Made by a program: the position numbers and the translations under genes. From Dysidea avara (taxonomy: Eukaryota; Porifera; Demospongiae; Dictyoceratida; Dysideidae): a DNA stretch of 64,000 bases. A model generated the notes under the pieces. The model made no database searches. It was not told the origin of the DNA and was given only the letters and a program-made list of their open reading frames with translations. Of this stretch, positions 1-64,000 are shown piece after piece. Position 1 is the first letter of the stretch. Every line of letters begins with the position of its first letter. The DNA lies in contig NC_089274.1 in NCBI RefSeq assembly GCF_963678975.1, positions 18,369,633 through 18,433,632 of the forward strand. Reading direction: 5' to 3'.

Positions 1-13
1 GCCAAACTTTTAA

Positions 14-675
14 CCCTTTCAATACCGTGAACTCACCAGTGCGTTTTATAGCATATACTGCGTAATCCCACTGACGCACTAGTGCATTTTTGTTGACTTC
101 CGTTAGTCTTTCGGGCCTACCGATCAACCCAACAGCAGTATGAAAACACAACTACCACTGTTTAACTCCATAAACAATGGAGAATGAAATGACACTAGAA
201 ACACAGCCCTAGCGATTATCCTGCCTTGAAAAGCAACACTGAAACTATGATACAGCACTGAAAAATCACAGGAAAAGTTGCATATCTTTCGAAAATGCTT
301 CATAAGTCGATTTCTGTAAGTCCGATTGAAGAACGGTAAGTTTCAATAGACTCAGCATTAAATTCTGCATCTGGTGATCTATTATATCAAGTGATATAGT
401 TGCACAATCAAAAATAGTGGTCAAAGATATTCCAATAAAGCGCTAGCGTTATTGTGCGAATGAAACGCTTTGTAAGTTTGTAATGGAAAAGAATACAACA
501 ATGAAACCTAGATTCCCATGCTAAGATATGATGAGTGATTCTTATCAGGCATGTTCCACGGGCAAAGTAAGCAATCTGTGAGTTTTTCAAGGTGAAGGAA
601 TACACAATGCGCGTTTCCTTAAATAATGCAGTTTTTTAATGTACGGAAGTAGAAAAATATGCGGTATCGAAAGGG
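14..675. mobile_element. piggyBac-like non-autonomous element (MITE)
   Basis: The left end reads TTAA then CCCTTTCAATACCG (TTAA at 10-13). The right end is CGGTATCGAAAGGG followed by TTAA (676-679). The ends are inverted copies with one mismatch, and the flanking TTAA is the diagnostic piggyBac target duplication. The 662 bp interior has no credible transposase frame, so this is a non-autonomous copy. It lies downstream of the last visible PSMD14 exon, in an intron if the missing exons are further left. Family assignment rests on the TTAA duplication and the CCCTTT terminus. Confidence 0.75.
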
Positions 676-949
676 TTAATTAATTAATTAATTAAGCAAG
701 GTGACTTTGCAATTCAACATCCTACAAGCTAGGAGCCACATACATTGTAGCATACTGACTTCAACACAGGGATTGCAGAAATTAAACTAATGTTGTGCAC
801 AGAGCAAGAAAAGAGTGAAAAGTAAACCACACATCAGAAAAAGCAATAGCTACCTGTAAAGTGCACTTTATTTGGAATATACACTACCAAGTGTTTGAAT
901 ATCTCTGTGCACACACTACACTAACACACTATACTACTACTATATACAC

Positions 950-1030
950 CTGCACACAGTACACACATGCCACACATACGCCACACATGCCACACACACA
1001 CACACGCCACACACACACTCACACGCGCCA
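950..1030. repeat. (CA)n microsatellite, left block
   Basis: Imperfect CACA tract with occasional GCCACA interruptions. Together with the block at 1612-1695 it flanks the MITE at 1034-1611, which apparently inserted into one longer CA tract. Confidence 0.85.
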
Positions 1031-1033
1031 CAC

Positions 1034-1611
1034 CAGACATGGGGCCAAGTACATTTAAAAGTACTTAAGTAAAATACAAGTACTTTTGAATTTTCCAAGT
1101 ACAAGTACAAGTACTCCAGCAGCAATCAAGAGAGTACTTATAAGTAAAGTACAAGTACATTTTGCTGTAGTAAAATATATGTTGTATTCAGTGTATTGTA
1201 GTATGTAAGTGTGCCTAGGGGGGGTTGGTTTTTATCAACTATTCTCTCTCTTAAACTCTTAAAACGCACTGACTTGAACAACAGCATTGGCGACATCGTT
1301 AATCGTGGCAACATGATACACAGTAAGGTTGGGGAAAGCAGTAGAAGAATCGCAAGAAGTTGTAAACTGCACCTTCATACAATTTTGATATTCTCATTGT
1401 ACGCCCACTGTGTACAAACTATGTACAATGTTTGCAGTACTTACAAGTACTTTAAGTACTCAAGTACATACAAGTACTTAGCAAAGTACTTGAGTATAAG
1501 TACAAGTACATTGGGGAAATTAAGAAAGTATTTAAGTAAAGTACAAGTACTTTCAAATCTGTACTTAAGTGTACTTAAGTATAAGTACTCATGTACTTGG
1601 CCCCATGTCTG
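1034..1611. mobile_element. hAT-type MITE rich in AAGTACTT words
   Basis: The termini are inverted repeats: CAGACATGGGGCCAAGTAC at 1034 and its complement ending at 1611. Subterminal DNA on both sides is made of AAGTACTT/ACAAGTAC words, a composition known from hAT MITEs of fish and invertebrates. No transposase is encoded. The flanks are (CA)n, so an 8 bp target duplication cannot be judged. It lies about 85 bp beyond the PSMD14 exon 8 donor, in the following intron. Confidence 0.7.
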
Positions 1612-1695
1612 CCACACACACACAAGAGCGCACACACACACAAGCACAAGAGCGCGCACACACACACACAAGAGCACACACACACACACACACAC
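1612..1695. repeat. (CA)n microsatellite containing a splice donor
   Basis: CA repeat with short GAGCGCA interruptions. On the minus strand it reads (GT)n and begins at the PSMD14 exon 8 donor (AAG then GTGTGTGT), so the 5' splice site is the first GT of the microsatellite. Confidence 0.85.
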
Positions 1696-6401
<4,706 letters not shown>

Positions 6402-6634
6402 TCTAACCGCGTTCCTTGATTTCTTGCTTACACTGCCTCACGTGAGCTGGGCGTGATCCTTCTACGAGGTCTCTTTTGTGAGCCAAGGACGGGCAGCTGG
6501 CGAGGCGCAGCTGGCAGAAAAGGTTATGTGAAAGTGAACAAGGGAGACACGTAACGCGGACAGCAGCAAGTAGAGACGTACATACAAGACTAAGGACGAC
6601 AGGAGCACTGGGAGAAAGGCGAGGGAAAAGCACA
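6402..6634. promoter_or_regulatory. bidirectional promoter between PSMD14 and the U-box PARP gene
   Basis: 233 bp separate two divergent start codons (6401 minus, 6635 plus), so both core promoters and both 5' UTRs must fit here. It is richer in G+C and CpG than its surroundings and shows no TATA box. Visible candidate sites are a palindromic E-box TCACGTGA at 6438-6445 and GAAAGTGAAC at 6530-6539, close to the interferon-regulatory-factor consensus GAAANNGAAA. The sites are pattern matches only. Confidence 0.75.
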
Positions 6635-9600
6635 ATGGCAGTAAGTTATAACATATTATACTTGTGGATACGACTGGTGACCCTCATTAAATGATGGGCT
6701 ATGCATGTCGCTGTGCCACAAATTAATGAGTGAAGCCTGCCAGTATTTTTTCAAGGGCGATTTATTGAGTTTTCTGGAAAGGGCATAAAGTACCAAAGTT
6801 TATCTGCCCCCGCGTAAGTGTTCAGTGGCCTGGTGTCCTCTCTCTAATTTTTGAGGTAATTAGAACTTTTAACAAAACAAAGATGGACAAAGGAAGCTGA
6901 GCATAAAGCACTGAGCCTGTTTATTATTATATTTATTACTGTGTAAATTCAATTTGAGTACAAACACAGATATTAGGTATAATTACATCGTTAAATAATC
7001 AGTCAATTGCTCTTTAAAAATGTCTAAGGATGATATAGTTACTAAATGATTGGGTAGATTGTTCCAAAGTTTGATTGTTGATGGTAAAAAAGAGTGTAGG
7101 AATAGGTTAGTTCTGGCTTGTGGAATTCTGTATCGTTTGTGGTGTCCCCTGGTGATTGATGTGAGTGGTGTAAGTTGTAGGGTTGGGATCTCTATAATGC
7201 CTGTTGCTTTTGATGGTTCTCTCTCTTCAAAACCTAATAAAACATGTCATTAAGTCAAGTCAATAAGTCTAAGTCCTTGAAATTAGGTTAGGTAATCCTA
7301 AGGCTGCAGCACATGTTGCTGTCAGACCTTCAGTGCAGGTCACTGTAAAGTGTTACTAATAATGATAAACTAATAATGTCTGTTGAAACCAAATGTACCA
7401 TCCTTGTACCAGTTACTAGGAAGTTGCACACATGTACCAAGTTTAATGTTAAGCAGTATCCATGATAATTGATAGCTGTTTACACTTTGAGTAGCTCTAG
7501 ACGCTTGCTTCTAGCCAAGTCTACGATTTTGATGGGTTCGTCATACCATAGATAATGTATGCGTTCCTAATGGATTGGAAATGCCGTGCACCAATACATT
7601 GGGAAATTTGTTGAGTGGCTGTTTGGCTTTCTCTGAAGGCGTGGACATTCCTTTTCTTTTACATTGTTTATTGTGTTGCGTTGTGTACTGAACAAGAACA
7701 CAGCGTGTCTATGGGTACTGGGAGAAATATTGTTTGCGACAGGTGACAATGGCAGGTACGCACCAGCTAATAATTCAACAGCAGTACTATTAGCCAACTT
7801 CTTGTCACTGCTTTTACACAACCAAAGAAATGTGTGATACATTAAAATAAATTTTAAGCTACAGTACTGCTCAGCTTGAGCCAAACAATAGCACAAAGTA
7901 GTGCCTGTTTTCTGAAGTTTTATCGAAGCAGTGGAAATATACAGCAAAGCAGTGAATATCTAGCTAGCCTACTACACTCTACCTGTTACAAGTAGTGTAA
8001 ACAGCAGCAAAGAAACAATGCTACACTTTCTGTTTCTTCAGGAAATTTGCACAACCGTTTTGAAACACCATATTTCACCTTTGAACGTGAATTTTCTTAC
8101 GCTGTTGTTTACTATTCTCCAGCGACCCTACCCAGTCCAGCCTCCAATTAGTGTAGCCTCCAATTAGTGTGGGTGGCAACTAACCCAGCTGTAAACAACA
8201 AACACCAATTTACTGGTTACAAGAACAGCGAAATCTTCCACCTGTCGAGGCCACTATGTAAATAATACGGGCATTTCGATCCATGTGACATACATTATCT
8301 ATGGTCAAACTGAATATGCTAAATATGCAGATCTGAAAAATCTTTTGCACATAATGAAACATATGGCCATGAACCTGACTGCTAACTTGCACCTTGTATT
8401 TTTTGGTGGAGCTGATTGTGTGTTTCAAAATAAATACCCTCTGTAAAGCAGGGTATATTTATGTCTGACCAATTACCATGAACAATGGAGTTAGTTTTTG
8501 GTTGATTACCAAACCACAATAATTGTGTTGTTTTTTTTGCAACCTGTAGTGAGAGATCTGTGGACTCTTACATCATCTTGTAGAAAACAAATCCTTTTCA
8601 AATGGTCCAGTAACAGAATTAGCTTGTTTAGATAGCTAAACTTCTCATCATATGTGTCCCATGTGTTACATAAGTACAAGGAAAATTAGGAATTTTAAGT
8701 TTAAAAAGTAGTGAGGGGAGGTATAGGCTACCTCATCCTTGTTTCATTAAGTTAATATCTACAAGTATAAGGAAAAATTAGGTTCATAGAAACAAAGTAG
8801 GGAAACAAGGGAGGTTGCCTAAGTGTTTTTGGTCTTCTACTAATGGACTTTTACCAAAGGCTTAGCTTTCTTGTAGAGCAGTTATTCTGCGTTATTTGTA
8901 GTATGGGTGTGGTGACCATTTCCAGTGTTCATACTGCTGTGGTGGCAGTAGAGCCACAAGTAACAACTTGTGACGACTTATGTGCCATTGTAATATACTA
9001 AAACCACGCTGTACTGGCAACAACTCGTCTGTTTCTTGACAATATGTTCATTATTGCTACTTTCACAATGCAATATCTAATTTTATAGGAAGCAACAACA
9101 TATAATCCAATCCTTCACTTATATACCCATATAAAACACCCCCAGGTCAGTTAGAGACCGCACCCCCAGATCTTCATGTTTTAAAAACCTCAGCTTTGCC
9201 TCAGTTTTTAAAATTATATCCTAGGTCTCTAACCTAAACTTATCTTCATTTATAGTAGCTGCATGACAGGTTCTATAAGTGCTTCCTTACATGCTTGCCT
9301 ATAGACATGACTCCACAACTATAGAGACTATGTTTGTAATTTAATACACTGACGGAAATGCGAAGCAAGAGAGTTAATTTTGTAAGCTGTATTTCCCTTT
9401 GTGAGGCATTTATACACTAGCTCAACTGGGTAATACAACCACCTGCAAATTAAGACCAAGAAATTTTGGCCTGCAAGTGACTGGCTTAGGCAGGTTCCAC
9501 TGTAGTAGTGTTGAAAGGTGAAGTATGAATAATACTAGGTGAAGTACGAATAGTACTAGATATCATTTACTCATGATTGTGATTTGCTTACTGCTACCAG

Positions 9601-12600
9601 GAGTTCATCGGATCCTATGGACAAGGGAGTGTGTAACTCCGTACACTACCAATACTGCGAGCAAAATTCAGACATGGCGTCCAGTGTTACTATGTATATA
9701 GTTGGTTACATCATTCTTACGCGCAACAGGGATACACTGAATGGACTGCTATTCCATCATCTTGTGTGAAGGTAGCAAAGCTGCTTTGATAGGAAGCTTG
9801 TTTAGTCGAAGGAATATAGTCAAGTGTAGTAATTTCACATGATTAGTGACTGTAGAAAGACTGTCCTGCTAAGCTTCCTCTGCCATGCCATTACACTTTG
9901 TTTCCGTAGCTTTGCTTTGTTGCAGTAGAAATGTGATGTACTCAAGCAGGCACCACCACATAATATCCTAATTAGGAAATTTCAAAAGTTACTTATTATA
10001 GTACATGGCAGCCATGTTTGAATTTTGCTCTACATGCTCCCTTGTCCATAGCGCTCCTGCTGCTATGCAACCCCATAGTTGTTGGTTTTGGTTAGTTGCT
10101 GCCTTTGTGTAGTAGTTCTGTAACAAAATCCATGCAGTGGATCCTTGGTTACTTGGACCTCTGTTATCTAAAAAAGTGACTAAATTAGAGTATTTTGTCC
10201 ATGTTGTTAGTGTAAGTGTATGCTCTATTGGAGAGTTTTGTTGTGGTCTTTATTGAAAACTTTTGTTAACCTTGGAATGATAACTGATTATCTACTGTGT
10301 TAGCCACAGTGTTTAACTGATCAAATACGCTGTACTGTAATTAGAGCTCATGCAAAGTTAACTAAAGCACGTACAGTACAGAGAAGTGCGTACCACTAGT
10401 ACATGTGCTGTAATACAAAATGTCAGGCTTTTTGGTTGGATTAACTAAATAAATATTGTATACAGGGCTGGGACGAAGCTTCAAATGTTTGTGGGTTCAA
10501 AGGTCAAGTAAAAACTGCGAATTTTAAAACTCTCCTTCTAAGCTTTGTAATGCACTCATAGCCTATGAAAGAGTTACAAATAAAGGTTGTTATCTTTATT
10601 GCATCTGCTTATTCATCTTGCACAATGAATGTTCGTCTTTGCGATCAATCTTCATGTGCTGCCCACTTTTAAACCATCACAGTTTAGCTTGCTACCATAG
10701 TTGTAGCCTTACAACACCTTACAAAGTGGTAGATAATGCACAGAAAATGTCCTTTTAACTATTATTTGGTGTTTGCCTATGCATGATTGCAGTATACCGT
10801 AGAGTCTGTTTGTTAGGCGCACGTATATATTAAACGCATATTACTTGTTAGGCGCATACTCGTTTCTCATATCTAATCATGGTTGATAAGCGCATGTAGA
10901 TGAACACGAAGCTCCAACATGAGACGAAGCTATACAAGAGAAAATTGCTAGAGGTTTACTAATAGTGAAAAGTCCGAAATTTCACAAAGTACAAAGCCAA
11001 AATACGTGCCTTTGCTATACTTACCAAGCGAAGCGGTCTTCTGTAGTATGCTCCATACGAAGGATTCAGTGCACAAAAATTGTACTCAAAATGGTAACTG
11101 TAATGACTGCAATTCACAAAAGTGAATCCATAATAATCACGACAAGGTTTATTTGTTAGGCACATGCACTTAATGTCTATATGTTAATCACAATATTTTT
11201 TCGTGAACTTTTATTAGGCATATGTGTCTAACAACCAGACTCTACGGTAGTGGGCATGCCCATTTGCAATCAATTGATCACGTCATTCAGTACCGCTGCT
11301 ATGCATTTTCCAAATCAAATGCTTACAAACTTATAATTAAATAGGATTAGAAAAATAAAACTTGAGAAGGATGTGCATAAATGCAAAAAAAACCTGTAAC
11401 TTGAAAGCTAACACCGAAACTTCGAATGTTCAAACATTTTATTAGCAAATATTCGAAGGTAAATTTCACTATTCATCCCAGCCCTAATTGTATATGAGAG
11501 TTTGTACTAGTGTGATTGTTCCTGTGGTTATGTCCTTTTGTACACACAGCATTACAGGACTATTGAAGAGATGTACTCTGACGGTGCTCCAGAGTCCCTT
11601 CTTGATCCCATTACTCACTGCATTTTCTGTGATCCTGTGGTGTCTTCCAGTACTGGCAAAACTTACAGTAAAAAAACTGTCACTGACTTTGGCAATAAGG
11701 ATCCTTACAGTATGCAGCCGGTAGGGACACTTATTCCCAACCGAAACATGCAAGAAGTACTTGATGAGTATTACAAGGAGAAATTCAAGGAGACACTTTC
11801 CAGCCTTGTTGACCAGCCGATTGATTGGAATGTAGATAGAATCATCGAACTGGTTGCAATGGTAGTGAACAGGTCTGATCTTCAGATCTGTTTGGATGGT
11901 CAGCGTTTACTGGTGGAGGTCATTCAAAGTAGTGCAGACTCTCAACTTCTACGGTTTAAGGAAAGGCTTAGTGCCACTGGCCTGAATTTTATTGGCCAAT
12001 TGGTTGAGAAACAGACTGCCACTGAATTGGCACGCCGACTTGGAATTGGTGCTACTGGCTACTGTGTACCTACTGCAGGTTATCAACCTCCCACCATTTC
12101 TCAACCTGTTCGAATTCTATCCCCCATCGATAGGAATAATTCTGATGAGGAAGGTGAAGATGATTATGATTTCTCTGACACTGAGTCTACTACTAGCTCA
12201 GTTGGCTACACTGAGGATAAAACATATGTGTTTGTTGGTAAAATGCCAGCCAAGACTACATTCAAAGACGTGTTAGGGCACTTTTCAAAGTTCAGGGACA
12301 GCATGACTAAAAGGGTGATGTTTATTAAGGGTTCTAATCAGACCATGGCTCGGTTAACATTTACATCATCAGCAGTGGCATCTGATGCAATAGAGCTGCT
12401 CAATCGGTCTGTGTTCCCGAATTCCTCATCTCGTATTGTGGTCAAGCTTTGGGTTAACAAAAAAAGGGAAAGGCAATCAAAAGATGCTAAACCAAGTTCT
12501 CCACGAAAACATAGTGAACCTGAGGCTAAGCAAGGTGTTGAGGGTGCAGGAAAAAGGACTGATGTTTACGTTGGGAACTTGCCTTCCTCTGCTACAGAAG

Positions 12601-15600
12601 ATGATATCAGGTCACATTTTAAAAAGTTTAAGCCACGCATTCGTCGGGTAGAAGTTATCAAAGACCCTAAAACAAAGACACCTAAAGGGTTTGCAAGAGT
12701 TATATTCTCATCTCTTGAAGCAGCACAGGCAGCAGTAACACAACTACACAAATCACAAATGCCCCAATCAGAGCAACGTCTTATTGTTAACATTTGGAAG
12801 GAGAAATCAGACAAACAGACGAAACCATTACCAGAAGAGTCAGCTCCGAATCCTGAGAAAAAACGAGGAAGAAAGAAAAAAGAGGAGAAGGAATCACCGC
12901 CATCAGGTGTAGCAATTCGCGAAGTAGAACCTGTTGAGAAATGGGTTGGTATGAATGCAAAAAATGTCAGTGTTAACATCACTGGAGATCAGTTGAGGAC
13001 TATGTTGGGAAATTATGGCACTGTTAAGCAGTTCATTGTTACTCCTGCACCAGAGGGCAAAGATGTGTACAAGGCCACAGTGTACTACAGCAGCAAGGCA
13101 GAAGCAGATGAAGCTATTGCCGAGCTGAATGAGAAAAAGTTGGCAGGTGAAACTATTTATCTTGACCTTTTAAGTGAGAGTGCTAGTTCTCCAGTGAAGT
13201 CCCCTGGTGCCCCTATTGAGACTTTTGGTGTGTACGTTGGTAAGATTCCCAAATCTTTAGGTAAATCAGAGTTGGAACAAATTTTTGCCAAGTATGGAAA
13301 GATTTCAAGCACATTTCTCAAGCCTGGTAATAGTTTTGCATATGTCAACTACTACAATTTGGGTGATGCTCAGGCCGCTTTGGACATGAACAATCGAGAA
13401 GTACATGGGAACAAGCTTAGAGTAAACATGGCAACCAAGAAAGGTGGTACATCTTCCACATCTGATGATCCTACTCCTTCATTGCCTGCTGTCCCTCCAT
13501 CACCTAGTAAGCCAGTAGTGACCACTCCAAGCATGCCTGCTAGTTTTACTCCATCACCTAGTAAGCCAGAGACCACTCCTAGCATGCCTGCTAGCTTTAC
13601 TATACAAATCAAACGCCTCAGTTCAATTACAACTAAAGAGAGCTTGTCCAGTGTAGTTCAAGCTTATGGAGTCTTATCCAGTCCAGTACATATTATAAAT
13701 GGTAACCCACGTTATGCCTATGTGAACTATACTACCCTTGAGGCAGCCAACAAAGCACTTTCATATCTGCATAACTATCCACTGGATGGTAGCCTACTGC
13801 AAGTAAAGGTGAAGAGCAAGATGGAAATGTCACCCCCTCCAGTGTCACCAGCTCCTGATCCCCTTCAAGGTGCAAATACCTATTTCGGTGCCTCCCCAGT
13901 GTCGTATTCACCTCCCACGATGGTTTCCAGCCAACCATATCAGTTTCCACAGCTATCTACTCCTAGCCTCCCAAGCCATCCTCCTCCTCCTAGTTCGCTT
14001 CAAAGCCCCAGGTAAAATTCATATGTATATCAGCTTGTTATACTCCATATGTATGTGTGGGTTTATGTACATCACTGAGTATTGTATACTATAATCACAT
14101 GCAATAGTTTGTATTTTATGTTCATTTAGTTCTATGATGAAGAATATTCCAATGTCAGCTCGTCTGAACCAGTTTCTTAATGAGCGAATGGATCTCAAGT
14201 TAAGAGAATTTAAGTCTTTTGGTGGCTCAGTGGAATGGCAGAATAATATGTTGGTAGTCTTTGCTCCTTCTATTCCAATCCTTGGTCGGTTTGAGGAGGA
14301 GGTTCTTAAACAATTTGATGAACACCGCATTCCACTAATTAGTGAGGACTGGAACAAGTTGATGCAGATGCGTCCTGACAAGACCAGTGCATTCCAGCAG
14401 TTGATGCTCCCTTATCGTACTAATGATAATGTTTGTGTTGAGCCTGATAACTCCTCTCTAGTTGTGTGTGTTGTGGGGATGAAAGGAGCAGTACAAGATG
14501 TGGTAGCTACTATTACTGCTGAACTAAACAAGGAGATTGTTGTTGAACAGTAAGTATCTACTGCCTGTGTCTATTGCATATCAGTTTTGTGAAACAAATC
14601 TTGGGGGTGCTATATTTCCATGTATAAAAGCTCATGCCAGTGTTGATTTTTTAAACCAGGGGATTGTACAGAAACGTACCCTTGGCATTAATCATAACTC
14701 AGTGTTTCATTTAAGCTTTACTGTGACAGTTTCTATCAATATATCGAGGCAGCACTAGTGAACTGTTCGGATAACTGAACTCCATACAATTAGATACAGA
14801 GCTCTGTTGAAATACTCTAATATAAGATACACTTGTACTCAAAATACTCTAATAAAGCAGTCATTTCCAATTTTGGATAAACAAGGGTACGGATAACTAA
14901 GGGTCTACTGTAATAGTAACTGAATAGAGATCTATACACATGTATGTATAAATGTACAAGCCTGATAAAATTTGCTTACCTCAAGTTCCCAAAATAAACA
15001 AGGAAGTGTAAAACGTTCTATGACCTAGGCTTCTTATTAAAAATAGAATCCATAATCAAGGGCAGTGTAACAAGGAAGTGTGAAATCAACTCCAAGCAAT
15101 AAATGAATGTTGGTCTCCTTAGTGACTTGGACGATGAGTTGTTTGAAAGAAGTAAACACTCAGGCTGTAATTCAAGACAAATGCTGTGTCTAGTTAAATT
15201 TGTTGAAGTTACAAAAATATCCGAGTAAGAAGAATTGACATATAGTATCGATATAACATGGTGGTAATATAGCCGATCAGTTATGTTGATGTATTCATAA
15301 TGATGTGGGGGAAGCCAGACATACCATATTCGACCAGTTAATGACTGTGGCTACTATAACTTTCAGCAAGGAAAAACCTGCAGCGGCTAGTATCCGAGGA
15401 TGGCTACTATGGGCTTGTATGGCAGCAGCCCATGGTGTTTATACAGATTCACAAGTAACTGACCTTGTTTAACCATCCTTCAATAGTATCATTCATTGTA
15501 ACTTCTCTCAAAAAACTTTGCCTGGTTTCTGCTTCATACGTTTCATAAGTGTCTTATCAACACTTGCATCAGTATATTCAGGTACATGTACAAGCCGCAG

Positions 15601-18600
15601 CTCTTATCTGAGGGCGGCTCTTATGACTAATTCTAGGCTGTGAAGTGTCTTTGTAATGAAGTGCCAGCCACTTGTCTCAACTGCATAGCAGTAGTAAAAT
15701 GCATTTAAAACCTGGTAAACATGAGTAGCTTTTACTTGTGGTATACATCCACCTTAAATTTTAACTTACAAGTAGGAGTGCGTACATGTTTGCCTTGCAA
15801 ATACAGTTAGTTCTATATTGTGATTTACCATTGCCTGAGACACATTGGGGTTCGGATACCTGAGGGTCCACTGTACATATCTCATCTGCTAACAAAATAT
15901 TCTAATTTATCAGTCACTTCATTTGATTGATTACCTTTAGTTAACATTTGGATGATTGACTCTCCACTATGTGTTACTCTAGCAGTTTCGAAAGCATAGA
16001 GTGTCACTTTAATAAAACAATCACTCAAAGTTGGCCTTAAAATTTAGAGAGGTAGCCTTTCTGTACTGGTTCAAAATTAATTGCTATATGACTAACAACT
16101 GTAGGTATAGCAACAAAGTGACATTTACCTCAGCAATGGTTACCATTGCACATTTTTAGTGTGGTGTCTATCATCACAATAGTTGCTGAGGCAGGCATGA
16201 ATCACGCTATACTATTTTAGCCAATAGAATTATTAGTACTACATATTTTTGTCGAGAGACCCTAACAAAACAATTGTAATGCTAATCCTATTGGCTAGTC
16301 ATTCACAACATTTCAAATAATATGTCAAGATGCTATTGAGAGTATTGTATTGTAACTCATTCACTTGTTGGATTATTAAAACCAACACATATCCATGTAG
16401 TAGTCTGTATCACCAAGAGTTCAAGAATTCTTGGTATCATGAAGTTGTCATGTCTGTCTGTCTGCATCAATGTTTGTACAAAATTTGAGATTGCAAGATT
16501 GTAGCCAGGACATAGTTGAACCACTTATATATGCTCTATTAAATTTAGTAAAGCTGAATTAAAATTTCTGACTGCTCTATTAGAATATCTCAGTCCTTAG
16601 TTCAAGCTTAGTGTCTTTTTACCAAAGTAATTACCTCAGTGGTGGCTATGCCATTGGAGGAATAAAGTCTATGTTATATACCCGGGCAGGTAGGCTTGTT
16701 ATAACTGACTAGTTGTACCCATGCAAAAATGTGCTTGTAACTAAAACTACAATGTTTGTACTATTTGTGAATACTGTAGTAATGTCAGCATGGTCATGAT
16801 ACAATAAATAATATACGTGTTCCTATGGATTGGAAACGCCCTTTAAATCACTATTCTGGTTAAATTATTTACCTCTACCCTAATTATGGTGCGCCAATAC
16901 ATCTGAAAATTTGTTGAAATATACTGACCAGCTATTCAGCTTTCAGTCGCTCAATTGTTTGGAGGCCAGTTTGAAGGCATGGACATTCCTTTTACATTGT
17001 TACAGCGTGTCTGTGGACATATTGCTTGCGACAGGTAACAATGGCAAGTACACATCAGCTAATATTTCAGCAGCAATACTATTAGCCAACTTCTCGTCAC
17101 CTCATTTACGCAACCAAAGAAATGAGTGACACATTGATTTAAATTTTATGCCAAAATACTGCCCAACTTGAGCTAAATAATTGCACAAAATGGGCGTTTC
17201 CAATCCATATGTGGTATATTATCTATGATGATACACGCTTGTTTTGTTGCCACCAAATTACAGTGGCATCCAAACCAATTATCAATTGATGTGCTTGATA
17301 TTATACATCACAAACCAAAAACAACATGATTTTGTGGGTTAGGGCTATGCAATAATTAAGATAAGATTATCAAGATAGGTATCAATGCAGTTATCATTAT
17401 CATGGCAATTTTCATTGTTGTGGTAATTGTAAATTTCTGCATACTACAAGGAACCAATCTACAATAATGAACGGCAGTCATTTGTCACCCTTTCCTTGTA
17501 AAAATTTCTGGGTAATTTTCTTGATCTTCCATTGTGATTAGTACTGGCTTAGAATAAATTTATACAAAGTAAAAATTTTATATTGCCACATACGATTTGA
17601 TGCTTTATTTAAGGATTTGTTCTAGAAACCATACTGATGGTACCTGGAGTGATGAAAAGTGACGTGTAACAGTTTGTATGGTGTTGGTTGAATTTGCAGT
17701 TTATACATTTCTTATAAATATGTCCCTGGTGTATCATAGAATGCATCCCATTACATAATCCTTCTCACTTATATGATAAGACAGCACCATCTTTCAGTTT
17801 GAGTAGACAGACTCTGGGTCACTTCAGACAAAAGTTATGTAACCATCATCTGGCAATATGCCAATAGTGTTGGATGCATTCTGTTTTATTCGGATGGTGC
17901 TGTATAAACTGACATACTGTATTTGAGTGCGAAACATAATTGTGGTGTGCCTGTACTTTTTACACTGAAATAATGGCTCCATTAGAAGTGTTTAAAAAAC
18001 AGCAGTTTATTTTACTACATTTTAAAAGATTTTCTGACTACACTTGTAAACATTCTTGCTATCTATATATTTCAAATTGAAAAGCCGTCTGTCCACCTTG
18101 TCTGTCATGCCGCTTACTCACCAAACTTGGTGTGAATTGACGCAAACTGTGCTGATAATGGAGCACTGCTACTCTAAAATTGTCATCACGAGTTCATGTG
18201 TGCTTTCGTTTATTCTTTTCGGTGCGTAGAAGGCCAAGGTGTAGAGAAAACTTGAGTAACATTCCTTTGAAAACCACAGCACATACTGTTCAAGTGGTAG
18301 AACGCCTAACTAGCATGTAAGAGGTCGTGGGTGCGAATCCACGTATTGGTAGATTTTTTTCTTTCTTTTTGTGCACACCTTTTAAAACACGACTTTTAGC
18401 TCATTGTAGCTTAGCATACAAAGCACGCATCGACATGGGACTTTAGCGAAATTAAACACCCATCATCAGGCAACTCGAGTGTTGTAGCAAATCAATACGT
18501 GCTTTTGTTCGCTCTTTATAGGGCAATGAAGGCACTGGTGTAGGGAAGGATCACTGAAAAGTTGAGCACATTCCTGTCAAAACCACAGATAAACAACTGT

Positions 18601-21600
18601 GGTGATTTGCATACCTCCCTTAACCCCAAATTATTGTAACCAACCTAGGTTCAATCTCTGCCTAGGTCATAGCTTTTTTTTTTTCACTTTTGGGACCTTT
18701 TTAGACCTTTTGATGCACCTTTTTGTTCTAGTGCTTGGCGGTATGGCATTTGTAATCCCGGTATCCGGTATGGAAAACATGACCCGGTATTTCACTTTAA
18801 GATTTTACATGGTAATGTACTTTTATTGCATATATGTGTGTATATATATATCATGCTTTTAAAGAATGTATTTTTTAATTATACAACCAAGTATTAAAGA
18901 TAATACGAAATGTGGTTAAAATTACATCATAAATAATGAATAAATAAATAATAAATAATGTTTAAGAAAACTACAAAGCCTAAGGCTTCACATGTTGTAT
19001 CAAGAGACGATGGTATAATGGATAGGTGTTTTCGTGGAGGTGATAGAAATGTATGACGATTCTATTTAATGCCAATCAAAACAGCACATGACGCCCATTA
19101 CTAATAGACCAGGCTGATTCTAGACAAGCGAACTACTGTTCATTTGTGTTCGAAAGTGTGTGACAGCGACTATTTTGATTGGAAGGCGAGTGGTTGCTAC
19201 GCCTGTTTATTGAACAACATGATTGGAAGTTGCTACTAATTGCTGGAAGTTAGTTTGTGTTGGTTAAGGTTAAAACACTTAGAGAGTCTTGTTTCTTTAG
19301 TCTTGCATAACTAGGCTACCTTCACTTGTGTATGGAATGAGAGAAAGCCTCACCTGGCAGGCCATTGTGCAAAGAAGGTGCAGTTTCCAGCTGGTAAGTT
19401 TGTGTGACGGTGCATAGCTCTCCACCTGAAGCCTTTTAGTGCCAGGAGTGCCCAGACTGGTCACTGATATGGGCCCTGAGAAAACTACATAAATATCCAC
19501 TGCTTAATTGCATCCCACGTACTGCCTTGCTGGTCGGTGAATTTGATATTCCAGTGGATAAATCCTGGGCATCATCGTGTTCTCCTAGTCATAGGGAGTT
19601 CAAAAATCCTTGTTTCATCTTCATACATAGGTGGGTGTCTGAGTTACGGGCATTTGTTTATGTTGTGGTGACTAAATAATTTACAATGATTTTTCTTCAA
19701 TGAATTCTCCTTCCTTCCGGATCACAGAAGAATACCTTTGGCAAAAACTATACCTTGGTGGATTCACAAATTCATGGCAAATACAATGAGCAAAGATTCA
19801 ACTCCGTACGCCATTGTATCAGTAAGTTATGATGGTTTATGTAAGCGCCTGTATATTATTTTCTCGGTGTCTTCTGTACATATTGATTTATTCCCTAGTC
19901 CGGATGTCTACTGCTGTATTTCCCACACTGCTTATCTTATGAAGCTGAAACTTAGCCAATCCACTCCTCTGTCCCTGTAGACAACAAAAAACCAGTAAAA
20001 CGAATTTTAATAAATGTGCATATTATATCAACGGGTTTCTAAACATATATACATAACTCAGATATCAGTTGTAGGTGACAGACAGTTGAAATACTCTGCT
20101 TTTATCACAATCTTACCGTGGTCTGCTCTTGGAAACTCCAGCCATGTCTTAATCCAGCACTCTATTCCATCCTCATTTGAACATACCATGTAACATAAAT
20201 TGTGTACAATAGCATAAAATTAGTATAACAAGTATTCGTTGGATATTTAAGCTTTACTGCTTGTAGGCGTCAGATTCAATACCATGACTCTCACAATTTA
20301 AAGTGCAATCTCACATTCTCACATCTCCATGGTCATATAATCACTGATTGTAATTGCATACTAATGCATCCCTTATGTTTATGTGCCAGTCAATTCCTCT
20401 AGAATGTATTCCTGTGCATCTTTTCTACACTGTGTTGGCCATGCACTGTTTGCACATGCTCCATTAGTAGGTTCTCTCGTTGGTGATTGTACTTGGTTGT
20501 ATTTGCCCTGGGCCTATATAGTAATAATAATATTGTTTAAACATTTTCATATAAGTGATATAAGGTAAAGGTATAGTTCTAGTCAACAGTAAACTATAAA
20601 ACATGGTATGCTACTGAACCAATTGAGGTTGTGTGCCAAGAAGGTCAGCATGTTTAGTTTATCACTAGCAGGCTTCTTTTCTTCGTAGATATGTTACCTG
20701 CTGTACTAAACAAGCACTCAGAGGCTGAACTTGAAGCGCAAATAGACAAATACTTTTTAGCAAGATGGGATAAATTAGGAATGATGAATGATTTATTTTT
20801 CACCACTCCAGTGGGTTATGGATCAGGTTTGATAGCCATTATGTATCGATCAATTTCAGCTTTGCATGCAGCTTGTGGAGATGAATCAGTTTGCGAGTCT
20901 GACTGCTGCTCTCTTGAGGCTCTTAAGTAGCTACTTAACTTTCTCTTCTTGGCTACAGGGAGTGCAGGCTCTCCTTCTGTAAGTTGTGTTACTTGTGTAG
21001 TATCCGTAGAATCTGTACCATCTGTAGTACCTGGTTTAGCAGCCTGGGCTTGTTCATTCTTGGAGGTTACATATGCTGCTCCTTCTTCTACCACTCAACT
21101 GTTAACCCTTGACATTCCAACATCATCAGGGACATAGTCTGCAATAAACCTGGGATCCAAGAAAGATGCTACACTCATCAAACGTCTACACAATGAGTCT
21201 GAATACTTGTCATCCAAATAATTTAGGACTTTGCATTTAATATCTGCTGTCAGGGTTGTATCATCTTCACCAACACTGCAAAGTGCAAACATCATATAAA
21301 ATTTCAAACTGGTAAAACTGTAGAAACAGACACATAGTGCTCTGCAGACAACCCATCAGTAAAATCACTCAAGAGGTCCAATGCTGCATTCAATGCTTCG
21401 AGCACATCCAAGTCCTGCTAAGTGGGAACAAGATGAGAATATTTTCTGTCTCCACATAAAACTTTCCTGATAGCTTTCTCTTGCTCCACTACTTGACTGA
21501 TCATCTTCTGAGTTGAACCCCAGCACATCTGACAGTCAGTGACTAAAGAGTGTTCAGGTAAGAACTCTTTTTGAGCATCCTTCAAGTCTCATTCTTTTTA

Positions 21601-24600
21601 TAACTGTAAGAAAATTAACTTACTAGCTTTTTGTACACAGCCACTAGATTAGAGTTAGGTGGTATACCGGTACATTTAGTAATTTTCGATACCTGAAGAC
21701 CACCGGTATTACTAATTGCAATACCGACATACCGCGCATGCTCCAGATCACGTGTCATCATGTCAGCACATTTCTCGTGGCAAAAATGGCCGATTCTACT
21801 GATTCTACCGAGTCTGTCAATGCTTTGGTGCCAAAGAAGAAAGCCATTTCTCCAGTGTGGGACCACTTTGGACAATGTGTCGATGGTGAAGGGAGGGTGA
21901 TAGATAGTGATGTAGCTGTTTGCCGTCGATGCCAAAGTAATGTGCGGGCTAGTGGTGGAAACACTTCTAATCTACTCTCGCATTTGAGGGTTCACTACCC
22001 AGGACAGTACACGCAAGTACTCCAGTTACAAAAGACGAAAGCGAAGGAAAATGACAAGAGAGTACATGTACGTGTCCGTCTGCCCAAGCCCAGTCATCCA
22101 TCCCAGAATTGTTCAATAAAGCTCAGAAATATGAGAGGACCTCACGACGATGGCATGAAATTACGGACTCCCTGACATATTGTAGAAATGTTTCCTATCT
22201 ACACAACAAAAAAGGATGGATTTCAGTGCTTTGTAGCAACTCTTGATCCCAGGTATGATATACCTTCTGCAAAGTACATGTCTGGCACAGCAATACCTGC
22301 TCTGTATGAGAAAACCAGGGAGCAGGTTGCCAGCGATATTAATAAAGCCAGGTATTTTGTAGCAACCACAGATATGTGGTCAAGCTCTACTATGGAGCCT
22401 TACTTAAGTTACTCCATTCATTTCATTGATGATAATTGGATATTACAGACAAAATGTCTACAAACATTATTTGTGCCAAAAGATCACACTGCCGACAATC
22501 TTTGTGAGGTAATGACTGAGACACTGACCCAATGGAAGCTTGAGATGGATTGGCAGGTCTGCATAACAACAGATAATGGCAGTAACATCACATGTGCTGC
22601 TACAAGTAGACTTATGTGGATGCGCTTGCCATGTGTTGGTCACTGCATGCTTACACCTTGCAGTGGTTAATTCAACTAAGGATGATTCAAGAGTCCAGCG
22701 TACTGTCGCGTTGTGTAGGAAGCTTGTGTCCACGTTCTCACATAGCTGGAAGAAAAAACGTGATTTGAATAAGGCACAATCAGATCTTGGCTTACCTCAA
22801 CACTCTTTAGTTACAGATTGTGTAACTCGATGGGGACCTCAACTCAGCATGACTGGGAGAATTCTTGAGCGGGAAGTCTGTATAAGGCAAGTGATATTTT
22901 TGTAGTATCGTTACCGACTACTAATTTCTTAGTACTGCTGTACCCTAGCAGCCACTACACGATCAACCTGCATATCACTTTTCAGAATGTTTCCTATTGC
23001 AAGGTAAAGATTATGTCCAAAGCAAGGTAAGTGTGTCCAGTTGAGAATTGTGTTGACAGCTCATAAAAATAATACTACCATCGTTAGTAGTAAGACAGAC
23101 TTGATTCTTGCTTTCAAGACCCCATGACTGCAAAGTATCTGTGATTGCCTGAGCAAGGTTTTCACCATTGTGATCTTAAGGAAAATACACTGTACCTAAT
23201 GCAAAGGTACGTAATTCCCACTCCTTAGAAACATAGTGCATTGTGTAACTCATGTAGGGATCACTGTGGACACTGGACCACGTGTCAGTAGTAGCTGAGT
23301 AAAAGTCAATACTGCTTATGTCATAAAGCACAGATGGTCTCGTACGTTCATATAATTGTGGAAGAGCTGTTTTTGTAAAATATTTTCTGCCTGGCAACTC
23401 GTACTGTGGATCAAATTGTCTCAGCAAGTTGGTAAAACCTGGCTTTTCAACAGTATATATGGACAACATATCTTTTCCACTGCAATACGTGATGGCATCA
23501 GTCAGTCTATGCCATTTCCTGCTGTGTCAATCATATTTCTGTGTCACCTTGAGTGAATCTACGCATGTTTGCCATGGAGGATGTATTTCTTCTTGGCTTT
23601 CGGAGCAGTGGAGGAAGCAGCAGTGGCAGAAAGTCTTCAAAATTTGTTGTGCTTTTCTGGATGGTGCGCTCGAAGATGGGGAATCAGATTTGAGGTATTT
23701 CCTCTGTGAGCAGCAACATTTTTTTTACATGTTCGGCACAAAGCCACTTCCCTTCTCACATGGGTATCATCGTGGTATCCAATGAAATTCCATATTGCCA
23801 AGAGTTCATAATATAGAGACGGAGGGAGAGTGTCCAACACTGTATTACCTGGTCAAAACACACTGCATTCAAAGATTGCATCATATCCTGAATATTTCAG
23901 TATACTTCAGTATAATTCCATACAAATTCGTCACTTGGCTTCACCTACTGAAGAACGTTGATAGGTATTGATTTATCAAAGGGAAGCATTCTTAGTGCTT
24001 AGCTTTATTAGAATTAACACCCTTTCAGTAGTGATTAATAAGTTTTGGTGCTGATAGTCATTGCACAATCTTTGAACGCAATGTGTTTTGATCAGGTAAT
24101 ACAGTGTTGGATATTCTCCTTCCCTCTCTATATTATGAACTCTTGATATTGCTGATTTAGTTTTTTCTTTGCTAATAAATCATCGCTAGTATTGTTAGAA
24201 GAAATATCAGCTGGACTGGTGTCATCAATCTCGTCACCTTGCTCATCGTCCATTTTCTAATTAACAAAAACGTGGTCTTTACACATGCGCAAGAAAATCA
24301 GTATTTCAAAAATGCTATACCTTTGAACCAGTTTGTGTAAAACATCGTAAATAGCTAATTTCCCGGTATACTGCCCAGCACTACCTCCAGCAGGTTTCAG
24401 AGTAGTCTGTGGCTTTACGTTGGAACGATTGCCAAAAATCTGGGAGAAACGAATCACCACCAAACCTCTACACAAGGATGCACCCTTCACATAGATAGGC
24501 ATACTTCTCCAAAGCAAAGAACTGAGAAACTATGTTTGAAAATCTCTGCATGGGTGTTAGGGAATTATATAAAGGTACATACCAAAGCAATAACTTGTTT

Positions 24601-27600
24601 TAAATATCTATATGTGTACTGAATCAGTAAGTGGGAGATATCAATTTGTTTGATCTTTTGTTAGAAGTATACGTTGTATGTTGAAATGCATACTAGCTCT
24701 CTCTTTCATAGGGAAAAGATGATGACTTTGCTTAAACTCAATCCTACCTTGAAGGAACAAGCTCAAAACAATTTTGGAGCTCTAATGGAGGGATTCTCTT
24801 TTGGGTCCACCAAAATCAGTTTTACTGGAAGTAGTCATGCAGTGTCTCAGGCAAGGGAATGGTTTAACTCACTACTCAAGCAGTACATAGTAGCCAGTCT
24901 TCTATGTCGCAGAGTTCTTATTCCTTCAGCACTTGACCGTATGTCAACAGAATTATTGTCCGTTGTTCTGTGTGTTAAGTGTGATGATGGGACCATTTGT
25001 TATGCCCAGTACTTGACCGTCAAAACTGTACAAGTGGTTTTGTTGGTTTGTGGGAGCAAACCATTTGTAGAGAGAGCTGTAGAGATCTTTAATCGTCCTG
25101 AAGAGAGAATCATAACCTTTGATACTATGGAGGCATTGCACAAGATGAAGTCTCAGCCATCTTATGATTTTAGTTCTCTATCAGAGCAGCATCAAGTTTA
25201 CATCCAGGAGTCAACTGGGCCTGTGTTAACCATCCAGAGTTATTCAAAGAATTGTATTGCAGCAGTGGAAAGTATCCTGAATCAGGCAAAGTTAAGTCTT
25301 GAGAGGTGCTCTGTTGTTCTTCAAGGCTCCAAAGCTAAGATTGCTCACCTCACTGCAGCATTTGCTCAGCACCCTGATCAGGCAAAGATCTTCTTTGATG
25401 CCATTTATCAAGCTACTTCAGTGGAAACTTTGTGCTTGGATAAGGAAGTTAGGCTGACTGGATCAATGGACAAGATAAAAGAGGCAGAGAAAATGATCAA
25501 TAACAGTGACTTCTTGAAGGGCTTCAAGTGTGAAACATTCGAATTTGAGTGCCACCCAAACTTCAAGGGTCAGACGGAGAAGTATCTTAAGAGTGACTTT
25601 GATCGATGCCAGCTTGATATCGTTGTTAGGTGTTACTACCAAAAAACTGAAAAGTTGTCAAGGCAAACTTCCAAAGGAGATCTGACAAAGTCAAAGAGTG
25701 CCATCTTCTATGTAGAAATTGAGAGTGAAAATGATGCCCATTTTGCAACTGCTTCTGGCATTATGAAGGTGAAGTGATAAAGGATTGTGTGTATTACTGT
25801 GGTGATGTTCATCTTATTAGCTACTAGTGCAATAAGAAAATAAAGTAGGTTTCTAGTTGTGAAACAAGATATATGAATGATGGTAGCTACTACAATATAG
25901 TATGGGAAATCCCTACATTAGCATCTTGCCACCATCTGTTCAATGCCATAGTAGGAATTTTCCCACGTAGCTATGTTGTAATAGCTACCATCATTCATAT
26001 CTCTTGATTCACTACTTTTTTTCGCTGGAACCTTTAAATTAACTGTCCTGCATAGTTACCATAGCTGGGGTATACGTGTGTAGCTGTGACTGCTTTATTA
26101 GAGTACTAGCAGTGCTATCTGCCCTCTGTGCAGGTATAACTGAATGATTAATGTAATATAGTAGTATACAACATTTACTTCAATGTGTAACTACTACATG
26201 ATAGATTGATACTGCAAATGTCGTCATGCAATTGGCATAATACCAGTCTATCATTATCATGTGGCTACACTGCTTTGTTTGGCCTCTAGCCTTGCGACTG
26301 TAGTCAGGCAGGCAGGAAGACCAAAAATTAGGTTTGGCAGTTTTAATTAAAAATTAATCCAATATTTGGTCTTCTGCATTTTCTTTGTTTTAATGCATAG
26401 ATTTGATGTTAGGCAGGCAAGCAGAGAGGGCAGACCAAAAATTGGATTTTCGTAATTCAGTATTCATCCTTCTGTGTTTTCTTATATTTAACACTGGATT
26501 TGATGTTAGATTGCGCTAAGACTATTCCATAAAGGTGATTTCATCATGCTATGATGGTTTTTAATAGCAGCATCTTGGTGGGCACCATTTGTTTTGGGGG
26601 GGCCCTTCTAAACAAACGGTATTACTGTATTGTTTGATACATTTTCATTGCACATTTTCATGCACATCATGATCTGTATGAAGAAATTTTACGTATATAT
26701 CATTGTATTACGTAAGTTTTTTTGTTTTTTTTTTCATTTAATGCTGCAATGTGTATAAGTAAAATGCTAGGCTAGCTAGAATATTAGTGTAGTCCCACAG
26801 TTGGTTACATAATACTTTTTTACTTGTAGGGTTTAAAGCCTGAAACAAGGTACATCCGGATGCCCAAGAAAGAGTTTGAGTGTTTGTCTCATGCTGTGAA
26901 GTCACATGTACTAGACATTGAGGGTACCCACAAAGTTCGATTAGATCTCTATGATAAGAGCAATACTGCTGTCATCCATGGTCTTACTGCCACTGAAATT
27001 AATGCAGCAGAAGATGAGATTGGAGCATATGTCAGTGCTAATGTGGAGATCAAGTTGACAGTGAAGGTATCTAAGCATCAGAAATATTATCTGACAGGAA
27101 AATGTAATAAGCTTCAGGATAATAATTGCAAAATTCTGTTCCCCAAATTGGCTGACTTCAAGAAGGAAAATGCAGGGGATACCCCACAAGCTGATATCAC
27201 ACTGCAGGGGGAGAAATGTCATGTTGAAGTGGCTAAACAAAAGATTGATGAGATCCTCAGTAGCTTACATCATCGACTGGTCAAGAAAAGGCACAATCAA
27301 TATGCAATGATGTGGAAGAGAAAATGGGAAGAAGTCAAATCGCAAGAAGAAGCTAATAGCAATGTTGTAATCTTTACCTGGTTTGATTTTGATGAGAAAG
27401 AAAAGGGTCAAAAGTCAAAGAAACCGAAGGAGGTAGGGGTTGGTGTTGAAATCACTATTATTAGTGATGATTTCCTGGTAGTTTGTCAGGTTGAACAGAA
27501 TGTTGTTAGCGTTGCAGACACAATTATGACACGGCCAATACTAGCCAGTAGGAACCAATGTAAAGCAGTGGCAGATGCACTTAAGAATAAGAAGCTGATT

Positions 27601-30090
27601 TTGCGGGAGAGCCACAATGTAGAGTTAGAAATTGATTGGGATAAACCAGAGTTACTTTTGCTTGCTCCAAGCGGATCTAGTGATGATTTTGAGGGAGCCT
27701 CTGCTACTTTGCTGGCCTTCATACATGGAGAAGCTGTTAAAAGTGACAATATCAAACTTGGTGAGCCTGCTTTAAGCCACTACATCCACCAAAAGCAGCA
27801 GTGGTCAGAAATCATTAAAGTTGCTAAGCAATGCTCTGTGAGAGTTAAGCACAATAATCGAGTTCTTGAAGTATCTGGTAAAGTACCTGATGTGGTGAGG
27901 GCTAAAGGTCTGCTAGAGCAACTGCTGCAAACTTTTAGTTCACATTTAGGAACACAAGAGGTTAGTGTTTCTTCCTTGTATGAACCTGTACTGAAAACGC
28001 TGGAGTTTCAAAATCTTGTTTCAAGGTTGAGGCAAGATTTATGTGTTGCTGTTACATTTCATAATGTGCAGCGAAGCAAGAACACAGTAACACTTTGCAA
28101 GGCAAACATTCAGCCAGAAGGCTGTGATAGGCCTTGCTTCATAGAAATATGCTATGGAAATTTGGTAAATGAAACGACTGATGTAATTGTGAATGCTGCC
28201 AATAGTGAGTTGCAGCATATTGGTGGCCTAGCAAAGGCCATATCTGATGCAGGTGGCCCTGCTATACAGGCGTACAGTGATGATTATGTAAGGCAGAATG
28301 GTATTGTTAAGCCCGGCCATCTTGCTTGTCTGCCAGCTGGCAATTTATCTTGCTCTGTTGTGATGCATGCTGTTGGTCCAATGTGGAAAGATGGGGGACA
28401 CAGTAAGAAAGAAGAGCTTTATGCAGCTGTGTCCACCAGTTTAGTGGAGAGTGACAAACGTGGCTACAGGTCTGTTTCCCTTCCTGCCATCAGTGCTGGC
28501 ATTTATGGCTGTCCAGTAAAGGATTGTGCTTTGTTGTCTATTAAAGCTACTGCAGACCTACTCATTGGCAATTGCCTCAAGTCAGTATCACACATTAGGT
28601 TTGTGCTGTTCACTTGGGATGCTGCAAATGCTTTCCAGGACTCCTTTAAGGATTGCTTGCTAGAAGATAAAAGCTTCAGAGCTACTGCAGAAGTAGTGGC
28701 ACAGCCTTTCCCATCTTCAGGAGTAAAGGCTGAGTGGTTTTGGGAGGATGATACTAAAAGGTTGCAGCCTTATACCAGCCAGGTATCCGTGACACTCTCA
28801 CATGCATATTCTGTGTCACCTAACCAGGCTCTAATGATGCAGATTGAAGGTCAAGAGTACACGATCTACTTTGCTGACATGGTACAGGTTAATAACAGGA
28901 CACAGAAACGGCGAAGAGTACACAGGAGGACTCTGGGCGCTATCACTTGGCAGTACAAAGATGACAATAACTCCTGGGCACCTTATGCACCTGAACATAA
29001 TGATGTGCTAGAAGTGATGTACGAATCAAAAGTACCACAGCGACTAGAAATTGGCAATTGGAGCTATGCAATTGATTTTCAAAACATGGAACAAATCAAT
29101 TTCACTACCAGGAAGAGGAGACCAATACGTCGTGTAGTAGGTAGTGTTGCTACCCCTGGAAAAGCTCTATTGAAGCAAACATCTGTCAATGCCAGCTTGT
29201 CATTGAATGGTCCTCATCAGAATCTTGCACAAGCCTGCAAGATGGCAGAAAATTGTTTTGAGAGGTGCTTGACATCTTGTGAAATTCCTCTTTCAGATTC
29301 TTTATCTTATCTTGCAGAGAAAATAAAACGTCTTGGCCACAAGTATAATGTTGAAGCAAAGTATATTCCACATACTAAAACTGTCACATTTCGTGGTGTT
29401 GCAGATGGTGTTACAAAGGCTAGACTTGCTGCTCAAGATATCCTCCTCAGCGTGGGATCTAAGAGTAATGTGAAGTTCCCTCCGGAGTGGGAAACTGATG
29501 CTAACTCACCAAACGTAGTGATTGTAGAAGTCAGATCAACTTCTCATGAGTGGCGAAGGGTGTCACAATTGGTACTCTCCACATTACCACAGGTAAATGT
29601 GCTGAAAATTGAGCGTGTACAAAACCGTTGGTTGTGGGAAAAGTACATTCTGAATTGCAAAAGAATGAAAGAGAAAAATAAGGGAGTCATAAATGAAAAA
29701 GAACTATTCCATGGCACCAGTGGCACCTCACCTGATAAGATATACGCTGATGAAGAGGAAGGGTTTGATATGAGGTTCGGCCGACAAGGCATGTGGGGCC
29801 AGGGAAACTATTTTGCTGAGAAAGCTGAGTACTCAGATACTTATGCATACCAGGGTCACAATGGTTTGAAGCAATTCTTTTTAGCTAAAGTTCTCACAGG
29901 GGATAGCATATTGATGAAATCTGATGGTAAACTGCGAATGCCACCTTTGAAGAGTGGTGGTGGTAATGTGAGATATGATACAGTGTGTGGAGTCACTCAT
30001 GGATGTCGAGTATACATAGCATACTCCAATGATAAGGCTTATCCTTTCTACCTTATCACTTACAAGTACAAAGGATTTAACATTTTCTAA
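6635..30090 (+). CDS. U-box / 5xRRM / KH-like / macro / 2xWWE / PARP14-like protein, 2401 aa
   Basis: Coding exons: 6635-6640 (ATG GCA, then GTAAGT), 11550-14011, 14130-14549, 24712-25768 and 26830-30090. Every junction has GT/AG and the phases (0, 2, 2, 0) match, giving 2402 codons with the stop. Domain order: U-box (about residues 18-75), helical region, RRM-like domains (about 226-303, 340-420, 473-543, 560-631, 684-760), PARP14-type KH-like region (about 820-1740), macrodomain (1751-1912), two WWE (1948-2086), PARP catalytic domain (about 2240-2401). Vertebrate PARP14 has RRM, KH-like, macro, WWE and PARP parts but no U-box. Predicted role: an ADP-ribosyltransferase that also recruits a ubiquitin E2, probably with nucleic-acid and ADP-ribose binding, in cytosol or nucleus. 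Exon 1 is the least certain part; a start at Met10 (11571) is the alternative. Confidence 0.9.
6890..7255. repeat. probable LINE-derived sequence in intron 1
   Basis: Sequence directly before the shared core at 7256-7358. A short frame at 7050-7253 (starting MGRLFQSLIVDG) has no known domain. It resembles DNA around 42.3 kb (AGATTGTTCCAAAGTTTGAT-like words), so it is more likely transposon-derived than a gene. Confidence 0.3.
7256..7358 (+). repeat. dispersed repeat core, copy 1 (partner 42058-42155)
   Basis: About 100 bp, from AAGTCTAAGTCCTTGAAATT through CTAAGGCTGCAGCACATG to CAGGTCACTGTAAAG, is nearly identical to 42058-42155. At 42 kb this core follows the LINE fragment 40487-41893, so it probably represents the 3' UTR of that LINE family. 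Confidence 0.75.
7551..8306. mobile_element. MITE family with CATAGATAAT ends, copy 1
   Basis: Begins CCATAGATAATGTATGCGTT and ends ATACATTATCTATGG, with further inverted similarity (GGATTGGAAATGCC against GGGCATTTCGATCC). Internal words such as GTGGACATTCCTTTTCTTTT and TTAGCCAACTTCT recur in the second copy at 16806-17228. No transposase frame is visible. It lies in intron 1 of the PARP gene. Confidence 0.7.
8307..9586. other. PARP gene intron 1, central part: no gene seen
   Basis: AT-rich non-coding sequence. Around 9150-9235 a small imperfect inverted repeat is visible (GGTCAGTTAGAGACC against GGTCTCTAACC, with CCTCAGCTTTGCCTCAG between). No domain-bearing frame on either strand. Confidence 0.6.
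9588..10068. mobile_element. foldback-like inverted repeat element
   Basis: The left arm (CTATGGACAAGGGAGTGTGT, then GAGCAAAATTCAGACATGGC) returns as its complement near 9990-10068 (GCCATGTTTGAATTTTGCTC, then GCTCCCTTGTCCATAGCGCT). The arms are 75-95 bp with an indel, and the loop is about 310 bp. No clear target duplication. Confidence 0.6.
10137..10200. mobile_element. degenerate Tigger/pogo-like end
   Basis: CAGTGGATCCTTGGTTACTT resembles pogo/Tigger termini (CAGTNGACCC...ATCCG). It is followed by GTGACTAAATTAGAGTATTT, a decayed copy of the window-wide CTCTAATAGAGCAGTCA motif. No opposite end was identified. Confidence 0.4.
10463..11486. mobile_element. hAT non-autonomous element with perfect 8 bp target duplication
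   Basis: The left end CAGGGCTGGGACGAA and the right end TTCATCCCAGCCCTA are inverted. Both sides are flanked by ATTGTATA (10455-10462 and 11487-11494), an exact 8 bp duplication typical of hAT. It carries a second element (10797-11247) nested inside. It ends about 60 bp before exon 2 of the PARP gene. Confidence 0.85.
10797..11247. mobile_element. Tc1/mariner/pogo-type MITE nested in a hAT element
   Basis: The ends CCGTAGAGTCTG and CAGACTCTACGG are perfect inverted repeats flanked by TA (10795-10796 and 11248-11249). GTTAGGCGCA recurs inside. The 65 aa frames on both strands at 10959-11165 show no transposase signature. Being inside 10463-11486 makes it the younger insertion. Confidence 0.75.
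11550..14011 (+). CDS. PARP gene exon 2: U-box and five RRM-like domains
   Basis: The acceptor is TACACACAG and the donor is CCCCAG then GTAAAA. The U-box shows the usual landmarks in order: LLDPIT, CDPVV, GKTYSKKTV, DPYSMQPV, LIPN; like other U-boxes it lacks zinc-binding cysteines. A helical stretch follows, then an acidic linker (DEEGEDDYDFSDTES). RRM-like repeats begin at TYVFVGKMP (12219), DVYVGNLPS (12561), KNVSVNITG (12957), GVYVGKIPK (13224) and FTIQIKRLS (13596). The second and fourth keep good RNP1-like strands (KGFARVIF, SFAYVNYY). A low-complexity Pro/Ser linker with a duplicated PSKP..TTPSMPASFT block separates RRM 4 and 5. The exon ends in a Pro/Ser-rich tail. Confidence 0.93.
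14130..14549 (+). CDS. PARP gene exon 3: start of KH-like region
   Basis: The acceptor TTCATTTAG follows a 118 bp intron; the serine codon is split AG/T. The donor is GAACA then GTAAGT, leaving CA of a glutamine codon. The 139 full codons (SMMKNIPMSARLNQFL onward) look like the alpha-beta KH-like repeats between the RRMs and macrodomain of PARP14. No catalytic motif is present. Phase continues perfectly into exon 4, 10.2 kb away. Confidence 0.88.
14842..14915 (-). mobile_element. Tigger/pogo-like terminus with subterminal CTCTAATAAAGCAGTCA
   Basis: On the minus strand it reads CAGTAGACCCTTAGTTATCC and then, after TTTATCCAAAATTGG, GACTGCTTTATTAGAGTATT. The first part matches pogo/Tigger termini and the second is the window-wide short motif. 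A similar arrangement occurs at 15848-15916. No full element with two ends was delimited. Confidence 0.5.
14916..16800. other. PARP gene intron 3, first part: repeats but no gene
   Basis: Non-coding AT-rich DNA. Near 15848-15877 another Tigger-like end is visible in reverse (GAGGGTCCACTGTA), and near 16569-16592 a reverse copy of the short motif (TGACTGCTCTATTAGAATAT). No frame with a recognisable domain. Confidence 0.55.
16806..17228. mobile_element. MITE family with CATAGATAAT ends, copy 2
   Basis: Second copy of the element at 7551-8306. The ends AATAATATACGTGTTCCTAT and CATATGTGGTATATTATCTA are inverted, each followed inwards by GGATTGGAAACGCC or its complement. It shares the internal words GGCATGGACATTCCTTTT, GCTTGCGACAGGTAACAATG and TTAGCCAACTTCT with copy 1 but is shorter (about 420 against 755 bp). 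Confidence 0.75.
18140..18690. repeat. two diverged SINE-like units in tandem
   Basis: Two units of roughly 200 bp (about 18140-18380 and 18430-18690) share the order TGTGCTTTCGTTT, AAGGCCAAGGTGTAG, ATTCCTTTGAAAACCACAG, a tRNA-like stretch and a TTTTTCTTT run. The first contains the tRNA-like part at 18288-18357, the second only a B-box-like GGTTCAATC. Probably tRNA-derived SINE copies, strongly diverged. Confidence 0.4.
18288..18357 (+). tRNA. tRNA-Ala(AGC)-like sequence, probably a SINE head, not a functional tRNA
   Basis: AAGTGGTAGAACG resembles an A box and D arm, CTAGCAT an alanine-type anticodon loop with AGC, and CGTGGGTGCGAATCCACG a T arm with B box. The anticodon stem has two mismatches and no acceptor stem pairs, so it should not be counted as a working tRNA gene. 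Confidence 0.25.
18729..18790 (+). mobile_element. isolated hAT-like left terminus
   Basis: TAGTGCTTGGCGGTATGGCA followed by CCGGTATCCGGTATGG resembles the terminus at 24383 read in reverse (TAGTGCTGGGCAGTATACCG). It may be the far end of the hAT whose transposase is at 20590-24254, but the 8 bp flanks (TTTTGTTC against CCTCCAGC) do not match, so this is unproven. Confidence 0.4.
18900..20580. other. PARP gene intron 3, no gene seen
   Basis: AT-rich DNA between the SINE-like units and the hAT transposase remnant. Frames at 19297-19500, 19738-19980 and 20383-20568 have no domain similarity that I recognise and no splice-supported neighbours. Confidence 0.55.
21649..22951 (+). mobile_element. 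second hAT element, internally shortened, nested in the first
   Basis: The transposase relic starts MADSTDSTESV at 21785, with a BED finger (CRRCQSNVRASGGNTSN) and hAT N-terminal part (TTDMWSSSTMEPYLSYS, CVGHC), with frameshifts near 22170 and 22610. It stops after VTRWGPQLS; the dimerisation domain is missing, so it cannot have moved itself. Flanks CCACTAGA (21641-21648) and CCACTACA (22952-22959) are a 7/8 match, as expected for a hAT duplication. Removing it with one flank rejoins the host transposase frame across DRVVAVYKKLV. Confidence 0.85.
23799..24145. mobile_element. 347 bp foldback MITE inserted in the hAT transposase
   Basis: About 84 bp at each end are inverted copies (CAAGAGTTCATAATATAGAG at the left, its complement at the right). 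Both sides carry ATATTGC (23792-23798 and 24146-24152), a 7 bp duplication. On the minus strand, deleting it plus one duplicate gives TCAGCAATATGGAATTTC, coding SAIWNF, which fits the expected start of a hAT BED domain. Confidence 0.8.
24255..24711. other. end of intron 3: hAT terminus and unassigned sequence
   Basis: Holds the hAT-like terminus ending at 24383 (minus strand TAGTGCTGGGCAGTATACCG) and then about 330 bp without a recognisable feature up to the acceptor TTTCATAG of PARP exon 4. Confidence 0.5.
24712..25768 (+). CDS. PARP gene exon 4: KH-like repeats
   Basis: Acceptor CTCTCTTTCATAG; the glutamine codon CA/G is completed here. Donor ATGAAG then GTGAAG, phase 0. 352 full codons of repeated alpha-beta units (for example VVLQGSKAKIAHLTAAFA, EVRLTGSMDKIKEAEKMI), the pattern of PARP14's KH-like modules: a beta strand, a G-s-x-x-x-I turn and a helix. 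No catalytic residues. The in-frame ATG at 24674 belongs to the intron and is not the gene start, since phase and protein continuity both require splicing at 24712. Confidence 0.88.
25858..26013. mobile_element. 156 bp foldback MITE in PARP intron 4
   Basis: The arms AAGATATATGAATGATGGTA (25866) and TACCATCATTCATATCTCTT (ending 26005) are inverted, extending to GTGAAACA and TGATTCAC at the outer edges. Inner words (GGGAAATCCC, AATTTTCCC) also pair loosely. No open frame. Confidence 0.7.
26300..26510. repeat. direct duplication of about 108 bp in intron 4
   Basis: AGGCAGGCAGGAAGACCAAAAATTAGG and the following TTCTGCATTTTCTTTG ... GATTTGATGTTAG occur twice, diverged by about one fifth. Non-coding. 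Confidence 0.55.
26830..30090 (+). CDS. PARP gene exon 5: KH-like end, macrodomain, two WWE, PARP catalytic domain
   Basis: Acceptor TTTACTTGTAG, phase 0, entering at GLKPETRYIRMPKK. After more KH-like units comes a macrodomain (about 28137-28620) with VNAANSELQHIGGLAKAI and SAGIYGCP, the ADP-ribose binding loops. Two WWE domains follow (WFWEDD...MVQVNNRTQKRRR and WQYKDD...MEQINFTTRKRR), which in the family bind ADP-ribose or partners. The C-terminal PARP domain has ELFHGTS (His2276), GNYFAEKAEYSDTYAY (Tyr2309) and KAYPFYLITYK. The third triad position, aligned with tankyrase, is Val2376, so mono-ADP-ribosylation is expected. The stop TAA is at 30088-30090. No standard AATAAA is seen in the next 200 bp. 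Confidence 0.95.
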   Translation, partial: GLKPETRYIRMPKKEFECLSHAVKSHVLDIEGTHKVRLDLYDKSNTAVIHGLTATEINAAEDEIGAYVSANVEIKLTVKVSKHQKYYLTGKCNKLQDNNCKILFPKLADFKKENAGDTPQADITLQGEKCHVEVAKQKIDEILSSLHHRLVKKRHNQYAMMWKRKWEEVKSQEEANSNVVIFTWFDFDEKEKGQKSKKPKEVGVGVEITIISDDFLVVCQVEQNVVSVADTIMTRPILASRNQCKAVADALKNKKLILRESHNVELEIDWDKPELLLLAPSGSSDDFEGASATLLAFIHGEAVKSDNIKLGEPALSHYIHQKQQWSEIIKVAKQCSVRVKHNNRVLEVSGKVPDVVRAKGLLEQLLQTFSSHLGTQEVSVSSLYEPVLKTLEFQNLVSRLRQDLCVAVTFHNVQRSKNTVTLCKANIQPEGCDRPCFIEICYGNLVNETTDVIVNAANSELQHIGGLAKAISDAGGPAIQAYSDDYVRQNGIVKPGHLACLPAGNLSCSVVMHAVGPMWKDGGHSKKEELYAAVSTSLVESDKRGYRSVSLPAISAGIYGCPVKDCALLSIKATADLLIGNCLKSVSHIRFVLFTWDAANAFQDSFKDCLLEDKSFRATAEVVAQPFPSSGVKAEWFWEDDTKRLQPYTSQVSVTLSHAYSVSPNQALMMQIEGQEYTIYFADMVQVNNRTQKRRRVHRRTLGAITWQYKDDNNSWAPYAPEHNDVLEVMYESKVPQRLEIGNWSYAIDFQNMEQINFTTRKRRPIRRVVGSVATPGKALLKQTSVNASLSLNGPHQNLAQACKMAENCFERCLTSCEIPLSDSLSYLAEKIKRLGHKYNVEAKYIPHTKTVTFRGVADGVTKARLAAQDILLSVGSKSNVKFPPEWETDANSPNVVIVEVRSTSHEWRRVSQLVLSTLPQVNVLKIERVQNRWLWEKYILNCKRMKEKNKGVINEKELFHGTSGTSPDKIYADEEEGFDMRFGRQGMWGQGNYFAEKAEYSDTYAYQGHNGLKQFFLAKVLTGDSILMKSDGKLRMPPLKSGGGNVRYDTVCGVTHGCRVYIAYSNDKAYPFYLITYKYKGFNIF

Positions 30091-31734
30091 TATGTGACAG
30101 TGGTACATATCACGGGACATGCTTGTTTTAATTTTATTATATAGTGTGTAATAAGGTGCTGAACTGCTTAGATTTTTAGGTCTATAGTATGAATAACACT
30201 TGTATGGACTATGCAGTGTGTTCAATAATATTTACTCAGTTAAGCAATGGTGCGAACAGCCTAATTAGACTTTAATACATTTTTTTTTGCTAAGAACACA
30301 GGTACTAGTTCATGTTACAGTAATGTCTTGTGATGGCATAGTCAATTGTACAAGAGATCCTGCAAATATTGTTGAAGTTTCAGTCCTCCTGAAAATTTTA
30401 CTTAGTCTGGATGTATACACTATATAGTGACAAGCTGGTAGCCTAAAAGTTGGCAGATATTGTACAATTACTTTTTGGCTCCAAACATGTAGAGTGTGCA
30501 CTATATGCAGCTTGTTGGGTAGTGTGCATGTTGATTCAACAGATGTACAAAAGGACTTTATAAAGGTGCAGTCTGTGTAATGAGATTGATGCCAGCACTG
30601 TACAGTCTACCAAGACATAGCTGGAGTAGCAGCTGTGCATATAAATTCTCTTAATTTCAAAGTCAGTGTCCACTGTCCAAGGCAGCTACCACGATTTCAC
30701 TAACTTATGTAATATTTGTGTCAGTATCGGGTAGGTCGAATGCATGGGAACAGATTAATGGCTAGGACCACAAAATCCTGGTGATGAAATTTTTTAAACT
30801 TGATTTTTACTGTTAAGCTAACTGCCTGATGCCTTCAGACAAGTATGACAACGGCTAAGGCTACTGGGTTGATTTTGTCACTGCTGGACATTGCTTCAGC
30901 CTGACAGGTACCTTTTGGCATACTGCAGTATGTACAATGTACACATCATGAACTTACCTTTGTCCTCTACTCCTGTGTGTCAATTTTTGCTGACAGCCCT
31001 GGGAATTTAAGGGTTGAAGCCAACCAGATGGACTAGGGGCTTAAAACCTTATAATGACCAAGGCTAGGTGCAATAATAGATACATTTTGCACTGGTATTG
31101 GACCACCTGGTTGGTAGGATAGAACTGATCAATCCTCTCTATTAAACACATTAAAATGTTATTGCATTCAATGCATTGCCTGTCTGCATGAGTGGTCCTT
31201 TCGACATATAATGTACAAGCCAATTGCAAGTATAGCTAGAGCTGGACATAATATCATAACCAGTTACTGAGCAGATCATAACTGTCGGTTATCCGTTTAA
31301 CAGAATTGAATGACATTTTCTGCAATTTTCATGCTACACTCAACATGTATATAATATACCCTTAAAATTTGTAGTAAAGTCATCTTTATAGTAGTCAAAG
31401 TAAATAATATATAGGCAACAAGTGATTATATCAGAATCCTACTACAAGTTGATATCAATGTTGTAGGTATACCCATGCAAAACATACACTATCGAGTGAA
31501 TATCTTAGAGATCAGCTATTCAGTTACGCAAAAAAAAGCCTGCTAACTGGCTGATTATTTGGTAAGGTTTTGCAGCCTTAAGTACAGTTGGTAGGGATGT
31601 GGCAATTATGCCAACATAATTTCTGGCATAATAGGTATGTGTGGGAATCAGGAATTATGCTAGCATTTTGAGGTGATTATAAAGCTTTAACAGTAGGAAA
31701 TCTGCAGATTGCACAATTCAGTTTTAAAATCGAG
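30091..31734. other. intergenic: PARP 3' UTR and beyond, no gene seen
   Basis: No recognisable coding frame on either strand. Only short TA-rich and palindromic words are visible. Confidence 0.6.
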
Positions 31735-31836
31735 GTACTCTAATAAAGCAGTCAGAAATTCTAATAGAACAGTCACAGAATATTATTTACTCTAATAAAG
31801 CAGTCACATTGAAATGAAATACTCTAATACAGCAAC
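31735..31836 (+). repeat. cluster of four CTCTAATAGAGCAGTCA-type motifs
   Basis: Within 102 bp: GGTACTCTAATAAAGCAGTC, TTCTAATAGAACAGTCAC, TACTCTAATAAAGCAGTCAC and ATACTCTAATACAGCAAC. All are in the same orientation with irregular 12-25 bp spacing, so this is not a simple satellite. It is part of a window-wide family described in the findings. Confidence 0.8.
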
Positions 31837-32249
31837 CAGCTAAAGAATTCAAGACTATTGGCTTAAACATCAATGAAAATGGTCTGATACACAATTAACT
31901 GGCATTATTAGCCAATTATGGTAGCAGAATTTTGGGAATAATGGCATTATAGGTGATTTTTTGAACACTGCTCAAAAGCATATTGCTCAATTTTTGGAAC
32001 ATAATAGCCTCATGCCTAACAGTTGGTTAAAATAATATACAACTCAAACCCCATGGGGAATAAGAGGAATGAACTGTCAGTTGACTCAGTTTTGAAGTGA
32101 TGATCAGGTGTACTTGTTTGTGCATTTTATGGCTATATAACTGCATTATCTGCATATGTGCTATAGTTGTGATGACCTAACCAAATCAATAATTTTGTCT
32201 AGTCAAGTCACCATTCAACCAAAGAAGTTGTGTATCCTATCACACCTTA

Positions 32250-32530
32250 ATATTTCAGTGCTCTTTAAGCCCTATCATGCTATATTAGTACTGAAAAGAT
32301 TCAAAAAAGAGCTGCTTGTTCACTATGTATTAACTATCTACATAGTACTGTAGCATCACAACAAATGCTCCAGCAATTACAGATCCACTTGGAAGAGATG
32401 GACCACCTTGGAAGAGAAGACTCAAGAAATTACTTTTCAATACTAAGATCAACCCCATGCAAGTTTATTCTAATATCTACTACAAGACTTCCCCACCAAT
32501 CCTCCTACATTATAGTGATTATACATAAAT
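32250..32530 (+). mobile_element. LINE reverse transcriptase C-terminal remnant
   Basis: One frame reads KIQKRAACSLCINYLHSTV then MLQQLQIHLEEMDHLGR, the pattern (I-Q-K-R-A-A-R, then S-V-x-x-M-L-x-x-L) found after the RT domain of CR1/Jockey-type LINEs. A 5'-truncated, decayed fragment. Confidence 0.55.
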
Positions 32531-32565
32531 CAAATCTCGGATCCCAGGTTGGGTGGCTCCTCAGG

Positions 32566-32692
32566 CACTTGCCTAGACTAGCACTTGCCTAGACTAGCAC
32601 TTGCCTAGACTAGCACTTGCCTAGACTAGCACTTGCCTAGACTAGCACTTGCCTAGACTAGCACTTGCCTAGACTAGCACTTGCCTGGACTA
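32566..32692. repeat. 16 bp minisatellite, eight copies
   Basis: CACTTGCCTAGACTAG repeated head to tail with exact 16 bp period from 32566; the last unit has GG for AG. The copies are almost identical, implying recent expansion. There are no spacers, so it is not CRISPR-like. Confidence 0.95.
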
Positions 32693-32829
32693 TATACAAG
32701 CTGTCTGTGGATCAAGTCACCACCTGGCCTGAAATTTTTTTTGCATTCAGCATAGTTTTCAGTTACAGGTTTCTGACTCCCTGCTTCACAGGCTTACTGG
32801 TAGCTTCCTTGCAAGTCCCTAGAGGGATA

Positions 32830-35104
32830 CCGTATAGCGGAAAATTTTGGCGGGAGAAAATTTTGGCGAATTTGGCGAGCGTGCATTGATTCGCCAAAAT
32901 TTTACTCGCCATTTTTCTAAACACTGAAAGTGTAGTAGACGCTGTTCATTCAGGGCCGGAGGAGGGAAAATTGAGTTGGTCAGGCCATTAACTATAATGT
33001 TGAAATTGCTACTATATACATGCCAATGAGAGAGGAGCTGTTGCACAGTGTGCGAAGTGCAAAGCACACTCTGCGAAGTGCGAAGCATGAGCATTCTAGG
33101 GGGGTCTGGGGGCATGCCCCCACAGGAAATTTTTGAAAATTAGACACTCATATATGCAATTTTAGTGACATTTCACTGCTAGCTAGCTATATAAATATGC
33201 CCAAGCCTATCTGTTGTTCTTCAGACTTTCTATACTATATGTAGACCTGACATACAGGGGTGAGGGAACACAGCATGAAACTTACTGTATGGTTCATTTA
33301 GTTATAGCTAGCAATTAGAAGTTCAAGGGGGGCCTGGGGGTGCAACCCCCAGGAGCTGCAGAATTTTTGCAATTTAAAGGTTTGAAATGCCTTAAAATTT
33401 AAAATTGATGCTAAATTTTAAAGTAAAACTAGCTAGCAACTTGCAACTTTCCCACCAAATTTCACAGGGAACCCATGCAGCATGGCCTCCTTTAGCTAGG
33501 ATATAATTACTATACAGTGAATTCACACAGCTACAATAAAAAGCTACACAGCTACAAAAATACAGTATACTACTATACTGGTTTGTATGAAGTGAACGGA
33601 TCATCACGTAAATATACTGGTGGACAGTCACGAGACTAATTAGTTTTCAAAAATGGCGCGATGTGTGTGAGGAGAGTTTGCTCGGTATCTCGACAGGACG
33701 AGTGGGTAGTTGAAGAGGAGTGATTTCTACTCAACATCTCATCCAGATGGCCACCATGTAATGTATGGGTGTACAGCTTCTTGCCGCGGAATGAGTCGTC
33801 TGGTTTGTCACTGCCAGCCCTTCGCCCAGTAAAAGAAGCCAAGAGAGACAAGCCAAGGAATGCTAATGATTATTTTATGAAGATTGAATTGTGATATAAG
33901 TGTGCTGGTTTAGAATCAAAGAAGGCACTTGCCTTACACGTGATAAATGGCAACTGTCAGCACACGTGATACTGTACGTATAGAACCCACAATCATTTCT
34001 GTACGAAACGATACGAATGCTACGCTGTACTGTAAGGTAATTTGAGATACTATACGTGTAGTTCTGTGCTTTAGTTAGGCTGAGAAACTAGGTAACTACT
34101 CGTGTCATGCATTTTCAATAACAGCTGTAAAATGTACGTAGCTACAAGTAGATGTGATCGTCCAAAGATTGCAAGAGAGTAATGTAGTTCGAGCTGGTCA
34201 GCTAGTTGGTTCAACTCCAGATTATTGGTCCGGCTCGGGCCTGACCAACCGGACCGTCTCCTCCGGCCTTGTCATTAGTGGGTGAATATTGTTACAGCGG
34301 TGAGTGGTTAGTCTTCCTATCCCATTGAATACAGTATGGTTTTAGACTACTAAGGCCAGGCCAAATTGATTGACAGTTTATCGTCCGGGATATTTGAAAA
34401 AGTCATGCGGGCGGGAGGTCATTTTTCATATTTCATAATTTTTTAACATGGAAAAACATTCAAAAAGTAGCCTTCACACAGTTGCTAGCTACTTTAACAA
34501 TGATTGCAAGCTTATTTGATTACGTCATGCACTGTTAATACTTAGCTATTCGTTTATGCAATCTCTCTTTAGAAATCCATTTATTGAAGGTTCTAACGAG
34601 TCCAGGCTGGGGATAATCGTCACGTTTGTTGCACACGACACACCATGTTTTAATATACAAAAACGAGTTCGGAAGCGTAAGCAATGATTATCACGTGAGA
34701 AATAATGGATTATGAAATTATTGCTCTATTCCTAAAAACCCATGCGGGCGGTGACGATAAACTGTGAATTAATTTGGTCTGGCCTAATAGCTCAGGCAGA
34801 TGGGCAATTCAGCTCAAGCGATTCAGCTCAGTGCCCTCGCCTCGCTTGCCACGCGCGTCCCAGTGACTTAGCGAGCTAGTGCATGCTGTTTTAATTACAG
34901 CTAGCTCTCGAGCTAGCTATTTGCATAAGAGCGCGTCGATTCGAATGAGAGGCATTAAACTGTAGTAAGCTTCGTCGCCTACGCAGTCAGATTAAAATTG
35001 CGTAGGCAAAGTAATGCCATACATTCGCCAAAATATTATTCGCCAATTTCTGCCAATGATCAATTCGCCAAAAATTTCTCCCGCCAATATTTTCCGCTAT
35101 ACGG
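32830..35104. mobile_element. 2275 bp terminal-inverted-repeat element with TA flanks
   Basis: Left end CCGTATAGCGGAAAATTTTG then GCGGGAGAAA; right end is the near complement, TTTCTCCCGCCAATATTTTC then CGCTATACGG. TA on both sides (32828-32829, 35105-35106). GGCGAATTTGGCGA-type words repeat within 100 bp of each end. No transposase frame was found; the interior has CCCCCAG-rich repeats (33090-33120, 33325-33355) and a nested element at 34352-34787. Mariner/pogo-like on the TA duplication. Confidence 0.75.
34352..34787. mobile_element. nested inverted-repeat MITE
   Basis: The left GGCCAGGCCAAATTGATTGA then CAGTTTATCGTC is matched in reverse by GACGATAAACTGTGAATTAA then TTTGGTCTGGCC. The inner CATGCGGGCGG also recurs in reverse. 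About 436 bp, inside the 2.3 kb element, so the later insertion. No coding frame. Confidence 0.7.
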
Positions 35105-35372
35105 TAGTTGTCCAATAAAAAAAATCAAAACAAAATGGAACCCATATATTACCACCAAACATTGCCATGCATATCCACCTTATATACACATAGGGACTTC
35201 TCCTGGGAGTATTAGCTGTCCTGCTTTTATACTCAACAAGTCCACATCATTATAGAAAGTATTGCATACATATACATTAAGGTATATACATCATAACAAT
35301 AAAGTCAACCTATACAAAAGGCTACTACATACAAAGGCTGAAAAAAGTTAATAAAAAACCATTTCCGCTAAG

Positions 35373-38300
35373 TTAAACTTCAGTGCTATTCGCTAAGTTT
35401 TCATGCTCTTCAGATGGTGTACTGCATAATCTGTTTCCAAGTTGTCTCCATAGATTTATCAATGCAAAGATGGCACAAATTACAAGTGGAATCCAAGGCA
35501 ATATAGTTTGAAACCACAAATACATCTGAATAGCATCCTTTGTTTTACCCTGTATCCGTAAAGTGTCTGTATGCTTGTAAAACAATATAATCATACTTAA
35601 AAATATAAATACTGCTATATTTGCAATATTGTAGATTTCGATTTCATACGTAAATGTAGAAGTACTGCCATCAGAAATAATAAAGACATCAATAGGTACA
35701 CTTGAAAAATATCAGAAGCAAATGAAAAAATTAAAAAAGCTAAAAATATATAAATAAAATAAGACCCAGCAAATATATGACAACTGTTTTTATATTTTTT
35801 AGTAAACTGTGAATAGATTTGATTTAGAATGCCATCTTGATTTCCATTGTGATTGCCAGTTTGATTACCATTTTGATTGTAGCATTGCATTACAGAGTAT
35901 ATTATTAGCAATACTGGACAGATTACACATATTACTAACGCAGGTAAGGCGTATGGCAAATGCTCAATACTAAAGTATTCCATAGTGCCTTGTCTAAATG
36001 GAACAGCTACAGGAGGATGAGGTCCATTTTTGTCTTCAAATACTGCATAAGCTAAAATTTGAAATGAGATGTTCACAAAATTAACATAAGTGAACAACAT
36101 GCAAGCAACAATAGCATTTATTACATGTTTTTCCATATTCTCATTTTCGTCGTTTACAAATGGCCTTCTAATTTTGCAAACAATAATCCAACAACACTTT
36201 CTACAACCAGGAGAATGTCTGATAATGATCAATATAATAACCATGATAAACAAGGGATATAGTGCAGCTACATATTGTATTAAGTAATAATCCATAACAG
36301 CCATTGTTTCAAATAAGCAATAGCTACTGGAAAATTATATCTCCTTTAAACTCAAAAATATTTATGATGTTAATGTATATCGTGTTGATGACGTGCATGG
36401 CACCAGTGTAATTATTCCAATGATTGGTGCCTACAGCGATTGCAGGTAGTATCTGGGTAAAGAATATGAATGAATGAATATGTCCAACAGCAAGGTTACA
36501 ATTCAACACCAACAGCACCAGTAACATGATAGTCATGGGTAAATATGTTGTAATAACATATATGATCCATGCAGTGAAGTACGATTTATTGCACTTAACA
36601 CAATCTAATGTACCGCCAATTGCCAACCCATATCCAGGTGCGCAGTCACCACAAAGTGTTCCAACTCTGTTCTTACAAGTAACATTACTGTCATGCTTCA
36701 CCTTAACTGTATCACTACTATGCTTATTGTGGGTACAGTAGGACAGCGGACATTCATATGTTGAAAAGAACTTATTATTAATCTCTCCTACCCAATAATT
36801 TGGTTGTACAATGATTTCTAGTCCACTGGAATTGCACAAAAACACTCCATCATATTTTTCTGCACTACAGACACATTCACCACTGTACAAATGATAGCCA
36901 AGTGTACAGTTTTCCACAGAAACAGTAATGTAGTCAACATATTTTATATTACCAGCACTCACAAATTGAAGATTAAAGTTACCAGTTTGGTTAGTTTTTA
37001 CTTGAGTTGTGCCATTGGTTTGTACAACAGGGTTAGGTATTTTTACATTCTTATCATCACTCACAATGGTGAAAGTTGCAGAGGTGACATTCCCAAAATC
37101 ATTTTGTGCTTCAAATGGGATTGAAAAAACTTCACCAGGAATTATACTTGTCTTATTAGTCAACTTCTTGAAAGATGTTGCTGACGTTTGGATAAATTGA
37201 GAACAATTGTTGTTATTAGAGTTATGATTAAATTTAAAACCTGACCATTCCAGCAACACTTTACTCAAAGTGAAATTTGAAGCACAGCCAGCTACTGTTG
37301 TGGTATATATTGCATCACCTCCATTCTCTGTGTAGGCACAATTGTCAACAAATTGAAAACTAACATTTGTCCACTGGTCAGGTGACTTTGTAAGATCAGT
37401 ATACCTTACAAAACAACTATCAGTAGACACTAGGTCATCATTGTAACCACTATTCTGAGCATATATGGCACCACCTAAACTAGCAGCAGAGTTGTTGATA
37501 AGCAATATTTGTACATTAGGTGATGCACTTATCCATGAATTGTCAGTGAAGTACAGTGCACCACCTTCATAGCCTTGATTATTAGTGAAGTTAAGAACTG
37601 CATTGGGATAGAGGTCTACACTAGCTCCAATGGCTGCAATAGCACTACCTCTGTTGTTGAAAATTTTCATACCATGAGAGAAACCTACAGTGATAGCCTT
37701 CAAATACATGATACCAGTTCCTAGATGGTGCCCTCCTGAAAACTCAGTGTTGCCAACATCACCACCTTTGTAACTATCTTTTATTCCAAAGCCACTTACA
37801 CGATTTCCTACAAATGTACAGTTACTTAAAAAAGGCTTTATTAGCTGACCACTCACAACTGGATTCAATGTACTAAGATACAAAGAAGCTCCAAATGTAG
37901 CAAAGTTGTCATGCCAGTAGCAGTCAGAAAAGCGTAAATGATTTGTTGACCGTATTACATCACTTTCTTTGCTAGAATGAAAGCATACTCCACCGCCAAC
38001 ATATGCAATATTGGATTCAAAGGTGGCATTCACAAACACCACACTGTTGTACAATACTTTACTATTGACATTTAACATATTATAATTAAGCATTACAGCA
38101 CCTCCACACGTACCTGCAGAACTAAATCTCTCTGGCATGACTTTATTCAGTTTAAAATTAGTGTCTTGTATGGTGAAATTGTTGTGGTTAGATGTATCTT
38201 GCAGTTTGATAAATATTCCAGCACCATACAAAGCAGTGTTTTCAGTAAAATTACAGTTAGTAACAGCAAATGTATTGTGATTTGCATTTCCTTTTACATA

Positions 38301-39052
38301 AATGGATAGTCCTCCTCCTCTTCCAAATGTAAAATGGGTATTCTGGAATATAGTACTGTTACTTAGATTCATGGTAGAGCCTATATTTTGAATAAAAGTT
38401 GAATTCTCTATTAAATACTTTGCATTAGATGCAAACTTTGATTCTGTTTCATTACAGTTGTTACTGTTTGTTCCTGGCTGACAAAGACTGAACTCAATAG
38501 AAACTCCTCCGCCACCTGAAAACTTGGTATTTTCATTAGGCAAAATTATGTTTCTGGCAAAGTGACTGCGTGAAATGTGAATCTTTCCTATTGTGTTGTA
38601 TATCTGGATACCCACTCCACTGCTGTTCTCTACTGTAACAAAACTCAACGTCAGATTATTGCAGTATTCAAATAGAAGACCAGCTTTAGATATCAGAGTG
38701 GCATTGGGAGAGTCTGGCTTCACACTGGTACTGTTAAACTTCATACCGCAATTGTTAAATGTAATGTTTTTGATGACTATATTCAAAACATTTTAAAATG
38801 CCAATCCTGCATTATGGTGGCAATGGATTGTTGTATTTTCTTTCCCAATTAATTTGATTGAGCTTTTACCATATATTATGTTAGTCATGTCATTCTTCTC
38901 AAGATGAAAATTCCCATTATTGATATAAAACTCTGAACAAGATTTGTCAGAAAAATACTCATTCAGACTGACCTTCCCATCAGTGACATCACATGGATAG
39001 CAAAATATCGGTAGAATTTGCATCAGATTTGTTAATATAATTGGCAAAGAAA
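35373..39052 (-). pseudogene. beta-helix extracellular plus multi-transmembrane protein, with stop and frameshifts
   Basis: Reads from an apparent acceptor (CTCATTAG at 39053) through about 1225 codons. The N-terminal 600 residues are right-handed beta-helix repeats (GGAIYAQNSG, GGALYFTDNS, GAGIFIK; Asn-rich, many N-glycosylation sites), like POMP repeats. A Cys-rich stretch follows (CGDCAPGYGLAIGG), then eight or nine hydrophobic segments. A large family with this layout appears common in sponges; function unknown, presumably a cell-surface receptor. Defects: in-frame TAA at 38793-38795; a 1 bp frameshift near 36330 (GDIIF to SSSYCLFETMAV); another near 35630 (LLHLRMK to YNIANIAVF). The segments either side stay intact, so decay is recent or the assembly has errors. 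No signal-peptide exon was found; a palindrome lies just upstream. Confidence 0.75.
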
Positions 39053-39220
39053 CCTAATGAGGTAATTAAATAGAAAGTTCAAAATACATGTATATTCATA
39101 AACTTATGAACTCATTACTGTGTGAAGCTGAATTCTACTGTGAAGAGAAAAACACATGAAACACAATAGTGTTTGAATCAAGAAGTACAGTACATATATA
39201 CCAATCCAAAAACAGCTTAT

Positions 39221-39805
39221 AGCTGTAAAAAAAGTGCGCGTCCAAGTAAAGCAGAGTTGACTGCGACAAAAAGTAATGATATCATAATGCAGCCATGTGC
39301 GAGGTGTGCAAGTTGTAAAATTAATATTAGCTAATCAGATAATACAATGTTATTGTTAAAATGTTAATGAAAACTATGTGATGCTGCTATTTTTAAGTGT
39401 GTGAGCATCTTCATAAATGCCACACAAATTTAATTCTCAATAAAGCAATGTGTATAGATTCTCTGATAGCAATAAATAGTTTGAGTTTGGCCACCTTTCC
39501 TTTGTTCGTAGCATTGTCGTATACAGGAAAGGTGGCCAAACTCAAACTATTTATTGTTATCAGAGAATCTATACACATTGCTTTATTGAGAATTAAATTT
39601 GTGTGGCATTCATGAAGATGCTCACACACTTGAAAATAGCAGCATCACATAGTTCTCATTAACATTTTAACAATAACATTGTATTATCTGATTAGCTAAT
39701 ATTAATTTTACAACTTGCACACCTCGCACATGGCTGCATTATGATATCATTACTTTTTGTCGCAGTTAACTCTGCTTTACTTGGACGCTCACTTTTTTTA
39801 CAGCT
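39221..39805. mobile_element. 585 bp near-perfect palindrome (foldback element)
   Basis: The left arm 39221-39501 and right arm 39525-39805 are inverted copies of 281 bp with only a few mismatches, around a 23 bp spacer (39502-39524). The outer ends read AGCTGTAAAAAAAGTG and CACTTTTTTTACAGCT. The arms are coding-like in neither strand; the mirror frames at 39397-39629 are by-products of symmetry. No clear target duplication. It lies 170 bp upstream of the beta-helix pseudogene. Confidence 0.9.
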
Positions 39806-39937
39806 GGATGAGATTTCAATACTTTTTGTTAGAATAAGCAATGCACTGTTGATAACAGTAGGTGAGTTTCCATGGTTTTGACAGAAACCCCAGATTACAG
39901 TGACAGAATATTAAAATATAACTGTAATTTTAGTGGC

Positions 39938-40142
39938 CAGGGCCGCCCACATGGGGGGGGGGGGGGGGGGGGTAACTGGGGCATTTTGCCCCCTGCCCCA
40001 TCCCGAAAGGGGCCCCTTGAATACCTGTTTAAAGAAAGATCGATATACTCTAATAGAGCAGTCAGGATCTAGACCCTTCCTTGCCCCTGGGCCCCTCCTT
40101 AACTCTTTTCCCTGGGCTCTCTAATTTCTCTGGACGGCCCTG
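39938..40142. mobile_element. 205 bp hAT MITE with perfect 8 bp duplication
   Basis: Ends CAGGGCCGCCCA and TGGACGGCCCTG, flanked by TTAGTGGC on both sides (39930-39937, 40143-40150). Contains a run of about twenty Gs near 39953-39972, GGGGCCCC-rich sequence, and one copy of the short motif (TACTCTAATAGAGCAGTCAG, 40046-40065). Confidence 0.9.
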
Positions 40143-40486
40143 TTAGTGGCATGCAACTGCAGTCCCATTTTAACTAGCAAACTAAGAGCTACAATACAAC
40201 TTGAGCTTACAGATTTTTTCATCTTTCTCTTAGTTCACCTCTTAGTTGACTGTGATGAATTCTACTACACGTCCGGCGACAGCACTACCTAGGCTTTTAT
40301 CAAGAAGGGCGGGGAATTTTGTGGTAGCTAACGCTAACGCCACGCCCTTTGTTTTGTTGCCACACCCTTTGTTTTGGTGAAATTTTATTATTATCATTAT
40401 TTATTGATAATCAGCAGGACCCTCAGGGGTATAATGCTGATGTGCAATTACATGTGTACAATTTCAATTAGTTACTTAACTATAAA

Positions 40487-41893
40487 GCAGAACATCTAGA
40501 TTTAGCTAAGAATCTTTTTGATGGATGTGGTGTGGGTATCACAGTGGAGGGTAAGCGTCACCTTGGCGCTGCTATAGGATCTCCTACCTTTGTCCGGCAT
40601 TATGTGAATGAGAAGGTTGAGTATTGGGTGTCTTGTGTGCGGAAGTTAAGTGTGATTGCAAAGGCTAACCCTCATGCTGCTTATTGTGCTTTCACGCATG
40701 GTCTTATTAGTAAGTGGACATATTTTTTACGAACGCTGCCCAGAATTTCTGACTATCTTCAACCTCTTGAAACAACTATTTTTGCAGAATTTATTCCTGC
40801 TGTTACTGGAAAATTTGTCAGTGATTTAGAGCGAGAATTGTTTTCTCTTCCAGCACGAATGGGAGGCCTGGGTCTGTGTAACCCTTCTGCTAATGCTAAC
40901 TTTGAATTTGATTCTTCCATTCAAGTTACCTCATCTTTAACCAAGGAGATCATTGAACAACAGACTTGCTTTAGGATGTCAGTGGTTAGTGCCCAGCGTC
41001 AAGCTAAGGCTGATGTTATAGCTTTGAGACATCGGCAGCTGGTTTGTAAGCAATCGGAACTCACACCACAGTTGCCAGTTAGTTTACGTCGTATTGTTTC
41101 TTTATCTAGTGAGAAAGGTGCCTCATCATGGTTATCAGTGCTTCCTATTGAAGAACATGGTTTTGCACTCCGTAAAGGTGCATTTAGGGATGCACTGTGT
41201 CTACGATATGGTTGGTTGCCCAATGGTCTACCTGCTAAGTGTGTCTGTGGTCATGGCTTTACTGTTGATCATGCAATGAATTGTGCTACAGGTGGTTTCC
41301 CTACTCTACGTTATAATGAACTTAGGGACTTCACTGCTGCTGCTTTGTCTGAAGTATGTCATAATGTGGCCATTGAACCAGTGCTGCAACCCCTGTCTGG
41401 TGAGTCCTTTCACTATGCCACAGCTAATGTGGAGGATGAGGCACGTTTAGATGTAAGTGCACATGGTTTTTGGGGAAGTCGTCATCAGAAGGCTTTCTTT
41501 GATGTTAGAATTTTCAATCCAACTGCTCCCAGTTATCGAAACACAGCGGTTTCTTCCTTGTACAGAAGGTTTGAAAGAGATAAACAAAGGATGTATGAAC
41601 AGAGGATAAGAGATGTTGAAATGGGCTCATTCACTCAATTGGTTTTCTCCACGTTTGGAGGGATGGGTAGTGCGGCTACAGTTGCTTATAAACGTCTAGC
41701 TTCTATGCTATCTACTCAACGGGGCCAATCTTACAGCAGTGTTGTGTCATGGATTAGATGTTCCACCAGCTTCTCTTTGCTCAGGTCAGCAGTGACCTGC
41801 TTGCGTGGAGCAAGGTCACACCGTGGCAGCCCTGTGACCATTGGAGCACTTGACCTTGCTATTTCGGAAGGCCAAGTGTTGCCATCTCATTGA
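40487..41893 (+). mobile_element. LINE fragment: RT C-terminal region, zinc knuckle and nuclease-like domain
   Basis: An open frame from AEHLDLAKNLFDG (40487) to a stop at 41893; the reported start is arbitrary because the 5' part of the element is missing. Residues such as RHLGAAIGSPTFV and PARMGGLGLCNP are typical of the region after the RT palm in some non-LTR retrotransposons. A zinc-knuckle-like CVCGHGFTVDHAMNC lies at 41237-41281, followed by RLDV (41445) and FFDVRIFNP (41496-41522), which resembles a PD-(D/E)XK nuclease core. The frame is intact for about 469 codons, so insertion is fairly recent. 5'-truncated and not autonomous. Confidence 0.75.
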
Positions 41894-42057
41894 TTTTTTT
41901 GAGTTTACAGTCTTTTTCTCCAGCACTTTTACCATCTGGTGCTGGGGGTGGTGGCAAGGGGTGCAGGCACCCTGGGGAAAAAAAATAAAAAATATGTACA
42001 ATTACGGGATTTTTTTTCCTTACTTTGGCCCCTTTTCTGTTACACCTTTTCAGCCAT

Positions 42058-42181
42058 AAGTCACTAAGTCTAAGTCCTTGAAATTAGGTTAGGTAATCCT
42101 AAGGCTGCAGCACATGTTGCTGTCAGACCTTCAGTGCTGGTCACTGTAAAGCATTAATACAATACAATACAATACAATACG
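42058..42181 (+). repeat. LINE 3' region: dispersed core copy 2 and (AATAC)n
   Basis: CTAAGTCCTTGAAATTAGG to GGTCACTGTAAAG matches 7256-7358. It is followed by ATACAATACAATACAATAC, a short (AATAC)n tract that may be the LINE's 3' tail. Its position just after the LINE reading frame supports reading it as that element's 3' UTR. Confidence 0.7.
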
Positions 42182-42496
42182 ACAGTTACTTAATTATATA
42201 CATATGTACAATTACAATAATAATTATACTATAAAAATATATACAATTACGATAAGTTACTTAACTATATAGTTACATAGAAGGGGCTAATTTTTGCTTA
42301 AATTCTTCAACACAGTCAGTCTCAATAATCTCATCATCTAATCTATTCCATTCTGGTACAGTTCTTAGTTGGGAGGAAGGAATATTTATATACATCAATT
42401 CTTGGTTGGTAAGGTACTAGTTTAAAGTTGTGTGAGTGTCGGGTCCGTAATACAGTAGATTTAAATGGGAGGTAACAGTTTGGTATAATTAATAAG

Positions 42497-43515
42497 GCAG
42501 TGGTTACTGAACCGAAAGTCAGTGCAATAACGCGTGCGCTATTGAACCGACAGTCACGTGACACTTACGAAATAAACTTTTACAGGCTATGAGAAGGGAC
42601 AAGTAGAGCCAAACAGCAAAGTAAACAGTAAGAATGGTCGACTATATGATTCTAGTCTGCTTTATCAATCACGTGAGCTATGTACTTTACAACTCAGTGA
42701 ATCTGTCAATTCCTCCTCATTTTATTTCAATGACAAGATCCACCAGACTATATCACCCACATCGTTTTATTCTACCAAATTCATCTACCTATTCATACCA
42801 ACAGAGCTTTTTCTCCAGATCAATTAAGGATTGGAACAACTTACCATCTTCCATCATTGAGAGCAACAATATTGACTCTTTTTCAGCGGAACTGCAAACA
42901 TTGTATGGAACTCAATAACTGTAATCTTTGTAACTACGTAGCTAAATTCATTTTATGGTTGCTTTTTTTCCTGAGCATATCAGCTGTGCTGTCTGCTCAG
43001 TAACAATAATAATAATAATAATAATGTAATTGTGGGATACAACATGATTAGAGGCTCCTTCACTCATGCAGATACCCTTCAGGAAATCTGTCTACAACAC
43101 GTACGGATGGTAACTAATTACAAAGTTGGCAACTAGTGAAAATTGGGACTTTGCTAGTCAAGAAGTGTGACCATGTAGCTACTCAGAGACTCCAGGACTT
43201 TATGCTATGTAGCTAGACAACACCAAGGGTTTTGGAAAAGGCTAAATAAGAGCACACTTGTAAAGTATACTTGTGTTCATGGTCAGTTGTTTGTTGTTTA
43301 AGATCCTGTCACTAGTTATCACACTAACAAAATGTAAGTGTACTGAGACATGTACTACAGTGAGATCACTTAGTGGATTATATTGCCAGCTTTACAGTGG
43401 GTGAAAGTATTACTGTACAGGAATATGGCATGCATCGTACTTAGGTTGGTGTATACACATGGTGTCACAGCGTGTTTGTATGTTCAGTTGAGGTACTTGA
43501 CATTACATTTCAAAT
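42497..43515 (+). mobile_element. dispersed repeat family A, copy 1 (carries a LINE insertion)
   Basis: Starts GGCAGTGGTTACTGAACCGA and matches, inverted, 53155-52380. Shared landmarks in order: CAGTCACGTGACACTTACGA, TCAATCACGTGAGCTATG, TACGGATGGTA, GGGACTTTGCTAGTCAAGAA, GACTCCAGGACTTTA, CAGTGAGATCACT, TTGAGGTACTTGACATT. A third, decayed copy is near 44094-44620. Its ends are not inverted repeats that I can see. A LINE tail sits at 42703-43025. Confidence 0.8.
42703..43025 (+). mobile_element. 5'-truncated LINE tail with (AAT)n end
   Basis: Encodes a typical CR1/Jockey-type RT carboxyl end (SFFSRSIKDWNNLPSSI, ending TLYGTQ stop at 42918), then a 3' UTR and AATAATAATAATAATAATAA tail. Comparison with the uninterrupted copy at 52.9 kb (CAGTGAATTTAATTGTGGG) places the insertion exactly between CAGTGAAT and TAATTGTGGG. 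Confidence 0.8.
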
Positions 43516-44093
43516 GTGCTATGTTACCATTCCCTGAAAATGTGACTAGTTAATATACACTATTTTACAAAATACATTGGGCTGGTACAGTGATAATAAT
43601 TAACACATGTTTTAGCAGTAGACAGCAAAGCAGTAAACAGACTGATATAATAACTAATACACATGATGTCCCAGATTTGCCTGTTCAGGGAAGTTTCTAT
43701 ACAAAGTAGAACTAGCTACCATCATGCACATGTGAGTTACATTTGTTTATTTTATGTTGCAATAAAAATTAACTTTATCGTTGCCATTTCTAAGCTTAAC
43801 AGCCTTCTTGCTTGTTGTAAGTTTGGGTGGATTTAGGTTAACAACTGCATGATTTGCCAATTCATGGTGAACAAAATAAGCCAAGGTGCAATTTCATTGT
43901 ATTGACTGTTGCACTTGTAAATTATTGGTTTAAAAAGTGCTAAGTATAGTCACTGTATAAATGTACAGCTTTCGTTGTGTAAGGCTGAAACACTTTAGCA
44001 GCTCTTTGCCTTTTCCCCTATAGACAACTAAGTTTTTATAAGAAATTCAAGATAAATGCAAACTAGTTTGGTGTTTGCTAAGATCAGCTGGTC
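43516..44093. other. intergenic, no feature seen
   Basis: AT-rich sequence without a recognisable frame, inverted repeat or tandem repeat. Confidence 0.55.
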
Positions 44094-44620
44094 ATATTCT
44101 GTACGTGTATTAAAGGCAGTAAACACTGAACCAAAATTTGGTGAAATCTTGTAAAGGGTATTGGACTGACAGTCACGTGGTACTTACCAAATTGACTATT
44201 ATTGAGAATCAAATCCAAACAGCAAAGTAATGCTGAGCAATATACCAACTATTTAGTTAAACCACCATCTAATTTCTTAACATGGATTTTAAAATAACAC
44301 AGTTTTTAAAGCTTCGCTGTTTTAAATGAGAAGTGTGCATATAAATAGATATTGACTGGTATACAAACTGCAGTCAGCTTGTCAACAATTCTGTCTTGAG
44401 CTTACTTTTATATTATATCTGCAGGTAATGGAGTTTTAAAATGGCATACTGATAGTATAGTTATACAGCATCATCAAGTGGCAATCTGTGAAATACCAAA
44501 GCAGCGTTTTGAATTTTACTGCAGGATACAGCATGATTGAACCTCCTCTTGCATTGTAACACTCCTCAGGAAATTTTTCTAAAGTTCATGGTGATATAAG
44601 GTTATGAGTTCACCCATACC
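44094..44620 (+). repeat. dispersed repeat family A, decayed third copy
   Basis: GGCAGTAAACACTGAACC, GACTGACAGTCACGTGGTAC and CAAACAGCAAAGTAATGC correspond to the start of copy 1. GATACAGCATGATTGAACCT and CTCAGGAAATTT near 44525-44580 correspond to its middle. The part between is different. Confidence 0.55.
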
Positions 44621-44954
44621 GGTCTCTAACATCTCAGGTTCTTTATTAAATGCTTTGTATTTGAGTAATTATACAGGTCAAGCGGCTCTTGACCAACTCA
44701 GATATGCCAACACTACATATGTGTATGCATATCAGTGTGTGCATCATATTACTATACATTGCTAAATATCCTAGCCTCTGTTTGGAACATGTAGATGGAG
44801 TAAGGCTTTCATAATCATCATTTCTATAACCACAGCTACTGCTTTGGTGTACTAGTCACTCAGTGCTAGTGAAATTGCATGCTGGCATTAATTTTGTTAA
44901 TGTTATTGTGGTGCAAGCCTTTAACAATGAAAACTTGGTCAATTGTCTCTTTAT

Positions 44955-45555
44955 CATGAACCACAATAGTGGGTTCATAATAGGGATCGCAGTGGAATTT
45001 TTGAAAATCCTAATGAGCAAATTTTTGAAAATCCTAATAGAGCAGTCACCTAAAACCAGCCTTAGAAAGCAGACTCGAGCACAAAACAACACTCAGATGG
45101 CTTATTATCAAACATTGAACTCAAACAAATGGTGATGTAGCAGTAAAAATGGTCTAGATGAAATTTAGAAACATTCAAAAATTGCAAATTTTACGCGAAT
45201 TGTTCATATTATTATTCATAATATCATGAACCACAATAGTGGGTTCATAATAGGGATCACCCATGTTTTTTGCAAAAATCCTAATAGAACGCACACCTAA
45301 AAACCACCTTGAAAAGCATCCTTCAGCTCAAAACAACCCTCTGGTGTTTCTTTGCAATGAGTATAGGGTATCAAGTGAAAAGGAAACAGTATGTGTATTT
45401 CAGACAACACTGAAATTTGCCAGTTTGTTCATCATGAACCACGATAGTGGGTTCATAATAGGGATCGCCCATGTTTTTTTACAAAAATCCTAATAGAACG
45501 CACACCTAAAAACCACCTTGAAAAGCATCCTTCAACTCAAAACAACCCTCTACGC
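44955..45555 (+). repeat. three-copy local repeat of about 120 bp
   Basis: ATCATGAACCACAATAGTGG then GTTCATAATAGGGATCGC starts at about 44955, 45224 and 45432. Copies 2 and 3 continue nearly identically through AATCCTAATAGAACGCACAC and CTTGAAAAGCATCCTTCA. Copy 1 has CCTAATAGAGCAGTCACC at the same place, linking this repeat to the short window-wide motif. Confidence 0.8.
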
Positions 45556-45748
45556 CATTACGCTCGAGAAGCCATACAAGATCGCGATCAGAGTTAAGTT
45601 TTTGGTGTGCGCTACTTGTGGCTAATAGAATCTGTCTTTATTAAACTCAGTATAGGCCAGGAAGCTTAATCTGGGCTGATGACTTTGTTGCAAGGTGGTT
45701 TTTTTCGCTCCGTGATTATTGTACGTGGGTGCAGGGTTATCTAGATTA

Positions 45749-45794
45749 AATACTCTAATAGAGCAGTCACTTAAATACTCTAATAATGCAGTCA
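45749..45794 (+). repeat. pair of CTCTAATAGAGCAGTCA motifs
   Basis: AAATACTCTAATAGAGCAGT then CACTT, followed by AAATACTCTAATAATGCAGT then CAAG. The start-to-start distance is 25 bp. Confidence 0.8.
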
Positions 45795-46099
45795 AGTGTA
45801 TAACTACAATCCTTGCACTGAATTTGACAGCTATTAAAGGCACCAGTAATGTAAATTGTAGCTCATATTAGGAGACTCTGAGTCTGTATGCACATTGCAA
45901 TTTGATCAGTTTCATGTGTGTACTGAAATCTTGACGGTGTTACTGTTCTATACCATATGCGTATTTTGTACCGTACGCTATGGTATTATGGCGTACGGTA
46001 TTATGTACCGTACGGTACGATTTTCTGTACCATACGCGTATGGTACGTACCATATGCGTATTATGCTTTTTCTCAGTATCTTCTAGCTTTGCCATCACC

Positions 46100-48120
46100 T
46101 AGGCTACAATGGGCTAGCTGAGCAAACTTAGAACACAACACAATAATCTGCTTACTACTGAGCTGTAACCATAAATTTATTCATCAGCACACACATGCAT
46201 TTTATCCTAGCTTGCCATGCCCATGCAATACCCACTATAGTCCTATATTAATGTACCTAAATCTTATGTACATGATCTCACTCTGTCTGCAGAACTTTAC
46301 ATAAATGGTACTGTGCATGTATACTACTTTATACATTAGCTATCAGAAGCATGCAGATGGTCTTATATAATATACTCAATTATAAGTGTGGATAACTGAC
46401 AATTTACAACAGAATTGGGTAAATAAGCAAGGAGAGCAATTACAACATGCATGGTAGGTAGCTAGTAAGTTCTAACTGAATTATACATAATTATACTGCT
46501 TGTGCAAAGCTAATAACTGGAAAAATGAACTTCGTAAGTGTCATCAGTTGTGCAACATGGCTCCTCTCGACACTGTATTTGCATTTTTATATACTATATG
46601 TACACTCTTCTTCTTTTGAGGATCCAATTTCTTGTTTACTTACTTTTCTTGTTTATACATACTGTAAATAGTATATTCATCACACTGGACCTACAGCACA
46701 AATTAATGTGGATGTTGTTAACTTTAAAGAGTACATTCAGATAAGAGTAGCTAAACACATTGTCTTCCCATCCACAAGCATGACAGTAAGTAGCGAGTAG
46801 CTATATACAACGCACTTAACAATAATAAAACAATGCTACTTAATATACATTCATTACTGAACTATACATTAGAACTCATAAACTCACCATAAAATCTCTG
46901 TCATGTTATGTTTTCCTACTTCATCTCAGCAGGCAATGCATGCACATGCCTCATTCAATAGCAAAGATTCAGCGAACAGAACTACAGTTTAAAAAAATTT
47001 ATTGCACAATTAATTACTATGCACATCAGTCTTATAGTATAGCATGTCTAATATTGCTATAAGCTACAGCCATGCAGATTTGCAAACTAAAAACATTACT
47101 TTCTCTACAGTTATATCTCTTTGCTACCTCCCTCAATGTTATTGTATCAGCATTCTCCAGGTCTTCCTCTGTTTGAGCAATCATTATACATTGTACTTCT
47201 CGAGCTCATCTGATTAAAATTGTCTGCTCAACTGTGAGACACACCTTTAGTGCCACCAGGCATAAATATCCATTTTTAAGTGGAAGCTAGTGTACTAACA
47301 AATTAAAGGTAAACAATAGATTATATGTAGCAATAATAGAATAAAATATTTAATAAAATAATATATATATGCCTGAAAAAATTGGCTCCATTTGCCAATG
47401 GATGCAAATTATTTAATATGGTTGCTATGTTGTAACCAATCAGAATGTAGTATATGGATAATTATATCAAAATCTTATGTTTATATTTAGCTACAATGGT
47501 ACCTCTACTGGCTTAGCGTTTATATCACTATGCATTCCAGTTATATTCATTGAAAAATCGTGAATATCAATATGCTGGCACAATTCTACAGCCTAAAAGA
47601 AATCAATGTCTTTTGCCCTAAATAATGCTTTAGAAGATCAAATTTCAATTTCAGTTTCTGAGTAAGACAAGGAGCATACTGCTCTTGTTTTATGTTGAAG
47701 GGATAATTGGGCACCTTTAAACCCAAACACATTTTTACAAAGTTCATATATACAAGTATAGAGAAACCCCTAGTAGAGTTTTGGGTAATATCGCTCTATA
47801 TAGCTTTTAATTATTGTACTATAATCTTTGACTATCTTCAGGAGTATTTGTAAACACATAAATATTATGTGTGGGTATTGTTCTAATAGGGAAGTGTAGG
47901 CAGACCATTTATAGGTAAAACAGACTACTGTATATAATATTATTAATCAATAACTGAAAGTACACAATAACAACTAACTCTTACAACTACAGTACACAAT
48001 ATTAATGTTACAGGTATGCATAAATTACATTATATTACATCATGTCACAGCATTACATAACATCATTAACTCTATTATAGATATATGAAGGAGGATTAGC
48101 ATTTGTAATAATGGCCTAGT
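46100..48120. other. interior of the 3.1 kb element, no gene seen
   Basis: Strongly AT-rich. The 68 aa frame at 46538 and others show no domain. Near 48143-48195 ATGGATCATGAATCC and GGATTCATGATCCAT form a local palindrome. Confidence 0.55.
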
Positions 48121-48339
48121 TTTTGAATTTTCATTTTATCAACAATGGATCATGAATCCAATAAGAGGATTCATGATCCATTCATGATCCATTGCAGCTA
48201 GGTGTTATCATGTTTTTCGTAAAGCTTCCAACCCAGATGATTGACCTTTATTAGTTTTGACAATGTAGAATTTCATCAGATCCTACCAGATCAGCAGGAC
48301 TTAACACAATTCAAGATTGGATCTGCCAACAGTGTGATG

Positions 48340-48700
48340 AATTCATGATTGTTTTTATCATATATTGTCCTAAATCAAGATGTCAGTTTCATCACTTATA
48401 TATAGTCATGCGAGATATCATGTTATTCTTTTATTTTAAGGAATGCTTTACTTTAAAAAGGTTTGCATCATGCAGTAAAGTAAATTATACCTTAATCGCA
48501 GTAAAGCTATTATTGATCTTAGCTCTAGAGAATAGAATAGCTATAATCAGATCAACTTACCCTGCCATTCACTAGAATTGACACATATAAATTCAGCTTT
48601 TTTCCTTCCACTGCTATATGGAACAACTTGCAACCAGAGACTTTTGAAGCTTCATCTATCACCGTGTTTAACAACCTTATAAATGAACTGTAAAATTGTA
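48340..48700 (+). mobile_element. LINE RT carboxyl-terminal remnant
   Basis: The frame at about 48574-48691 reads RIDTYKFSFFPSTAIWNNL then QPETFEASS ... INEL stop, the S-F-F-P-x-T-x-x-x-W-N-N-L end of CR1/Jockey-type LINEs. The preceding frame (48345-48575) may belong to the same copy after a frameshift. Confidence 0.6.
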
Positions 48701-49139
48701 ATTAGTTAGCTGTAGCTACATATTTTGATTTGTATATTGCATTTATACTCGCTGTGCGAGCTAGGTCTTGCAATTATATAATAATAAAATATATGATTGC
48801 TCTATTAGAGTATCTCGATCTTCACTGAACAGAAAGACTAGCTCCTCCCCCCTCCCTCTTCCCCGAACAGAAATGAAAGCAGAGTGCCATCAGACGTAGT
48901 CAATAGGTACGGCAGTGCAAAAACCTTCTGCTTGATATTGTACGCATACCAGGTTAGCTATACTCAGATGGTACGATTTTCCGTACCATACGCGTATGGT
49001 TGTACCGTACGCGTATACGCATATGGTATGTACCATACGCGTATGGTACAAAATACGCATATGGTATAGAACATTACTATGCAGAATGCAAAATTACACT
49101 ATTCACAACAGTCTTTATTATCAATAAAAGAAATCGCAT

Positions 49140-49430
49140 AATCCATTACTGGATTAATTAAAAAGTACACAAACTAGATGAATTAAAAATTAAAATAGGA
49201 ATAGGGATCGCTGAAAAAAGCCACAAAACAAGAAGGGCTCGCTGGGGTGGTAATGTAAACCACAAATCCCTACCCACTTCAAAATGACAGAGCCTGTAAC
49301 TAAAGATTTATGACAGAGTCAAAATAGGGATTTATGGTTTACATTACCACCCCAGCGATCCCTTGTTTTGTGGCTTTTTTCAGCGATCCCTATTCCTATT
49401 TTAAAATTTCCAATTTTTAATTCATCTAGT
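49140..49430. mobile_element. foldback MITE family B, copy 1
   Basis: Long inverted arms: AACTAGATGAATTAAAAATT, ATAGGGATCGCTGAAAAAAG, CGCTGGGGTGGTAATGTAAA, returning in reverse (TTTACATTACCACCCCAGCG, CTTTTTTCAGCGATCCCTAT, ending TTCATCTAGT). The loop is about 60 bp. Same family as 51056-51303. Confidence 0.85.
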
Positions 49431-51055
49431 TATTATTATTATTTTGTTTCACTCGTGTAGCTACAACCCAAGGCTTCCATTTTTTTCGCGATAAAAACTA
49501 CACAGCCTTACTCACTGAGTCCTTCCGCGTATCCATGCATGATCCATTAATTAACCCGTACTCCACAGATCGCTAACCGGCCTCCACCTCGATAAATTTC
49601 TAAGTTCTTCGCCATTGCCTGGTGTTTCGTATATGGAAGAAGCCGTAGAAGAACAAAATTACGGGATCTTGTGTGCTCAGGGATGCGTATTGTTCGAATA
49701 TCTATGGTTCGACTATAGTCTTTATAACTTTAATAGATGGCAGATTGAAGTTGTGCAGCACTCTTTTACCATACAAGGTCGCCATAATAGGGTCTCTAGT
49801 AAGCTGCCCGTCTTCGCTACGAGAAGCCATTTAAGCGCGCATCCAGTTTATTCTTCCTATCCATCACAGTGAGTGCTTTGTTTGTCCATTATAGGTGGAA
49901 GGTAAATGGTAACGCTGATATCATGGCTGCTTTTCACACGCAAAAAAGGTTGGGTGGGGTGTTTATTACAACCCTACCATTTAAAAATATTTTGTGGTCT
50001 AACCACATATCATCAACAACCCTCCCATATGGTATCCATGTCATAAACAACTTGCAGAGTGTGAAGCCTGACAGTCTTATATGGGAGGATTGTGTGCTAC
50101 TGTGCTTATGTCACTGTAACTAGCTACTGTGTACATATTCTAGCACACTCTCTGATCAGCTAGTGACATTGACAGTTGCAAACATTTAACCATGACCACA
50201 TGCATGCTAACCAGACTTTGCTGACTATACCTATGGTGTTCCACTTTGTGACACACTGTTGCTAGTAGGCCTTTCAGGGCTAGAGCCCAGTCTAAGTCCT
50301 GGCAATTGGAACTCAATATGCCAGTTTAAAGTACTCCTGCATGTTTGGGTTAGCCTAAGTATCATACAATTAGGGAAAAATTAGCCTAATTACCCTAATT
50401 ACAATTAGCCTAATTACCCTAAGTATCATACAATTAGGGAAAAATTTACTCTAATAACTTCGTACCATGTAAAAATGTTTGAGATAGTTTTGTATGCAAT
50501 TGTTATGCAATATGCTATACATAGATTACACAGAATTTTGTCATGACATTGGAGAGTTATGGACAGACTTGATAATCACAATACTCTTACTGGTATGTAT
50601 ACCATAAAATGTGTTTTCACGATACTCATCCACTTTCCTGAAACATCACCGGAATCAATATAATTATGCATGCATGATCACAATGCAGCAAAAAAACTTG
50701 GTACTGAAACATGTCTGTAGCTGGATCAAAAGTTTTTCCACTAGATATGTTACAAATTGTTTGTAAAGCAATTTAATGATCATTGCCAAATTAATTTCCA
50801 CTACAAGCCATAAATTCTGACCATGCACAAATATGGACACGACCACATCACTCAGTAATCGCTTTAAGTGTGTATCTAGTGAAAGTGGACAATGGCTGAT
50901 AAACCAAATTAAATGCACCTGGCCAAACTATGGAGTTTACTCACACATACATGCAATAGCTAGATAGATGTATAGTAGACTAAGTGTGTCACAACCAACT
51001 AGTGAATGTCTTCATTCCCATTCGTACATAAGTAAGTTAGCAATGATACTTCAAT
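49431..51055. other. intergenic, no supported gene
   Basis: A frame at 49615-49872 (starting MPGVSYMEEAVEEQ) lies in slightly GC-richer DNA but has no domain or splice support that I recognise. Near 50370-50450 the words TTAGCCTAATTACCC and CATACAATTAGGGAAAAATT are duplicated. Confidence 0.5.
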
Positions 51056-51303
51056 ACTAGACATATTAAAAATTTAAAATAAGAAATAGGGATCGCTGAA
51101 AAAAGCCACGAAACAAGAAGGTATCGCTGGGGTGGTAATGTAAACCCCAAATCCCTATTTTGACTTTTATACTCAAATGGAGCATTTATAGAGAGTCAAA
51201 ATAGGGATTTGTGGTTTACATTACCACCCCAGCGATCCCTTCTTGTTTCGTGGCTTTTTTCAGCGATCCCTATTTCTTATTTTAATTTTTAATATGTCTA
51301 GTT
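51056..51303. mobile_element. foldback MITE family B, copy 2
   Basis: Same arms as copy 1 (GAAATAGGGATCGCTGAAAA, GCTGGGGTGGTAATGTAAAC and their complements) with different outer bases (ACTAGACATATTAAAA / TTTTAATATGTCTAGT). The arms are about 100 bp and nearly perfect. Both copies have GTACACAAACTAGA or its complement on one side. Confidence 0.88.
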
Positions 51304-52379
51304 TGTGTACTTTTTTCCAAATCCATTTATGGATTGTAAGTTAATTGGCACATTAGTGTAGTAAGCTAACAGAGATTCTTGGTTTATGCAGGGTTAGCCT
51401 GCATACTTATGGGAAATTATCCCTGCCCTCACGACCTCTGCTGCAACTGTACAGTAGGAGTGGAGTGATGCCATCATTGGAAATATTAGGTTTTTATATT
51501 CACTGTGAGAACCTTAGATTATATAGAGTACTAGCAGAGATTACTAAACCAAGTGGTTGAAAATAATACATGCCAAGCAGAAACAGCTTCTATAGTTTTT
51601 TTGTAGTATGCTTTTCAAATATTATTCAGATAATACACAGAGTAACTACAAATGCAAGCATTTATCCCCACCCTATATTAATGTCAAGACACCATGTATG
51701 CATCCACAGCCACCGTATCACAAAACAAGACCACTTCTGTAACAGATCACCTCTGCCAATAGAAATGGTTACACCACACGATGCAATATTTATTGGTGGT
51801 AGACTCTTTATGCTTATGTGAACGTAAGGGTCTGGGAACATTAGCATACTCGACTAGTGTTTTAGCAACATTATGCACTAATTGAAAGAAGCCTTTCAGT
51901 ATAACCCTTGCATGGTCTTTGAAAAATCTATCTTATTCTCAGTATGAATGCTTGCATGTGCTTGCACTGACCAAGTGACAACTGAAGAACTAAAGGATTG
52001 TTTATTCTAACTGACTACAAGTCATGTACCATAAGCAATGAAAGTTTGGAGCAACTGAAGTATAGTGAATCAGCATCCGAAGTGGGTTGGTGGATGAAAT
52101 TTTGTCATTGAGTTAATATTGATAGCAAATTGATTCATAAAACTTTTGTCATTACAGTATGCTATGTTCTTTTCATATGTTCACATGAATGGTCAGGTGT
52201 TGCCAGACTAGTGCAGCAAAATGTGCCATCCTTAGTAGTCCTTACCAGTATTAAATGTTGAACACCCTTATAACAATCCTTACCCACGTGTATGTAGAAC
52301 AAACTCATGACAAATAAACTATCATCAAATGCATATACATTTGTATAGGTGACTCAGCATACCTCTATACAGACACAGA
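51304..52379. other. intergenic, no supported gene
   Basis: Overlapping short frames at 51570-51847 on both strands show no domain. No repeat structure stands out. Confidence 0.5.
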
Positions 52380-53155
52380 AATTCAATGTCAAATACCTCA
52401 ACTAAACATACAAAACACACAACATGCACGCCAATCCAAGTATACATATTCCTGTACAGTACAATTTTCACCTCCAGTAATACTGGTAATGTAGTCCACC
52501 GAGTGATCTCACTGTACATATCCGAGAGCACAAAGCAATCAACCACACTGATCAGTTTTGTTGGGTTAGTAGCCGCTACCAGCTGTTGGCTGGCTCTTAA
52601 ACAAGTATTGTTCTCCATGAACACAGGAATACGCATTTCCACTGTTCATTAGCCTTCCTTAAGCTTGGTATTGTCTAAATAGCAGTAAAGTCCTGGAGTC
52701 TCTGATGTACTAAACTATGGTCAGACTTCTTGACTAGCAAAGTCCCAACTTTCACACTGACTGCCAATTTTTGTAACTCGCTACCATCCGTACGTGGTTC
52801 CACCATTGTAGACGGATTACCTGAAGAGTAGTGCCGCACGAGTGAAGGAACCTCAAGTCATGTTGCATCCCACAATTAAATTCACTGAGTTTTATAAAGT
52901 GCATAGCTCACGTGATTGATAATTAAAGCAGACTAGATTTATAAAGTCGACTATTCCTACTGTTTAATTTACTGTTTGGGACTACTTGGCCCTTCTCATA
53001 GCCTGTAAAAGTCTATTTCGTAAGTGTCACGTGATTGTCGGTTCAATAGCGCCGATTGAAAGTCTATTTCGTAAGTGTCACGTGATTGTCGGTTCAATAG
53101 CGCCGATTGATTGTCGGTTATTACACCGATTTTCGGTTCAGTAACCACTGCCAAT
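52380..53155 (-). mobile_element. dispersed repeat family A, copy 2 (LINE-free)
   Basis: Inverted partner of 42497-43515 without the LINE tail. The minus-strand frame at 52642-52325 (starting MEMRIPVFMENN) lies within it; copy 1 does not preserve that frame, so it is probably not a gene. A 51 bp tandem duplication (53008-53109) is private to this copy. Confidence 0.8.
53008..53109. repeat. 51 bp perfect tandem duplication
   Basis: AAAGTCTATTTCGTAAGTGT then CACGTGATTGTCGGTTCAAT and AGCGCCGATTG occurs twice with no mismatch seen. Very recent, since the surrounding family is diverged. Confidence 0.95.
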
Positions 53156-53386
53156 TAATAAATCATGTAGTATATTCCAACCGCACTAGCACCACACCTT
53201 TTCGGCTTTGTTTTGATTCAATCGCTTATTTAATTTGCTGTAGTCACTAAGGCAATTTGGCATGCATACAGCGAGGGCTGATTTAGGGGGGCCTCTCCAA
53301 ATTTTCACTATATATGCTGGCTAAAAAAGATAGTAGAATCTACAATGCAGGTGCAATTGCATCGTATCTAAAGCATATACGTGGAG

Positions 53387-53715
53387 CAGGGGCGGATTCA
53401 GGAGGGGTTCAAATAGTTCCATGAAATTCCCTTTTTGAAAGAGCCTCTCTTACTCCGGTGAGATACTCTAATAGAGTAGTCAAGACCGAGATACTCTAAT
53501 AGAGCAGTCACAGTATTCTTAAGAGGAGCAGTGTAGCAGGCTATGTGTGGAGTTATAAATAAGGAAATATAGTTGGTGAGGGTATCTGTGAGGGGCAGCT
53601 ATTGTCAACAGGTGATGACCTTTTTTTTTCTTTTGGCGACTTTTAATATACAGCTAGGCTGAAGTTTCAATTCCAGAGTGGAACCCCCCTTTTAAAAAGT
53701 CTGGATCCGCTCCTG
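53387..53715. mobile_element. hAT-like MITE containing two short motifs
   Basis: Ends CAGGGGCGGATTCAG and CTGGATCCGCTCCTG are inverted, a terminus type common in marine invertebrates. The 8 bp flanks do not match. Inside, at 53462-53511, two copies of GAGATACTCTAATAGAGTAG / GAGATACTCTAATAGAGCAG followed by TCA lie 29 bp apart. Confidence 0.65.
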
Positions 53716-54128
53716 AAAAGATGGAAAGAGTGAGAAGAGAAGAGTTTATATATATATTCTATGAATCGACAATAGGGCTATATAGAGGGTCGGGGTAAAA
53801 CTGCTAAACATCCAAATACTCTAATAGAACAGTCAACCACAATAAATAATAATGCAAATAATAGTATAAATTATGTTTTTAAGTGATCTGCATTAATTGA
53901 TCAAAAGTTGTAGGGTTCAGTGACAATCATAAGTAGTTCAGTTATGATTGATGACATACAAAGTACCATAGAGGTAATTTGTAAAAAATTATTTACGTTT
54001 TTGTACTTTATATATATACATGATATCACTGTAACTTAACAGGTAAGAAGTCAAGCTTATATTTTGTATGTGAGACCTAGCTATTCTATAGAATATATAT
54101 GCATCAACAGTTTGAGCACATCAGTACA

Positions 54129-54272
54129 GGTACACTGAAACCTCTCTAATCTGACACCTCTGTAATCCAGAATACCTCTATAATACTACCTCAATAATCC
54201 GACATCCTTGCTAATCCGACACAATTTTCTTATCCCAATGAGTGTTGGATTATAGAGGTTTCTTTGTAGTAG
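54129..54272. mobile_element. small Tigger/pogo-like MITE
   Basis: Left TACACTGAAACCTCTCTAAT then CTGACACC; right GGATTATAGAGGTTTCTTTG then TAGTA. The inverted ends with ACCTCTNTAATC are typical of pogo/Tigger termini. Internal CTCTATAATACTACC and AATCCGACA words are degenerate repeats of the end. Confidence 0.6.
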
Positions 54273-55913
54273 TATCCTGAATGATCTTAACTGGTGCAGC
54301 CTATATATATAGATGAAAGAAGAAAAATAAATAGTTTCATCATGTTTTACAAGATTCTTCAATGATCCATAATGCCTTACCACATGAAATATTCCCCACT
54401 CAAAACTATTACTAGAGACCATGACAGGAGATATTAAAATTAATACCATTTTAAGGGTTATCAAATTTACTCTTTTCCCAGCCATAGAACAGCCTGCCAG
54501 ACTATTTCAATTGCTAGTTTAGAAAGCATTTGAGCTAGTATTTTGAAGCTCTGTTACTGATTATGTGATTGTTAGCTATATATTTCCCATACTGCAGTAT
54601 AGAGGTGTAATTTATATGGTTAAGGGGCTAAATCCACTATCATAATGAGTAAAGAATTGCACAGGCAGGGTAAGAAAACATTTTGGGATAAGTTTAAAGA
54701 ACATTTGCAATTAAGCCCGAGTCAAATATGCTCAAAATTTTGCCCAAAGTGCTTTCAGGAATTTCCAAAAAAACTCACCTATTATGTTCTTCAGTATTCA
54801 TTATGCTTGTATTATGCTCCTAGGTTAGCAAGAACATTTTAGCCGGTGAATGCTCTATTAGAGTATTTCACTACAAAGTGACTGTTTTATTAGGCTCCAT
54901 AGTTTAAAATAATTACCTAATATGCTAGCATTATGCTGGAATAACACTTGAGCCTATATATTTGATGCAGGCCTATTTGTGATTAACAATGCAATCTCCA
55001 TGCACTGATCATGCAGGAATTATATTACTTAGCTATATATCTTTTAGAGTGTTAATCAGATGGCTGCACTGCCCAGGTCCAGTCATGGATTTTTTTTCTT
55101 TCTCCACCTTTTCAAACACACTTTATGTAACATTTTATTAATGCTGTACTTAGCGATAATGATGGTATTTTAAATGTTATACACAAGAGGTAGCATCTTA
55201 ACTAAGAGTCATGTACCAAATGAGACTAACATTGTATGGTAAAAGAATTTTTTTGTGCTCTCCTTTTTCAAATGCATTTGATACCCTCAATTCAGGTTAT
55301 AAAATTGTGAATGCACAAGACTGCATGTATCTATAGATTTAAGCTGACTGAGACTAAGTTTCTGTGTAGCTGTAATGATCTGGTATAACTGCATTATGTC
55401 AGCTTGTAGTGGTCATACGGGATAGGTCTTGTAGCTATCATTATTACTCCAACCCCATGTCTAGACAACCACATGAGTTGAGCAAATCTTTAAAAACTGA
55501 ACAAAGTCAGAAGTTATGAATTGTAAAAGATTGCTTCTGTTTCAGTAATATTCAAGCAATTTCTGTGTTTATGGTGTCATTAGGACAACCAAATGGCAAA
55601 TAATACATAAGGCAGTTTGGTAAGTCGTCAGGTTGCAAATACCTCCTGTGGGATACCTGAGAGAACAGGAAAGAACTCTGAACAACTGTAATTGACATAA
55701 AATTAATATTGAAAATGATGAGTTATAGATAAACCAAACCAGTTTAGCAGTTTTCCAATAAAATCTTAATTTGTGTGATAGCTTATGATGAGACACAGAC
55801 TTTCTTGAACTCTACATAATATATATATAGACAAGCATAACACATTGAAAACTGGAATCTCATTAGTCAACAACTTGAATTGTAGTCAAGGACTGTATAA
55901 TAGATAACTATAC
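54273..55913. other. intergenic, motif copies only
   Basis: Short motif in reverse at 54847-54870 (TGCTCTATTAGAGTATTTCA) and a partial one at 54879-54895 (GTGACTGTTTTATTAGG). No gene recognised. Confidence 0.55.
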
Positions 55914-56030
55914 AAGTACACCAGTAAATTACTAGTACACCAGTAAATTACTAGTATGCTAGTAAAATTACTAGTACACCAGTAAATTACTAGTACGCTA
56001 GTATAATTACTAGTACACTAGTAAATTACT
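55914..56030. repeat. about 20 bp minisatellite, six copies
   Basis: Units of AGTACACCAGTAAATTACT with variants (AGTATGCTAGTAAAATTACT, AGTACGCTAGTATAATTACT). The unit length alternates 19-21 bp. Confidence 0.9.
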
Positions 56031-57655
56031 TACTGACATACTTTTATAGTAAACTTATAGTGTGTTACTGTTATTTAGTCATGATTACTGTATACATACA
56101 AATTTTTGAGGTTTACAGTTTTCATGGATCAGGATTTTCATGAGAGATCACTTGTTTTTCCTATAGCAATCAATCCAGTCACCATGGAAAGTATACAGAC
56201 AATTCCCATTTACAAACATAGGAAACATAATACCACGAATTGCATGTACAGAAAATCCTGATATATCATCATTGATTCAAGGATGAATCAAAATTTCAGA
56301 CAGCTAAGCGACTGTGAAAACTCACGTCCCTCAAAAAGTTGTAGAGAATGTAGTTGATTGGAGAAAATTAGGATACACATGTATGGGTTGCAGTGAACAA
56401 AGATATAGTGAAGTTCGCACGTGTTAAAGGATTATCAAAGTTAAAAGTTCACAGTGACGACATGTTTACATGGACCAGTTGGATTGAATTCCACCAGTGG
56501 CTGATAAAAATGATTCTCTATATATTTGTTGTTGATATAATATTTCTCCTATATTATTTACCACAGATTGTGGTATTACTGGTGAAGAATGAGATGTAAC
56601 TATACAATGATCTTAAATTACGCCACCCAATTTGATTACATACTTGTTGTTTTTGAAGGCTGCAGCCTTTTTTACAGCTTGTGTGGATTGTCTTCAACAC
56701 TTTTGCCATGATCTTTCTTTACCAGACTTATTATGAGAAAAATGGTTAACATAATCATTCATGTCAATATAGTCAAAGACCTAATGAGTTTGTAAAACCT
56801 CTATATTATCCTAGATGTGCATAGTTGTTTTCAGAGGTGTAGTTACAAAATTTAAGGTGGGGGGGCTAAGCAGGGTGATAACTGGTTTTTGTAGAAGGTG
56901 TAAAGCTCACTTTAGCCTTTTGAGATTGAATTTTGTAACTAAAGTTTGTTTTTAGTACATGACTGCTCTATTAGAGTATTTGAGTGTTAGTATCTGACTG
57001 CGTGTACATGCTCTAGCATATCAGTCTTAAGGGTCTACAAAAAACCTTGTGAGTTAGGTCATGTATAGTGAAGAAAAGCATTTACATAACATATACTCAT
57101 GCTTGTATGAACTATAATAGTGTTTTATCCATCCAGATGTATAGTAGTTAACATGCTAATTGAGCACACATGCAAACATACTGCTGAAGTTTATGGCACA
57201 CTTTCCTACACAAACCATCCCTCCATTGTACTGAGCTCTATAGATGTTACAGTATGTAACTACAACATATTACAACAATACATATGCATAACATTAATGA
57301 CACTACTTATCTACTTACAACAGACATTTAGTCATAAGTAACACTACAAACATCAAGTCACAACAAACATTACAGATATTTAGTTGCAGCAAACATTACA
57401 AATGTTGAACTGTACAACATTCAGCCATAACAACATTGCCATCACACAAAATAATACTTTAACATTCAATTGTAACAAAGATCCCAACATTTAGTGCAAA
57501 AATCAGAAACATTGCAGATAGGATTTAGTGACAACACACACCATTTGGATTGAATAGATTTTAGAATTAATCACATAGTGATTTAATTTGCCATACATTA
57601 GTCTCAATAGTTAATCCCAAATCGCATGGCCTTGTTTCTGTAATTTGCACTGTAA
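56031..57655. other. intergenic, no supported gene
   Basis: AT-rich. It holds one reverse motif copy (TGACTGCTCTATTAGAGTAT, 56960-56979) and, around 57340-57490, loose repeats of AACATTACAGATATTTAG / AACATTCAGCCATAACAA type. No domain-bearing frame. Confidence 0.55.
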
Positions 57656-57840
57656 AGTAGCCAATAAAATAGCAGAATAACAGAAGCCTTTTAAGTGCTA
57701 CAAGAAAGTGATATAATGAATAGCCAACCAAAGAACCTGACAATAGAAGCCTTGTAAGTGCAACATATGTAGACATTTTGAGTAGCCAATCAAAATTGCT
57801 GACATGTGAAGCCTTTTAAGTACAACAACAAATGATGTAA
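57656..57840. repeat. about 63 bp repeat, roughly three diverged copies
   Basis: GAAGCCTTTTAAGTGCTACA, GAAGCCTTGTAAGTGCAACA and GAAGCCTTTTAAGTACAACA start at about 57682, 57746 and 57808. Each of the first two is followed by AGTAGCCAA or ATAGCCAA and CTGACA. Confidence 0.7.
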
Positions 57841-58363
57841 TACAAAGAAGGATGATGCAATCACCTGGTAGAAGTTAATGGCCACATAGAACTGGATAGA
57901 TGTGTACTACAAACCACGAAGGGTGGTCACTATGTGATTAGTAGGCAATCACACGCATTTTCGTGTAATTATGGAATAATTGTACTAGTAAAAGCCAAAA
58001 TTGCACTCAAATGTGTGTGATTACCTATACTAATTGTTCAGCACTTTGTGCCCACCACAGTTGCCATGAGACAGGCTGACAAGGTCAACATGGCTACAAT
58101 TTTTTTTGTCTTGCCACTTACTAAAATACCTTTCCTATTTATTTGTGATCAACATTTTTGTACAGTATTCATTCAAGAGTAATATTACCTAAAATGTAGT
58201 AGTACTGAGGAATTACCTTTAAATATATACCAAATAACTGTTTTTTTTAATATATGTAGCATTTATATTTAGTAACAGCACAAGTTTATGCCAATTAACT
58301 CCACCAACAGTTTGTGTTCACTGGCTGTGTCTTTGAGTTATCTACACATATCAAGTATATTAT

Positions 58364-61300
58364 TCAAATGCCAAATGGTTGCAGTGCTGAGGTTGATTTA
58401 ATGGCTTCACCAACCTTCTGTGCTGCGACACTGGTAATCTTATTATTTGACATGTTAAGGCTTTGGAGTGTATTGTTGTATTTAAGACAATCACTGATAG
58501 CAACAGCACCATTGTCCTGTATACTGTTGTGTGAAATGTTGAGATTTTGAAGAGTACTGTTACATTTAAGACAGTCACTGATAGCAATAGCACCATTGTC
58601 CTTTATACTGTTGTGTGAAATATTGAGATTTTGAAGAGTATTGTTACATTTAAGACATGTACTAATGGCTATAGCACCTGCATTAGATAGTTTGTTCTGT
58701 GAAATGTCAAGACTCTGTACAGTAGTGTTCTGATGCAAACCAAATGCTATTACTGATACCACATCATCATTCACACTCTCACCATGTAAATCAATTGTTT
58801 GTGGTGTAGGCTGGCAACAGGCATCATATAGCACACTGACATCCAACACTCTAAAGTTGCAGGTCTCTGATACCGTGTGATCCAATGAACTAAACTGACG
58901 TCTTGTATGAAGTAAGATATTCCCTCTGTCCTTTATTCCCTTGCTGTTTATTTTCATCCATGACAAGTTCAATTCTTTTAATGTCACATTATTAACCAAA
59001 ACCTTTTCAATCGACTGCACTCCTACACTTCCGATGTAACACAATGTTATCGATTCAAGGTTTTTATTTGCTTCTAAACTCTCTGCTATCTCACTAACAC
59101 ACTTGTCCATCCCAACATCTCCAATAAGTGATATAGTTTTAACACAACAATTTCTAATGATAACACAATATACACTCCAAGGGGATGAATCTATGTTATC
59201 ACTAAGATCAACATATTCCAGTGTTACTGCTGATGTATCTTTAATACTTTCTCGTATGTGATTCATTCCAGAACTAGAGATCTTGTTTAATGACATATCC
59301 AGTTCTTTCATCATACTATTTTTCTTTAAAGAATTACCAATTGTTATTGCACCATTGTCAGATATTTTGGTTTGTGAAACGTCAAGTCTTTGCACTGTTG
59401 TGTTATTACACAAGCCAAATGCTATTACAGCCAAAGCATCATCATTAATGTTCTCATTGGAAAAGTTGACAATTTTAGGTAGGATTTCATAGTAGCACTT
59501 GTGTATTATGTTGACACTCACCACTTTCATACAACTGTGTGTGCTGTGAATCAAAATGTTGTGTTTGCTTTGTATCTGTCCATTACTGAGTTTTTCCCAA
59601 GACACGTTTACTTCTTTTAAATTTATGCTCCTAGCTAAAATTTGACTTACTGATTCTACTCCATTTCTTCCAATTCTACACATTGTTAATGACTCGAGTA
59701 CTGTGTTGGCGTTTAGACTATCTATTATTTCCTCAAGATATTTTTCCATCCCACACTCTCCACAAAGTGTCAAGCTATTTACACAGCAATGCTTAATAAT
59801 AACACTGTATATGCCCCATGGTGATAAGTTAGTATTGCTGATCATTAAGTCAACATATTCCAACATAACAAACCTGTTTTGAACTGCATCTAGCTTTGCT
59901 GTAATGTTACTGTTTCCAAGTACATCAACAAAAGTTAAAACTCTATCTGACATGCTGCTTTGTGAAACAGCATGTTTACTGAAAACCGCTTGATCACATA
60001 AGCCAAATTTTATCAGTGCTAATGCATTTTTGGCAAAAGCACTAGTATTACGCAAATCAACTGTATTATATGAAAATTTGCTGTTGTATAGTACCCTAAT
60101 ATCAACCACTCTATTGTTGCTGTTAATGCTATAGTCTTCAATATGGCTTACTGTATTCAATGATATTTGTATTTTTCTAAGACTCAAGCTATTTGCTTTT
60201 TTCTTTGTTTCAATACTTTTCATTTTCTCCCACGATAAGTTCACTTCATTTAAGGTTGTGTTTCTTAGCAACAATTCTTTTACTGATTCTACTCCAATTA
60301 CACCAATAGAACACAGAGTAAGTGAGTTAAGTGTTGCATTTGTTTCTAGACTATCTATTAATTTCGAAACATATTTTTGCATATCATAATCTCCACAAAC
60401 AGTTAACTTGTGAACAGTGCATTTGCCAATGACGGCACAGTACACGTCCCAAGGGGATGAATAATTTCCACTTAGGTCAAGATATTCTAGTACTGTCAAG
60501 GACTTGTTATGAACTGATTCTAATAGATGCTCCATTCCATTCTTAGTTATCCTATTCAGTGATAGGTCGAGTTCTTTCAGTGTATTGTTATTCTTAAGAC
60601 ATTTGCTGAATGCCATGGCACCGCTGTCAGATATTTTGTTGTATGATATATCAAATGTTTTCAAACTTGAATTTGTTTCAATGGCCTTACCAATATGTAT
60701 AGCTCCAACAGCACTTATCCTATTTCTTGACAAGTTCACATTAATAAGTGTACTGTTATTTTCAAGACATTTACTAATCATAATGGCTCCATCATCAGAC
60801 ACTGCATTGTGTGAAATGTCAAGCGTGTGAACTGTTGTATTGTTATACAATCCAAATGCTAATAGTGCTACTATGTCATCATCGACATCACCTTTACTTG
60901 AAAACTTAATCTCTAGTGGTATTGGGCCATAGTAGTCACCACCTAACACATTAATATCTACCATGCTGTTAATAGCTCTATATTTCACACTAAGTAGAAT
61001 ATTCTTTTTGTCCTTTAGTCCTTGATTGCTATGCTTTTTCCAAGACAGGTTTACTTCATTCAACGTTGTATTGCTGGTTAAGATTTCTTTGAGTGACTTT
61101 ACTCCAATTTTTCCAATACTACACAATGTTAAGCATTGAAGTCTTGCATTTGCTTTAAGACTATCACCTATATTGTTGATGTATTCTTCCATCCCATCAT
61201 CTCCACAAATCGTTAAATTGTTCATACAACACTGTCTAATAATAACACAGTACACACCCCATGGAGATGAGCCATTTCTACTGAGGTCAACATATTCAAG

Positions 61301-63756
61301 TGTTGAGACATTCTTAATCGATTCTCGCAAGTGTTGCATTCCCTTAATAGTTATCTTATTCAGTGACAGATCAAGTTCTCTTAGAGAATTATTTCCCTTG
61401 AGGCAATTGCTAATGGTCGCTGCTCCAGTGTCAGAAATTCGGCTACATGATAGGTCAAGTCTCTTTACACTTGTGGTGTTGCATAGACCAAAAGTTATTA
61501 TCATAATGGCAAAGTCATTAATGTTGCTATAAGACAATGTAATCACTTCATGTGAACATCTATGATACCCATCATACAATATATTGACATCCATGACTCT
61601 GTTGTTGTAAAGTTCTACTGATTCTCCTTCTGTTGTTTTGTCTTGTGGATATTTTGCAGTAAGTAATATATTTTTGTTGTCATTTATTCTTTCACTGGCT
61701 ATTTTCTTCCATGACAAATTGACTACATCTAAAGTTGTATTATAAATTAAAATTTCTTTAATTGATTCAAGTCCAATTCTTCCAATATTACACAAAGTTA
61801 GTGACTTAAGTATTGCATTGGCTTCAAGATTATCAATTATCTCCCTGACATGCTCTTCCATTCCATTATCTCCACAAACTGTCAAACCTTTCACACAGCA
61901 ATGTCCAATGATTACACAGTATACACCCCACGGGGATGAGTTATTCTCACTGAGGTCAACGTATTCCAAACTTGATGCAACGTGTTCATTCTTAATAAAG
62001 TGCTCCAATAAGCTGCTCATTCCAACACTTCTAAGATCACAATTTCTGAGTTCTAACATTTTCCACTGTCGCTCAATAGAAGCAGACATAAAAAACATTA
62101 ATGAAGAAATATGATGTGGAAGTATTGTTACATTAGCAAGTTCAATACTGCCATTTATAAAAACTGAAGAAATTTCTTTTGGTATTTCAGCACTTTTGGC
62201 TTCCATGTAACACTGAAACAAGTATAAACATTTTGTTTTGTCATTTAAAATATCATCTGAAAATGTTAAGGAATCTTCGACGTTGAGCACATTGCCATCT
62301 GGGATAGGATCATGGGGAAATGTGCTAACATATGTAGAAACAAAAGAGCTAAAAGGAGGTGACTTTGTTCCAACAATTCCAACATACATCATCCACATGA
62401 CCTTGAAACGACTATCCCAAAATGTCTCAACCATTAATGCTAACTGTTGCTCACTAGAAAGAGAGGATATGTGAAGTGCAGCAAGAAATTCTTGCAATGT
62501 AAGGTGTAGGAAATTAAAGGAAGTGGTTCTTCCAGCCCCTTTATGAGCATAATGCTGTACAGCTTGTAATAAACCAAACCCGTTGAAAGCTTCAGGAGTT
62601 TCATCAATCTCAGGACACATTTTTGTAATTTCATCATATGAAAACACTAACTGATCTCTTTGTAAACCACTAAAAGCTAACTTTGACAATTTTTGAAGAA
62701 ATTGGTAAACTGATTCAGGTAAATCTGTTATATTTTTAACTAAATTTTCATTAGATGGGTTGAGCCTATTCACATTTCGATATATTGTATGAACAATAAA
62801 GTACTCATTCATTTCAGTTAATGTTTCAGGTAAGCTGTTCATTCGAAAAAGGAATAGCAAAATTGCTAAATGAAGGGGAATAAAACAAAGATCACTTATG
62901 AAAGTATGCTGTCTAAAATACTCATTTAGTTGTGTTTTCTCTCTATGAGCATCATTAAATGACAATGAAATATATTTTTTACGTTCTTCTTTAGCAAATC
63001 CAATAATCTCAATTCTCCTGTCAATTACACGATGTAGAGACAGTGTAGTTGTTGGTCGTGACGTTACTACTACTGTGGCCTTATAAAAAACTTTTCCAAT
63101 ACCCTTTTCTCTTTCAATAATATCTGTAATGGATGAGTTTTCCTGCAGAGATGCAGGGAATTCATCGAAGCCATCAAATACAAACGCTACATTTTCCCCT
63201 CTACGCATTTCCAAGTAATCATTCACATCACTTGCCACTCTTTCAGAGGTATACACCTGAAGTAACTCCTTAACAGAAGTCATTGTATGCAACTGTGGAT
63301 CTCTCAGGTGTACTAGTAACACCAACTTGCAGTTCTGTAACAGTTTACCACTGGCCCACTGAAACACAATTTCTTTAGCTAACACAGTCTTTCCTATTCC
63401 AGGAGCACCCTCTATTAAAATACATTGTGGTGGCAAACTAGACCTAACTGCTGAATGATCAGTAGGATCAGCTGAGAATATTTTGCTGATATCTTTAGTC
63501 ACCTGGAAATGTGAAGATGCTAATTTGTCTATGGCAGCTGCACCTTGTTCAAATCGTTCAGATATTTCAAAAAGTTCTTGTTGGGTTCGCCCACAACTGT
63601 AGTGAATCAGTGCAACATTAACAATAGATTTAAGCTGATAGGGTGGCCACTCATTTTTCTGAGGTGTCAGTCTAGTTCTTTTATAGTAGAAACATAGGTC
63701 ATCATGTAGTTCATCAACTGCTAGTGGTACTGCAGGAAGGTATACCAGATACAAGT
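58364..63756 (-). CDS. NLR: NACHT NTPase with long leucine-rich repeat region, 5' exon(s) outside window
   Basis: One open exon of about 1797 codons, stop at 58364-58366. The frame starts after a likely acceptor (GATATTTAG, 63757) and has no ATG there, so an upstream exon, perhaps with a DEATH or CARD domain, lies beyond the right edge. The NACHT domain (about residues 110-450) has Walker A GAPGIGKT (116-123), Walker B FVFDGFDEFP (191-200) and TSRP (231-234). The N-terminal WPPYQ ... ALIHY ... RTQQELFEIS block recalls sponge NLRs. From about residue 580 there are ribonuclease-inhibitor-type LRRs organised in five supermodules, each with LEYVDLS...SSPWGVYCVII and a CGD.GME...SLTLC.IG block. 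Expected role: cytosolic sensor whose NTP-driven assembly starts immune or death signalling; the ligand is unknown. No frameshift is seen. Confidence 0.9.
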
Positions 63757-63837
63757 CTAAATATCGTTACTACTCATAATTAGAAACATCAACCATGCAT
63801 ACTTAGTTACACATGCCCACATGTTTTTGGGAGCATG

Positions 63838-64000
63838 TAGAACTAAGGCTGAGCAATACTGCAATTTTAGTATCATGATCAATACTAAACCAACTATTCA
63901 CAATAGTGAATACTTTATGATATTTACATATCAAAACACACGGTAGTGTGTCGTACAGCCAAGAAAGCTGGAGTGTCCCACCATGAGTATATTTACAAGA
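63838..64000 (+). mobile_element. possible hAT-like element entering from the right edge
   Basis: TAAGGCTGAGCAATACTGCA resembles hAT termini of the GGGCTGAGCAATACT type and is followed by subterminal repeats of CAATACT / ATAGTGAATACTTT. The other end would be outside the window, so this is weak. Confidence 0.3.

Follow-up and report, generated by a model that had tools for sequence, protein, structure and literature searches.

A PARP14-like ADP-ribosyltransferase gene that carries a U-box of its own lies in the 64,000-nucleotide stretch analysed here (the window, C3:18369633-18433632, from a genome of 550.8 Mb in 108 contigs). The gene product, of ~2390-2400 residues, is predicted to comprise a U-box, five RRMs, KH-like repeats, a macrodomain of the PARP14 MD1 type, two WWE domains and an ART domain with an H-Y-V triad. 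On balance we favor the reading of one PARP14-like gene encoding a mono-ART with an inherited U-box, a judgement that concerns the gene and leaves the use of an E2 to be weighed separately. In the antiviral immunity of vertebrates, PARP14, PARP9 and DTX3L tie ubiquitin signalling to ADP-ribose signalling, and an animal PARP14-like protein with its own U-box, near two siblings that appear to show traces of a lost one, bears on how the ubiquitin/ADP-ribose link arose. Within one organism, copies that have or lack the E3 arm can be set side by side, one sibling (A) having a 90% identical ART exon.

The domains named by an earlier note on this DNA were recovered by Pfam in the order given there (U-box, five RRMs, Macro, two WWE, PARP), and these parts lie in long stop-free frames on the + strand. 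Splicing of positions 6635-6640, 11550-14011, 14130-14549, 24712-25768 and 26830-30090 (all +) reproduces the proposed chain of 2401 aa with a single terminal stop, matching phases and GT-AG at every junction. The 14011/14130 junction, which belongs to this model, is added here to the junctions that the note proposed for testing. Exons 2 to 5 of the five-exon model are supported, and the 6-base exon 1 is not. At 834 codons, the exon 2 frame is much longer than expected by chance: 30 dinucleotide shuffles of window positions 1-31000 gave stop-free frames of at most 168 codons. Exon 1 as proposed (6635..6640, +; ATGGCA/gtaagt) has an ATG, a donor and six coding bases, 'MA'. A minus-strand blastn search of the window against the 120 kb containing both paralogs (E up to 1e-10, alignments >100 nt) revealed no counterpart of this exon; no alignment started before window base 12546. 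Position 6635 was dropped as a coding exon in view of this lack of a listed counterpart in the paralog region, and 6635-6640 could be a 5'UTR exon or a chance occurrence. All three copies of the gene, the window copy and paralogs A and B, have a splice acceptor exactly 21 nt upstream of an in-frame ATG inside exon 2, and therefore translation may start at ATG 11571, which is Met10 of the model and would yield a protein of 2392 aa.

Exon 2 (11550..14011, +) encodes the U-box, an uncharacterised stretch and the five RRMs (12162..13862, +), which match PF00076 (RRM_1) with 180 bits in 5 stretches; A is 51% identical over query positions 205-771. The KH-like repeats that follow are of weak similarity, with KH_1 at 22.5 bits in exon 5, just above the cut-off of 21.5, and KH_PARP14_2 at 19 bits in exon 3, under a cut-off of 27. 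Exon 3 (14130..14549, +), with this weak PARP14-type KH, is 65% identical to A and 68% to B. Exon 4 (24712..25768, +), 81% (A) and 79% (B) identical in the codon alignment, encodes divergent KH-like repeats with weak sub-cut-off KH matches. The match to KH_PARP14_6 is also under its cut-off, and no KH profile was seen across an exon junction when Pfam was run on the joined exon pieces.

Exon 5 (26830..30090, +; 89.8% identical to A) encodes KH-like sequence, the macrodomain, two WWE domains, the ART domain and the stop. The macrodomain (28189..28530, +; PF01661, 106.3 bits) is closest in the PDB to PARP14 macrodomain 1 (3vfq/3q6z), and Macro matched in one stretch, not as three tandem macrodomains of the PARP14 type. 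A coral MD1 macrodomain is described in a passage of PMC10221186 as an active hydrolase in assay. The two WWE domains (28720..29133, +; start set by motif) match PF02825 with 99.7 bits in 2 stretches. The ART domain (29542..30087, +) scores 49.9 bits against PF00644 and matches PARP14 (6we3) with an E of 2.9e-24. Its triad is H2276, Y2309 and V2376 in the numbering of the 2401-aa model. The His and Tyr are kept in 18/18 aligned rows, and the third residue is V or I in the PARP14-like rows. These rows derive from 30 fetched PARP loci, 16 of which had frames >150 aa and were joined by the window and A (14 loci dropped); among them L028 and L030 repeat the rows of A and the window, and L026 and L027 seem to belong to PARPs of another kind. 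The H-Y-V triad predicts mono-ADP-ribosylation, and the domain is probably an active mono-ART.

The region C3:18250001-18370000 (120 kb), compared with the window gene, contains two paralogs. Paralog A lies ~64 kb from the window gene on the opposite strand and has exons 2-5 in the same order (exon 2-like frame, 18317307-18314017; exon 3, 18313917-18313501; exon 4, 18309267-18308206; exon 5, 18307993-18304742). Paralog B (C3:18271769-18278150) has exons 2, 3 and 4 and matches exon 5 over no more than its first 73 residues, and we read it as a PARP-less RRM/KH copy or a pseudogene. As judged by eye from the alignment, junctions 2/3 and 3/4 are at the same positions in the window gene, A and B; the position of junction 4/5 is shared with A, and for B the observation of 4/5 is limited to the acceptor. 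The exon 2 protein gave 11 matches from 49 candidates in the genome (E up to 1e-5), namely the window itself, seven pieces in two adjoining frames and three weaker RRM matches (C10, C3). PARP matches numbered 63 from 86 candidates (E up to 0.001), and 10 of these, the window's included, reside in exon 5-like frames 1043-1126 aa long. A tree built from 14 of the genome's PARP frames places the window exon 5 and that of A together as a pair (support 99/100). A hAT-like element, by our reading, is located beside paralog B (C3:18279222-18280763).

That the U-box and the PARP14-like ART belong to one gene, as the earlier note had it, is almost certain from the sequence comparisons: the U-box and the five RRMs lie in one open frame (834 aa), and the paralogs tie the RRM exon to the KH/macro/WWE/PARP exons. 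A pair of genes, one for the U-box and RRMs that stops near 14.6 kb and one for the KH, macro, WWE and PARP parts that starts from 24.7 kb, could be argued from the 10.2-kb length of intron 3, its 21 AATAAA/ATTAAA motifs and the transposon-like fragment inside it. This fragment, a BED-finger transposase-like remnant outside the protein (21648..22670, +), has a zf-BED match of 33.4 bits in its first frame and no Pfam match in its second, and we read it as a hAT-type element. Paralog B, however, joins exons 3 and 4 over ~0.2 kb at the same splice positions, A holds the exon order with a 4.2-kb intron, and the exon 3 donor and exon 4 acceptor agree across all three copies. We rejected the two-gene model, which we consider highly improbable, on these exon spacings and splice positions. 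Because the same splice positions are joined over ~0.2 kb in B and 4.2 kb in A, the length of intron 3 in the window gene is probably secondary.

Divergence between the window copy and A decreases along the gene, with dS/dN values of 1.44/0.49 for exon 2, 0.67/0.22 for exon 3, 0.27/0.09 for exon 4 and 0.19/0.05 for exon 5. The corresponding dN/dS ratios are 0.34, 0.33, 0.33 and 0.27, that of exon 2 being unreliable because a dS of 1.44 is near saturation. Ratios against B are 0.36-0.40 (exons 2-4), and those between A and B are 0.60, 0.56 and 0.37 (exons 2, 3 and 4). These ratios, which apply to the exons shared with the paralogs and not to the U-box stretch, for which there is no second copy, indicate purifying selection on the exons common to the window copy and A. 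The fall in dS from 1.44 (exon 2) to 0.19 (exon 5) suggests that the 3' half was exchanged or converted between copies, and that the N-terminal half is older.

The U-box domain (11586..11783, +) scores 31.8 bits against PF04564 (cut-off 21.4), and 34.2 bits on a shorter piece, and matches the UBE4A U-box 1wgm in the PDB (E 4.2e-4). Its reading frame has the best codon score among the six frames. Aligned with UBE4A, UBE4B, UFD2 and CHIP-like U-boxes, it retains LDPI, CDPVV and a DP motif. Met57 occupies the position of an Arg in the UBE4A, UBE4B and CHIP-like U-boxes, presumably the Arg linchpin site of U-box ligases. In the four other rows of this column there are three Arg and one Gly, the latter in the UBOX5-like U-box of the same genome, so the Arg is not a universal feature. 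Compared to the UBE4A-like U-box, with which it shares 25% identity, the window U-box lacks 3 residues on the N-terminal side of the DP motif and 2 on the C-terminal side. If the E2 contacts of CHIP are I235, F237 and P269, as we assume, the putative contacts Ile23 and Pro54 are kept and His25 takes the place of F237 (Ser in UBE4A). An AlphaFold single-sequence model of the isolated U-box had a mean pLDDT of 52.5 and is not confident. With Met in place of Arg and two shortened stretches, E3 activity is not to be assumed. The earlier proposal of coupled ubiquitin and ADP-ribose marking in cis thus keeps its first element, both domains in one gene, but not an assured ligase, and we give productive E2 binding by the U-box slightly less than an even chance.

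Both paralogs start like window exon 2 and rejoin it at the acidic stretch before RRM1, and Pfam detected no U-box in either. DNA similarity to A and B is found within the U-box coding part at 11602..11714 (+), with local alignment scores of 30 and 25 and many indels. Over the 140 nt that follow the shared start, these scores (30 for A, 25 for B) were reached by 0/1000 dinucleotide shuffles each; as a control, the three following window segments were reached by 123-772 of 1000 shuffles. A score of 25 was reached by none of 3192 background chunks taken from the 120-kb region, exon 2 of A and B excluded. Under stricter scoring the A score was reached by 1 and 1, and the B score by 7 and 3, of 1000 shuffles, and a global alignment was reached by 3 (A) and 1 (B) of 1000. 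At the protein level, local alignment of the A and B N-termini with the U-box was not significant, with scores as high in 1778 and 1263 of 2000 shuffles. The stretch after the U-box (11784..12158, +) has no Pfam or PDB match and no detectable counterpart in A or B.

Because A and B keep DNA similarity to ~110 bases of the U-box coding stretch, the U-box was very probably lost in these copies rather than gained in the window copy. In the simplest account the ancestor carried a U-box, which A and B would have lost through small indels and a deletion of ~0.4 kb; being close relatives, the two count as one witness and not as independent ones. Gain by the window copy alone, through insertion of a U-box into exon 2, would agree with the absence of the domain from A and B at the protein level and with the distribution of U-boxes over the genome, where just one of 9 Pfam matches (31 candidates), the window's, lies within 0.4 Mb of any of the 63 PARP matches. 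We regard such a gain as unlikely: the DNA similarity in A and B is colinear over the first part of the U-box and is reached by few or none of the shuffles and chunks (0/1000 and 0/3192; 1-7/1000 under stricter scoring), and no donor copy is found elsewhere, the U-box with the stretch after it having no other protein match in the genome among 11 scored candidates (E up to 1). Loss in the siblings bears in turn on whether the remaining U-box still works. The same gene could encode a mono-ART that binds RNA and works like others of the PARP14 kind, its U-box being a remnant in decay with no E3 activity, a reading that we take seriously and place somewhat below an even chance. The domain is missing from 2/3 of the sibling copies, apparently by loss, and exon 2 is far more diverged than exon 5 (dS 1.44 vs 0.19); the change of the Arg linchpin to Met, the two shortened stretches and the 25% identity to the UBE4A-like U-box point in the same direction. 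Arg is, however, not constant in RING/U-box ligases: passages of PMC12326332 and PMC12919000 give it as the most preferred linchpin with UBE2D2, yet not always present, and the UBOX5-like U-box has Gly. The frame of the window U-box is also intact, its codon usage is gene-like and its Pfam score is still over the cut-off.

As in Dictyostelium DDB0232928, the U-box of the window protein is N-terminal to a macrodomain and a PARP domain in one chain. We take the Dictyostelium protein to be pARTg. Citarelli 2010, in the part available, describes DDB0232928 as a clade 3 protein with a macrodomain, an N-terminal U-box and a PARP domain, and in one passage assigns the U-box protein another accession, DDB0393590 (PMC2964712). 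Clade 3 PARPs from Dictyostelium species have an extra U-box at the N-terminus according to Perina 2014, whose accessible text uses 'U-box' once, for Dictyostelium (PMC4245714), and a figure legend listing the domains of Dictyostelium macrodomain proteins, pARTg included, names the U-box (PMC5087659). The combination of U-box, macrodomain and PARP is therefore not new, having been published for Dictyostelium, and the earlier note's remark that it knew of no description of this exact architecture applies to its presence in an animal and to the RRM/KH/WWE context. Compared by description only, DDB0232928 differs from the window protein in that these passages name no RRM, KH or WWE for it. No report of a U-box and macro-PARP fusion in an animal was found in the open-access full-text library searched, and an animal case with RRM, KH and WWE appears to be unreported there. 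The sponge Amphimedon has six PARP14-like proteins with macro, WWE and RRM domains, according to the same text of Perina 2014 (PMC4245714). The animal U-box survey of Marin 2010 lists, in its accessible text, seven canonical genes, a weak Act1 and one extra gene in Nematostella, Nv_UBOXa, and the word PARP is absent from that text (PMC3087547). Like the canonical animal set, the genome examined here holds UBE4A-, UBE4B-, CHIP- and UBOX5-like U-box pieces (by our reading; UBE4B via a PDB match). Searches of prokaryotic or viral collections gave no relatives of exon 2 or of the UBE4A-like U-box in viral contigs and none of exon 5 in the genome-contig collection.

With vertebrate PARP14 the window protein shares the order RRM, KH, macrodomain, WWE and ART, the best PDB matches of the macrodomain and the ART domain, and a third triad residue other than Glu (Leu in human PARP14, as read from the alignment). 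PARP14 has 3 RRMs, 8 KH domains and 3 macrodomains according to a 2026 review, in the available text of which 'U-box' does not occur (PMC13224862), whereas the window protein has 5 RRMs, one macrodomain and two WWE domains. The PARP9-DTX3L pair likewise brings an E3 and a macro-PARP together; it consists, however, of two proteins with a Deltex ligase, unlike the window protein, in which no RING or DTC match was found. A passage of PMC10221186 characterises PARP9 as being without canonical ART activity.

The idea of a ubiquitin-ADP-ribose hybrid product, also put forward in the earlier note, finds no support here. Such a product is Deltex chemistry, and no DTC or RING match was listed by Pfam in the four coding frames. 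Passages of PMC7615817 state that lysine is the target of standard RING/U-box ligases and the hydroxyl of ADP-ribose that of Deltex ligases, and that hydroxyls cannot be modified by UBCH5 E2s paired with standard RING/U-box E3s. We rejected the hybrid product as the leading mechanism on this chemistry and the lack of a DTC. Across the genome, 22 candidates yielded 16 DTC matches, ten places being on C10 and one on C13, and separate Deltex genes could perform ADP-ribose ubiquitination in trans.

Most likely the protein is a mono-ART scaffold docked on RNA, whose ubiquitin arm is optional. The RRM/KH part would dock on RNA, the ART domain would mono-ADP-ribosylate nearby proteins, itself or RNA ends, and the macrodomain would read or remove the ADP-ribose mark. 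The U-box would recruit an E2, leading to lysine-linked ubiquitin on the same targets or on the protein itself, and the outcome would be parallel marking from one scaffold with no joint ubiquitin-ADP-ribose adduct. The ubiquitin arm would be optional to the core ART function of the family, because two copies appear to have lost the U-box. A broader scenario, which we think improbable, is that the macro-PARP from which those of amoebae and animals descend combined a U-box E3 and an ART in one self-contained protein. The ancestral form would then survive in dictyostelids and in this one animal gene, other animal copies would have lost the U-box, with the siblings representing a U-box partly erased, and vertebrates would have rebuilt the ubiquitin link in trans via PARP9-DTX3L.

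On C10, the ten DTC places are interleaved with seven PARP matches in two stretches (23.65-24.15 Mb and 26.13-26.96 Mb), and the nearest same-strand pair, a PARP match at 26949535 and a DTC match at 26964230, is 14.4 kb apart. These stretches are possible PARP-Deltex clusters or fusions. Elsewhere in the window, a 1800-aa stop-free frame on the - strand (58364-63766) is NACHT-LRR receptor-like by reading of its translation, and a 473-aa frame on the + strand (40472-41893), read in the same way, resembles the C-terminal portion of a retroelement polyprotein.
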